Source: Lepidurus packardi
Taxonomy: Eukaryota; Arthropoda; Branchiopoda; Notostraca; Triopsidae
Reading direction: 5' to 3'
DNA: 64,000 nt
NCBI GenBank assembly: GCA_023053545.1
Contig: JAKZAN010000111.1
Coordinates: forward strand, 45,431 to 109,430
The notes under the pieces were generated by a model. It worked only from the letters and a program-made list of their open reading frames with translations. It ran no database searches and had not been told where the DNA came from. The translations under genes and the position numbers were made by a program. Position 1 is the first letter of the stretch. The number at the start of each line of letters is the position of its first letter. Positions 1 to 64,000 of the stretch are shown in pieces.

Positions 1-1
1 A

Positions 2-862
2 ATTATCAAGAAAACAGGAGATCAAACCTTGTTAATTCAAGACTCGAAAACTTTAAAAGACGAAAATGTGAATGTAAACAGACTAAAACACTACGTCGAA
101 CAAACGTTCGCTGGTGACACCCCTTTAACAGAGTCCAGTATTGAAAAATTGCCTGATCCGAAAATCCCTTCTATACCCCTTACCGTCGAGCAAACCCAAA
201 AGCAACTGGCAGGTTTACTTAAGACCCTTACCGAACTTATTACCGGACCACCTCAACCACAGCCAGCAAAACCATCCGAACTTCCTTGGAACAATGCCAG
301 CACCTTACCTACTACCCTACTTCATCCTACCCACCAACACCTACATCCACATTCCCTTGCCACAACACTATCTCCGCCCACAACCCCAAACAGTAACTAA
401 GAAACTACCGGAGAAACTCATTCACCTAACTCTCCGAACATTCTTAACAACTCCGAAGACTCCGAATATTTGCAGATGCCAGCTCCTAATCGTGATTCAA
501 GCACTCCAGGACCACCCCATGAACAAACTTGGTTAGATCATCGAAGTCCCGTTGGCCCAAACAATTCAAGCTCATCCACCGATACCAGCACAACAAATAC
601 AAGTTCATCATCATATGACTCCCCCGCCTTTGGCGATGATGCAACTTTTCGACCCCGTACACATAGCACACCAGAAGACCATCGCACTCCTAACGAATCT
701 CCACTCTCCGTCCGACCACGATCTCTATCCGTTAATGATCAACCTCCCTTACGCAGTATCCTCCAACCCCCTACTTTACAATTCCAACAACCTACCCAAA
801 CTACCCGCTCTGGTAGACAATCCAAACCGCCTGTCCGCTTCGCCGATCAAGTATTCAAGTAG
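2..862 (+). pseudogene. pol: Pol C-terminal tail (integrase end) of the env-bearing Gypsy
   Basis: Partial at its 5' end, which is the window edge. The first ~40 residues contain a VNVNRLKHY stretch, which matches the motif that closes the integrase C-terminal domain in Gypsy elements (typically V-H-x-N-R-L-K-P-Y). A low-complexity Pro/Ser/Thr-rich tail follows and ends with a basic RSGRQSKPPVRF segment, another usual feature of Gypsy pol ends. The frame is open except for one in-frame TAA at 398-400; downstream codons carry on in the same frame to TAG at 860-862. The tail may therefore be truncated by one nonsense change. No catalytic residue of integrase lies inside the window. Confidence 0.7.
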
Positions 863-904
863 AATTCATTTATAGGTCCAATCTTCGGAACAGTTGTTAC
901 CCTG

Positions 905-2935
905 ATGGCTTTATGTTGCTTTCCACTTGATGCTCAATTTAATCAAGACCATTACCGCCTTTCGTTGGGAAGTTTAATCCAATATGAAGATCAGTTGACC
1001 ATAACCAGCTCAAAATGGACACTCGTAGCTGACGTCGATCTAACAACTTACGACCAAATTATCGAACACCTTGACCAGTACTTGCATACATTCACGCCAT
1101 TCCCCGTTGAATTCAACATTACCGATATCCACGAAATCTCCATTCTAGGGAAAACTCAAACCGTTCACATTTCGAACATAAAAAATCTGCAAGCCCAAAG
1201 TCTAACCGCCCTTCTTAATATGACAGTTACAAAAGAAAACAACCTGTTCCTTAGAGATCTACAAGAGATGAAAAACAAACTTCAAAACATCCGGCAAACT
1301 ATTACGACCAACAAACGCGATAAACGTTTCGTATTAATTCCCGGTGCAAGCAAAGTACTCCATTTCCTTTTTGGTACCGCCGGTGACGACGATCTTCAGG
1401 CTATCAATGAGCAGGCAAATCAAATGACGAAAAAATTGACTAGCATCGCTCACATTCAAGATTTACAAGCATCTCTCATTCAAACCACCCATGAAGAGGC
1501 CCTCCGAAACAAAAACACCATAAAAAATATTACGGAAGCTATTAAAATCATCAGCACAACAATAGATCAATATCACAAGGAAACAGACCATTCACTCGAA
1601 AACATATTACAATTAACCACCGCTAATGCCGAAATCCAGATCAATTTAAAATTCGCTAATAATCTACTCCAGTGTCTAAATGACGATCTAACACTTATCG
1701 CAACTGGAAGACTACCCAAACAATTGATACCTCCCATAAAATTAATCCCAATACTTGAAGAAATAGAGAACAGATTACCTACAGGTTGGACCATAATGAC
1801 AAACTCTAAAACCACTAATTTTTGGACACTGTATAGCTCAGCAGGGATCAAAACTATTTCCACAAGCAACGGCTTACGACTTTTCATTGAAATTCCGATC
1901 AGCCCTCATTTCTCTGAATTTGAACTTTTCCGACTAACCCCATTTCCAACCCCAATTCCGGACACAAACACTTACTCCCTCCTCAAAACCACTGTCAACT
2001 ATTTAGCCGTTTCCTCTGATCGCAAAAACTTTATGGAATTTGAACAAACCGATTTAACGTCCTGTTTACGTCTTGACAAACGTTGGTGTTTAGCTCAAAA
2101 TCCGATCATCCTCCAAGCATCCAGTAACTCGTGCTCAATCTCGCTTTTCTTAGCCGACAACATAGCCATTAACAAATTTTGTGAAATTAATATTATTCGT
2201 CGGAGCCGAATTTTCCTAAAACCGATAGGAGACAACAAGTGGTTGTACTCCTCTCCAATCAGTTTTCAGACTAATTTGTTATGCCCATTTTCAAACATCA
2301 GTATGCGAATTGCCGAAAGAAAAGTCGAACTAGCCGGTGTTGGATTACTTACGTTGCCGCCGAAATGCTCACTGCAAGCTCCAACTTTTACAATTCCCGC
2401 AAGTTTTACCGGACAATCCACTCTTTCCGCCAACACCCCAAATATTACCCAAATCTCATTGACCCATCTTTTATTAATGACTAACTTAACCCCGTTCGAC
2501 CACTCGCTGTTTCCCGAAGTCAAGAACTTATTGAAGAACGTGGACCAACATGAAGACTGGGAGATCCCGTCTAGGAAGATGCAGATGGCCCTAACAAAGC
2601 AGACTACGCTCTTTTTGGACGACAAAAGCGAGATAGAACATCAATTTAATGGCCGAATAGAGACGATAATGATCATTGGGACTGCCATTTGTTTAAGCTT
2701 GACCACAGGCATGATCATAGGCGGGTACCTTATTTGGAAAGCTACCAGAACGAGCAACCCCGTTGCTGCTGACTTAGAACACCACCCAATGACCACCCGA
2801 ATCACGGAATTGATTATGGAAATTGAAGTCCTAAAGATAAGACAAGACCAACTGAAACAATTTTTGGAAGACGAATTGAAGGCCGCCAAACGAAAAGTAG
2901 ATGACATAGAACGACAAATAGACCGAAAAACTTAA
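905..2935 (+). CDS. env: Envelope glycoprotein, baculovirus-F/errantivirus Env type
   Basis: This 676-residue frame looks complete. A furin-type site R-D-K-R lies at residues 138-141 and is followed by a hydrophobic, Gly-containing segment of the kind that forms the fusion peptide in baculovirus F and Gypsy Env proteins. One strong membrane segment lies near residues 585-607 and a charged, coiled-coil-like cytoplasmic tail of about 65 residues follows. Several N-x-S/T sites occur in the ectodomain. The first ATG follows a hydrophobic stretch encoded from 863 on, so the signal peptide probably starts upstream and the listed ATG may be internal. The frame is the same as pol and starts right after the pol TAG. 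There are no internal stops, so this env is less decayed than the pol tail. Function inferred from family only. Confidence 0.8.
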   Translation: MALCCFPLDAQFNQDHYRLSLGSLIQYEDQLTITSSKWTLVADVDLTTYDQIIEHLDQYLHTFTPFPVEFNITDIHEISILGKTQTVHISNIKNLQAQSLTALLNMTVTKENNLFLRDLQEMKNKLQNIRQTITTNKRDKRFVLIPGASKVLHFLFGTAGDDDLQAINEQANQMTKKLTSIAHIQDLQASLIQTTHEEALRNKNTIKNITEAIKIISTTIDQYHKETDHSLENILQLTTANAEIQINLKFANNLLQCLNDDLTLIATGRLPKQLIPPIKLIPILEEIENRLPTGWTIMTNSKTTNFWTLYSSAGIKTISTSNGLRLFIEIPISPHFSEFELFRLTPFPTPIPDTNTYSLLKTTVNYLAVSSDRKNFMEFEQTDLTSCLRLDKRWCLAQNPIILQASSNSCSISLFLADNIAINKFCEINIIRRSRIFLKPIGDNKWLYSSPISFQTNLLCPFSNISMRIAERKVELAGVGLLTLPPKCSLQAPTFTIPASFTGQSTLSANTPNITQISLTHLLLMTNLTPFDHSLFPEVKNLLKNVDQHEDWEIPSRKMQMALTKQTTLFLDDKSEIEHQFNGRIETIMIIGTAICLSLTTGMIIGGYLIWKATRTSNPVAADLEHHPMTTRITELIMEIEVLKIRQDQLKQFLEDELKAAKRKVDDIERQIDRKT

Positions 2936-3000
2936 TCCCACCCACCTAGCCCATAAGAAAACCTGTACTACGGGACGTAGTCCCTCAGAGAAGAATGCGA

Positions 3001-3514
3001 TGTGGAGAACGATCATTTTAAACTTAATCCCGATGACTAAGCTAGACCACATTTCGCTGACCACATTTTGACAATATTTCGCCGACTTATAATTCTCAGC
3101 TCATATCCAGGATGCCGTACGTCAGATCACTAGCTAATTTCCTTCTCACGCATCCGGTCCATCCGAACATTCCCTCAGTTTATAATTTAGCCCATTCAGC
3201 AGATCCCACGCCAAACATGTATATAAACGCTTGTTCTCCCCCGCTAGAAAGGTGGTCGCGCTCAGTCGCTCTCAGTCTCTCGCTATTTGTTACGCTCCCT
3301 TTTTCTCTCTGCCCAGTTAGTATAAGTTATAGCTCACCGAATCTTGTTAAAACGTTTTGTGACGTATGGACGACCCAGTGAAATTATTGACTTAGTGACA
3401 CGACTTGTACCGACGAAAATATTGAATAAAGTTGTACGGTATTTTACCGTTGAGCGAAAAAAGAACTCACAGCCTTCCGCCCAACCGCTCAAAACAATTT
3501 AATCGCCCAAAACA
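3001..3514 (+). repeat. Probable 3' LTR of the env-bearing Gypsy
   Basis: A purine-rich stretch at 2985-3000 precedes a TGTGGAGAAC start at 3001. The region then carries a TATA-like motif near 3221, CT-rich sequence, and an AATAAA at about 3424. It ends CAAAACA at 3514, where older Gypsy pol sequence begins. The second LTR is off the window, so neither boundary can be tested by pairing. Confidence 0.4.
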
Positions 3515-3979
3515 GTTTCCTACATAGAATTTGTGTCCCAATTAAAAAAGAATCTTCTTGATGTATATAAAGTAGCTCAGAAAAATTTAAACGTTTCTTA
3601 CGGAAGACAAAAGGATCAAAATAAACTTGTTCATGGACAAAAGATCGTGGTCGGCGATAGAGTATTGCTGAAGTCCTTCCCTAAAAGGGGAAAGTTTGTG
3701 AAGTTTCACCGGTAATTGAATTTTAACAGTGTAAAACCTTATTTTGCCTCAGGATATGACAATAAGTGTCTTCCTCAAAGTGGAGATGTACCCCAAATCG
3801 AAGGAGCTACAAGGGTGGAGAGACAACCTGAACAAAGACAACCTGAACCGGCGAATGAAAGACATGAAGAGACCAACACCGATATGACGGAATGGGTTGT
3901 GATATGGGATGATATCGAAGACGATGGCGACGCATCATCCGGAACCGAAGTCACCGCAGAAACCCAGCAACTTGCTAAT
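3515..3979 (+). pseudogene. Old Gypsy pol tail, part 1 (integrase C-terminus)
   Basis: The reading frame from 3518 resembles the integrase C-terminal region of Gypsy elements, with a GDRVLLKSFPKRGKFVKFHR stretch like the usual V-G-D-x-V-W-L...KF-x-R core. A TAA at 3713-3715 ends it. The following frame reads NFNSVKPYF, the expected next motif, so the ~40 residues normally between them are deleted. An acidic tail follows up to the 5-bp target duplication at 3975-3979. The frame resumes after the inserted 221-bp-LTR Gypsy, at 7822. Upstream pol is displaced out of the window by the env-bearing insertion. Confidence 0.65.
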
Positions 3980-4200
3980 TGTTATGTTTCCATTATAAGT
4001 TGTACCCTGTAACAGATGGCTCTGTTAGACAGTATGGAGCCGGTGCACCCTGTCAATACACACAGTCAGCATTGAACCTTCAACCTACGTACTATCAGTT
4101 TACTGCTTGCCTCACTTTCTCTCATATTGACTTCCCTGCACTCTACTTGGCTTACCCCTTTACTTTGCGACTACTATACTGCTGACTCTGCTTCATAACA
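3980..4200 (+). repeat. 5' LTR of the 221-bp-LTR Gypsy
   Basis: Begins TGTTATG and ends CATAACA. I see no difference from 7596-7816, 3616 bp downstream. The sequence just after it, AGTATTTTGGCGACGAGG, fits a primer-binding site; the 114-bp-LTR Gypsy at 28716 has the same TTGGCGACGAGGA start. Confidence 0.95.
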
Positions 4201-4446
4201 AGTATTTTGGCGACGAGGATGGGATTTTTTTTGACAGTGTCGGTTGTCATCTGGGGATTTTTGCATGTGGATTTGCTTTGACGAGGCTGATCGAACTACG
4301 CAGTCACCTGAGTTCCTTGCCCTACCTTGCCGGAGGCAACTTCAACTGCGCCGTTCACCGTGCCAGTTCATCTCGGGTGAGCTCGTTCTTTTTGTTTTGT
4401 TCCATTCCCTTTTCGTTTTCGCGACTTGCCGTTACCTGTTGACGTC

Positions 4447-4633
4447 ATGGCTACATCCGTCGCAGCTGCAAGAACCAACCCAGCTTCGTCTGCGGTTTCT
4501 GCTGGTCGGGTTTTGGGAAGTATCGAGCCTTATGTACAAGATAGCAACTGGCGTATATACTTAAGCAGCTCTGCCAGTTTTATATCGCCAACGGCATTGT
4601 TGACCCTGAGCAAAAGAGGGCTTGTTTTTTTCC
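4447..4633 (+). pseudogene. Gag N-terminus, frameshifted
   Basis: ATG at 4447 opens a frame reading MATSVAAARTNPASSAV and then a GSIEPYVQDSNWRIYL stretch typical of Gypsy gag starts. At about 4562 the coding sense moves to the frame used by the long 4635-7526 reading frame: codons from 4566 read QLCQFYIANGIVDPEQKRA in that frame. A missing G near 4563 would explain the shift. With it corrected, gag would continue directly into the 963-codon frame. As it stands, the native start codon is cut off from pol. Confidence 0.6.
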
Positions 4634-4634
4634 A

Positions 4635-7526
4635 TTGGTTGGCGACTTCGCTTGTCAAACGCTTTGGAAGTTATGTTCACCTGCTGAGCCAACCTCGAAA
4701 TCTTTCGAAGAGATTTGCGATATCTTAAATTCACATTTCGTCGAATCGACAATAGAAATAGCAGAACGTTTCAATTTTTATAAGAGAACTCAGAAGCAAG
4801 GGGAATCGCTCAAGGATTTTCTTGTCGAGCTACGCATGTTGTCTCGCGACTGCAATTTTGGCAGTTTCCTGGAGTCCGCGTTGCGAGATGCTTTCGTTGT
4901 AGGCCTTCATGACGTAAATGTCCAAGGCAAGCTTCTCTCAGAATCGGATTTAACGTTGAACAGGGCATTTCAATTGGCTGCGTCTCTTGAAAACGCTAAG
5001 TCGAAAGACCAGCAAATGTCTTTAGCGGGCGCAGTTAACGCTCTACAGAAGAGTTTAGAAGGCGGAGCCTTCTTTAGTAAGTTGGATCTTTCGCAAGCTT
5101 ATTTACAGCTTTCCCTTGCCACTGAATCCCAACCGTTGACAACAATCAACACCCAGTGGGGTTTATATCAATACTGCAGATTACCATTCGGAATTGCTTC
5201 TGCTCTAGCGAAGTTCCAAAAATTCATGGATGAATTACTTCGTGACCTGCCCTTTGTTGAATGCTACCTGGATGACATACTTGTATCCGGGACTACGAAG
5301 GAAGAACACAAAAAACGGGCAGAGGAAGTTCTTAAACGGCTGCAAGAGGCCAATGTTAGATTAGATTTGTACAAATGCTTTTTCGGACGGACTGAAGTAC
5401 CATATCTGGGGATCATTGTTTCTGCAGACGGATTGAAAACAGACCCGTCGAAAGTACGTGCCGTTTCAGAAGCGCCCAAGCCCAAGAATGCAAAAGACAT
5501 CAAATCCTTCCTGGGCTTGGTTCAGTATTATGGAAAGTTTATAAAAAACTTAGCCACACTGGCGGAACCATTGACCGCACTGACCCGACAAGGTTGTAGT
5601 TTTCATTGGGGACATCCTCAAGAAGAAGCTTGGAAAAGACTGAAGCAAAATCTCAGCTCCCAGCAGGTTCTGTGTCACTATAACCCGACTTTGCCGATTC
5701 GCTTAGAGTGTGACGCGTCGTCCGTAGGAGTCACTGCTGTCTTGTCACATCGGTTCCCAAATGGAGACGAGCGTCCTGTTGCGTATGCCTCCAAAACACT
5801 GTCGAAAGCCGAGAGAAACTACCCCCAAATCGAGCGCGAAGCTCTTGCCATCATTTTTGGGGTTTCGCGATTCCACGAATATTTGTTCGGGAGGAGTTTT
5901 ACACTGGCAACGGACCATAAACCGTTGCTCTCGATCTTGGGTCCCAAATCTGGAGTTTCCGCAATTGCTGCAGCACGTATGCAACGTTGGGCTTTAAAAC
6001 TGACGGCCTACACGTACGAAAGGGAATTTCGTCGGTCGGAAGAGAACGCAAATGCGGATGCCCTCTCAAGATCACCATTACCCTACACCTCCGTGGATTA
6101 TGCGGCCATGGCTGCCAGTTGTTGTAACCTAGGAATTTTGGAGGGCTTACCCCTTACGTTCGAAAAATTATTGCGAGAACAAAAGCAGGATCCACTACTC
6201 GGCCAAGTTCAAGGTTTCGTTAAGAGTGGTTGGAAGACCGGTAAGATTCCTGTTGAATTAAAACCGTTTCACATGCGGCGTTTTGAGTTGTCGCTGGAAA
6301 ACGACGCCATCCTCTGGGGACGTCGTGTCGTAGTTCCTTCAACGTTACGTAACGATGTCCTTACCTTATTGCACGAAGGACATACTGGTATTGCATGCAC
6401 CAAATCCATGGCACGGAGTAAATTTTGGTGGCCTGCAATGGATCAAGAGATAACTAGGTTGGTTGGAAAATGTCCTCAATTCAAGGTAGCAGTGCGATCC
6501 CCAAACCAACTCAAAGATGCTGCTTGGCCAACTCCCAAAGGACCATGGCAACGTTTACACGCAAACTTTGCGGGCCCTATAGAGGGAAAAATGATATTTT
6601 TGCTCATGGACGCTTACACCAAATGGCCAGAAGCCTTTGTGGTCCACACTACTACAACGGAAGCGACGATTGAAATCTTGCGCTCCATTTTTGCGCGTTT
6701 TGGGCTGCCTTCCGAGCTCGTGACCGATAACGGGCCTCAGTTTACGTCAGAGGAAATGGCGGTTTTTGTCAAGCAGAATGGGATTAGCCATTTGATGGGG
6801 GCGCCTTACCATCCCCAGACGAATGGGCTAGCCGAACGTTTCGTCCAATCCCTAAAAACCAGCCTACGCAAAGCTAGCCAAGATTCCTTGTCACTGCAAG
6901 CGAAACTGTCAAGATTTCTCTTCGGTTATCGCACAACACAGCACGCTTCCACGGGGAAATGTCCAGCAGAAGTTTTGTTGGGCTATTCCCCCAGAACCAA
7001 GCTGGACCTACTTCTGCCAAGCAAACCCACTGCTTTCGACGTTCCCTCTCCTACGTCTAGCGCCGAATATTCCCAAGGAGACACGGTCATGGTTCGGGAT
7101 TTCCGCAAAGGTTACCCCAAGTGCCAACAGGCCATGATTGCCCGGCGTCTCGGAAAGTACCTTTACGAAGTCCGAGTAGGAGACTCGCTTGTGAAGCGCC
7201 ATTGGGACCAGATAAGAAGAAGCGACGAAGGAAACGAGCTGGACGAAGCGGTCGTCGAAGTGTTCCGTCCACCATTTCCCCAAGCCGTCCAGCCTTCAGC
7301 TCCGCATACTAATAAGCCTTTGTTTGAACAGGTTGCTCCTCAAGCAGACCAGGTGGCGGCCCCTGAGAAGGTGTTTGATGGTCCGCCTGCGGTTCCAGTT
7401 GAGCCTCAGTCGCAGCAGAAGTCACCAGAGGCGCCCGTTCCCCGCATCCGGTTGCCTAACAATCCGGTGGAACCCAGACGTTCGGAACGATTGAAGAACA
7501 GCTCGAAGAAGCTAGATTACACTTAA
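4635..7526 (+). CDS. Gag-RT-RNase H-integrase fusion polyprotein (deleted pol)
   Basis: 963 codons without a stop. Residues ~1-140 are capsid-like gag. At about residue 145 the frame enters RT directly at the KLDLSQAYLQL motif, so zinc knuckle, protease and RT fingers are missing. The RT catalytic YLDDIL is at ~210. RNase H follows (ECDASSVG, then ATDHKPL). Integrase shows the HTGI and C-C zinc region near 590-615, but the second Cys of the CxxC is Phe (KCPQFK). The D,D35E triad is present at about 659, 697 and 734. The tail ends with a basic RRSERLKN motif usual for Gypsy pol. The start codon listed is only the first available in this frame; see the gag entry. Confidence 0.85.
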   Translation: MVGDFACQTLWKLCSPAEPTSKSFEEICDILNSHFVESTIEIAERFNFYKRTQKQGESLKDFLVELRMLSRDCNFGSFLESALRDAFVVGLHDVNVQGKLLSESDLTLNRAFQLAASLENAKSKDQQMSLAGAVNALQKSLEGGAFFSKLDLSQAYLQLSLATESQPLTTINTQWGLYQYCRLPFGIASALAKFQKFMDELLRDLPFVECYLDDILVSGTTKEEHKKRAEEVLKRLQEANVRLDLYKCFFGRTEVPYLGIIVSADGLKTDPSKVRAVSEAPKPKNAKDIKSFLGLVQYYGKFIKNLATLAEPLTALTRQGCSFHWGHPQEEAWKRLKQNLSSQQVLCHYNPTLPIRLECDASSVGVTAVLSHRFPNGDERPVAYASKTLSKAERNYPQIEREALAIIFGVSRFHEYLFGRSFTLATDHKPLLSILGPKSGVSAIAAARMQRWALKLTAYTYEREFRRSEENANADALSRSPLPYTSVDYAAMAASCCNLGILEGLPLTFEKLLREQKQDPLLGQVQGFVKSGWKTGKIPVELKPFHMRRFELSLENDAILWGRRVVVPSTLRNDVLTLLHEGHTGIACTKSMARSKFWWPAMDQEITRLVGKCPQFKVAVRSPNQLKDAAWPTPKGPWQRLHANFAGPIEGKMIFLLMDAYTKWPEAFVVHTTTTEATIEILRSIFARFGLPSELVTDNGPQFTSEEMAVFVKQNGISHLMGAPYHPQTNGLAERFVQSLKTSLRKASQDSLSLQAKLSRFLFGYRTTQHASTGKCPAEVLLGYSPRTKLDLLLPSKPTAFDVPSPTSSAEYSQGDTVMVRDFRKGYPKCQQAMIARRLGKYLYEVRVGDSLVKRHWDQIRRSDEGNELDEAVVEVFRPPFPQAVQPSAPHTNKPLFEQVAPQADQVAAPEKVFDGPPAVPVEPQSQQKSPEAPVPRIRLPNNPVEPRRSERLKNSSKKLDYT

Positions 7527-7580
7527 ATGATGTGTTGTTTTGTAAACGGTCGTGGGTGTATCATTTGGGGGTTTTTCAGT

Positions 7581-7595
7581 TACGGGGGAGGAATT
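7581..7595 (+). other. Polypurine tract of the 221-bp-LTR Gypsy
   Basis: TACGGGGGAGGAATT lies immediately before the 3' LTR start TG at 7596, the position of the plus-strand primer in LTR retrotransposons. Confidence 0.75.
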
Positions 7596-7816
7596 TGTTA
7601 TGTTTCCATTATAAGTTGTACCCTGTAACAGATGGCTCTGTTAGACAGTATGGAGCCGGTGCACCCTGTCAATACACACAGTCAGCATTGAACCTTCAAC
7701 CTACGTACTATCAGTTTACTGCTTGCCTCACTTTCTCTCATATTGACTTCCCTGCACTCTACTTGGCTTACCCCTTTACTTTGCGACTACTATACTGCTG
7801 ACTCTGCTTCATAACA
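7596..7816 (+). repeat. 3' LTR of the 221-bp-LTR Gypsy
   Basis: Same length and, by eye, same sequence as 3980-4200. It is followed by CTAAT at 7817-7821, which matches the bases just before the 5' LTR. Confidence 0.95.
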
Positions 7817-8190
7817 CTAATGACCATTCGGGGTTAAGTGGTGGCTCTGCGGAAGTGTTCTCGCGTAGGCCTGCACGGTTAATAAATCCGCCAGAACGAT
7901 TATAATATTTGGAACCTGGACGGTCACTTGGGATTAGATAATGAAAATTTTATGAAGGGAGAGAGTGTAGTATAGATATATATATATTTTAAATGTTTTG
8001 CTATGCTGTGTTGATCGAATGTCGTGGGGTTTAGCAAGTGGCTTTGTCTTCGAGTGAATGTTGCGTTAACTTTCAAATAATTTCTAGGATGTTGCAAATT
8101 AACTTACACTGGTACAAATAATCTGACTCTGGGGTCAATAAAGTTAGTTGTAATTCAACCTTGCATCGCACACAAATTTACACTAGTAAC
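7817..8190 (+). pseudogene. Old Gypsy pol tail, part 2, and probable 3' LTR
   Basis: After the second CTAAT the frame of the old Gypsy pol (3515-3979) resumes and reads RRPARLINPPERL before a TAA at about 7906, again a typical basic pol end. Next come ~60 bp with a purine tract (GAAGGGAGAGAG) and a TGTAG start at 7966, a plausible LTR start. Candidate LTR ends (ACA) lie between about 8170 and 8185. The LTR contains an (AT)n stretch and an AATAAA at about 8138. No partner LTR is in the window. Confidence 0.55.
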
Positions 8191-8732
8191 CGGAATCGAT
8201 TCTGCACTTCTAGAGTTGGCTCCTCGGCCTCCTCCTCTTCTGTTATCAAAAACGCTTCTGAATCTGGTACTTTGGTTGTGCTCTCCTGCACCTCCATGTC
8301 TTGTGTTACCGGAGGTTCTAACTCCAGAGTATTCAAATCTGTGTCTACACCGGTTGGTTAGTCCTTCGACCCGTCATTCTCTTCTACTACTTTGCCAAAG
8401 GGTTCAAGAGTTGCCGATGTACTATGCCCTTCTCCCACTGTTCGACAATCTGCGTTAGCACTGTTAACGACTAAAGGCAATTTTAAGTCAAAAGGCAAAA
8501 AGGCACTAAAAGGCAAAAAGGCACTAAAGGCAAAACTTAATTTTAAGTTCCAGGTCTTGTTGTACTTGTCGATATCAATGCACGCTAACTCTTCTTCTTT
8601 CACTCCGTACTCCTTCATTAATTTTTTATGGAAAAAGGAATGGGATGGTAGGTCGTTCCACGGTAACTGTGCTATGTTAATGAAAGCCGTGTTCAATCGA
8701 GATAATTTTGGACCAATTCCCGTGTTATCCAT
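8165..8732 (-). pseudogene. Unrecognised minus-strand pseudogene
   Basis: A frame from 8732 down to 8358 encodes 124 residues starting MDNTGIGPKLSRLNTAF and containing KYNKTWNLKL. It ends at TAA, but the same frame stays open after that stop to about 8165, where it reads an acidic stretch and then LEVQNRFRLLV. One nonsense codon therefore splits a frame of ~188 codons. A short tandem duplication (two copies of a ~14-bp unit around 8500-8535) adds the repeated SAFLPF segment. I do not recognise the family; a gag/ORF1-like protein of another retroelement is possible. It abuts the old Gypsy LTR. Confidence 0.4.
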
Positions 8733-9054
8733 TTTTTTTTATAGAAAGTAGAAGGAAAAGGATCAAAAATTAAATTTGAAATAAAGGCTGAAAAGAAAAA
8801 AAAGCCAGGGTATCTGTTTTGAAAACAACAAGGAAAAAGGCACGAATATGAGAATACCCGACTTCACCTGTGTGAGTTCAAACGGGAAGAAAAGAACAAA
8901 CAGGGTATGGCCACGTGCTCGATACCTCCTGTGTGAGTTCGAAACTGAGAGAAAAGGGGAAAACAAAGGGGGAGGGGATTTAACCAGACTATCTGGATTA
9001 TGTGGCTGGGATCTGCTTAATGACAGCTTGCTGGAAAGAAAGGAAGAAGTAGCT
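8733..9054. other. No gene seen; A/G-rich stretch
   Basis: Purine-rich sequence with two imperfect direct copies of CACCTGTGTGAGTTC(A/G)AA-type sequence near 8866 and 8928, about 62 bp apart. No coding similarity on either strand. Confidence 0.4.
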
Positions 9055-9602
9055 TGAAGTACAACCGTGTACGTAACCTTTCGTACACAGTAATAGTCAG
9101 AACTGTGTTATTTCGGTACCAAAATAGGGATATGTGTACCATCAATGGCTCCAACACACTGGGGCAAGTTTCTCCTCTGAAAGCTCGATACAATTTCTTG
9201 CAACCGGTCACCTTTAGGTATTGTTATTATAGAGTACCCTAGGAGAACAACCAGGGCGTCGCAAGTTTCATGGATGCTGTTGTTTTTTCTTGCACCAAAA
9301 ATGGTAGCCAGAGACCGAAATTCGATATTTGTTCCTAGGCGCCATAGCGTGAGGGCAACTTGTTTTTCACCAGAGATGGGTACACAGAAGTTGGTTTTCT
9401 TTTTGGTTAGGTTTTCTCGCAGGAGATCACAAATGTACTGGAAAGTGCGTCGCGTTACACGGATGTTGGTTTTCCATTCTTTGTCAGTCCAGGTCTTGTT
9501 CATGATCTCCGTCCAGAAAGTTTCCGTCCTGTGAATTTTACGAAGTGATCGACGAGCAGCTTTTATTGTCAAGATTTCTAAAGCCAGGGTGAATACCATT
9601 TA
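9055..9602 (-). pseudogene. HARBI1-type (PIF/Harbinger) transposase, broken and truncated
   Basis: Read on the minus strand from ATG at 9599. The 163-residue frame contains the motifs FRSLATIFGARKNNSIHETC and then VGAIDGTHIPI, the first catalytic Asp region of DDE_Tnp_4/HARBI1 nucleases. A TAA right after PILVPK interrupts it; the same frame then continues with SSDYY and TVVLQA, the next conserved block, and homology ends at about 9055. The second and third acidic catalytic residues are missing. HARBI1 proteins are about 350 residues, so roughly half remains. The gene starts next to repeat X. Confidence 0.85.
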
Positions 9603-9808
9603 TCATTTGAGTGCAATACAGCGATTCATTGTCTCTGATTACAAGTAATATAGATTCCAACCATAACCCGATTGAATAGTACATGTGCCTATAGAGCGTT
9701 TGCCAAATTCACCAGTGGCATCTAGTGAAGCGCATGTAAACTATGGATCCGCCATCTTGCGCAATAAAACTCCCTAGTCCTTTAAGGTTCAGTGTAGTAG
9801 TTCCTATT
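9598..9808 (+). repeat. Repeat X, intact 211-bp copy
   Basis: From ATTTATCATTTGAGTGC to AGTAGTTCCTATT. A second copy starts at 9994 but is interrupted at AGAGCGTT by the KDZ unit and resumes at 31612. The segment ATTCATTGTCTCTGATTACA to GTGCCTAT is also found inside the Harbinger MITE at 21325-21400, so X belongs to the Harbinger-related repeats here. In this copy the HARBI1 pseudogene lies directly to the left. Confidence 0.9.
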
Positions 9809-9993
9809 CAGTGTAGTAGTCCATATTTCATTCCTAATTTAAAGGTATTACTTTGCTGAAAAGTCCATAACCATTTTTTGAAGAAAAAGAAATATAGATG
9901 TTTCGTCCATCATTCAATTTATTTATTTAAAGAAAACGCACGTTGCAATATTCCAAACACTTTGTTTTTGTTTACAATTTTGAGTGAAGTAGT
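9809..9993. other. Short spacer between the two X copies
   Basis: AT-rich, no coding sense. It begins with a partial repeat of the end of X (TTCAGTGTAGTAGT). Confidence 0.5.
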
Positions 9994-10096
9994 ATTTATC
10001 ATTTGAGTGCAATACAGCGATTCATTGTCTCTGATTACAAGTAATATCGATTCCAACCATAACCCGATTGAATAGTACATGTGCCTATAGAGCGTT
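9994..10096 (+). repeat. Repeat X, interrupted copy, left part with target duplication
   Basis: Matches 9598-9700 of the intact copy with a few substitutions and stops exactly after AGAGCGTT (10089-10096). The next base of intact X is not here but at 31620, across the KDZ unit. Confidence 0.93.
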
Positions 10097-10390
10097 CAAC
10101 ACATTATCAGACGGGATCCTGTGCGAAACCACAGGATCGCCTTGCACTCATCCTGTTCATACGCACAGGATTATATACCCACAAGTTTCGCTTCAGCGCG
10201 GGATCACGTGACTTTGTTTTGTTTGCGTTTCACGCGACTTTGTTTTGTTTACGTACGTAAAATTTTTTGTCATGGGTAAAACAAAGAAAAACGAAGCAGC
10301 GGTAAAGGCAGTCCTTTTAAGAGCAAAGGAGCGGCAAGAAGAGTTCGAAAGACAAAAAAAAAGAGGCCAGGAGGATTAAAGAACGCGAAC
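10097..10390 (+). repeat. Left inverted end of the KDZ unit
   Basis: About 294 bp matching, in inverted orientation and at roughly 90% identity by eye, 31611 down to 31342 and then 28601 down to 28580. The repeat includes the first ~40 codons of the transposase gene. Internal hairpin-capable motifs are CCTGTGCG/CGCACAGG, and CACGTGAC with TTTGTTTTGTTT is repeated twice upstream of the start codon. Confidence 0.9.
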
Positions 10391-13300
10391 GCTATAGAAA
10401 AAAGCAAGTGTTTCTTCATGCGTCCCTTACTACCACTACGGGAATGTTACATTCTCGCACCAAACCTCGTCAAAAGGTGGGTAATCATTCTCGTGCGAAG
10501 CGAACGAATGGCCATGCTCCGGATGTACAGGAAACGCTCATCGATTCTCAAGAAAGTAAGACGTAATTTCAGCTTGGAACTGTGTAACGCAAACTGATCA
10601 AAATTATAATTCTTTCTGTAATTTAGACCCGAAGAACGATTCCGGAGACAACAGGAGCACAAGGCAAACATTTACTAGCAATGTGAACCGTACGTCAACT
10701 CGCCCAGCCGAAAGTTGGCGTGAAAGGCGCGATAGACTAGCAGCTGGTTGGAAAACCGTCCGACCCACAATTTTTACCGGCATCATAAAAAAAGAGTCGC
10801 CCGCCCTGCGCTCGAAGCAAATTTGCTTCAACTGTAAAAAGTCTCCAAGTGTCCTCCGGTAAGTAATGTCTTTCTCCCTAAATCACTTAATAAACTCTGA
10901 CTTTAGATGCAGTGACGGATGCGGCGCTTTATGTATCGAATGTGACGCCCTGAAACATACTTTCTTGGCGACACATTTGCGCCATACTTGGGTGTGTGGC
11001 TATCTAATGCCCCTCCAGCCCTGTCAAGTGCTTAAAGCAGAAAGCGATGGTTCTTATGGCATTTCCACTGAAAGTATGTTGTAACTTACGATATTATTTC
11101 AGTCGTTTACATTTGTTGCATTTCTTGTCTTTTTCCAGGTCGAGCAATTCCAATCGACATGGCTCGAGTTTGTAAACATTGTGGCTCTGAGGAAGTCGAA
11201 GATGTATTCGATCTCCCTTGTGTATACGTGTGTAATCGAGGTATCTACTAGTACTGCTTCTCTTTTATTTCGCTAACCGTTTATTTTTAGGTCGGCATGA
11301 TACCTTCCTTCCTGGACTGAAATGTAAGAGCTGCAGTTCGATGTCCAAAGTGGAATGGGACAGTCTGATATTTTCAGATTATTTTTTAGCGTCGTCGTAT
11401 TTTTACAAAGGTATCCTACGACGCTACCCATTAGTGAAACCTAATTGTGGGGCTTTCCTTAGGGTGCACCGTTTACAGCGTGGAATTGCTCCGTGACTTC
11501 CACTATTCAAAAATGGAAAATCCGGGATTTTCAGCGAAAGCCCTTCTGTCCACTCTGGAACGCAAGTCGAAAGACTTGAATGCATCTGTAAGTATCCTTT
11601 ATTGTGCTCTAAAAGGATTGTGCTTGTCACAAGCTCATTCAAATACACCATAGGTCACGCAGATTTGCCAGACATTGTTTAGAGATGCCTATCAGGAGTG
11701 GAGGCGTTGTAAGTTCGGATTGTTAAGCCTTATTGCAAAAATGGAAACGTCTCCGACAACTCATGAAGACTGTGAAGCTCCTTGGACTTTACTCCAGTGC
11801 CCTTCATGCTGGGAGACGTGCCATGTAGTCCACGTTGATGGAAATAAGAAAGTATTTAGATGGAAGCACAATTCCGAGTAAGTTTTCTATATTTCTCAAA
11901 AAAATTTTCTGAATCAGACTGTCAGCTCTATTCGAGAATCTTATATGAAAAGTGCATTCCTTTTACCGGACGCTCACGTAGCGGATTTTGATACAAGCAT
12001 ACGACAGCTCAAACAAACGCGTGTAGCAAAGGTAGTAATTATTTCAGTATTCACAAACGAAACCTTACGAGTGGTCTTCTCTTCAGATTATAGGGCTCTC
12101 AGACCAGTACCTGCAAAGCATCGGACTGGAAAGCAGCGCGTGCAGAATGTCAGTCGTTTGCAAAATTGGACGAAACGGCATCTGCATTGTGGCGTGTCGG
12201 CACGAAATCATACTGGGAGGATTGAACATGTTCCGAGGGGAAATTTATTCGTACCCCCTGCTGCTCCAGTACGAGCTTGGAAAGCAAAGACGAATATGCT
12301 TTGTATCCAGTGATGTTATGTGCCAGCTCTACCCGTTCATGAGGGACACAGCTGAACGGATCAAAAGAGCTGGTGAAGACCATCCCCTAAACGACCTTCC
12401 GCAAATTCTGGAGAACTCAAAGCACTTTGTTCCCGTCTGGCATGCGCATGGACACTGCCTCAATTGCCAGGTAAAACTCCACAATAATGTAGCAAGTTTT
12501 GTAAATATTTCATGCCTAGCTTTGCTGGAGCGCTCGTCATGTGCTTGGGCTGGGCATGTGCACAGGGGAACATTGCGAGTTATGCTTCGCCTACATTTCA
12601 AAGACTGCGCAAACTACGAAAAGAATGGACAAAGCAGGTGAGTATTTTGGGGTGATGGATTTACTTTCTTGAACTAATATTTATGAATCTCAGGTCGAAA
12701 TGAGATGTTAACCGATCACGTTATCTATTGGAACACCAAAAAAATAGAAGCGTTGGTGAAAGCTCTGACAGAGAAGTATCCAATGGTAGGTGTTCATGCA
12801 TTGCTATTTTATTTTGGCTTCCTGGCTTGAGTTGGGTAACTTTTTATCTGTTTGCGCGACAGGTTCCTCGCTTATTGGCGTACCATCAAAAAGAACTCGA
12901 CAAGTTTGGCTATTCGGAAGAGCAGTTGCGGGAGGAGCGTACGAGCATGAAAGACAGAGCGGACGGTGATTGCCTGAAAACATTTTTAAGTGCAAAACTA
13001 ATTAATCATATTTTGCAGCTAACTTGGCTGATCCTGCTCCCGCGCCTACAAAGAAGGACATGGAAGCCGTTCAGGAATTTCTAGACAAGTAGTTCCCTTT
13101 TTTCTGTTTTTTTTTTATTGTGTTATGCATTAAAAACGTAACATCTGAATCTTATTAGTTTGTCAGTCGAGCCTACTGAAGTGTTTGACCTGTTAAGCAG
13201 CGAATCGAGGCGCGTTTGTCCTGTCCGGAAATTCCTGCGGTACGTCCATCGATCCATCACGGATGGTGTTGCAGCGGCTCGTATCAAGAGTTTAAAAATT

Positions 13301-14719
13301 GAAGTGTCAGCTGCAGCTGGTAAGTTTTTCATTCGGTTTAATCGGAACATATCTTCCGTTCACTCATAGAAAAGGTAAGTCATGCTGACCCTGATGTATT
13401 TTTTTGCTTTTTTAATGTCTATCTAAATGAATTGATATCTTTATCTGTAATATGTGATTGTCCGCTTTGCCTAAGGAGAAGCATTTTGTCGTAGCAACGT
13501 AGTCAGAGCACATAAGTAGCTTTTCAGGTGTGCATGAGCTTTTAGGAATTAAAAATGCTTCGTTCATTCGTGTTCCTCGTCTTCTGCTTTATGTAACCGC
13601 TTTATGTAAGTGTGCCGTGCTCCAAAGGCGAAACGATTAGAGGATATGTCAACTGTTTCCCGGTAAAGTTGTCCATTTTTGGCAACAATACAAGTTGTAT
13701 TTTTATAGTTATACAGAATCTATCTTATTGCTAAAAGTATTGTGAATTTGTTAATTCACGGCTTACTTGGGGTGAAAATAAATTAATTTAAGGATCTCAC
13801 TTCTTAAATGAAAGTGACAGCTTCTGCGCAATTATGGGTGTTGTATAATAATGTCAATACAAATCCTTCTTCGTTAAAAAAATCGGTAGTATAGTAGTTG
13901 AATGCATGGCTTACAAGGGTGGGGTATATTCAGACAGTCACTTGCTGACGCCCGTGAATCGCTGTAAATAAGTAGCTTCTTGGGATTGAAGTATCCCTTC
14001 TGCAACAGACCGTTATTTTGAAAAGAACTACGGGAACCGCAGCTTATATTCAAGCATCTTTTCAACTTTTGAAGACACAAGCAAATTGAGGCGACAAAAA
14101 CGCCTGCAAGCCGCAAGCGAGAAACAAAAATGGATGCAACACGTGGAGTGGTACAATAAACTGAGGAATTACGTCCCCGACGCTTCGGAATTCCCCAAGT
14201 TGGCAGAAGCTGACGTGACTGATGTGCACAGTAATACGAATAATTCGATAGCACGTATACATATACTGATGTGTGCTGATGTGTCTAGGCGACCGCGACC
14301 GACTGACCAAAGCCATCGATCTCTTCACTAAAGTAGAGAGAATCCGGGAAGAGCCGGAAATACTTGATAAGGAAATGCACGATTTGAGCCGATACTACGA
14401 AGGAAAAGAGAAGGCGCTCGCAAATTTTCATCCTAGCATGCTTTGGCCCGCTTACGGACTTAAAAAATACTGTTTACCAGAAACCAGTGACGAAGTTACT
14501 CTGGACGGCCTGAAGGCGTTGGTTATTAAGAGACAACGTCATATTTCTGTATTCAGAGAAGACGCCATACGGCAATTTCAAGCCGTCAAAGATTGCCCAT
14601 CTGTTAGTACTGAGACCAACGTACTGGTACGTGAAGAGGACGATGAAGCCGAACCGATAGAGGACAGCGATTGGGATGACGTGGAAGACTTATTTCTGGA
14701 AGAAAGTTTCGTCCTGTAG
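10273..14719 (+). CDS. KDZ (Kyakuja-Dileera-Zisupton) transposase, multi-exon
   Basis: ATG at 10273. Exons supported by open frames and GT-AG ends: 10273-10555, 10627-10858, 10907-11073, 11139-11240, 11291-11410, 11463-11587, 11654-11877, 11926-12031, 12087-12470, 12520-12637, 12695-12785, 12863-12965, 13019-13088, 13159-13319, then about 14082-14230 and 14289-14719. The N-terminal exon is basic. Exons 2-4 encode a Cys/His cluster (CFNCKK...CSDGCGALCIECD) like the CxC domains of KDZ proteins. Conserved core motifs follow: HVDGN, ACRHEI...FRGEIYSY, SSDVMCQLYPFM, PVWHAHGHCLNCQ, and TGEHCELCF, which likely carries the catalytic Glu. The C-terminus is acidic (EDSDWDDVEDLF). Exon 1 has nine A at 10354-10362 where eight would keep the frame. 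How exon 14 joins the 14082 exon across 13320-14081 is unresolved. Confidence 0.85.
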
Positions 14720-16476
14720 AATACGAAACTATTTTATTTCAAGCATAACCTGTTAATCTAGAAATCAAAGGATTTTCATCTGAATTACAAAATTACGTTC
14801 GGTTACTACATAACTCAATGAAGATGGTAACTCAATAATGACAGTAGTTCTGTAACTGAATAATTCAAGTTTTTTTCTATGATTTTGATAACGACAAAAA
14901 ATGCGTGGTTCGTTTCCTATACAACATTTTTCTGAAACAACTAAAGCGAAAATGAATGGGAAACAAACATAAATGTGCTCCTGTGTTCCAAATGATGTAT
15001 GCAAAAATACATACTGTTCTTTATTTTTACGATATACTCGTCCCTCAAGTGAGTAAACATTGTTTGCTCATCATCGTTTTGATCAGCTTGCTCATCGTCA
15101 TAGTTTTCAGCTCGTCATATTCAATTCAATGAAACAATTCGTACAGATGTCACTCAGTTACCGTAGCAACAAGGTATCCGGTTTATACAGACTGACGTAT
15201 TCAGTGACGTCATAACATCATGGATGTTCACGTGGTGTGTACGTGCTATACACGTGAGAATCCGGATGCTGCACGCTATAAGCACGTGATGGTTGCATGT
15301 TCTTTTGTATGGTAAAAGCAGTCTTATAAGTTGTCTAGACGGGACTTTAATTAGGCATTAGCTAATGTTAGTCATAGTTAATGAACTTGTAACAACTTCT
15401 TCAATTCGGAAACTTCGTTAACAGTTGATTTTCATTAGCGTTAATGTTCTTGTCTCTAGACGACTCACTTAAACATATTTAACTCAGGTAGTCGGAGTTG
15501 ATTATCATTAACTTGTCCCGTCTAGCCTAGGTATTACGGTTTGCAGCTCCGTACACTGCTGTCTTTTAGCACATAAAAAGCTTCCAGATGTTTTGGTTTA
15601 GTCAGTCTATCGTATTAGTCGATGCCTGAAGATTCGCATTTAGCTAGCGGAACAGCCATTAAATCTAAAGAAATCTGATACGTAATAGATGCCTTCCATC
15701 GTGAGGCTATGATGACTTTTCAGAAGGCAAAAAGGCAATATTCAAGTCAGATGACATCATAAAGGAGTTATACATTATAATATTAGTGAATTATCTTCAT
15801 GAGAACTTCGCGGTATGGGGGTGGGCACAGAAAATACGTGTGAAGCATACACCAAATTCGCGCTTAAACGTATGGACATCCAAGGGCTGAACGAACGAAA
15901 CGATAAAAGGGAAGGAATAGGCTTAGTGTTTCCTGTTTCTGAAATTTTATATCGAACCTTTTTTCCCGCAAATATATAATTCATATATTGGGACAATCTC
16001 TCCAGCATAAACCGAGATACCTCAAGACGCACAAGTTTGCAAAAAGACGTACACGCATGAGGCATTAAGATAAATTATGTATGACATCTCTCTACTACGC
16101 TACCCCTGTTACGCATGCCTTAATAAAATTACATAAAAAATACTTCGATTTTTGAATCTGCAGATACCAAGACGCGAATCAGTTAATTACTGAATTTTAT
16201 TTTAACAGTTAGATAAAATTGCACGGAATCACCAGGCTAATCGCTATTTTATTTTTGCTATTTTTCGCAATCATCGTACAGTGTTTGGTGATTATTTCAG
16301 ATTGTGACGGGGCGTTACATAGATGAGCGAAACCTAACGTTTTGTTATCCTTTTCTGGTGACGTAGATTACTAGGCGATCAATGCGCTTTTTCTCAGTAG
16401 GCCTGTAAGTCAAACCTTCATCATATCATCCATAGCGATTACAGTTGGTTATTGTTGGTAGGATGCAACATAAACA
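14720..16476. other. No gene seen between KDZ and the MULE region
   Basis: AT-rich, with short chance frames only. One structured segment is listed separately at 15335-15525. Around 15235-15290 several CACGTG-like motifs cluster, without an obvious function. Confidence 0.4.
15335..15525. mobile_element. Possible small MITE, 191 bp
   Basis: CTAGACGGGAC at 15335-15345 is perfectly inverted as GTCCCGTCTAG at 15515-15525. Both ends are followed inward by similar TTAAT-containing sequence. The interior is non-coding. No clear target duplication. Confidence 0.4.
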
Positions 16477-16503
16477 GTGGCGTATACAGGACTTTGGTTC
16501 GTG

Positions 16504-16506
<3 letters not shown>

Positions 16507-16534
<28 letters not shown>
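16507..16534 (+). repeat. 28-nt poly-G run
   Basis: An uninterrupted run of 28 G between GTGGGA and AGGG. The run follows CAGTGGCGTATACAGG, which resembles the outer end of hAT-type non-autonomous elements, although no matching inverted end was found nearby. Run length is likely unreliable in assembly. Confidence 0.7.
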
Positions 16535-16639
16535 AGGGTGCCATGTGCAATTTTTTACACTTGGGTTTCCCTTTGTTCACCAATATACAAAAATCATTTC
16601 AGGGGGTGCATGGGGGTGGGGGGTTAGGGGATCGCCTAA

Positions 16640-16795
16640 CCAGAGCTAAAACGAGCGCGAGCGAATTCGCTCGCGCTCGCGAGTGCGCTCGAAATCTTGT
16701 GAGCGATGAGCGCGAGCCGCTCGTTTCATAAATTGGCGAGCGCGAGCGCGAGCGCAAACGAAATGAGCGCACGCTCGCGATTGTAGCGCCATCTG
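16640..16795. repeat. GAGCGC-rich palindromic tract
   Basis: Dense repeats of GAGCGC/GCGCTC. It contains a perfect 28-bp palindrome at 16652-16679 centred on GAATTC. Its GC richness contrasts with the AT-rich surroundings. Confidence 0.7.
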
Positions 16796-16923
16796 TTGGC
16801 AAATTCCCGTAGTTTATGCCATGAAGCTACAGAGCTTACGGCAGATGGCAGCGACTGATGTCAAAAAGGCGCCAAGCGTGTTGTCAAAAAGACGCCAAGC
16901 GTGTTCAACGTGCTCGTTTGGTG

Positions 16924-16962
16924 CTGTATTTGTTAGCTGTGCGGCACAGCTAACAAATACAG
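16924..16962. repeat. Perfect hairpin, 18-bp arms
   Basis: Arms CTGTATTTGTTAGCTGTG (16924-16941) and its exact inverse (16945-16962) with a 3-base CGG loop. Two copies of AGTAGAATAC follow. Confidence 0.85.
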
Positions 16963-16996
16963 TAGAATACAGTAGAATACAGTAACAAATACTAAC

Positions 16997-17027
16997 AATA
17001 GACTGGCACAGCCTGTGCCAGTCTATT
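16997..17027. repeat. Perfect hairpin, 15-bp arms
   Basis: Arms AATAGACTGGCACAG (16997-17011) and its exact inverse (17013-17027) around a single C. The flanks CTAACAATA and TATTGTTAG extend the pairing with a small bulge. It lies 35 bp from the previous hairpin, and TTGTTAGCTGTG recurs right after it. Confidence 0.85.
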
Positions 17028-17207
17028 TATTGTTAGCTGTGACAACAGCTTAATTTGTATTACAGGTAACTTTCATTATTACTTTCGTTAACTAAAACAA
17101 GGCTTATAACTTATCAATTACACTACTTTAATTATCGACTGTACAATTATTGTCAACTACTCTAGACAATCATGGCGGATTTACCAGTGGAGTTAACACC
17201 AGTGTTA

Positions 17208-17261
17208 CTATTGGTACCACCGGAACAGCGGTGGTCACATGAGCTTACTCCAAAAGGGTAA
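17208..17261 (+). repeat. Left subterminal repeat of the MULE
   Basis: CTATTGGTACCACC through TTACTCCAAAAGGGTAA. The same two blocks occur at about 17671-17720 in the same orientation and inverted at 24467-24521, on the far side of the MULE genes. This brackets the MULE at about 17.2-24.5 kb. Exact ends and target duplication were not found. Confidence 0.6.
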
Positions 17262-17306
17262 GGATTTTTGGTTATAATGTACGGGCGCATACATAGAAGT
17301 ATGGAA

Positions 17307-17386
17307 GATAGTGGTGTAGTGGGCAGAGGCAACTACTGATGCTAGGGTGGAGAGGGTTCGATTCTCTTCAAATGCAGTTGTTTTTT
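17307..17386 (+). ncRNA. tRNA-like Pol III unit, copy 1
   Basis: A box-like TGGTGTAGTGG at 17312-17322, B box GGTTCGATTCT at 17355-17365, spacing 43 bp, and a T6 run at 17381-17386. The T-arm GAGAG/CTCTT can pair. I could not fold a full acceptor stem, so this is a tRNA-derived sequence or pseudo-tRNA and not a confident functional tRNA. It is homologous to the unit at 17766. Confidence 0.45.
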
Positions 17387-17765
17387 CTTGTACTATGGTA
17401 CAGGAAACTCTTTTTTAACTATTTCGTTTTAAATTATTCTTTATCTTTAATTATTCTGTATTTCTAATTATTTTAAATTATTATGCATTTAAATTATTAT
17501 ATGTTTTACTGGTTCTGTTGTAAATTATGTTCTGTTTAATTATGTGCAATGTTTTTCCTTGTACTATGGTACAAGCACTTCCTTTTCACTTATTATGTTC
17601 TACATTATTCTGTATTCTGTGTATTCTCTATAAATTACTCTTCCGTGCTTTACTGAGCTAATGTGTAAGTGGTACCACCGGAGTTGCGCTGTCGTTATGA
17701 GTTTACTCCAAAAGGGTAAGGACTTTTCGTTATAATGTACGAGCGCATTTCACAATAGTATTGAA

Positions 17766-17842
17766 GAAGTTGTGTAGTGGGCACAGTCAACTACTGATGC
17801 TACGGTGGAGAGGGTTCGATTCTGTTCATGTGCAGTTTTTTT
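17766..17842 (+). ncRNA. tRNA-like Pol III unit, copy 2
   Basis: A box-like TTGTGTAGTGG at 17770-17780, B box GGTTCGATTCT at 17813-17823, the same 43-bp spacing, and T8 just after. Both units are preceded by the same TTACTCCAAAAGGGTAAGGA block, so a ~150-bp module is duplicated about 458 bp apart. Confidence 0.45.
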
Positions 17843-18222
17843 TCTTGTACCATTTGACTTTCATGTTTGTCTACTCTCCAAATGTTAACTCCCTGAGGCG
17901 CGCTGGTGCTGGTCTCCAACTTGAGTGTCATCCCGTTCCATATGACTCATTTTGCTTGCGACTTCCTAAGCTTGCGGTGCCCTTCGCCTTCTACGCTTGC
18001 CACGCTTGCATTTTTGCTTCAACCGCATTATTCCTGTGTTCCGCTTTCTTCCCTTTTTACGTCGGGTACGTTTTCTTATTATTTCTCCTTCATTATTTGC
18101 TCTTTTTCTGCATGTTTGCTTGGTTTTTCTTCCATTGTTTGTTTTGTTTTCACTCCTTTTCGCTTCTTTTTTTCCCGCTTTAGCTTGCTGTCTTGAGTCT
18201 AAGACATTAAAAGTAGACAAAA

Positions 18223-21200
18223 ATGGTTTCTGTTTTAGGCTTCAGAGGGATTGGGAGGCTTCAGAGATTTAGGGAATGTCTAGGAAATTTGCGAAAAACA
18301 GCAGATTTACCTGCTGCTGCGTTTTCTAATATTTCTCTCGAAAAAATCTTGATTAGTCAAGAAAACTTGAGTAGTTTCGAGACATTGTGTTTGGAGTATA
18401 GGGAAGAGTTTAGAGGAATTGAACTGCCAACTATTTTGGCACTGCCAGAATCTCTGTGCTATGTTGGTAATGATGAATCTGCTTGTGAAATCATTCCAAG
18501 TCGCTTCCGTGATGGATTTACTGCTTTGAAAAGTCAAGGAAATGGGAATTGCTTTTATAATTCAGCTTCGCTGATATTGTTTGGTAATGAAGATCATGCC
18601 GATGAGATTCGTTGTCGAATTGTCGTTGAATTAATGACAAATAGTCAGCTTTATTCAGATCCAGGTCTTGGTTATGTCAGTGACAACCAAATTGCTAACA
18701 TGGTGAATTTTACTGGCATTTATATGACGCGCTTTCTGTTTCCTGGTCTGGAGTTCCCAAACACTGATATCGGGAACGCGCAAAAGATTATAGTTATTTA
18801 TGCGATGGAGCAGGCAAAGTCAGGGCAATACGCGTCATTAGTGTCTTTCGCTGCCTTGGCCAATGTTTGTCATAGGACCGTAGAGTCACTTTATCCAGTT
18901 GTCGATGTTCCCTCAAGTAGTACGCATCACCCTGCCTTGCATTTCAATATGAATTTTGTCCCTATTGGTTGCAACAGCCCAGAAATTCTCCGAATTTTAT
19001 GGTGTGGTGGAAACGTGGAAGCACATTTGCAGAAGAAAGAAGGGCGGTCAGTTCTTGCGTGTGGTTGGCAGCCGAAACATTTTGTACCACTTTGCCCAAA
19101 GGTGGTCAGTTCTAGTCCGTATTCTGGTCAGTTTGCAGATCGCAGTTTCAAAATTGCAGCTAGTCGCAAAGGTGCTAAATTGTCGAGGACAAAAGGTAAA
19201 ACAGCAAATAAGTCAGATGAAGTTAGCGTTATTGATCTGGTCGTTGCTAGACCTGTTGGAGAAATAAAGCAAGAGTCGGACAGTGATTTCGAGAATCCCA
19301 ACAGTAAAGAAAGGAATACCGAAACAAAACGTAAAGGAGATTCTAGTTTGCCTAAACGTAGGTCAGTCAGTGATATTATCACATGTTCTGTTGATTCTCA
19401 AATTGAACAACAACAGAATCAAGCTGAGTTAAGGTGCAAAAAATGCAAAGCCGAGTTCACGAGGGTATTTAACTTAGAGCGTCACGTACGTTTGGCAAGA
19501 TGCAACATGCTTAAAGAAGCAAAGAATGTTTGCAGTAAGTGTGGGAAAAGGTTTGCTAGGAAGTATGGGCTTGAACGTCATATTGAGGTGGTACATAGTT
19601 CTTTAAAAACAAAAATTAAAGGTCCTGTAAGCAATAAAACTTCGAACGAGAGAATAGTCTCTGTCTCATTAGTTCCTGAAGGAAAGTCAGGTTCTTCGCA
19701 GTCCGACCCAGTACCTTATATAGAAGAAGAACTTGAGGTAGAAGAAGAAGAACTTGAGGTAGAAGAAGAAGTTGAGCCACTATTAAGCAGGGCTGAATCT
19801 GATGATAGTAAAGAAACGAAATCCCAGGACTCCGAACAAGACGCCAGTGACAGTGCTGTCATATTTTCCGAAGATAGCGATTCGGGTGATCGAAAATTTG
19901 ATTCACGAACAGTAAAACAGAACAATAAACGGATAATTTGTTGGTATTGTGGCTTAGCAGTGAATAAGCTGGTAGAATACGTTGCACATGTTAGGATTAA
20001 GCATAGCTTCCATTGTAAAATTGAAAGCAGCACATTTCATGACAGAAATACTTTTGAACTCTGGAAAACAGAGTTAGAAAAAGCTGACGGAGTTTCTTTC
20101 GTTAGCCGAAGGGGAGCTCGTCGTCACACAAGCTTCACTACGACGACTTATATGTGTAATCGGTCCTTTTCTTACAAAAATCGTAGCATGGGTAAACGTG
20201 CCCTCAAACGTCTAGGCTCGTGTCGTACAGGAGTGTCTTGTATTGGTTTTATCACTTGTCGCATCAGTCATTTGTCAGGTAATTGTGAGGTAACGTTCTG
20301 TCGGTCACATGTGCCTCATGATCGTCTTGCTGGTAGATGCCGTCTGCACAAAGAAACCCAAGAGGTAATAGCACAGAAACTTACTGTCGGTATCTCCAAA
20401 CGTAAAATCATACAAAGCATTTTGAGAGAGAATTTAGATGAGCCTCCTTGTCGTGATAATGCTATTACTATGAAGGATCTTCATAATGCCGAAAACAAAA
20501 TTCCAAATCCCTTCCGGAAACACTCTGTAGATCACGAAAGCGTTGATTTGTGGGTTGAAGAGATGGCAGTGAGGCTAGATAATCCAGTATTTTTTTTATA
20601 AGAACCAGGGCATTATAAACGAAGAAAGTCAATTGCAGGTGGCCAATTTTGCGCTTGGCATCATGTATGAACCGCAAATGAAAGCATTACTTGAGTACGG
20701 CAGCCAGTGTATTTGCATAGACAGCACGTATCAGGTTAACCAGTACCAGTTTGTCTTGACAACGGTTATGGTTTTGAATAAAGCTCGGGCTGGATATCCT
20801 GTTGCTTTTCTAATAAGTGACAGGGAACATAGGGAAGTATATCGTCTCTTTTTTTATGAAACTTAAAGAAAAAGTCGGTGAAATTAGAACAACGGAGTTT
20901 ATGAGCGATATGGCTGATCAGTTTTGGCTAGCTTGGAGAGATGTCTTTGACACTTCTACTACGAGGAGAATTTGCATTTGGCATGTGGAAAGGGCTTGGA
21001 AGAAAAGAATGGAGCAGCTTCGCGGTTCCGTCACTAGTCATGAAGAAGATTCTCAGGTTATAACCTGTCAAATTTTCAGCTTACTTAGGGTGCGTTCCAA
21101 TTGGCGACTCAACCCGGGTTGAAGTGGGTTTTCAACTCGGGTTCCAGAACTCGCCTGTTTCAAGTGGCCAAACTCGGGTTCAAAGTGGAGTTTGGGGAAG

Positions 21201-22695
21201 GGTTGTTCGACTCCACTTTGGATCAGGGTTGAACACAGCAGAAGCGAGTTGGGGGACGTTTCGCGTCTGGGTGCTAGGTGGAGTCGTGGTTCCATGTAAA
21301 CAAAACAAAGCTTCATTGATTCAAACTAAGATTCATTGTCTCTGATTACAAGTTATATCGATTCCAACCATAACCCGATTGAATAGTACAAGTGCCTATT
21401 GGGACGCGGGTTTACTCAACCCGAGTTCAGAAAACTCAACTCCCTAGTCGAGTTCGCAATTGGAACGCACCCTTAGGGTGGTGAGTCGCGAGAGAGACGA
21501 AAGTAAATTTGCGAATAAGCTTACGTGTTTTATAACCTACGCGGAAGAACATCTTCCTCTTTTTGCGAAGTATTTTCTTGACTACTATGCGCCCCGAGTT
21601 AATGAGTGGGCGGGTTTCAACTGTCACAATTTGCCAGTGAGAACTAATATGGTATTAGAGTCTTTTCACCGGGATTTGAAGCACGTATTTTTGGATGGAA
21701 AGTTCAACAGAAGACTTGACCGTTTACTTCAGGTTATGCATGATCATGTAGAAATTAGGGAACATAACGAATCCATGTTGACCGAAAGAGGCCTAAGTAC
21801 CAATACCATCATCGAAACTAACAGGAGACATAAGGAATCGAGGGAAATTAAGGACACAGATGTAACTGTTTTAGAGGAAAACAAATGCTGGACAGTGAAT
21901 TCTAGTAGGTCGGAGGATAGGTACTACACCGTCACTAGGTTTTCTGACACACTTTGTGCTTGTATTAATAAATGCGGTTATTGCGGAGCTTGCAGAGATG
22001 TTTGTAATTGCGATTGCTACGATTTTTATGAAAACTGGTTTGTGTGCAAACATATTCACAAAGTTGTACCCGATTTGCCTGACCATTTGCGCCACTCCCA
22101 CGTTAAAAATTCAGCTATTGTAGATTGTAAGGAAAGTTATATTATTCCAAACGAGAGACTAGCCAAGGGAAGAGAAACCCGTTCGGCATTAGAAAAACGA
22201 ATCACGGACAACATGGCCTGTGTTGCAAGGTCGCTTCAACGAGGTCTTACTTATCAGCAGCTTTTAGAAATGGATTCTGCTCTGCACAGTGTAGCTATGA
22301 TAGGCAAAAGGTCTGATGAAGCCATCATTCAAAAGACATTCCAGTCTGTTATAAAAGTTGGTCCTAATTCCAGGCTCTTACCCCGAAGAGAATTTTATTC
22401 AACTCGGAAACCGTACAATAGCAAAGGAGCTGACGTTCATGAAAAGTATGGGTTTGCAGATCCTGGCTATGTCCTGAGAAATACGGTTGCTCAATTCTGT
22501 TATTTATGCTTGCAAAGAAATGCTCCTACTAGTGAGATTGGTGTAGACAATTGGGTTGCTTGTAGTGAATGCGGGACGTGGCATCATGCTTACTGTGCCA
22601 ATAAGGTGCAGCCTCATTTAAAGCTTTTAGATTTGTTGCCTGATGATCTTGAAGATTTACTATACCTGTGTCAACCTTGCCTAAAAAATATATAA
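18223..22695 (+). pseudogene. MULE transposase with OTU, zinc-finger, SWIM and PHD domains
   Basis: ATG at 18223. An OTU-like region has QGNGNCFYNS with Cys110; the usual catalytic Asp of GDGNC is Asn107. C2H2 fingers lie near residues 405, 440 and 573. A Cys/His DNA-binding region with FCRSHVPH follows. The MULE DDE core shows CIDSTYQVN (first Asp), FMSDMADQFW (second) and WHVERAW. SWIM: CNCDCYDFYENWFVCKHIH at about 22008-22060. The C-terminal PHD-type finger runs FCYLCLQ...CSECGTWHHAYC...CQPC. Breaks: an indel in T8 at 20590-20597, an indel in T7 at 20849-20855, and a 385-bp MITE at 21088-21472. Otherwise open throughout with no intron needed. Full-length MULE with unusually many zinc domains. 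Confidence 0.85.
21088..21472 (+). mobile_element. Harbinger-type MITE, 385 bp, inside the MULE gene
   Basis: Inverted ends GGGTGCGTTCCAATTG, flanked by TTA at 21085-21087 and 21473-21475, the duplication expected of PIF/Harbinger. Taking out the MITE and one TTA rejoins the transposase frame exactly. The right half (21325 on) shares ~70 bp with repeat X, and its outer ~75 bp match the terminus at 35335-35408. It is therefore related to the THAP/YqaJ element on the right. Confidence 0.92.
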
Positions 22696-23265
22696 GCACG
22701 TTTCACTTTTTGTTTTCTTCTTATGTTTTTCGCGTTATTATTATTTGACCTGTTCATATTGGATGTACGAAGAGATGATGTGAAGAAGTAAAGATGTCAA
22801 AGTGAACTTAACAAATTCGTAGCTACGGCCAAACGAAACGTTTTGTTCCAAGAGGCATCGGGTTCCAGGGGGACCCATTTTTAGAGGCAAAAGCTGAACT
22901 GCATTGTAGAATAAAACTATTGCATTTAGTATTTTGCTCTTAGAGGTGTTGTCTGAATTACGTTGATACTAACTAGAGATTCGGGACTTCCATGGCCATT
23001 TGTATTTCATTGTGTCAGTTTCTCAAATCCTTGTCGGACTATAACTTTACTTCTTGCCCAGATAACAAGTCGTACCTTTTGCTAATTCGAACCATAAGAT
23101 CCGTAAGAAAACTCTTGTGTACGGAAGGAATGTTTCCCAAAAACCCCAATCAACGACTAAATAGAAATATGTGTAACAATTTTAAGAAAATATTAAGGGA
23201 TTTCATGAAGTAAACGCATGGTAAGCTGAGTGAGGTAATTTTTATTACAAAACTACATTTTCACT
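22696..23265. other. MULE 3' flank, no gene seen
   Basis: AT-rich. Short frames (for example near 22992-23213) show no recognisable features. It separates the transposase from the minus-strand gene that ends at 23266. Confidence 0.4.
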
Positions 23266-24005
23266 TCATTTCTTAAGCTTCTTCATTTCTTGTGCTGCTT
23301 TTTTTTTCTTGTACTCGGGCAGCCGGGGCTTTACAGCTGTGCGCTTGGTGGCCGCGTGCTTTGCAATTGCTGCAGTAACCTCGAAAACTAAAATAAAGCA
23401 TAAGTTTTCTGCATAATTAGAGGATAATCAAAAACTTACGCTCTCGGGCGGCGGATACTTCCCAGCCTTGGGCCCACTCCGTCCGCTGCCCCGCGGGCAA
23501 TCGCCTCCACCGCCTCGGGGTTCACTCCATGTTGGAGGGCTGCAGTGACTGCAGCACCCACTGCAGCCCCCATCAACCCCTTAAAAAAAGCCAATTGGTA
23601 CGCTCCATCGGCCACTGCGGCAACTTCATTACGTTGGTCTTCTGCAATTAATTTAAACAAATTAATTAGTGCCAAAAACACACTTAACCCACTTACTTAA
23701 CTCAACCCACAAATCAACGCTTTCGTGATCTACAGAGTGTTTCCGGAAGGGATTTGGAATTTTGTTTTCGGCATTATGAAGATCCTTCATAGTAATAGCA
23801 TTATCACGACAAGGAGGCTCATCTAAATTCTCTCTCAAAATGCTTTGTATGATTTTACGTTTGGAGATACCGACAGTAAGTTTCTGTGCTATTACCTCTT
23901 GGGTTTCTTTGTGCAGACGGCATCTACCAGCAAGACGATCATGAGGCACATGTGACCGACAGAACGTTACCTCACAATTACCTGACAAATGACTGATGCG
24001 ACAAG
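23266..24005 (-). CDS. Chimeric spliced gene carrying a copy of the MULE zinc region
   Basis: Minus strand. The upstream exon (24005-23702 and a few bases beyond) is an inverted copy of MULE 20255-20558 and keeps the same frame, including FCRSHVPH. After ...DLWVE it runs to a GTAAGT donor; the intron ends ...AATTGCAG near 23645. The next exon encodes an Ala/Gly-rich stretch (GLMGAAVGAAVTAALQHGV). A second intron (about 23389-23440) joins a basic end with KKKKAAQEMKKLKK and TGA at 23266-23268. The first codon is unclear. Function unknown; possibly a DNA-binding accessory protein or repressor of the MULE. Confidence 0.5.
23702..24005 (-). repeat. 304-bp inverted duplication of MULE coding sequence
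   Basis: Reverse complement of 20255-20558. I saw no difference over the full 304 bp, and the encoded residues are the same. Identity ends sharply at both sides. The two copies are about 3.1 kb apart in opposite orientation. Confidence 0.9.
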
Positions 24006-24057
24006 CGACAAGGTGTCACGCGAGTTCAAAAGTGGTAGTTGGATTGGAAATGCATTA

Positions 24058-24144
24058 GTTTAGGTTAGGATAGGTTAGTTAGGTTAGGTTAGCTTAAGTT
24101 TGATTAGGTTACCTTAGGTTAGGTTATAGGTTACATTAGGTTAA
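24058..24144 (+). repeat. Interstitial TTAGG-like tract
   Basis: Degenerate runs of TTAGG/GGTTA, the arthropod telomeric motif. It is too short and degenerate to be a telomere. Smaller traces occur at 27930-28100 and 28395-28410. Confidence 0.6.
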
Positions 24145-24290
24145 CGATTCTCATGAGAGTCGTTAAAACTTGCTCTTTCTTTCACTCCATTAGCTGAAAA
24201 AAGACAAATTCATTGTTGGCCAGTGACACACTATAGTGTCATTTTTGACTCGGGGGTACATTACGTACGTATGTACTTAAATCCGGAGAA

Positions 24291-24490
24291 CGTGTTCGAG
24301 AGGCAGGCATTTTTCGTATAACATTTGGAGTAAAACAACCCATGCCGGCTCGAGAGCCATTTTTCGTTACCCTTTTGGAGTTAATTAATCCATGCCGGCT
24401 CGAGAGCCATTTTTTGTAATCCTTTTGGAGTAAAATAATCCATGCCGGCTCGAGAGCCATTTTTTGTTACCCTTTTGGAGTAAAATAATA
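24291..24490 (-). repeat. 50-bp tandem repeat, about four copies
   Basis: Units start CATGCCGGCTCGAGAGCCAT at 24341, 24391 and 24441, exactly 50 bp apart, with a degraded copy before. Each ends in a CCTTTTGGAGTAA block, the inverse of the TTACTCCAAAAGG block near 17250 and 17706. This places the array in the right subterminal region of the MULE. Confidence 0.85.
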
Positions 24491-24625
24491 AGCGCCGCCA
24501 AGCGGTGAGTGGTACCAATAGATTCATGTTTATTAGCCTACTCCCTACCGTTTGTCTTGTGTAATAAACAAGTATCGAATTCGTAAACGATTTATGATTT
24601 TACGAGCTATTTCATAGAAACGAAA

Positions 24626-26412
24626 ATGGAGACGAAGTGGAGGCAGAATCGACGCTGTCCTCATTGCAATGTGGAACAGAATTACATGCGTAAACAGTGC
24701 AGCGCGTGTGGAGAGCAAACACGTTTTAGGGACCAAATGGACCAAAAAATATCCGACAACATGCGACAACATTACCTAAAAGCGAAGTTGCAATCTCAGA
24801 AGTGGGACAATGCTTATGCCAAAAAGAAGATAGTTCAGAGAATGGTAAGCAAAATATAATTAGCACAACAAATTTTAGTTGCTCAACACTTCTGTATATA
24901 GTTGGCAGAGTTGGAAGGTTCAGGCAACGCTTGTGTCCTTCTTGTGATAGGGAAAGAACCAAGCTACCGGTTCACGTACCTCACATGTAATGACATAATG
25001 CACAGCTTATTTAAAGAAAAACAAGATTCGGGAAATAGTAACTTCGCTGCAGAGATAAGCACAATGTGTAATAACTTGAGGGATGAGTACGTCTCAAGAA
25101 TAAAGAAGTAATGTTTTTGTCTTAAAATATCGATCTTCACAATAATAATTCAGCCTGTAATTATAGAGGTGAACTTCCCAATAAATGGGTGGAATGTGAA
25201 AATACAATGAATCTGGAAGAGATCGATGGCTTCCACAACTCCGTTCCAACAACCCAAGTGAGTCGACCAAAGTTAAGTAATTTTTAGAAGCGATTGTTTA
25301 CAGTTTACCCCAGGAGAGCCTTGTGGAATCGATAAGGGAACCAGAGGACAAAGAGGCTGCTGCATCTGCTGCTGTTATGATAACTCAAAAAAACCCTGCA
25401 GCTGTTATGGTCACACCAAAAAACGCTGCATTAAAGGACCCGATTTTACAGGATGTATGGTGTGCTACTTTGGACCGGGCAATAAGCACACGTTCGGAGA
25501 CCACTGAAGTAATTCGAGAAAAGTAAACGTACCGTTACATCCAGTCGTGTGATTGTATACTTAGGTAACCTCTGGGCTGTTACAAGCCAATCATTAGGGA
25601 AGAATATTCCTGCTGTCTCTTTTAAACCTAGAAATGTCGCTGCTCGCGGAGCACCGAAAAGAAGCGGAACAGGTGACTGGGTTCTTATCGTATATTGTAT
25701 TGTTGATTGGTTCTTTTTATAGGAAACCTGAAGAAAAAATGCGACGATGGCAACAAAAAGGAAAGTGGTTTTATCGCTTTGGACCGTCAAGTATGTAGAT
25801 ACGTTTATTAGATTTCATATCCTGGGATGATATTTCGTAGCCCTTACCGTATAAATGTATTGCTTGATTGTAGAAAAAACATGTGGAACTTCCCCGTGGA
25901 CCCTCAAAGATGGCAGAGAAAAAGCCAGAGGAAGCTATTCTTGGATATCAGGGAGAAACTTACTCCAGTATAACTGCTTTTTGTGTGTATGTGTATTCTG
26001 AATTCCTATTTATACACTTTATTACAGGGAAGAGAACTAAAGTAGATCCACCTCCAGTTTACCAAGAAGGAAACTCAAATGCCACTGTAAGTATATCCAA
26101 TTACAAACATACAGGTTGCAAGAATAAATTTTTTCTTTAGGTGATTGGTCATTCCACTTTGGCACAGATCACGTTAGAAGACGAGGTACAAGAGTAAACG
26201 TTAATTTGCGACTTTTTTCCGATTCACTTAGCGCTTTATTCATTTCAGGGAACTGTTGAACAGGAAGTGGAGCACGTGTTTACTCTACATATGGAAATTC
26301 CAGAAGACAACATATTTTGTCCAGAGGTAACGACAAAATTATCGTTATGATTTATGTAGCAACGGAACAGATTTTAGCGATTCAGTTGACAGATTTCTTG
26401 ATTAATAGGTGG
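24626..26412 (+). CDS. Unrecognised multi-exon gene, N-terminal zinc ribbon
   Basis: ATG at 24626. A consistent spliced frame can be followed through about ten exons with GT-AG ends: 24626-24844, about 24901-25109, 25167-25258, 25315-25524, an exon from about 25587 (acceptor TTACAAG), about 25722-25789, about 25874-25966, about 26030-26083, about 26142-26186, 26250-26325, with a stop just after the next acceptor near 26410. This gives roughly 330 residues. Residues 11-27 are a zinc-ribbon-like CPHC-x(10)-CSAC. The rest is charged and low in recognisable motifs (for example NLRDEYVSRI). An AATAAA lies near 26583. Intron sizes resemble those of the KDZ gene. I recognise no family. It may be unit cargo or a KDZ accessory protein. 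Confidence 0.6.
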
Positions 26413-26589
26413 TGTAGCATTAAGAAGTGGAAGACGATGAAGGGGAGGATGTTCACGTAATACTGGAGGCCGCGTGAACACCCAGCCAATCAGTATGCCA
26501 AATCAAACAATCTAATCAAGATCTGTGTTTCTGCCAGTTACCTGATTTCTGTACTGCCATCATAATGTGCAAAACTGCCAAAAATAAAA

Positions 26590-26770
26590 GAACTTCATTT
26601 TCTACACGCTGGGGTTTGCTTCCAGGAAGATTCCCACATCGTTCCATCCGCTGTCATCTGTAGGTTCGTCGTCTTCGTGCTCTTTCAACGATTGCTGGCT
26701 CTTCGCGAATCCTCTCGATTTTTGTAAAGGTCATTTCCTTCACAACGTCATATTCCAATTTAGAAAACTA
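26590..26770 (-). pseudogene. Second KDZ copy (B), C-terminal remnant
   Basis: On the minus strand the sequence reads FTKIERIREEPAIV, close to FTKVERIREEPEIL of the left KDZ. After a shift it reads EDDEPTDDSGWNDV, close to the acidic KDZ C-terminus, with TAG at about 26603. The ~90 residues between these blocks in the left copy are missing. Confidence 0.75.
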
Positions 26771-26779
26771 GAAATGATC

Positions 26780-28165
26780 AAACGCATTGTCTTAAACTTC
26801 AGAAAGGTCTTAGGATTGTCATAATTTTAAGTAAACACCCCGAAGTGAATAATTTAACTTTTCTACCAAAATTAGTGCGATTTCATAATTACGTCCATAA
26901 AGAGAGTTAGGAATGATCTTTAAATATTCTTTAAGCCATGCACAAAAATAACCACAACATTTTTTAGCGATTGGAACAATGCTGTATATTTACAAAATAC
27001 AAATTGAATTGCTGCGTAGAAAAGGACATCTTTACCGAACAATAATTAAGTTACTAATCTGTGACATTTGTGAGAAAAGTTACACCACTATGGAATAAAA
27101 TAAGCCACAAACTGCTCATTATTACGTTTACTTTCCTTTAAATTTCTCGCTTTCTGTTCTGACACAGGCAACAGCGGGGCAACTGGCAAAATTAATTCTG
27201 ACACGTTAATGGGCACCACCTTTATATAGTATCCCTACCAACCAGAATCTTACAAGTAAACAACCCAAGTCAACAAGTAAGGCGAGTTTAAAAAAAAAAA
27301 AAAAATTGCCCCAACACAGTGTAAAAATTCTTTCACATAGTACCATAGAAGGGTTGAAAGTGACCTTTTTGTTTATTTCATTAGCGTTTTTAAATTTAAG
27401 GTTCAATAACTTAAAAAAATGCAGCTAAAAAGAGGTTTAACCTACCCCGTTGTAGTGGCCGATGACCTATACCCTATGCTAGGACACTTCTCACCAGCAG
27501 CTTCACGATAAATAAAATATAAAATAGAAACTATGGAAACGAAAAAAACACAGAGGAAGCAGAGTGACCAGTATAGCATTCTGCCCAAGAAAGAGCTAAT
27601 TTACCGAATATCTTTAAAATTAAACCCTTCTGATCAAAAAACTCTTTAAAGCCAGAAAAAAGGACGACGAAAAGAAAAATTGAAAAGAAAAATTTATCCT
27701 TTAAATATCCTTAGGTCGTCCCACAGAGATCAGATAAGAATATGTTTATTGTAATTAATGAAGGTCATCGGGCTGCTTATTTGTTCTACGGCGTGCGCAG
27801 TACGTTTGGTGTTGTACTCCCCCTTCAAGTTTCTTCTCTCATAATCACTATCAGTTTGAAAAAATCTGCACTAAGCTCATTACAAACATTCATGATTTTA
27901 ACCTGGTCATAACTTGCCTTTACTTAATAACCTAACCTAATCTACGCTAAATCACTAGTCCATTAACTTGCCCGTGTGGTTTTAACGCGCCTGGGTTTAG
28001 TGCATTAAAATAGGTTAAGATTTTTTTTATTAGGTTTGGTTTCTTTAGGTCTAGTTATAATTTATGCTGGAACTAGTTATAAGTTAGTTTTCGTTAGGTT
28101 ATAATGGGCAAAAGGTGACCAGACAGGTATATTATCAAAAAGTACCGCGTGGGCTCGTTTAGGTT
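26780..28165. other. No gene seen inside the right part of the KDZ unit
   Basis: AT-rich with an A-run at about 27290-27305 and scattered GGTTA motifs. By position it should correspond to the lost middle of KDZ copy B, but I see no coding similarity. Confidence 0.4.
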
Positions 28166-28169
28166 AGGC

Positions 28170-28394
28170 CTCTTTCGACTCGTACCAATTTTTTGCAAGC
28201 GATTGCCGTTCGGCTCATGCCGCTTACCAACGAGACACCTTGCAGCTGCTGGTCAGACAGACCTATTACTAGCAAAGTGAACATTTGTAAGATTTTGATT
28301 AAAATACTGAAACAAATACTACCTTCGCTACGCGGGTCTGTTCATCTCTCGTACGGATGTGAAAAAAAAATCTGCTACACGACCGCCAAGTGAG
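28170..28394 (-). pseudogene. Second KDZ copy (B), central remnant with intron
   Basis: Minus strand. EQTRVAK aligns with KQTRVAK at the end of the left KDZ exon at 12031, followed by an intron of similar length. Next comes IGLSDQQLQGVSLVSGMSR, aligning with IGLSDQYLQSIGLESSACR of the left copy. This supports the splice acceptor chosen at 12087 and shows that the right part of the unit derives from a KDZ element in inverted orientation. Confidence 0.8.
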
Positions 28395-28579
28395 AGGGTT
28401 AGGTTAGGTTCCTCGGCTCAGTTTATGATCACTGTCAGGAACGTCTGTTGTTAAACTTAAAAGCAGTTTTCACCCACTTAAAGTGCTTGAGAAACAAGAA
28501 ACCCATGAGGTATAACTGAAAAACAAAACTACATAAATATTTCGCTGTCAACCGTCTTATTTAAAAATTATAAAGGAAG

Positions 28580-28601
28580 GTTCGCGTTCTTTAATCCTCC
28601 T
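28580..28601 (-). repeat. Right inverted end of the KDZ unit, inner 22 bp
   Basis: Inverse of 10369-10390 (GGATTAAAGAACGCGAAC). It is cut off from the rest of the right end by the Gypsy at 28602-31336. The last five bases, CTCCT, are the Gypsy target duplication. Confidence 0.88.
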
Positions 28602-28715
28602 TGTAGTATCTGATCAACCAGCTGATTGCAGCGAGTTGATAAAGCCGGCCGGTGGTGGTGCTGTTCAACGGATGTTCAACAAATACAGTAGTCTAGAGTA
28701 TTCCAGCACATTACA
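28602..28715 (+). repeat. 5' LTR, 114 bp
   Basis: Among the shortest LTRs expected for Gypsy. Starts TGTAG and ends TTACA. Same sequence as 31223-31336. Confidence 0.94.
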
Positions 28716-28746
28716 TTGGCGACGAGGAGAATTTCTTTTAAAAAAA

Positions 28747-30747
28747 ATGGCTTTAAGTTTGCCTCCATTCGAATCATTTCGTGTAAGTGAAGAACCCCAC
28801 ACAGCGGGTCCACGCTGGGCAAAATGGATTTCTCAATTCGAAAACTTCCTTATCGCAATGGACATAATAATTGACGAAGAGCAGGAAGAGTCCAAGCAAT
28901 TGGCAAATGACCGAAGAAGATTAGCCCTCCTTACTTACTATGTTGGTTCGGAAGTTCGGGATATTCTGGAAGAATTACCCTCAACTTCTGGAAAGGACAC
29001 GTTCTCGAAGGTAAAGCCTTTATTGCAAGTTTACTTTCAACCTAAACAGAACATAGAACTGGAAATCCTCAATTTTCGCAACATGCTGCAAACAGAAGGC
29101 GAAACAATGGATGCTTTTGCAACAAGACTTAGGCAACAAGCTGCCAGATGTTACTTCACAAACAAGGATCAAGAAATCCGTTTACAGATTATCGCAGGAT
29201 GCGTTTCGAGCCCATTTCGACGCCTTTGTCTAAGAGAAAACTTGCAGTTGGAGAAAATGCTCGACCATGCAAGATCGGAAGAACTATCAATAAAGTTCGA
29301 TGAAAAAATCAAGAGACAACGCGCAGAGGTTGTGCAGGCAGTTCATTCACACAATCATAAGGGAAATAATAAACAACCCGAGAAGAAAATCAACAAAGAA
29401 ACCAAAGATGCAACTGAATGCTGGAACTGTGGAGGAACATGGCCCTGCCCTAAGGAAATGCCCTGCCCAGCGAAAGGAAAATCCTGTTCGAATTGTGGAA
29501 GGATAAATCATTTTGCAAAGAAGTGCCGTGGTGAAAAACCAAATCACAAGAATGGACATCAGGTACGGCAAATCGAAGATGAAACGTCCGGTGATGAATC
29601 TGTACTGGCAGTTAGAAAAGGAACAGGAAAGCTGGCTTACGCATCGATTGGATTATGCAAGTCAACTGTGCCTATGATTATAGATACTGCGGCAACGTGC
29701 AACATCATCAACGAGGAGACGTACAGAAAGCTTCGATACCAGCCAACTTTGCAACCCCAAGAAGAATTTGTAGGCGGCTATGGACGGAACGAAATCGAAA
29801 TTAAAGGCAAGTTTGAAACAACTGTCAACTTCAAGCACACCGCCGTACAAGCCACGATCTTGGTCTCTAAAGCAGGTGACAACCTGTTGGGTTACGACAC
29901 TTCTAAAGAATTAAAGCTTGTTCAAATTGCAAACGTGATTAACGAAGTATCGGAATACCAAACATTCAAAGACAAGTTTCCTCAACTATTTTGTGGGATT
30001 GGGAAACTGAAGAATTATCAAATCGAACTCCATATAGATCCATCTGTACCCCCAGTAGCGAGAAAGCACCGTCGGATCGGATTTCACCTAAGACAGACAG
30101 TATCTGAAGAATTAGACAGACTCCTTGAGGCGGACATCATCGAACCGGTAAAAGACGGACCGACCCCATGGGTCTCACCATGTATCGTTGTCCCCAAGCC
30201 AAAGCAGCCAGGGAAATATCGCATATGTGTTGATATGCGGTCGCCTAATCAAGCCATTCTTCGGACACGCCATGTCATTCCGACCGTCGAGGACCTCATT
30301 GTTGATCTGAATGGGGCGAAGTACTTTTCAAAATTGGACATGAATCAAGGCTACCACCAGCTAGAGCTAGCGCCTAAATCAAGATTTATAACAACGTTCG
30401 CTACACACCGCGGTCTCTTCCAGTACAAACGACTCAACTTTGGAGTTAATTGCGCTTCAGAGATCTTTGATGACGTTGTTCGTCAGATTGTTAGCGGTAT
30501 TCCTGGTGTAGTCAACCGAAGCGACGATATTTTAGTAACAGGTCGCAACAAAGCAGAACACGACAGGAACTTGGAAGAAGTCCTAAGAAGGCTGGCAGAA
30601 CGTAATTTAACACTCAACTATGAGAAGTGCGAGTTCGGCAAGACCGAAGTGACTTTTTATGGCTTAACCTTCAACGATCAAGGTATTGCACCAGATAGTA
30701 AACACAGAAGAAGTGTCGAGTTTTTTGGGTATGGTGACGTTTTGTAG
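28747..30747 (+). CDS. Gag-protease-RT polyprotein of the 114-bp-LTR Gypsy
   Basis: ATG at 28747, just after the primer site (666 codons). Capsid-like gag, then Cys-rich CWNCGG...CPAKGKSCSNCGRINHFAKKC with one good CCHC knuckle. The protease motif reads IIDTAATCNII: the usual Gly of DTG is Ala. RT has KLDMNQGYHQLEL and an RSDDILVTG active site with both Asp present; the xSDD form occurs in the Mag/K02A2.6-like group. At about 30700 a small deletion shifts the frame, and RT-connection and RNase H continue at 30700-31015 (SSFLGMVTFCSRF, IVDASPKGLGAIL). They stop at YASRR and then fuse to a pol tail reading RRSTRERRPPKSFRDF (31030-31090). Integrase is absent. Confidence 0.85.
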   Translation: MALSLPPFESFRVSEEPHTAGPRWAKWISQFENFLIAMDIIIDEEQEESKQLANDRRRLALLTYYVGSEVRDILEELPSTSGKDTFSKVKPLLQVYFQPKQNIELEILNFRNMLQTEGETMDAFATRLRQQAARCYFTNKDQEIRLQIIAGCVSSPFRRLCLRENLQLEKMLDHARSEELSIKFDEKIKRQRAEVVQAVHSHNHKGNNKQPEKKINKETKDATECWNCGGTWPCPKEMPCPAKGKSCSNCGRINHFAKKCRGEKPNHKNGHQVRQIEDETSGDESVLAVRKGTGKLAYASIGLCKSTVPMIIDTAATCNIINEETYRKLRYQPTLQPQEEFVGGYGRNEIEIKGKFETTVNFKHTAVQATILVSKAGDNLLGYDTSKELKLVQIANVINEVSEYQTFKDKFPQLFCGIGKLKNYQIELHIDPSVPPVARKHRRIGFHLRQTVSEELDRLLEADIIEPVKDGPTPWVSPCIVVPKPKQPGKYRICVDMRSPNQAILRTRHVIPTVEDLIVDLNGAKYFSKLDMNQGYHQLELAPKSRFITTFATHRGLFQYKRLNFGVNCASEIFDDVVRQIVSGIPGVVNRSDDILVTGRNKAEHDRNLEEVLRRLAERNLTLNYEKCEFGKTEVTFYGLTFNDQGIAPDSKHRRSVEFFGYGDVL

Positions 30748-31222
30748 CAGATTTATTCCCGATGCAGCAGCGATAACCGAACCACTAAGGAAACTAACAC
30801 ATCAAGACACCCAATGGAAGTGGGGAAACGAGGAAAAGGATTCGTTCAGTCGGTTAAAGGACAAACTACTGGAAACAACAACGTTATCATACTACGATAT
30901 ACAAAAGCCGACTAACTTGATAGTAGATGCTAGTCCGAAAGGGCTTGGTGCAATCCTAACACAACAATCCAAGAATGGCCAAGAAACTGTCATCAGTTAT
31001 GCCAGCCGGAGATAGAACAAAATCCGGTCCTGAGGCGCAGTACCCGTGAGCGTCGTCCCCCGAAAAGTTTTCGTGATTTTGTACCTGTTTGAATTTTCTT
31101 TGAATATGGATCTTGTTAATTTTTCCATGCAATATGATATGTTTTGTAACAAGTTAGATATACCCAAGTGAAAGTGTAATCCAACCAAGAAACTCTCTTT
31201 AAAAAAAAAAAAAAGATAGTAA

Positions 31223-31336
31223 TGTAGTATCTGATCAACCAGCTGATTGCAGCGAGTTGATAAAGCCGGCCGGTGGTGGTGCTGTTCAACGGATGTTCAA
31301 CAAATACAGTAGTCTAGAGTATTCCAGCACATTACA
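31223..31336 (+). repeat. 3' LTR, 114 bp
   Basis: Preceded by an A-rich tract ending AAAAGATAGTAA. Followed by CTCCT, then by the right KDZ end. Confidence 0.94.
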
Positions 31337-31341
31337 CTCCT

Positions 31342-31611
31342 GGCCTCTTTTTTTCGTCTTTCGAACTCTTCTTGTCGCTCCTTTGCTTTTAAAAGAACTG
31401 CCTTTACCGCTGCTTCGTTTTTCTTTGTTTTACCCATGACAAAAAATTTAACCACTAAACAAAACAACGTCACGTGAAATGTAAACAAAACAAAGTCACG
31501 TGATCCCGCGCTGAAGCGAAAGCCGTGGGCATATAATCCTGTGCGTACGAACAGGATGAATGCAAGGCGATCCTGTGGCTTCGCACAGGATTTCTATCTG
31601 ATAATGTGTTG
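31342..31611 (-). repeat. Right inverted end of the KDZ unit, outer 270 bp
   Basis: Inverse of 10097-10368. It encodes on the minus strand the same transposase N-terminus (MGKTKKNEAAVKAVLLKAKE). Here the A-run has the length that keeps the frame open, unlike the left copy. Confidence 0.92.
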
Positions 31612-31727
31612 AGAGCGTTTGCCAAATTCACCAGTGGCATCTAGTGAAGCGCATGTAAACTATGGATCCGCCATCTTGCGCAATAGCACTCCCTAGTCCT
31701 TTAAGGTTCAGTGTAGTAGTTCCTATT
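31612..31727 (+). repeat. Repeat X, interrupted copy, right part with target duplication
   Basis: Starts with the second AGAGCGTT (31612-31619) and continues TGCCAAATTCACC as in the intact X at 9701, ending TTCCTATT at 31727. Left part 103 bp + right part 116 bp - 8 bp = 211 bp, the length of intact X. Confidence 0.93.
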
Positions 31728-31755
31728 TTTTCTTCTTTTTACTTTTAGCACAACT

Positions 31756-33508
31756 ATGAGTCATGTGAATAGTCAAGTGTGGTCTAAATTTATAGAAAAG
31801 CTTCCAGGGTTCTCAGAGCAGTTGATCAAAGAGTATTTCCAGTCACAAACTACATCGGATAGGTATTTTAACCGTAGCGAGCTTTTCTTAAAAGACCACT
31901 ATGTTACGGAAGTTGAGACCCTACTTCTTCCTTGTGGAAAAACACTATGCGCTCGGGCAAAATGCTTTAGAAGTTTCAGAAAAAACGATGCACCACATCA
32001 AGTAGAGCTTGCGTTTAAACCATCATTAGTCTGCAACTCGTGGCGAGATGCAATTGAATCAGCCACTTGTTTATGCACTGTGGGACAGCTCGGATACTGC
32101 AACCATGTAATTGCTGTCTTAAAACTGCTGCATAATTGTCAGAAAGAGGGATTCAATGAAGTACCCCCAGAGCTTTCTTGTACAAGCAAACCACAGCAAT
32201 TGGGCCGCTACCGAAATCGGAATGATTTTACGTTCCATATTACTGACGGAAGCCATACCGGTTGCTCCTCGTACCAGCCATGCAAGAAGCCTCGGTTTGG
32301 TTTGGAACACAAGGATGCTATGATCGGGCTAAATGAGGTTATTAAATCAGAGAACAGCGATTTTGCAAAAAATGCTTAAGACCGCAGCAACACTGGCCTC
32401 CACTTCGGGAGAGCTAACCTGTCTCGGGGAGGTACCAAGGTCGTCTACATTTACGTACCAACTAAATAATAACGAGTCTGAATACGACGTAAGTAACTAT
32501 CCGTTTTAATCCATTATGAGTATGCAATGACTGAAGTCATTATCTTCGTAGATCCAAACAAACATCCGCCAAACACTGTCCGTGGCAATTCCTTCTTTAC
32601 CCCAAAACGCTTGGAACGGGTTTTCAGCACACGTACCTGAAGAATCTGGATACTCACCAAAAAATCCGTCCGAATGTGCTTTGCTAAAGAAACTTAAACT
32701 GGACATTACCAAGGCAAGACACGTAGAGAAATACAGCCGCTCACAGTCATCCAGCGATTTATGGGAACAAGAACGTTTATTCAGGTAAAGAAACAAAGGT
32801 GCAGTACCCAGACATTTACATACACTGATGTATTTACTCGATTCTGCAGACTAACGGCGAGTACCTTTGGACAGGTAGTGAAACGGTGCACAGTGTGGAC
32901 ATCGGCAGGATTGTTGAATATCCTAGAGGACAATGACTTGAGTGGAATAAGGCAGGTCAGGTTTGGTCAGAAGTTTGAAGTAATAGCAGCAGGCCCGTTA
33001 TCAGGGTACTATGTATCGCCTTGGTCATCGTGTCACCGTGGACTTCTGCGGCCTTGTGATAAATCCGAAGTGTTTTTGGCTAGCTGCAAGTCCTGATAGA
33101 AGAGTATTTGATCCTTTGGAGAATCCTCCTCATGGCTTGGCTGAGTTTAAGTGCCCTTACTCGCTACGGAACCAAACTGCCAAAATGTGTTTGTCATCTC
33201 CCAATTTCTACATGAAATTAGTTAACGGGTCTCCTTGCTTAGATCCCTCTCATGGATATTATTTCCAAGTAATGGGCCAAATGGCTTTGTCTGGCACTCA
33301 GTGATGCGACTTTGTCGTGTTTACCTACAAAGGTTTGATTATAGAACGTATAGCTTTTGATTTCAAAAAATGGAAAGAGATGTCATTGAAGTTGAATAGT
33401 TCTATTCCCTTATTCTGCTCCCTTACTTCACCAAAATTGACGCTCCGGAGCCGTCAACGACTGCCAAAAAATAGTCTTCAATTATCATCTAATGCAACGT
33501 CCAGTTAA
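31756..33508 (+). pseudogene. SWIM zinc finger plus YqaJ-type nuclease
   Basis: ATG at 31756. The SWIM finger CLCTVGQLGYCNHV is near residues 106-119. The exon runs to a GTAAGT at 32489, but A6 at 32367-32372 breaks the frame unless one A is removed. Exon 32552-32784 ends before LTASTFGQVVKR (from 32850), the start motif of YqaJ nucleases. Later blocks are WLAASPD (about 33078), GLAEFKCPYS (catalytic E-x-K, about 33139) and YYFQVMGQMALSG. TGA at 33302-33304 falls where family members have Trp, before CDFVVFT. The frame then runs to 33508. Introns between 32955 and 33011 are not settled. YqaJ is the phage recombination exonuclease fold. The gene converges on a THAP transposase. Confidence 0.75.
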
Positions 33509-33689
33509 TAATTCCTACGTTTTGTGATAATTCTTCGCAATAAGTTTTTTTCTAAAGTGCAATAAAAAATTTATGAGTGAACAATGCAGATGTATATTTA
33601 AACTAAAGTTGACTTAATGCACTTTATTAATATGCACCGCAATAATACAAAGTTGTATGAATTTGCATAATTTGCTATGAAACGCTGTC

Positions 33690-35188
33690 AATCTTCCTCT
33701 GAATCACTACAGTATTCGTCCGAAAAATATACTACAGGCTCCAGTGGATCTTCCGTCTGCTGCAAAGCCTTTTCTATATTGAAACCCTTATCCGCCATGA
33801 TCGAGTCTCCGTCGTCATAAACCTGATTAAAGATTACGGATCGTTTTGTGATTTATTCGTCGCTGATTGACCCAGAGTAAAGCGCGGAAACAAAAGTTAC
33901 AAGTCCATTTGGTGCAATTCCGAGGAGGCCCTTAAAAGTATGCGTTCCCTTGTAGAACGAGTGCAGGCCAGTCTTGAGCATGAAACAAGAAGGGTTTTCG
34001 TACTTGAGTTCCGTTGCGTCGATAATCACCCTTGTAGATGGATAATTTTCCTGGAACTCCTTTGGCATCGTTTCTTCAATGTACTTCTTCGGTGGCCACA
34101 GCTATAAGCATCCAAGGCGATAATACAGAAAGTTTATCCAGCTGGTGAATGTCCTACTGCCTGTAGATAAACTAATACCAAATCGATGCGCCAGGTCCTT
34201 CTCTAAAAAGTTTAAGCGAAGCCGAGAAAGCACCAACCAAAACTGGTCAGCAGAACTCATCTTTCGCGGTCTCCGTCGTGACGTAGGTAAGGCATTCAGG
34301 TTTGTGGCTTCAGGCCCACGCCACTGGATGATATTTTCGCCGTTCTTCCCGGGATCTAAGTAATTCAACAAGACCTCAAACTCCTTATCGGATTCCATGC
34401 CGGTGTATAACTTAAGCAAGTTTCGGTTATCTTTCAATCTTGCGTACGACATTTGGCATGATTTCAAAAGTTCTATTTCAACACGAGCCGTTGAAAGTTC
34501 TTTTCGCGCTACTTGCAAAGAATCTTGAAGTGCAGCGATTTGATTTTCAGCGTTGTTCCTAGCGTGTTTTTCTTTTGCCAAAACGTGGAGTAAAGAGAAT
34601 TTCTCTTTCCTCATTTCTTCTAACTGGGACTTTAATTCATCGCCTGTAGGGTCTTCTGGTTTCATATTGCATGTCTCAGGAAATTTTTCCGGTTGATCAG
34701 CAGGCTCAACACATTCGCAGCTGGAAGAGGAAGCGATTTCGTCCTCTGGCAAAGGAGTCTCTACATGAAGGCTGAGATCTTAGTGCCCAGGAAATATTTC
34801 GCTGGGTAACTCTCGCTTCTTTGGTGATTTCCTAGGTTTGGCTTTTGGTTTAAAGTCTGAGGGCAAAACCCCTGGTTTTAATCCTCTTTTTCCTGATGGA
34901 GGTTCGTAAACATAAAAGTCTTTTCTTCATAATGCCTGAAACATATCACTGTTCCTTCAGTGACCTGAAAATTTTGTTAAAAAAATTAGTCATTTATAAA
35001 TGAAACATTGTGGATTTGAGTAAATATACCGTGAAATTTGGACCAACGTGTCGCCTAATCCGCAAGACAAATTTCTTTAGTAACTGCTGATCTTTTGGAA
35101 CTTTATGGACCGAGATTTTCGTGCTCTGATTCAACCGATTTGACTCCCACGTGCGCGACGTACACAGAGGAACACAGCAGTTAGGCAT
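33690..35188 (-). pseudogene. THAP-domain DDE transposase (Harbinger-related, ISL2EU/IS4EU-like)
   Basis: Minus strand, ATG at 35188. The THAP domain starts MPNCCVPLCTSR with the later zinc ligands CFRH after an intron at 34965-35029. A basic linker follows, with a TAA after FPGH near 34780, then a coiled coil (about 34690-34450), the usual HTH before the nuclease (SSADQFWLVLSRLRLNFLEKDL) and the DDE_Tnp_4 core: VIIDATELKYENPS (first Asp), HTFKGLLGIAPNGLVTFVS, then GDSIMADKGFNI (second Asp). Stops at about 34100 and 33853 interrupt it. After GFNI the family's final Glu region is replaced by an acidic tail, so it is not a working nuclease as written. Confidence 0.8.
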
Positions 35189-35259
35189 TTCGGAACAAAC
35201 TTGTTGCTAAATATGTTTATTTTCGAGAATAAACGAGGCACTCACTACACGGCCGTATA

Positions 35260-35408
35260 CCAAACAAAAGAGGCATTGCGCAAGATGGCGGACTTGTCAC
35301 TTCGTGCCACCAGAGGCGTAATTTGGCAAACACTCTATTGGGACGCGGGTTTGCCCAGAAGTCCGGAAAACTCAACTGCCTAGTCGAATTCGCAATTGGA
35401 ACGCACCC
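35260..35408 (+). repeat. Right terminus of the THAP/YqaJ Harbinger-type element
   Basis: Ends ...GCAATTGGAACGCACCC at 35408, the same outer sequence as the right end of the MITE at 21472. The inner part (GCGCAAGATGGCGGA...TTTGGCAAAC) is the inverse of sequence in repeat X. TTTTA follows. The matching left terminus was not found in the window. Confidence 0.7.
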
Positions 35409-36135
35409 TTTTAGACGCTAGAACATTCAGAAAGCTGTTTGGCGCACAATTTGAAAACGTACTAATTTCACCAAAATAGTTCCAATCTATAATCAGCGTA
35501 TTTGTATTGCTCAATCCTCGAAAAACATTATGGAAATTGATAGCGAACGCTGCTCACATCTTATTCGAACAAGTTTAGGGCAGTTTTATTACTAAAAACC
35601 AAGCAAAAAAGAACACCGTGATATTTATATTTGTATTTTGAATTTGGTCATTCTTGAATTACGGCGACCACAACGTAAACTGACCCTAGTGCTGATCACA
35701 GATAATTGGGCAGACTTAAAAGTTAACGAAGTGAGATTCGATTGGGTTCATTGGACAAAACATTTGATAGATCAATTGCACAAGGAACATAATGCAGGAT
35801 GTAACATAAGGAACGCACATGAGATGAGATTCAAATAGGTTGTCAAAATTAAGTCCTTTGACATTCAATGGCTGCATAAGGCAATTATACAAAAACGAGA
35901 TTAAACTGGGTTGACTGAACAGAAACAGCTGACGTATCTGCACAATGCACATTTTTCAAGGCAATAAATGAGATCCAACTGGATTAACTGGATTACAACA
36001 TAAGGCACATCGTAAACATACATTAGACTTCAATTAGGACTGACTATTGACTACAAATACGAGAATGATCATCAACGGATTTATTGGCATTTACAGCCAT
36101 AACGGCATCAATCATTCCTTGAGGGAAGTTTGATC
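35409..36135. other. No gene seen
   Basis: AT-rich sequence between the Harbinger terminus and the hAT remnants. Open frames near 35638-35838 have no recognisable motif. Confidence 0.4.
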
Positions 36136-36524
36136 CAGTTTCGCGATCAGAATTTAGTTTGAACCATTCGCGACACTGGAGCAAACTTGAAAGCGGAATA
36201 TTGGGTAAGCAATTGCGTTGCTTATTTTTTTACCAATTTCATCTGGCTGAATATTCGCTCTACAGCAACATTGCTAAACGGTAGAGAGAATGTGTACCCA
36301 ATCACTCTGCAAAGATTGGGAAACTTCGTTTCAACTTGTTTTTGAACCACCTGCCAGCAGTGCAGTGGATTCACTTCGGAAAAACTATTCTCCGTTAGAT
36401 CGGTACCAGAACATTCGCATGCAATGTTGATATGCTCAGGATATTCGATCATTTTCATCCACAAAGCTATTCATGACAGGAAACCGCTTGAACATACCTT
36501 CAATTAAATCCATACGGCAGTCTC
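36136..36524 (-). repeat. hAT 3' segment, tandem copy 1
   Basis: Starts TCCAGTTTCGCGATCAGAAT and runs through the hAT C-terminal coding region. The same segment starts again at about 36525 and continues, after the inserted Gypsy, at 41922-42205. On the minus strand it encodes LPFSNVAVERIFSQMKLVKK, the hAT C-terminal dimerisation motif, at about 36222-36285. Confidence 0.85.
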
Positions 36525-36647
36525 GATCCAGTTTCGCGATCAGAATTTAGTTTGAACCATTCTCGACACTGGAGCAAACTCGAAAGCGTAATATTGGCTA
36601 AGCAATTGCGTTGCTTATTTTTTACCAATTTCACCTGGCTGAATATT

Positions 36648-36922
36648 GGCATGAACCGTCATGATTGTACAGCCTCCCCAGTCCCATCTCTCCGTTTCTT
36701 GGTATACCTCTTCCCCAACCCTACGTCGTAGTCGTAGTAAGTGAAAGCTATCTCCCAGTAATCGTCTAGAGGACGTTCATTAAGAGAAACCGCGGTACCG
36801 AGTATAAAAAGGGACCGATTGGCCATGTAGAGGATAGAGAGCGAGAGAGAGAGAGAGAGATAACGTGTAGCCGTGGAAGATTTAAATACAGTGAAATGGC
36901 TAAATTTAAACGTATTCGCACA
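36648..36922 (+). repeat. 5' LTR of the hAT-inserted Gypsy
   Basis: Contains GAGTATAAAAAGG, a TATA-box candidate, a (GA)n tract at 36838-36861 and, at 36896, the gag start codon. Followed by CTTGGTGTCAGGAGTGGGA, a primer-binding-like sequence. Confidence 0.9.
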
Positions 36923-37918
36923 CTTGGTGTCAGGAGTGGGATCAAACCCAACAACCCAACCTCTAGGCTAGAAGAACTGGCTTTGAGAGTGGCAGCAAAG
37001 ACATCTAACCGCGAAGCCAGCTTCCGTAGCCAAAGCCTGGCAGCCATCCCCACTTTTACAGCGGAAAGCGGTGACGACGTGGAGGACTGGCTGGAAACTG
37101 TTGAGCCCGCCGGTATTACAGGCAACTGGACGAGTGAAGACCATCTAAGGGCTGCCACCGGAAAGCTCGGCGGAGCCGCATTGAAGTGGCATCTCATAAA
37201 ACGCAAAACACACAACGAATTTGACGCATGGAAGCAGGAGATTCGAGCGGTTTTTGGTCAACCGATCACTCTCGAAGAGTGGAGCAAACGGGTCAACGAA
37301 CGGACACAACAACCCGACGAAGCGATTAATAATTATGTTTACGACAAACTCTACTTAATCCGTAAGTTTCCTAAGCCCCTAACAGAAGACGAACAAATTA
37401 AGCGGTTAGCTTGGGGTCTAAGCCGTCCCGAATTGGCCACAGCAGCTCTAGCTCGCAAACCAACAACTTTAGACGAGTTCTCCGAAATTTTAAACGAAAT
37501 TTCTAACAAATCGTTCCAACCACGCCCGCCGAAAGCAATCTCCACCATAACACGGGATCCCGCACCACTCCTTCCGCCCAAAACTGAAAAACCGACGGTA
37601 GAAGATCAAATTACGTCACCAACGCCAGGAAATTCCACAATCGTGAAACTACTAGAGCAGATGAACGACAACCTAGCAGCGGCCATTCAATCAGGCACTA
37701 AACCACGCAAATTGGAAAACCAACTGTGCTTCAATTGTCAACGGCCGGGACACGTCGCACGTCAATGCCCGCAACGACGACTACCACGTGCCAGCCCCAG
37801 TAGCATGACCTGTTTTCGATGCGATAAAGTAAGGCACATCGCCCGCGATTGTCCTACATGCCAGCGCCCCCAGACGGAAAACTCCCCGGCCGACCCACTG
37901 GGGCAGGGTCGGCCTTAA
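36896..37918 (+). CDS. Gag with two CCHC zinc knuckles
   Basis: 340 residues, uninterrupted, with the ATG inside the 5' LTR. The middle part (DVEDWLETVEPAG...LGGAALKWH...DAWKQEIRAVFG) is a Gypsy capsid core. Two knuckles near the C-terminus read CFNCQRPGHVARQC and CFRCDKVRHIARDC. It ends at TAA 37916-37918. Pol continues in another frame, suggesting ribosomal frameshifting in the intact ancestor. Confidence 0.88.
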   Translation: MAKFKRIRTLGVRSGIKPNNPTSRLEELALRVAAKTSNREASFRSQSLAAIPTFTAESGDDVEDWLETVEPAGITGNWTSEDHLRAATGKLGGAALKWHLIKRKTHNEFDAWKQEIRAVFGQPITLEEWSKRVNERTQQPDEAINNYVYDKLYLIRKFPKPLTEDEQIKRLAWGLSRPELATAALARKPTTLDEFSEILNEISNKSFQPRPPKAISTITRDPAPLLPPKTEKPTVEDQITSPTPGNSTIVKLLEQMNDNLAAAIQSGTKPRKLENQLCFNCQRPGHVARQCPQRRLPRASPSSMTCFRCDKVRHIARDCPTCQRPQTENSPADPLGQGRP

Positions 37919-37929
37919 ATCCAGAGGCC

Positions 37930-40900
37930 CCAGCGTATTATGTCAATTCTGTGTAGTAGACCTCCCCATTATAGCTCTTAACGTAGATTCGGTAGGCGTA
38001 GTTGAAGCCCTCGTAGACACCAGAGCAGCCTGTTCCGTAATTCGGGATGATGTACTGAAAAATACAGATTTATCGCTCTCCTCTTACCACGGCAATTCAA
38101 TAATTGGTGCCGGAAATAAGGTCCAAGGTCCGTGAATCAAACAGTTCGTAGTTGTGGACACAGACCCGTTCCGTGTAATCCTGGGTAACGACTGGATATT
38201 AGCAAGTAACATGAGCATTGTATGTTACGAAGGCCAACTGAGAGTTATGCGCGATCTAGAACAGATCCTCCGTGACCAGCACACCAAGTCAGTGCCTGCA
38301 ACCACCAACCCGACAGTTGCGTCGACCACAGACAAAGACTATCTCATGAACATCTCCTGGTACGCAGATATCCCACGTCGTTGTGGACGACTAGTGGCTT
38401 CGATCACGTGCGTTGTGCCACCCGGCACAATGAAATTCGTCACTACAACCGTCCCCCCCGGCGCCCCTGGTACCATCTGTGTTACAACCTGCCTTCAGGC
38501 TACTCCTGGACGAGAGTGGATAAGTCCTGCCTGCGTTCTCAACTTCAATCGGGGGACTGTCGACGTACCTACCATCAACTTGGGAAGCCGGCCACTTCGT
38601 ATTGAGAGATCTCAAAAACTCGCACCGATCGGCGTTCCGGAAAGTATCGAAACGGTTGACAATGATCTCCACAGAATGCATGTGAGCGAGTTTTGCGGTA
38701 GACGCCCCTTGGTCCTAGAGCCCCATCAGATAGGGTCACACCTAAGCCCAGACCAGCAAGACCAAATCCGGAATCTACTCAACAGGTATGCTCATTGCTT
38801 CATGCGTTCGAGTGATGCTCTACCTGAAACCCATCTTGTGGAACACGATATCAACGTTGGCAATCACACTCCGGTTCATGCACATCCACGACGTGTTTCC
38901 CCTTACGAGAGGCGGATAATCGGGGAACAGGTCCAGCAGATGATAGCTGACGGGATACCACAACCCTCGCTCAGTCCGTGGGCTTCACCAGTCGGAATAA
39001 GAACGGCGAAATTCGCTTTTGTGTAGATTACCGAAAGCTGAACGATATTACCAAACGTGACGTCTATCCGTTACCCCGCATTGACGATCTCCTGGAGCAC
39101 ATTAACGGAGCCACTTATTTTAGCAGCCTGGACATAAAAAGCGGGTATGGGCAAGTCGCTGTGAAACCGGAGGATCAAGAACGTACGGAATTTGTAACCC
39201 CTGATGGCCTTTACGAATTCCGCCGGATGCCGTTCGGTCTCTGCAATGCCCCCGCAACCTTCCAACGACTTATGGACCGTGTATTAGCGGGACTGAAATG
39301 GTCTCACTGCCTTGTCTACCTGGATGACATCCTGGTATACGGAACCTCGTTTAATGAGCATAAAGAGCGACTAGAGGCTGTCCTCCGAGCCTTTGAAAGA
39401 GCGGGACTCACATTAAACCTGGCTAAGTGCTCGTTCGCCTGCCCCCACGTTTCTTTCCTTGGTCACCGGATCGATCGGAACGGAATCGGACCAGACCCGC
39501 AAAAACTGGATGTTATCGAGAAATACCCGAAACCGAAAAACTTGAAAGATCTGCGTAGATTCCTGGGAATGCTCGGATACTACCGACGATTCATTCGCAA
39601 CTTCGCCGCAGTCGCCCGCCTACTCTACATTCTCTTCAAGAAAAATCAAGAATGGTTCTGGAATGCTAATTCGCAAAATTCGTTTACTCAATTGAAGAAA
39701 GCTCTTAAAGAATCACCTATCCTGGGACATTTTCGGGACGATTGGGAGACGGAGATTCACACGGATGCCAGCTACCAGGGACTAGGGGCCGTTCTCATCC
39801 AGAGGAAGGGAGACGAAGAGATTACGCTGGCCTTCATAAGTCGTCGACTAACGTCCCCTGAAGAAAATTACCACAGCAATGAACTCGAATGTCTCTGTGT
39901 GGTCTGGCAGTGGAAAGGTTTCGCCCCTTCGTTTTTGGTCGTCGGTTCACCGTCGTCACGGATAACACAGCAGTTACATACCTCTTCCAAAAGCAACAGA
40001 CCAACGCCAAGTTCAACCGATGGGTGAGGGCCCTCCAGGAGCACGATATTGTCTTTAAATACAAGAAGGGCCAGGCCAACGTAGTCGCTGACGCACTGTC
40101 TAGGGCCCCCACTGGTCCGGCAGTAGCCACCCACCCCCCTGACGAGATGACGATTTGTGCTATTCTTCCAAAAATCCCGAACTCCACGTTGGCCATTGAG
40201 CAGGGTGCTGACCCCCGATTTTCTCGTATCATGGCTGGCCTAGAGAATCCAAACGCCAACCCACGCCTGTCTATCCTTTTCGAAGTGCACAATAACCTCC
40301 TATATCGCCGAAATAGTAGCCCAGGTCGACGATTACTTCTAGCGGTACCCCGTTCCCTGCGTCAACAAGTGCTACAGGAATGCCATGACGGACCAAACGG
40401 GGGACACTTTGGTGTAGACAAAACGCTTGGCAAATTACAATCCCGGTACTGGTGCCTAAAATCGCCCGGACCGTCCGTCGGTATGTTTCCAGCTGTCCCT
40501 CTTGTCAATACCGGAAACAACCTCCTGGTCTGCCTTCGCGTCTTCTTAACCCAATAACCCCCCCTGCAAAACCTTTCCAAATGATTGGCATTGATCACGT
40601 TGGTCCGCTTCCGTTGACTCCCCGAGGACACCGGCACCTCCTTGTCGCAATCGACTATCGCAGCGAATGGGTTGAGGCGCTACCAGTATCCTCCACCTCG
40701 GCCCGCGAAGTTTGCCAGTTTCTCGTGAACCAAATTGTCCTTCGACACGGAACCCCGGACAAAATCATAAGTGACCGTGGGAGTGGCTTTACAGCCCAGG
40801 AGCTTGAGGACGTCCTGGATAATCTAAAAATTAACCACTCGATGACCGCTGCGTATCACCCCCAGGCCAATGGGTTATGCGAGAGAGTGAACCGAACGAT

Positions 40901-41735
40901 GACCGAAGTTCTAATAGGTTTAATGGGAAAAGACCAAACCAAATGGGACGAGTACGTTCAGGCCACAACGTTCTGCATCAACACGGCGCCCCAACGCAGT
41001 ACTGGATTCAACCCTTTCCAGCTTCTACACGGGCGAGAGCCAAGCCTTCCCGAGGAAGGTCGATTCCCCTGGCCGGCGGAGGCGGTGGAAGAATTCGCAA
41101 ATTTCAGGGATCGCGTGGAAGCCACACGGCTCGAAGCTTTAGAACGTGTTCGTAAAGAACAAGTCAAGCAGAAGAAGCACTACGACTTAAGGCATCGACC
41201 CCAATCCGTATTCAAGCCTGGGGATCTTGTGCTCGTGAGGAGGCAGCTTCGGAAAGTCGGCAAGTGTGCCAAGTTTATGCCCCGGTATATTGGGCCGTTC
41301 GTTATTTCCCGTAGAGTTACAGATGCAACGTACCAATTAAAGGATATCCGTGGACGAGACACTCCCCGTCGCCACCGAATCTTTCCGGTATATGTCGGGC
41401 TACTGAAGAGGTATGTTGGGGGTTATGACGCTACAGGAGCAACGTCCAACGAAAGTGACCAAGACGAAGATGTGGCGGACCCCGACCATGACCGAATAGC
41501 CCCCGGTGCTGATTCGGATAGTGAGGATGACGTACCGTTAGCCAAATATCTTAGACGTCTGAATAGTGGTACTGGAATCCCCTTCCCACTCCAGTCTGAT
41601 GCCTGCGTAATGTTTTGCCAACAGGAGTTGGATTGTCAGGAAAGGCCGAGTGTCATGAACCGTCATGATTGTACAGCCTGCCCAGTCCCATCTCTCCGTT
41701 TCTTGGTATACCTCTTCCCCAACCCTACGTCGTAG
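37930..41735 (+). pseudogene. Pol: protease, RT, RNase H, integrase, with frame breaks
   Basis: The protease frame reads ALVDTRAACSVI: the DTG active site is DTR at 38016-38024, and TGA at 38133-38135 interrupts it. RT begins in frame to 39026 and shifts near 38990 into the frame carrying FCVDYRKLN and YLDDILVYG. RNase H has THTDASYQGLG-type sequence (HTDASYQG) and shifts near 39905. Integrase has GGHFGVDKT, then after a shift near 40450 CPSCQYRKQ, and the triad in GIDHVG, ISDRGSGF and NGLCERVNRT. The last segment, 40452-41735, extends into the 3' LTR. At least three indels and one nonsense make it inactive. Confidence 0.88.
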
Positions 41736-41921
41736 TCGTAGTAAGTGAAAGCTATCTCCCAGTAATCGTCTAGAGGACGTTCCTTAAGAGAAACCGCGGT
41801 ACCGAGTATAAAAAGGACCGATGGGCCATGTAGAGGATAGAGTGCGAGAGAGAGAGAGAGAACGTGTAGCCGTGGAAGATTTAAATACAGTGAAATGGCT
41901 AAATTTAAACGTATTCGCACA
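41651..41921 (+). repeat. 3' LTR of the hAT-inserted Gypsy
   Basis: Preceded by CAGGAAAGGCCGAG (polypurine-like). TGTCATG start, CGCACA end, followed by ATATT and the hAT sequence. Confidence 0.92.
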
Positions 41922-43969
41922 ATATTCGCTCTACAGCAACATTGTTGAACGGCAGAGAGAATGTGTACCCAATCACTCTGCAAAGATTGGGAAACTTTGT
42001 TTCACCATTGCACACTTGTTTTTGAACCACCTGCCAGCAGTGCAGTGGATTCACTTCGCAAAACTATTATCCGTTACATCGGTACCAAAACATTCGCATG
42101 CAATGTTGATATGCTCACGATATTCGATCATGAGGGCATTTTCATCCACAAAGCTATTCATGACAGGAAACCGCTTGAATATACCTTCAATTAAATCCAT
42201 ACGGCAGTCGCGAGCGATGTTCGGCTTCAGTAACTCGATGTATTTGAACACTGGATCGGAGAAATTGAACCTTGACTTCATTTGCTCAATCGATTCAATA
42301 AAAAAGCCTCGGCAGCAAGTGAAAAGAAGGCTATTTTCACTTTCTGTTATGTTGGTCCCGCGCTCTTTAAACCACTTGTCACAGACAGGCGCTGAAAAAG
42401 ACCAATAATTAATCGCATTACTCATGGCACATGAAAATGTAGATATTACCCAGGTATATTTGATGAAGTGGAAGCCACTCCCCTTTCGGATTGATAACCA
42501 GCGCGTGAGTTCCTCTAACACAGACATTCGACATGAAGTTCCTTGCGAACTATCGTATGAGATCGTACACACGAGTCTTCAGCTCGAAAATGGGCGCTTC
42601 AGATTGGACGCTTCAGATTGGAATGAGCGCTTCAGATTGGAATGTTTTGTTAAAGTGGTTAAACACTTCCACTGCGTAGGCAACGAAGAGTAAAAAACCC
42701 TGCGTCAGAGGATGTCTCAAATTACTGAGTATCTTTTCGTTCGACTGTTTGCTACCTTCAAACTTTACGCTTCAAAATAGAGGATCAGGGCATGACGCTG
42801 TTCAAGGATGCGTTTAATGCACGCTTCTAATGAAAGCCATATAGTTTGTCCTGGAGAAAAAATTTGGTGTTTGGCCACTTGCACAAACTCTTGGAATGCA
42901 GCAAAACTTCTTCTTCTAGCTGAACTGTGTGAAAAGTGATTGTAAATTCCTCTAACGAGCTCTTCAAGATTTTTCGGCAAATTCTTACAAGCGTAAGAGG
43001 CGCAAAGGTGGATGGAATGGCAGGAGGATTTAACGCTGAAAATTCCAGGTATGGCCTCCTTGAGTAGCACAGAAACAGAATTATTACATCCAAACATCGA
43101 ATTCGTCGTGTCCGCATTGAATCCTATAATACTATTAAGGAACCATTTAAATAGCAAAGCCTTAAACGTGAGCACGAATTATTTACTTTTGCCGCGGTAC
43201 TTTCATATCATCATTACGCTTTAACACAGCTTCGGTTAACGCTTGAGCAGTTCCGGACTCAGTCAGTCTTGCCATTACTCTAGATTTTTCCCAGCACCAG
43301 TAAGTGACAACGACTCCAAGCTGGCTCTTTATTTCGACATCTGTTGACTCATCAATTATCACATAAAAGAGAGTTTTTCTTAATGCGGCACACAGTTCAT
43401 CCTTCACATACCTTCCCGCTCATGTACAGCGCAGAAAATGCACTTGTTTATATTTTGACATACATTACATTCATAATTACCAAAGCGGACGATGTTACTA
43501 AACTTCTGTTTTCCCATTGCCAACTTGCGAGCTGTTTCGCTTTCCGGAAAGGCATTTTTCAAGAATTTCACAAAATGATCGCATAAAGAAAGGCGTAGGT
43601 TATTGCATACTAAGAATTCAGTGATTCGAAGCTCCAGTGTTATCTTTTCTCTTCCTTTTGAAATGAAACTTTGCATCGCCTTGACTTGTTTTTCTTGATC
43701 CTGTTTCTTGATCCGTCTGAGTCTGGTATCGCACCTACATATATTATAACGTAAGCTTAAAAAAGCAAAGTTAAATTTTAATATAATATATCAGAATCAC
43801 AGAGTTCAACAGGATCACAATATACAGGTGTTTCTTCTGTATTACGTTCTCTTGAGCTTGGGCCTGCCACTGGCTGTTCGCTATTGCAATCAGGCTGTTT
43901 TCTTTTAGATCCCTGTTGTTCAATGCCATCTTCTATTGTAGATGCATCTTTACGAAGCCACTTAAGCAT

Positions 43970-45047
43970 TTCTTACGAACATTTTGACTAGATTGCATGT
44001 AATTAATGATGGAAGTCGCACTCTGAATTTATTTACTAACAGAAACAGCGTTGGCATGCGGGTTTAATGCAGCCTTTCGTAATACTCATGGCGATTCCCA
44101 TGGGAACCTTGTTCGCCACTTTGTTGCACTGAGTGCAGTCAGTCGTTTCTAGTCATACTAGGGTATCCCACAGCTTTGACGTCACGGGCATAAGGGGGCG
44201 AACCTGGTGCTCCACTCAGAACATGCATTCAGTGTTCCGGAAAGGAAACGCAACTAGGCTTATGTTCGGTGGATTTCTGACATTGATGAATTGAATTATT
44301 ATACCTAAACAGTAAAGATTTATTTATATTTTCATTAAAACCTCTAGACCTCTAGATTTAGAAATAAAATGTCCAAAGCCTCTAATCTGGAGGAAAACCT
44401 CTAGAAGTGGAAGCACTGGTACCCATCCTTATATCGTGCAACAGTATTGACAGAACGGGCCCGTCAAAGAACGGCAAGGGAGGTGGGAGAGGAGAAAAAA
44501 AACAACCTTGGTCTCGAAAACCCCAAGCCAGCCAGCGTTTCTCAAAACTAATGGGGAAAAAAAACGTTGTCGATACTAAAAGCCAAGCGCCAGAATTTTC
44601 GCGAAGGGTATGCGTGAGAAAATATGGTTTACGAGTCTACCGGAAATTGAATGCCTCTCCCTCCCCCCCCAAAAAAAAATAAACAAAGGAGACCACCGTT
44701 TAGCGTCAACGGCCAGATTGTGATGAGCTTGCTTCTAAAGTGACTTTGGTGCACCGCCAGTTGACACATGCATAAACCCGTGATTTATGCCTCCATGTCC
44801 TACCCTCGGCTTTTTAATGGAGGAATGTCTGTATTTCTTTTCTGTGTCCCACCTGGTCGTCCTTCATTTGAATAATTAAAAGACAAATGTAGGGCTCGTT
44901 TACTAATTGAGGGCAACACCCATGTCGCACCTTTGTGCACAAAATACCTTTTTCCTTCTTGACAAATCGAAAGAACGAATTCACTTCCAGAGACCTGGGG
45001 TGAATCAACACAGTAAAAGCTAGGGGAAACACGCTAAGAATGCTTTA
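43970..45047. other. hAT 5' flank and unassigned sequence
   Basis: No recognisable coding region. CCTCTAGA-type motifs recur around 44340-44402. The frame at 44407-44682 is basic, low-complexity and probably not a gene. Confidence 0.4.
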
Positions 45048-45578
45048 TTGTCTGCAGCTGGCATAATGAAACAGCAAATGAGAAAAAGATTCCAAAGGAT
45101 TCAAAAATGTGAAAAAGATTCAACAGCCAAGATGAAAAAAGATTGCGAATCAGTTCATTCCCAGAACGCCTCGAAAACGGGAGCCTACTGCTCCAGAAAA
45201 GTAGAAGGCGTTTTTTTCAAAAGTTTGTCTTTATTTCAAACGAACGGGCATGCATTCTCCCACAGTCCAACATGTTTGCATAACTGGCATGAAAAGGGGG
45301 TGCTCATTGCACGTTTTCCCAACTCTGGAGCTGATTGCCGCGATTGGCCAAAAAATCCGCTCTCCCGCGCTTCGTTTCGTCGCCTTTCAAACGCCAATTT
45401 AGCCACCTCCCCCCTTTTCCTTCACCCTTTAAAATGCCATAGCAACAACATGCTCTCTTTTGACGTGGAAATCGAACAGTTTCTGAAACTACAGTCTGAA
45501 AGAGTGAAACTACAACGCTGTATAAATATACTCTATGCCTGCGGTTGTATCAACTGTGATTTTGCTTTCAATGCTTGA
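45048..45578 (+). other. Open frame, 176 codons, unrecognised
   Basis: The first ATG is at about 45066. The N-terminal part is rich in Lys and Gln (for example RFQRIQKCEKDS), and the C-terminus contains CGCINCDF. No family recognised. A TATAAATA motif sits inside its 3' end near 45520, which argues against coding use. Probably chance. Confidence 0.2.
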
Positions 45579-47598
45579 TTTGCATTGTGTACATTAAATT
45601 TATGTATTTATAAATGTAAACGAACGTTTATTTTTAATCCATTCAGACGACTTTTAAAGCAAATGTAAGCTTTTTAGTTTAATCTGCAAATGTGGCTGCG
45701 AGGCGTAGACTCCACAGTTTAATTACTTACCAATATTTTACTTTTTTTTTCTTTTACAAAAATAATTGAATTTTCTATTCAAAATGTGTAAAACGTATTG
45801 TTAAAACGCCTCAGGTAATTTGCTCCCGTTTTAGTTTAAATTTATCGACTCCATCGGACTTTAGTCAAACTGAAAGCAATCAAAGCTTAACTGTTAAGCA
45901 AGCAGCGTGCATATGCTCACATTTTGTTAAGTAAAAGTGTCACTATTGCTTATTTTCGAAATTATTCCTGCGTCACTAGGATTAGAACGTTTTCAAGTTT
46001 GTTCGCTCCCACTGACTACACAGTGCCATTCATTCGCGTCCATCTCCTTGTTCCATGCCGCTCAACGCGAGAGCATTCGCATACACGGCTGGTCCGCCAG
46101 TTTTCGCTTTGTCAAGTGGGTGGGATGACGTGTTTTTTCGTGACTCAAATCAAACTTGTTAAAGCTGAAGACCTTACTAAGTTGTGTTTAAACATGAACC
46201 GTATTACTAAGTGTTGTCTCTTTTCTGTTTATTAGGTGGTGACAAATGTCACGAACAGTTTACAAGTGTTCAATGTGTGGTGTTGTCCTTTCACTCATCC
46301 AGTTCCGCTCAGCCAATTTTATCCCCGTGCGTTTTGCCATCCTTTTGGAGAAGAAAAAGAAAAACGCAACTGTTTCCGCTATTTATCTTCTAAAGCTGAG
46401 GCTGGGTGGAGACAGCTATTATTCACTTTCTGATGGAGCCGTCAGAAGAACCAGAATGAAAGGTATGCCAGGAATTGAAAGTGTTGTGGCCGGTTAGGTC
46501 TTTTGCTGCAACATTTGAATTTCCTGGGGGACAGAAAAGTCTTCGCTGTGCCATACAATAGGTCTTAAATGGTAAAATGTCTTAAATGGCAAAAACAGCG
46601 AAAACTTTTCTGGGGTCAGGGGTCAAACGGGGTTGTGGAAGCATCGACTGAAGAACGCGAAGACACCGCCAGGCAGGGGGAAAAAGTATCGTCTGTGGAC
46701 ATTTCTGGCTGAGTACATTATTTTCTGTTCAATTTTAATGTTGGAAACACGTTATTAACTAAACCTTCCTCTCTTTTACAGGCTTTCACTCCATTTGGGG
46801 CCCTTAGCGCTCCGACTGCGATTTTGCCGTGTTTCCAAGACTGTTTGCTGTTTAGGGGCCGGATAAGAACTTTTCAGAAGAGGTAAGAGCTTTTTTTTTA
46901 TTTTTTCCAGTGTGGTTTTCTGGTTTCTTTCCCTAGCCGAGGCGTTCACTTTATGTTTGAACATATTGGTAATATGTTCATAGAAGGTAGACTGATTTTC
47001 AAGTGTTTAAATAGCTGAGTTTTAGCGTTTTTATTCCTATTTTACAGTTTTTATTGTTCCTTTTTTTGTTCTTGTGTTTTATTCTTGTTCCTTATTTGTC
47101 GTTTATAGGACGCTCATGAGACCACGAGAGAAAAGGAGGAAGAACTCTCGAAGGTCCTGTGTTGCAACAGCTACGGAAAAGGGGAGCAGAACCTGCACCT
47201 GGTCGACTTGGGGAAAAGTCTTTTCTACCCCTGCTACGTCTAGAGGCGTGGGGACATGACACATTGGAGTCTTTTCAGAAAGGGGAGTACATTTCGTGTA
47301 TTACTCTCTGCTTTCGTCTGTGTTCGTCTTTCTGGGCATCTACCGAAGACGATGTCAAATTTGGAAGTCAGGTAACTTTGCTGTTTCCCCCAAATAAGTG
47401 TTAAATTCTCAAACTTTTGAGGGGAGCTTATTTTTAACTGACGTGTGTCGTTTAATGAAGCCGGCCACCACCAACTCTTCGCGTTGTCTTTCCAGCCATT
47501 CTGCTGGGGATAACTCTGCCCCTACCGGGCAATAGCGTGCAACGTGAAACGGTGAATGTCCTCCGGTACTATCGGGCTGCCCACATTTTCAGTCCGTT
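45579..47598. other. Unassigned sequence before the satellite
   Basis: Short frames near 46211-46497 (one reads MSRTVYKCSMCGVV) overlap in three phases and show no stable product. AG-rich acceptor-like sites and T-runs occur, so a small intron-containing gene cannot be excluded. No transposon ends seen. Confidence 0.3.
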
Positions 47599-50500
47599 TT
47601 CGACTGATTATGACTGATTATGGAATTAATTAATTCAGTCCGTTATGAATTAATTCAGTCCGTAAGGAATTAATTCAGTCCGTAAGGAATTAATTCAGTC
47701 CGTAAGGAATTATTTCAGTCTGTAAGGAACAAAATCAGGCCGTAAGGAATTAATTCATTAGGTAAGGAATTAATTCAGTCCGTAAGGAATTAATTCAGTA
47801 AGTAAGGAATTCAATCAATGCTAAAGAATTAGTTCAGTCCGTAAGGAATTAATTCAGTTTGTAATGGATTAATTAAGTCCGTAAAGAATTAATTCAGTCC
47901 GTAAGGAATTAATTCAGTCCGTAAGGAATTAATTAAGTACGTAAGGAATTAATTAAGTACGTAAGGAATTAATTAAGTACGTAAGGAATTAAATAAGTAC
48001 GTAAGGAATTAATTCAGTCCGTAAGGAATTAATTAAGTACGTAAGGAATTAATTAAGTACGTAAGGAATTAATTAAGTACGTAAGGAATTAATTAAGTAC
48101 GTAAGGAATTAATTCAGTCCGTAAGGAATTAATTCATTCCGTAAGGAATTAATTAAGTACGTAAGGAATTATATCAGGCCGTAAAGAAATTAATTCATTT
48201 CGTAAGGAATTAATTCAGTCCGTAAGGAATTAATTCAGTAAGAAAGGAATTCAATCAATCCTAAAGAATTAATTCAGTCCGTAAGGAATTAATTCAGTCC
48301 GCAAGGAATTAATTAATTACGTAAGGAATTAATTCAGTCCGTAAGGAATTAATTCGTTCCGAAAGGAATTAACTAAATCGGTAAGGAATTAATTCAGTAA
48401 GTAAGGAATTCAATCAATCCTAAAGAATTAATTCAGTCCGTAAGTAGTTAATTCAGTCCGAAAGGAATTAATTACGTCCGTAAGTAATTAATTAAGTCCG
48501 TAAGTAATTAATTCAGTCCGTTATGAATTAATTCAGTCCGTAAGGAATTAATTCAGTCCGTAAGGAATTAATTCAGTCCGTAAGTAGTTAATTCAGTCCG
48601 AAAGGTATTAATTCAGTCCGTTATGAATTAATTCAGTCCGTAAGGAATTAATTCAGTCCGTAAGGAATTAATTCAGTCCGTAAGGAATTATTTCATTCTG
48701 TAAGGAACAAAATCAGGCCGTAATGATTTAATTCATTAGGTAAGGAATTAATTCAGTCCGTAAGGAATTAATTCAGTTTGTAATGGATTAATTAAGTCCG
48801 TAAAGAATTAATTAAGTCCGTAAGGAATTAATTCAGTCCGTAAGAAATTAATTCAGTCCGGAAGGAATTAATTCAGTAAGTAAGGAATTCAATCAATCCT
48901 AAAGAATTAATTCAGTCCGTAAGTAGTTAATTCAGTCCGAAAGGAATTAATTACGTCAGTAAGGATTTAATTCAGTCCGTAAGGAATGAATTCAGTCCGT
49001 AAGGAATAATTTCAGTCCGTAAGGAATTAATTCAGTCTGAATTAATTAATTCACTAATGAAAGAAATTGATTCAATCCGTAAGGATTTAATTAAGTCCGT
49101 AATGAATTAATTCAGTCCGTAAGGAATTATTTCAGTCCGTAATGAATTAATTAATTCCGTAAGTAATTAATTCATTCCTTAAGGAATTAGTTCATTCCGT
49201 TATGAATTAATTCAGTCCGTAAGGAATTAATTCAGTCCGTAAGGAATTATTTCAGTCTGTAAGGAACAAAATCAGGCCGTAAGGAATTAATTCATTAGGT
49301 AAGGAATTAATTCAGTTTGTAATGGAATAATTCAGTTTGTAATGGATTAATTAAGTCCGTAAAGAATTAATTAAGTCCGTAAGGAATTAATTCAGTCCGT
49401 AAGAAATTAATTCAGTCCGTAAGGAATTAATTCAGTAAGTAAGGAATTGATTCAGTACGTAAGGAATTAATTCGTTCCGAAAGGAATTAACTAACTCGGT
49501 AAGGAATTAATTGAGTAAGTAAGGAATTCAATCAATCCTAAAGAATTAATTCAGTACGTAAGAAGTTAATTCAGTCCGAAAGGAATTAATTACGCCAGTA
49601 AGGAATTAATTCAATCCGTAAGGAATAAATTAGGTCCGTAAGGAATTAATTCAGTCTGAATTAATTAATTCACTAATGAAAGGAATTGATTAAATCCGTA
49701 AGGATTTAATTAAGTCCGTAATGAATTAATTCAGTCCGTAAGGAATTATTTCAGTCCGTAATGAATTAATTAAGTCCGTAAGTAATTAATTCATTCGTTA
49801 AGGAAATAATTCAGTCCGTTATGAATTAATTCAGTCCGTAAGGAATTAATTCAGTCTGTAAGGAATTATTTCAGTCCGTAATGAATTAATTAATTCCGTA
49901 AGTAATTAATTCATTCCTTAAGGAATTAGTTCATTCCGTTATGAATTAATTCAGTCCGTAAGGAATTAATTCAGTCCGTAAGGAATTATTTCAGTCTGTA
50001 AGGAACAAAATCAGGCCGTAAGGAATTAATTCATTAGGTAAGGAATTAATTCAGTCCGTAAGGAATTAATTCAGTAAGTAAGGAATTCAATCAATCCTAA
50101 AGAATTAATTCAGTCCGTAAGGAATTAATTCAGTCCGTAAGAAATTAATTCAGTCCGTAAGGAATTAATTCAGTCCGTAAGGAATTATTTCAGTCTGTAA
50201 GGAACAAAATCAGGCCGTAAGGAATTAATTCATTAGGTAAGGAATTAATTCAGTCCGTAAGGAATTAATTCAGTAAGTAAGGAATTCAATCAATGCTAAA
50301 GAATTAGTTCAGTCCGTAAGGAATTAATTCAGTTTGTAATGGATTAATTAAGTCCGTAAAGAATTAATTCAGTCCGTAAGGAATTAATTCAGTCCGTAAG
50401 GAATTAATTAAGTACGTAAGGAATTAATTAAGTACGTAAGGAATTAATTCAGTCCGTAAGGAATTAATTCATTCCGTAAGGAATTAATTAAGTACGTAAG

Positions 50501-53500
50501 GAATTATATCAGGCCGTAAAGAAATTAATTCATTTCGTAAGGAATTAATTCAGTCCGTAAGGAATTAATTCAGTAAGAAAGGAATTCAATCAATCCTAAA
50601 GAATTAATTCAGTCCGTAAGGAATTAATTCAGTCCGCAAGGAATTAATTAATTACGTAAGGAATTAATTCAGTCCGTAAGGAATTAATTCGTTCCGAAAG
50701 GAATTAACTAAATCGGTAAGGAATTAATTCAGTAAGTAAGGAATTCAATCAATCCTAAAGAATTAATTCAGTCCGTATGTAGTTAATTCAGTCCGAAAGG
50801 AATTAATTACGTCCGTAAGTAACTAATTAAGTCCGTAAGTAATTAATTCAGTCCGTTATGAATTAATTCAGTCCGTAAGGAATTAATTCAGTCCGTAAGG
50901 AATTAATTCAGTAAGTAAGGAATTCAATCAATGCTAAAGAATTAATTCAGTCCGTAAGGAATTAATTCAGTTTGTAATGGATTAATTAAGTCCGTAAAGA
51001 ATTAATTCAGTCCGTAAGGAATTAATTCAGTCCGTAAGGAATTAATTCAGTCCGTAAGTAGTTAATTCAGTCCGAAAGGTATTAATTACGTCCGTAAGGA
51101 ATTAATTAAGTCCGAAAGTAATTAATTCATTCCGTAAGGAATTAATTCAGTCCGTTATGAATTAATTCAGTCCGTAAGGAATTAATTCAGTCCGTAAGGA
51201 ATTAATTCAGTCAGTAAGGAATTATTTCATTCTGTAAGGAACAAAATCAGGCCGTAATGATTTAATTCATTAGGTAAGGAATTAATTCAGTCCGTAAGGA
51301 ATTAATTCAGTTTGTAATGGATTAATTAAGTCCGTAAAGAATTAATTAAGTCCGTAAGGAATTAATTCAGTCCGTAAGAAATTAATTCAGTCCGAAAGGA
51401 ATTAATTCAGTAAGTAAGGAATTCAATCAATCCTAAAGAATTAATTCAGTCCGTAAGTAGTTAATTCATTCCGAAAGGAATTAATTACGTCAGTAAGGAT
51501 TTAATTCAGTCCGTAAGGAATGAATTCAGTCCGTAAGGAATAATTTCAGTCCGTAAGGAATTAATTCAGTCTGAATTAATTAATTCACTAATGAAAGAAA
51601 TTGATTCAATCCGTAAGGATTTAATTAAGTCCGTAATGAATTAATTCAGTCCGTAAGGAATTATTTCAGTCCGTAATGAATTAATTAATTCCGTAAGTAA
51701 TTAATTCATTCCTTAAGGAATTAGTTCATTCCGTTATGAATTAATTCAGTCCGTAAGGAATTAATTCAGTCCGTAAGGAATTATTTCAGTCTGTAAGGAA
51801 CAAAATCAGGCCGTAAGGAATTAATTCATTAGGTAAGGAATTAATTCAGTTTGTAATATAATAATTCAGTTTGTAATGGATTAATTAAGTCCGTAAAGAA
51901 TTAATTAAGTCCGTAAGGAATTAATTCAGTCCGTAAGAAATTAATTCAGTCCGTAAGGAATTAATTCAGTAAGTAAGGAATTGATTCAGTACGTAAGGAA
52001 TTAATTCGTTCCGAAAGGAATTAACTAACTCGGTAAGGAATTAATTGAATAAGTAAGGAATTCAATCAATCCTAAAGAATTAATTCAGTACGTAAGTAGT
52101 TAATTCAGTCCGAAAGGAATTAATTACGCCAGTAAGGAATTAATTCAGTCCGTAAGGAATAAATTAGGTCCGTAAGGAATTAATTCAGTCTGAATTAATT
52201 AATTCACTAATGAAAGGAATTGATTAAATCCGTAAGGATTTAATTAAGTCCGTAATGAATTAATTCAGTCCGTAAGGAATTATTTCAGTCCGTAATGAAT
52301 TAATTAAGTCCGTAAGTAATTAATTCATTCGTTAAGGAAATAATTCAGTCCGTTATGAATTAATTCAGTCCGTAAGGAATTAATTCAGTCCGTAAGGAAT
52401 TAATTCAGTTTGTAATGGATTAATTAAGTCCGTAAAGAATTAATTCAGTCCGTAAGGAATTAATTCAGTCCGTAAGGAATTAATTCAGTCCGTAAGTAGT
52501 TAGTTCAGTCCGAAAGGTATTAATTACGTCCGTAAGGAAATAATTCAGTCCGTAAGGAATTAATTCAGTCTGTAAGGAATTATTTCAGTCCGTAATGAAT
52601 TAATTAATTCCGTAAGTAATTAATTCATTCCTTAAGGAATTAGTTCATTCCGTTATGAATTAATTCAGTCCGTAAGGAATTAATTCAGTCCGTAAGGAAT
52701 TATTTCAGTCTGTAAGGAACAAAATCAGGCCGTAAGGAATTAATTCATTAGGTAAGGAATTAATTCAGTCCGTAAGGAATTAATTCAGTAAGTAAGGAAT
52801 TCAATCAATCCTAAAGAATTAATTCAGTCCGTAAGGAATTAATTCAGTCCGTAAGAAATTAATTCAGTCCGTAAGGAATTAATTCAGTCCGTAAGGAATT
52901 ATTTCAGTCTGTAAGGAACAAAATCAGGCCGTAAGGAATTAATTCATTAGGTAAGGAATTAATTCAGTCCGAAAGGAATTAATTCAGTAAGTAAGGAATT
53001 CAATCAATGCTAAAGAATTAGTTCAGTCCGTAAGGAATTAATTCAGTTTGTAATGGATTAATTAAGTCCGTAAAGAATTAATTCAGTCCGTAAGGAATTA
53101 ATTCAGTCCGTAAGGAATTAATTAAGTACGTAAGGAATTAATTAAGTACGTAAGGAATTAATTCAGTCCGTAAGGAATTAATTCATTCCGTAAGGAATTA
53201 ATTAAGTACGTAAGGAATTATATCAGGCCGTAAAGAAATTAATTCATTTCGTAAGGAATTAATTCAGTCCGTAAGGAATTAATTCAGTAAGAAAGGAATT
53301 CAATCAATCCTAAAGAATTAATTCAGTCCGTAAGGAATTAATTCAGTCCGCAAGGAATTAATTAATTACGTAAGGAATTAATTCAGTCCGTAAGGAATTA
53401 ATTCGTTCCGAAAGGAATTAACTAAATCGGTAAGGAATTAATTCAGTAAGTAAGGAATTCAATCAATCCTAAAGAATTAATTCAGTCCGTATGTAGTTAA

Positions 53501-56500
53501 TTCAGTCCGAAAGGAATTAATTACGTCCGTAAGTAACTAATTAAGTCCGTAAGTAATTAATTCAGTCCGTTATGAATTAATTCAGTCCGTAAGGAATTAA
53601 TTCAGTCCGTAAGGAATTAATTCAGTAAGTAAGGAATTCAATCAATGCTAAAGAATTAATTCAGTCCGTAAGGAATTAATTCAGTTTGTAATGGATTAAT
53701 TAAGTCCGTAAAGAATTAATTCAGTCCGTAAGGAATTAATTCAGTCCGTAAGGAATTAATTCAGTCCGTAAGTAGTTAATTCAGTCCGAAAGGTATTAAT
53801 TACGTCCGTAAGGAATTAATTAAGTCCGTAAGTAATTAATTCATTCCGTAAGGAATTAATTCAGTCCGTTATGAATTAATTCAGTCCGTAAGGAATTAAT
53901 TCAGTCCGTAAGGAATTAATTCAGTCCGTAAGGAATTATTTCATTCTGTAAGGAACAAAATCAGGCCGTAATGATTTAATTCATTAGGTAAGGAATTAAT
54001 TCAGTCCGTAAGGAATTAATTCAGTTTGTAATGGATTCATTAAGTCCGTAAAGAATTAATTAAGTCCGTAAGGAATTAATTCAGTCCGTAAGAAATTAAT
54101 TCAGTCCGAAAGGAATTAATTCAGTAAGTAAGGAATTCAATCAATCCTAAAGAATTAATTCAGTCCGTAAGTAGTTAATTCAGTCCGAAAGGAATTAATT
54201 ACGTCAGTAAGGATTTAATTCAGTCCGTAAGGAATGAATTCAGTCCGTAAGGAATAATTTCAGTCCGTAAGGAATTAATTCAGTCTGAATTAATTAATTC
54301 ACTAATGAAAGAAATTGATTCAATCCGTAAGGATTTAATTAAGTCCGTAATGAATTAATTCAGTCCGTAAGGAATTATTTCAGTCCGTAATGAATTAATT
54401 AATTCCGTAAGTAATTAATTCATTCCTTAAGGAATTAGTTCATTCCGTTATGAATTAATTCAGTCCGTAAGGAATTAATTCAGTCCGTAAGGAATTATTT
54501 CAGTCTGTAAGGAACAAAATCAGGCCGTAAGGAATTAATTCATTAGGTAAGAAATTAATTCAGTTTGTAATGGAATAATTCAGTTTGTAATGGATTAATT
54601 AAGTCCGTAAAGAATTAATTAAGTCCGTAAGGAATTAATTCAGTCCGTAAGAAATTAATTCAGTCCGTAAGGAATTAATTCAGTAAGTAAGGAATTGATT
54701 CAGTACGTAAGGAATTAATTCGTTCCGAAAGGAATTAACTAACTCGGTAAGGAATTAATTGAGTAAGTAAGGAATTCAATCAATCCTAAAGAATTAATTC
54801 AGTACGTAAGTAGTTAATTCAGTCCGAAAGGAATTAATTACGCCAGTAAGGAATTAATTCAGTCCGTAAGGAATAAATTAGGTCCGTAAGGAATTAATTC
54901 AGTCTGAATTAATTAATTCACTAATGAAAGGAATTGATTAAATCCGTAAGGATTTAATTAAGTCCGTAATGAATTAATTCAGTCCGTAAGGAATTATTTC
55001 AGTCCGTAATGAATTAATTAAGTCCGTAAGTAATTAATTCATTCCTTAAGGAATTAGTTCATTCCGTTATGAATTAATTCAGTCCGTAAGGAATTAATTC
55101 AGTCCGTAAGGAATTATTTCAGTCTGTAAGGAACAAAATCAGGCCGTAAGGAATTAATTCATTAGGTAAGGAATTAATTCAGTCCGTAAGGAATTAATTC
55201 AGTAAGTAAGGAATTCAATCAATGCTAAAGAATTAGTTCAGTCCGTAAGGAATTAGTTCAGTTTGTAATGGATTAATTAAGTCCGTAAAGAATTAATTCA
55301 GTCCGTAAGGAATTAATTCAGTCCGTAAGGAATTAATTAAGTACGTAAGGAATTAATTAAGTACGTAAGGAATTAATTCAGTCCGTAAGGAATTAATTCA
55401 TTCCGTAAGGAATTAATTAAGTACGTAAGGAATTATATCAGGCCGTAAAGAAATTAATTCATTTCGTAAGGAATTAATTCAGTCCGTAAGGAATTAATTC
55501 AGTAAGAAAGGAATTCAATCAATCCTAAAGAATTAATTCAGTCCGTAAGGAATTAATTCAGTCCGCAAGGAATTAATTAATTACGTAAGGAATTAATTCA
55601 GTCCGTAAGGAATTAATTCGTTCCGAAAGGAATTAACTAAATCGGTAAGGAATTAATTCAGTAAGTAAGGAATTCAATCAATCCTAAAGAATTAATTCAG
55701 TCCGTATGTAGTTAATTCAGTCCGAAAGGAATTAATTACGTCCGTAAGTAATTAATTAAGTCCGTAAGTAATTAATTCAGTCCGTTATGAATTAATTCAG
55801 TCCGTAAGGAATTAATTCAGTCCGTAAGGAATTATTTCATTCTGTCAGGAACAAAATCAGGCCGTAATGATTTAATTCATTAGGTAAGGAATTAATTCAG
55901 TCCGTAAGGAATTAATTCAGTTTGTAATGGATTAATTAAGTCCGTAAAGAATTAATTAAGTCCGTAAGGAATTAATTCATTCGTTAAGGAAATAATTCAG
56001 TCCGTTATGAATTAATTCAGTCCGTAAGGAATTAATTCAGTCTGTAAGGAATTATTTCAGTCCGTAATGAATTAATTAAGTCCGTAAGGAATTAATTCAG
56101 TCCGTAAGAAATTAATTCAGTCCGAAAGGAATTAATTCAGTAAGTAAGGAATTCAATCAATCCTAAAGAATTAATTCAGTCCGTAAGTAGTTAATTCAGT
56201 CCGAAAGGAATTAATTACGTCAGTAAGGATTTAATTCAGTCCGTAAGGAATGAATTCAGTCCTTAAGGAATAATTTCAGTCCGTAAGGAATTAATTCAGT
56301 ATGAATTAATTAATTCACTAATGAAAGAAATTGATTCAATCCGTAAGGATTTAATTAAGTCCGTAATGAATTAATTCAGTCCGTAAGGAATTAATTCAGT
56401 CCGTAAGGAATTATTTCAGTCTGTAAGGAACAAAATCAGGCCGTAAGGAATTAATTCATTAGGTAAGGAATTAATTCAGTTTGTAATGGAATAATTCAGT

Positions 56501-59500
56501 TTGTAATGGATTAATTAAGTCCGTAAAGAATTAATTAAGTCCGTAAGGAATTAATTCAGTCCGTAAGAAATTAATTCAGTCCGAAAGGAATTAATTCAGT
56601 AAGTAAGGAATTCAATCAATCCTAAAGAATTAATTCAGTCCGTAAGTAGTTAATTCAGTCCGAAAGGAATTAATTACGTCAGTAAGGATTTAATTCAGTC
56701 CGTAAGGAATGAATTCAGTCCGTAAGGAATAATTTCAGTCCGTAAGGAATTAATTCAGTCTGAATTAATTAATTCACTAATGAAAGAAATTGATTCAATC
56801 CGTAAGGATTTAATTAAGTCCGTAATGAATTAATTCAGTCCGTAAGGAATTATTTCAGTCCGTAATGAATTAATTAATTCCGTAAGTAATTAATTCATTC
56901 CTTAAGGAATTAGTTCATTCCGTTATGAATTAATTCAGTCCGTAAGGAATTAATTCAGTCCGTAAGGAATTATTTCAGTCTGTAAGGAACAAAATCAGGC
57001 CGTAAGGAATTAATTCATTAGGTAAGAAATTAATTCAGTTTGTAATGGAATAATTCAGTTTGTAATGGATTAATTAAGTCCGTAAAGAATTAATTAAGTC
57101 CGTAAGGAATTAATTCAGTCCGTAAGAAATTAATTCAGTCCGTAAGGAATTAATTCAGTAAGTAAGGAATTGATTCAGTACGTAAGGAATTAATTCGTTC
57201 CGAAAGGAATTAACTAACTCGGTAAGGAATTAATTGAGTAAGTAAGGAATTCAATCAATCCTAAAGAATTAATTCAGTACGTAAGTAGTTAATTCAGTCC
57301 GAAAGGAATTAATTACGCCAGTAAGGAATTAATTCAGTCCGTAAGGAATAAATTAGGTCCGTAAGGAATTAATTCAGTCTGAATTAATTAATTCACTAAT
57401 GAAAGGAATTGATTAAATCCGTAAGGATTTAATTAAGTCCGTAATGAATTAATTCAGTCCGTAAGGAATTATTTCAGTCCGTAATGAATTAATTAAGTCC
57501 GTAAGTAATTAATTCATTCGTTAAGGAAATAATTCAGTCCGTTATGAATTAATTCAGTCCGTAAGGAATTAATTCAGTCTGTAAGGAATTATTTCAGTCC
57601 GTAATGAATTAATTAATTCCGTAAGTAATTAATTCATTCCTTAAGGAATTAGTTCATTCCGTTATGAATTAATTCAGTCCGTAAGGAATTAATTCAGTCC
57701 GTAAGGAATTATTTCAGTCTGTAAGGAACAAAATCAGGCCGTAAGGAATTAATTCATTAGGTAAGGAATTAATTCAGTCCGTAAGGAATTAATTCAGTAA
57801 GTAAGGAATTCAATCAATGCTAAAGAATTAGTTCAGTCCGTAAGGAATTAGTTCAGTTTGTAATGGATTAATTAAGTCCGTAAAGAATTAATTCAGTCCG
57901 TAAGGAATTAATTCAGTCCGTAAGGAATTAATTAAGTACGTAAGGAATTAATTAAGTACGTAAGGAATTAATTCAGTCCGTAAGGAATTAATTCATTCCG
58001 TAAGGAATTAATTAAGTACGTAAGGAATTATATCAGGCCGTAAAGAAATTAATTCATTTCGTAAGGAATTAATTCAGTCCGTAAGGAATTAATTCAGTAA
58101 GAAAGGAATTCAATCAATCCTAAAGAATTAATTCAGTCCGTAAGGAATTAATTCAGTCCGCAAGGAATTAATTAATTACGTAAGGAATTAATTCAGTCCG
58201 TAAGGAATTAATTCGTTCCGAAAGGAATTAACTAAATCGGTAAGGAATTAATTCAGTAAGTAAGGAATTCAATCAATCCTAAAGAATTAATTCAGTCCGT
58301 ATGTAGTTAATTCAGTCCGAAAGGAATTAATTACGTCCGTAAGTAATTAATTAAGTCCGTAAGTAATTAATTCAGTCCGTTATGAATTAATTCAGTCCGT
58401 AAGGAATTAATTCAGTCCGTAAGGAATTATTTCATTCTGTCAGGAACAAAATCAGGCCGTAATGATTTAATTCATTAGGTAAGGAATTAATTCAGTCCGT
58501 AAGGAATTAATTCAGTTTGTAATGGATTAATTAAGTCCGTAAAGAATTAATTAAGTCCGTAAGGAATTAATTCAGTCCGTAAGAAATTAATTCAGTCCGA
58601 AAGGAATTAATTCAGTAAGTAAGGAATTCAATCAATCCTAAAGAATTAATTCAGTCCGTAAGTAGTTAATTCAGTCCGAAAGGAATTAATTACGTCAGTA
58701 AGGATTTAATTCAGTCCGTAAGGAATGAATTCAGTCCGTAAGGAATAATTTCAGTCCGTAAGGAATTAATTCAGTCTGAATTAATTAATTCACTAATGAA
58801 AGAAATTGATTCAATCCGTAAGGATTTAATTAAGTCCGTAATGAATTAATTCAGTCCGTAAGGAATTATTTCAGTCCGTAATGAATTAATTAATTCCGTA
58901 AGTAATTAATTCATTCCTTAAGGAATTAGTTCATTCCGTTATGAATTAATTCAGTCCGTAAGGAATTAATTCAGTCCGTAAGGAATTATTTCAGTCTGTA
59001 AGGAACAAAATCAGGCCGTAAGGAATTAATTCATTAGGTAAGGAATTAATTCAGTTTGTAATGGAATAATTCAGTTTGTAATGGATTAATTAAGTCCGTA
59101 AAGAATTAATTAAGTCCGTAAGGAATTAATTCAGTCCGTAAGAAATTAATTCAGTCCGTAAGGAATTAATTCAGTAAGTAAGGAATTGATTCAGTACGTA
59201 AGGAATTAATTCGTTCCGAAAGGAATTAACTAACTCGGTAAGGAATTAATTGAGTAAGTAAGGAATTCAATCAATCCTAAAGAATTAATTCAGTACGTAA
59301 GTAGTTAATTCAGTCCGAAAGGAATTAATTACGCCAGTAAGGAATTAATTCAGTCCGTAAGGAATAAATTAGGTCCGTAAGGAATTAATTCAGTCTGAAT
59401 TAATTAATTCACTAATGAAAGGAATTGATTAAATCCGTAAGGATTTAATTAAGTCCGTAATGAATTAATTCAGTCCGTAAGGAATTATTTCAGTCCGTAA

Positions 59501-62500
59501 TGAATTAATTAAGTCCGTAAGTAATTAATTCATTCGTTAAGGAAATAATTCAGTCCGTTATGAATTAATTCAGTCCGTAAGGAATTAATTCAGTCTGTAA
59601 GGAATTATTTCAGTCCGTAATGAATTAATTAAGTCCGTAAGGAATTAATTCAGTCCGTAAGAAATTAATTCAGTCCGAAAGGAATTAATTCAGTAAGTAA
59701 GGAATTCAATCAATCCTAAAGAATTAATTCAGTCCGTAAGTAGTTAATTCAGTCCGAAAGGAATTAATTACGTCAGTAAGGATTTAATTCAGTCCGTAAG
59801 GAATGAATTCAGTCCTTAAGGAATAATTTCAGTCCGTAAGGAATTAATTCAGTCTGAATTAATTAATTCACTAATGAAAGAAATTGATTCAATCCGTAAG
59901 GATTTAATTAAGTCCGTAATGAATTAATTCAGTCCGTAAGGAATTAATTCAGTCCGTAAGGAATTATTTCAGTCTGTAAGGAACAAAATCAGGCCGTAAG
60001 GAATTAATTCATTAGGTAAGGAATTAATTCAGTTTGTAATGGAATAATTCAGTTTGTAATGGATTAATTAAGTCCGTAAAGAATTAATTAAGTCCGTAAG
60101 GAATTAATTCAGTCCGTAAGAAATTAATTCAGTCCGAAAGGAATTAATTCAGTAAGTAAGGAATTCAATCAATCCTAAAGAATTAATTCAGTCCGTAAGT
60201 AGTTAATTCAGTCCGAAAGGAATTAATTACGTCAGTAAGGATTTAATTCAGTCCGTAAGGAATGAATTCAGTCCGTAAGGAATAATTTCAGTCCGAAAGG
60301 AATTAATTCAGTCTGAATTAATTAATTCACTAATGAAAGAAATTGATTCAATCCGTAAGGATTTAATTAAGTCCGTAATGAATTAATTCAGTCCGTAAGG
60401 AATTATTTCAGTCCGTAATGAATTAATTAATTCCGTAAGTAATTAATTCATTCCTTAAGGAATTAGTTCATTCCGTTATGAATTAATTCAGTCCGTAAGG
60501 AATTAATTCAGTCCGTAAGGAATTATTTCAGTCTGTAAGGAACAAAATCAGGCCGTAAGGAATTAATTCATTAGGTAAGAAATTAATTCAGTTTGTAATG
60601 GAATAATTCAGTTTGTAATGGATTAATTAAGTCCGTAAAGAATTAATTAAGTCCGTAAGGAATTAATTCAGTCCGTAAGAAATTAATTCAGTCCGTAAGG
60701 AATTAATTCAGTAAGTAAGGAATTGATTCAGTACGTAAGGAATTAATTCGTTCCGAAAGGAATTAACTAACTCGGTAAGGAATTAATTGAGTAAGTAAGG
60801 AATTCAATCAATCCTAAAGAATTAATTCAGTACGTAAGTAGTTAATTCAGTCCGAAAGGAATTAATTACGCCAGTAAGGAATTAATTCAGTCCGTAAGGA
60901 ATAAATTAGGTCCGTAAGGAATTAATTCAGTCTGAATTAATTAATTCACTAATGAAAGGAATTGATTAAATCCGTAAGGATTTAATTAAGTCCGTAATGA
61001 ATTAATTCAGTCCGTAAGGAATTATTTCAGTCCGTAATGAATTAATTAAGTCCGTAAGTAATTAATTCATTCGTTAAGGAAATAATTCAGTCCGTTATGA
61101 ATTAATTCAGTCCGTAAGGAATTAATTCAGTCTGTAAGGAATTATTTCAGTCCGTAATGAATTAATTAATTCCGTAAGTAATTAATTCATTCCTTAAGGA
61201 ATTAGTTCATTCCGTTATGAATTAATTCAGTCCGTAAGGAATTAATTCAGTCCGTAAGGAATTATTTCAGTCTGTAAGGAACAAAATCAGGCCGTAAGGA
61301 ATTAATTCATTAGGTAAGGAATTAATTCAGTCCGTAAGGAATTAATTCAGTAAGTAAGGAATTCAATCAATGCTAAAGAATTAGTTCAGTCCGTAAGGAA
61401 TTAGTTCAGTTTGTAATGGATTAATTAAGTCCGTAAAGAATTAATTCAGTCCGTAAGGAATTAATTCAGTCCGTAAGGAATTAATTAAGTACGTAAGGAA
61501 TTAATTAAGTACGTAAGGAATTAATTCAGTCCGTAAGGAATTAATTCATTCCGTAAGGAATTAATTAAGTACGTAAGGAATTATATCAGGCCGTAAAGAA
61601 ATTAATTCATTTCGTAAGGAATTAATTCAGTCCGTAAGGAATTAATTCAGTAAGAAAGGAATTCAATCAATCCTAAAGAATTAATTCAGTCCGTAAGGAA
61701 TTAATTCAGTCCGCAAGGAATTAATTAATTACGTAAGGAATTAATTCAGTCCGTAAGGAATTAATTCGTTCCGAAAGGAATTAACTAAATCGGTAAGGAA
61801 TTAATTCAGTTAGTAAGGAATTCAATCAATCCTAAAGAATTAATTCAGTCCGTATGTAGTTAATTCAGTCCGAAAGGAATTAATTACGTCCGTAAGTAAT
61901 TAATTAAGTCCGTAAGTAATTAATTCAGTCCGTTATGAATTAATTCAGTCCGTAAGGAATTAATTCAGTCCGTAAGGAATTATTTCATTCTGTCAGGAAC
62001 AAAATCAGGCCGTAATGATTTAATTCATTAGGTAAGGAATTAATTCAGTCCGTAAGGAATTAATTCAGTTTGTAATGGATTAATTAAGTCCGTAAAGAAT
62101 TAATTAAGTCCGTAAGGAATTAATTCAGTCCGTAAGAAATTAATTCAGTCCGAAAGGAATTAATTCAGTAAGTAAGGAATTCAATCAATCCTAAAGAATT
62201 AATTCAGTCCGTAAGTAGTTAATTCAGTCCGAAAGGAATTAATTACGTCAGTAAGGATTTAATTCAGTCCGTAAGGAATGAATTCAGTCCGTAAGGAATA
62301 ATTTCAGTCCGTAAGGAATTAATTCAGTCTGAATTAATTAATTCACTAATGAAAGAAATTGATTCAATCCGTAAGGATTTAATTAAGTCCGTAATGAATT
62401 AATTCAGTCCGTAAGGAATTATTTCAGTCCGTAATGAATTAATTAATTCCGTAAGTAATTAATTCATTCCTTAAGGAATTAGTTCATTCCGTTATGAATT

Positions 62501-64000
62501 AATTCAGTCCGTAAGGAATTAATTCAGTCCGTAAGGAATTATTTCAGTCTGTAAGGAACAAAATCAGGCCGTAAGGAATTAATTCATTAGGTAAGGAATT
62601 AATTCAGTTTGTAATGGAATAATTCAGTTTGTAATGGATTAATTAAGTCCGTAAAGAATTAATTAAGTCCGTAAGGAATTAATTCAGTCCGTAAGAAATT
62701 AATTCAGTCCGTAAGGAATTAATTCAGTAAGTAAGGAATTGATTCAGTACGTAAGGAATTAATTCGTTCCGAAAGGAATTAACTAACTCGGTAAGGAATT
62801 AATTGAGTAAGTAAGGAATTCAATCAATCCTAAAGAATTAATTCAGTACGTAAGTAGTTAATTCAGTCCGAAAGGAATTAATTACGCCAGTAAGGAATTA
62901 ATTCAGTCCGTAAGGAATAAATTAGGTCCGTAAGGAATTAATTCAGTCTGAATTAATTAATTCACTAATGAAAGGAATTGATTAAATCCGTAAGGATTTA
63001 ATTAAGTCCGTAATGAATTAATTCAGTCCGTAAGGAATTATTTCAGTCCGTAATGAATTAATTAAGTCCGTAAGTAATTAATTCATTCGTTAAGGAAATA
63101 ATTCAGTCCGTTATGAATTAATTCAGTCCGTAAGGAATTAATTCAGTCTGTAAGGAATTATTTCAGTCCGTAATGAATTAATTAAGTCCGTAAGGTATTA
63201 ATTCAGTCCGTAAGAAATTAATTCAGTCCGAAAGGAATTAATTCAGTAAGTAAGGAATTCAATCAATCCTAAAGAATTAATTCAGTCCGTAAGTAGTTAA
63301 TTCAGTCCGAAAGGAATTAATTACGTCAGTAAGGATTTAATTCAGTCCGTAAGGAATGAATTCAGTCCTTAAGGAATAATTTCAGTCCGTAAGGAATTAA
63401 TTCAGTCTGAATTAATTAATTCACTAATGAAAGAAATTGATTCAATCCGTAAGGATTTAATTAAGTCCGTAATGAATTAATTCAGTCCGTAAGGAATTAA
63501 TTCAGTCCGTAAGGAATTATTTCAGTCTGTAAGGAACAAAATCAGGCCGTAAGGAATTAATTCATTAGGTAAGGAATTAATTCAGTTTGTAATGGAATAA
63601 TTCAGTTTGTAATGGATTAATTAAGTCCGTAAAGAATTAATTAAGTCCGTAAGGAATTAATTCAGTCCGTAAGAAATTAATTCAGTCCGAAAGGAATTAA
63701 TTCAGTAAGTAAGGAATTCAATCAATCCTAAAGAATTAATTCAGTCCGTAAGTAGTTAATTCAGTCCGAAAGGAATTAATTACGTCAGTAAGGATTTAAT
63801 TCAGTCCGTAAGGAATGAATTCAGTCCGTAAGGAATAATTTCAGTCCGTAAGGAATTAATTCAGTCTGAATTAATTAATTCACTAATGAAAGAAATTGAT
63901 TCAATCCGTAAGGATTTAATTAAGTCCGTAATGAATTAATTCAGTCCGTAAGGAATTATTTCAGTCCGTAATGAATTAATTAATTCCGTAAGTAATTAAT
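47599..64000 (+). repeat. 20-bp satellite array with higher-order structure
   Basis: At least 16.4 kb, cut by the window edge. The commonest monomer is GGAATTAATTCAGTCCGTAA, with variants such as ...TCAGTAAGTAA, ...TTAAGTACGTAA, ...TCATTAGGTAA and GGAACAAAATCAGGCCGTAA. The monomer holds the perfect palindrome GAATTAATTC. Variants recur in fixed order over kilobases. The marker CAATCAATGCTAAAG followed by AATTAGTTC starts at 47812, 50287, 53001, 55216, 57811 and 61364, so higher-order units are 2475, 2714, 2215, 2595 and 3553 bp, with further partial units nested within. No coding frame, no CENP-B-box-like motif seen. Confidence 0.95.

Follow-up and report, generated by a model that had tools for sequence, protein, structure and literature searches.

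Introduction

Zisupton, one of the described KDZ systems, was reportedly presented by Bohne et al. in 2012. In the excerpted account of PMC12730594, Zisupton is said to generate 8-bp target-site duplications, two Kyakuja families generate 7-bp duplications and have no terminal inverted repeats (TIRs), and some fungal KDZ elements carry a TET/JBP gene. The nematode Zisupton genes are multi-exon, with related genes known from other animals and also from algae and fungi, and the excerpts of the same report state that no target duplications were detected for them (PMC9297572). KDZ1 of Cryptococcus neoformans is described as an element of ~11 kb with 241-bp TIRs, 8-bp duplications and a transposase that combines a KDZ catalytic core with a Zn-chelating CxC domain, and KDZ2 and KDZ3 as elements of ~9.2 and 10 kb with 4-8 bp duplications (PMC12810828, in the parts dealing with these elements).

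Here we analysed a 64,000-bp stretch of Lepidurus packardi DNA, termed the window (bases 45431-109430 of contig C100), and searched the assembly to which it belongs (108.6 Mb, 344 contigs). The window holds a 21.5-kb unit, 10097-31611, in which we found a KDZ element of a familiar type. Like KDZ1, as far as the latter is set out in the excerpts of PMC12810828, this element is ~11 kb in length, and has long TIRs, 8-bp duplications and a KDZ core with a CxC domain; it differs in carrying CxC3 rather than CxC1, in its TIRs of ~275-294 bp and in its nested insertions. With Zisupton, as portrayed in the parts of PMC12730594 and PMC9297572 used here, it shares a multi-exon KDZ transposase, TIRs and 8-bp duplications. 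As in the fungal elements with a TET/JBP gene, an extra gene (here a candidate) lies inside the ends, but no TET/JBP was found in the scanned frames (compared with the excerpts of PMC12730594). The Lepidurus element fits the published KDZ picture, being an ordinary KDZ insertion that was followed by later nested insertions. Judged by its perfect ends, its 8-bp duplication and the empty site close by, the unit would pass for a giant cargo element, but this insertion exists in a second copy, from which it is clear that the extra 10 kb came afterwards. An ~11.3-kb KDZ element almost certainly inserted once at AGAGCGTT, with later nested insertions giving the present 21.5 kb. The features are listed in Table 1.

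Table 1. Features of the KDZ unit and its target site, in window coordinates.
Feature	Coordinates	Strand	Remarks
Intact X, uninterrupted copy of the target junction	9598..9808	+	211 bp
Split X, left half	9994..10096	+	part of Harbinger-like MITE family
Left 8-bp target-site duplication	10089..10096	+	AGAGCGTT; same on C58
KDZ element proper, left part	10097..16641	+	aligned to C58, and to C4 with a 2.1-kb deletion
Left KDZ TIR	10097..10390	+	holds 26-bp tandem repeat and transposase start codon 10272
Predicted KDZ transposase gene	10272..14719	+	many short introns; CxC3 and KDZ domains
Separate repeat Z	16642..17199		~558 bp; without MULE at C16, C5 (two) and, shorter, C1
Nested MULE transposon	17200..24529	+	ends CAGTGTTACTATTGGTACCAC / inverted ACATGAATCTATTGGTACCAC
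MULE transposase domain (PF10551), ORF piece	20579..20866	+	
Harbinger-like MITE nested in MULE	21088..21472		3-bp duplication TTA; missing from C2
KDZ element proper, right part	24530..28601	+	present in C58, C2, C4
Candidate second KDZ gene	24626..26350	+	zinc-ribbon-like start METKWRQNRRCPHC...
Right KDZ TIR, inner part	about 28585..28601	-	~17 bp
LTR retroelement nested inside right KDZ TIR	28602..31336	+	protease, RT, part of RNase H
5' LTR	28602..28715	+	114 bp, identical to 3' LTR
3' LTR	31223..31336	+	114 bp, identical to 5' LTR
Right KDZ TIR, outer part	31337..31611	-	
Right 8-bp target-site duplication	31612..31619	+	AGAGCGTT
Split X, right half	31612..31727	+	start of another repeat family

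Inverted Ends and Target Junction

The unit is flanked on both sides by the octamer AGAGCGTT. Its two arms start with an identical 15-mer, CAACACATTATCAGA, located at 10097 and, inverted, at 31611; across the genome it is matched exactly 19 times (9 forward, 10 reverse), as compared with once (0 + 1) for the reversed-pattern control. The inverted arms aligned over two stretches free of gaps, 136 and 105 bp in length, with a complementarity of 92% and 95%, respectively. The complete repeat measures ~294 bp, and its right arm is divided in two by the LTR retroelement. The original prediction had proposed inverted ends of ~290 bp, which agrees with the ~275-294 bp measured, and a repeat X split exactly at an octamer present on both sides, which we confirmed: the rejoined halves (103 + 116 - 8 = 211 bp) differ from intact X at 3 of the 211 bases. 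The intact copy, which had been placed 200 bp away, lies 185 bp from split X, and its use as an empty-site control within the window is valid.

To characterize X, we looked at its occurrence in the genome. Among the matches listed (40 of 81 candidates scored), intact X was seen twice, here and on C58. The left part alone was seen 20 times, its last base being the one in front of the octamer, and two more matches are the left halves of X as split by this insertion; the right part alone accounted for 16, three of them being the right halves of this site. Thirty X loci, some overlapping, were fetched. In the 11 left-part loci among them, the left part continues into sequence shared with the MITE nested in the MULE, and of the 12 right-part loci away from the site, eight start 2-3 bases before the octamer and four ~10 bases further out. 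X is thus not a single repeat but the place where two repeat families meet, and the chimeric X remains valid as an uninterrupted control. The KDZ insertion point is the very start of the right-hand repeat of X. This landing looks like a coincidence, since the other three two-ended KDZ sites have unrelated octamers.

Other Copies of the KDZ Element

A genome search with the left terminus as the query gave 22 matches (22 of 22 candidates scored), 20 of which have the terminus (12 left-type and 8 right-type). The two matches without it were excluded from the flank test, and a truncated right end on C16 was also kept outside it. The 8-bp flanks matched in 9 of the 96 left-right end combinations, every one of them within a single insertion site, indicating that the two ends act together as one transposon. 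Near, facing ends showed exact 8-bp duplications at all four independent sites, none of which reaches 9 bp; these sites are AGAGCGTT (C100, C58 and the right end on C2), CAAGATTT (C4, 9.2 kb), ATCTCCCT (C6, 4.2 kb) and TTACCATC (C4b, 1.3 kb). The 9.2-, 4.2- and 1.3-kb copies are internal-deletion derivatives with both ends, and the C6 copy also contains ~2.3 kb without a match in the window. What is new here is a well-delimited ~11.3-kb KDZ family with deletion derivatives of these three sizes in one genome. The comparison of copies of the 15-bp terminus, suggested in the original prediction, returned a matching 8-bp flank of its own at each of the four sites, and neither the MULE nor the LTR element at the three sites other than this one.

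A distant facing pair, C1:4536593 / C1:4568376, behaved differently from the near pairs. Its ends are 31.8 kb apart and their flanks differ (GGACGAAT / AATGGGCT), which implies that not all ends are paired in this way, a number of them being parts of separate or rearranged elements. This mismatched pair lends some colour to the idea that the unit in the window consists of two unrelated KDZ ends joined by a rearrangement or in the assembly. We consider this explanation exceedingly improbable, as the octamers on the two sides are identical, split X rejoins to intact X with so few differences, and both junctions recur on a second contig, C58. An assembly join at the C100 junctions is unlikely because C58, which is part of the same assembly, has the identical two junctions and octamer. 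The unit has a PF18758 domain, a CxC cluster, an 8-bp duplication and terminal inverted repeats, the features of the KDZ superfamily. Taken together, these results establish the unit as one KDZ-superfamily insertion.

The Same Insertion on Contigs C58 and C2

The insertion on C58 has the same octamer on both sides, with flanks 98.6% and 99.2% identical to those on C100 and an element of 11,259 bp. Neither the MULE block nor the LTR retroelement is present in it. Where C100 has 16642-24529, C58 has 431 bp of KDZ sequence; it has no counterpart of 28602-31336, but instead an empty LTR site with a single CTCCT. According to this alignment, the KDZ sequence of the window consists of 10097-16641, 24530-28601 and 31337-31611. 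The paralogue on C4, located at another site with its own duplication, likewise has neither the MULE nor the LTR element and retains 430 bp where the MULE block sits in C100; both elements are also missing from the C6 and C4b copies. C2 carries the right flank, octamer, right end and MULE block of this insertion, with a single LTR and no MITE inside the MULE, where the MITE site is empty; genome searches gave no match on C2 to either the left end or the transposase. When the far right flank (43500-45000) was searched for collinearity with C58 or C2, its 34 matches were spread over many contigs; C58 was not among these, and the C2 pieces were scattered, with 74-97% identity, a pattern that bears neither way on collinearity. 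The three contigs C58, C100 and C2 may represent either alleles or duplicated segments.

The left end of C58 is 26 bp shorter than that of C100, as in six other left ends, and the two copies disagree at 10354, 11423 and 11670, among a few further sites. These differences might be taken to mean that C58 carries a second KDZ element, which struck the same octamer in a duplicated target. However, the 26 bp correspond to one unit of a tandem repeat and could be lost repeatedly, the bases at 10235 and 10313 are common to C58 and C100 and were not seen in the 10 other left ends, and the flanks and the interior are about equally close (98.6-99.4%). A second strike at the octamer therefore appears very improbable, and we regard the C58 and C100 copies as one and the same insertion. 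Gene conversion of the C58 left end was considered separately and rejected, as the loss of one tandem unit is simpler and both diagnostic bases agree with C100.

Nested MULE Block and LTR Retroelement

The MULE and repeat Z occupy the place of the 431 bp of KDZ sequence. The MULE transposase domain, PF10551, was detected at 9.5e-07 (29.6 bits, as compared with a cut-off of 27.6). Among the matches listed, many other MULE copies begin within 1-2 bases of 17200, and many end at or a few bases from 24529. The right KDZ-MULE junction was crossed by 2 of the 60 matches listed (40 of 460 candidates scored), those on C100 and C2, and the large unit was found at no other site among the matches listed. 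The target-site duplications of MULEs are about 9 bp in length. Inspection of the MULE flanks revealed no matching duplication of ~9 bp across both sides, and these unequal flanks led us to reject a clean insertion in which the MULE made a duplication. Repeat Z, lying between the KDZ sequence and the MULE, reaches both borders within a few bases, and the left neighbour of the MULE differs between C100 and C2. Since the flanks are unmatched, Z adjoins the MULE and the left neighbour varies, the arrival of the MULE was not a clean single insertion. The left flank of the MULE may have been rearranged, and the likeliest history of the block would be that it inserted and then underwent a deletion or rearrangement on one side.

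The LTR retroelement has ends of the form TG...CA and is bordered by a 5-bp duplication, CTCCT, at 28597-28601 and 31337-31341; no integrase domain was found in its two scanned ORFs. The MITE inside the MULE is called Harbinger-like on the basis of its 3-bp duplication and its ends.

These data bear on the proposal that the whole unit is a large cargo-bearing KDZ element, inserted in a single event, which either moved with the MULE and other genes or gained them later. A single insertion holds for the ~11.3-kb KDZ element and not for the 21.5 kb as a whole, and of the two histories offered, later gain is the one that stands. We did not find extra genes moving with the ends, either at more than one site or in all the copies that share a site: the MULE and the LTR element are absent from C58, C4, C6 and C4b. 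The cargo reading fails because both the same insertion on C58 and the C4 paralogue are without these two elements. It could be rescued by supposing that 21.5 kb moved in one step and that the MULE and the LTR element were subsequently lost from C58; the whole unit is indeed enclosed by perfect outer ends and an 8-bp duplication. Yet a simple loss could not have restored the clean empty LTR site of C58 or the 431 bp of KDZ sequence (430 bp in C4), and none of the matches listed (40 of 460 candidates scored) shows a KDZ-MULE junction at another site. C58 and C4 contradict such a one-step move, barring gene conversion of C58 from a MULE-less copy, and we give it very little chance. The 21.5-kb unit as such never moved as one piece.

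Almost certainly, then, a cut-and-paste KDZ transposon of ~11.3 kb inserted once into AGAGCGTT, duplicating those 8 bp. The KDZ transposase presumably binds, cuts and joins the long inverted ends, as suggested by its family membership. Later, in the C100 lineage, the MULE and the 558-bp repeat came to replace 431 bp of the KDZ interior, with the Harbinger-like MITE then entering the MULE, and the LTR retroelement the right terminal repeat. These nested elements probably arrived by means of their own enzymes, as each has its own ends, and the LTR element and the MITE also have their own target duplications. In the simplest order, the KDZ insertion would have been followed by the split from C58 and the gain of the MULE block and LTR element; after the subsequent split between C100 and C2, C100 would have gained the MITE, while on C2 the two LTRs would have recombined and the left half would have been lost.

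Transposase and a Candidate Second Gene

The transposase gene is a predicted spliced model. It was built from C58, with the first seven exons as in-frame splices and the later pieces joined by eye, some of these joins being provisional. The spliced model matched Pfam KDZ (PF18758) at 7e-25, covering positions 4-212 of the 217-position profile, and CxC3 (PF18804) at 7e-10, and a raw ORF of the window matched KDZ at 2.2e-13. A protein search for homologues of the transposase returned none at E <= 0.001 among 7683 candidates. The start codon and the first 30-40 codons lie within the left terminal repeat, and an inverted copy of the start is therefore present in the right end. In an A-run of exon 1 (10354), C100 has one A more than C58, which shifts the frame. 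This extra A was found in 6 of 12 left ends, so that it is a polymorphism of the family and not a slip in the window.

Outside the transposase, the native element was scanned in its forward frames for 14720-16641 and in all six frames for 24530-28601, and in these frames no Pfam family reached E <= 0.1. The concatenated ORF pieces of the candidate second gene gave weak zinc-ribbon matches (0.027 and 0.24), both falling below the cut-off. We regard it as possible, though rather doubtful, that this gene is a real factor in transposition or host interaction and that the TIRs purposely bear the transposase start at both ends. The data do not favour selection on the candidate gene: an alignment of four copies contained 102 variable columns, and the comparison of C100 with C4 over seven ORF pieces gave 3 synonymous and 9 non-synonymous differences, with a gapped codon in two pieces.

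Flanks, left ends and internal repeats of the KDZ element

Alignment of the window to C58, a second contig with the same insertion of the KDZ DNA transposon, revealed that C58 is without the LTR retroelement of the left flank, and the empty site is visible there. A domain search identified reverse transcriptase and integrase domains in an ORF of this retroelement (4635-7526). In the same search, an ORF of 676 aa at 905-2935 matched the Baculovirus F protein (2.4e-24), a match of the kind known from env-bearing Gypsy elements. Nearer the insertion, the intact 211-bp stretch X (9598-9808) has the appearance of a duplicated target junction that already lay 185 bp upstream when KDZ inserted.

Features of the KDZ element and its left flank
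Feature	Context	Window position	Identity
LTR retroelement, separate from the KDZ-nested one	Left flank of KDZ element	3979-7817	
26-bp tandem repeat, single unit	KDZ left end	10204-10229	
310-bp inverted pair, MULE coding sequence	Within MULE	20249-20558 and 23702-24011	99%

Among the 12 KDZ left ends examined, the 26-bp unit was missing from that of C58 and from six others. Identical flanks in opposite orientation were found for the left ends C38:222821 and C38:234332, and likewise for C1:4263079 and C1:4536593, as if the surrounding DNA had been duplicated and inverted.

Where the ~558-bp repeat Z (16642-17199) sits, the KDZ sequence is short by 431 bp; the borders of KDZ and of the nested MULE transposon each lie within a few bases of Z. 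The 310-bp inverted copy of MULE coding sequence is also present in C2, a contig carrying the right half of the same insertion.
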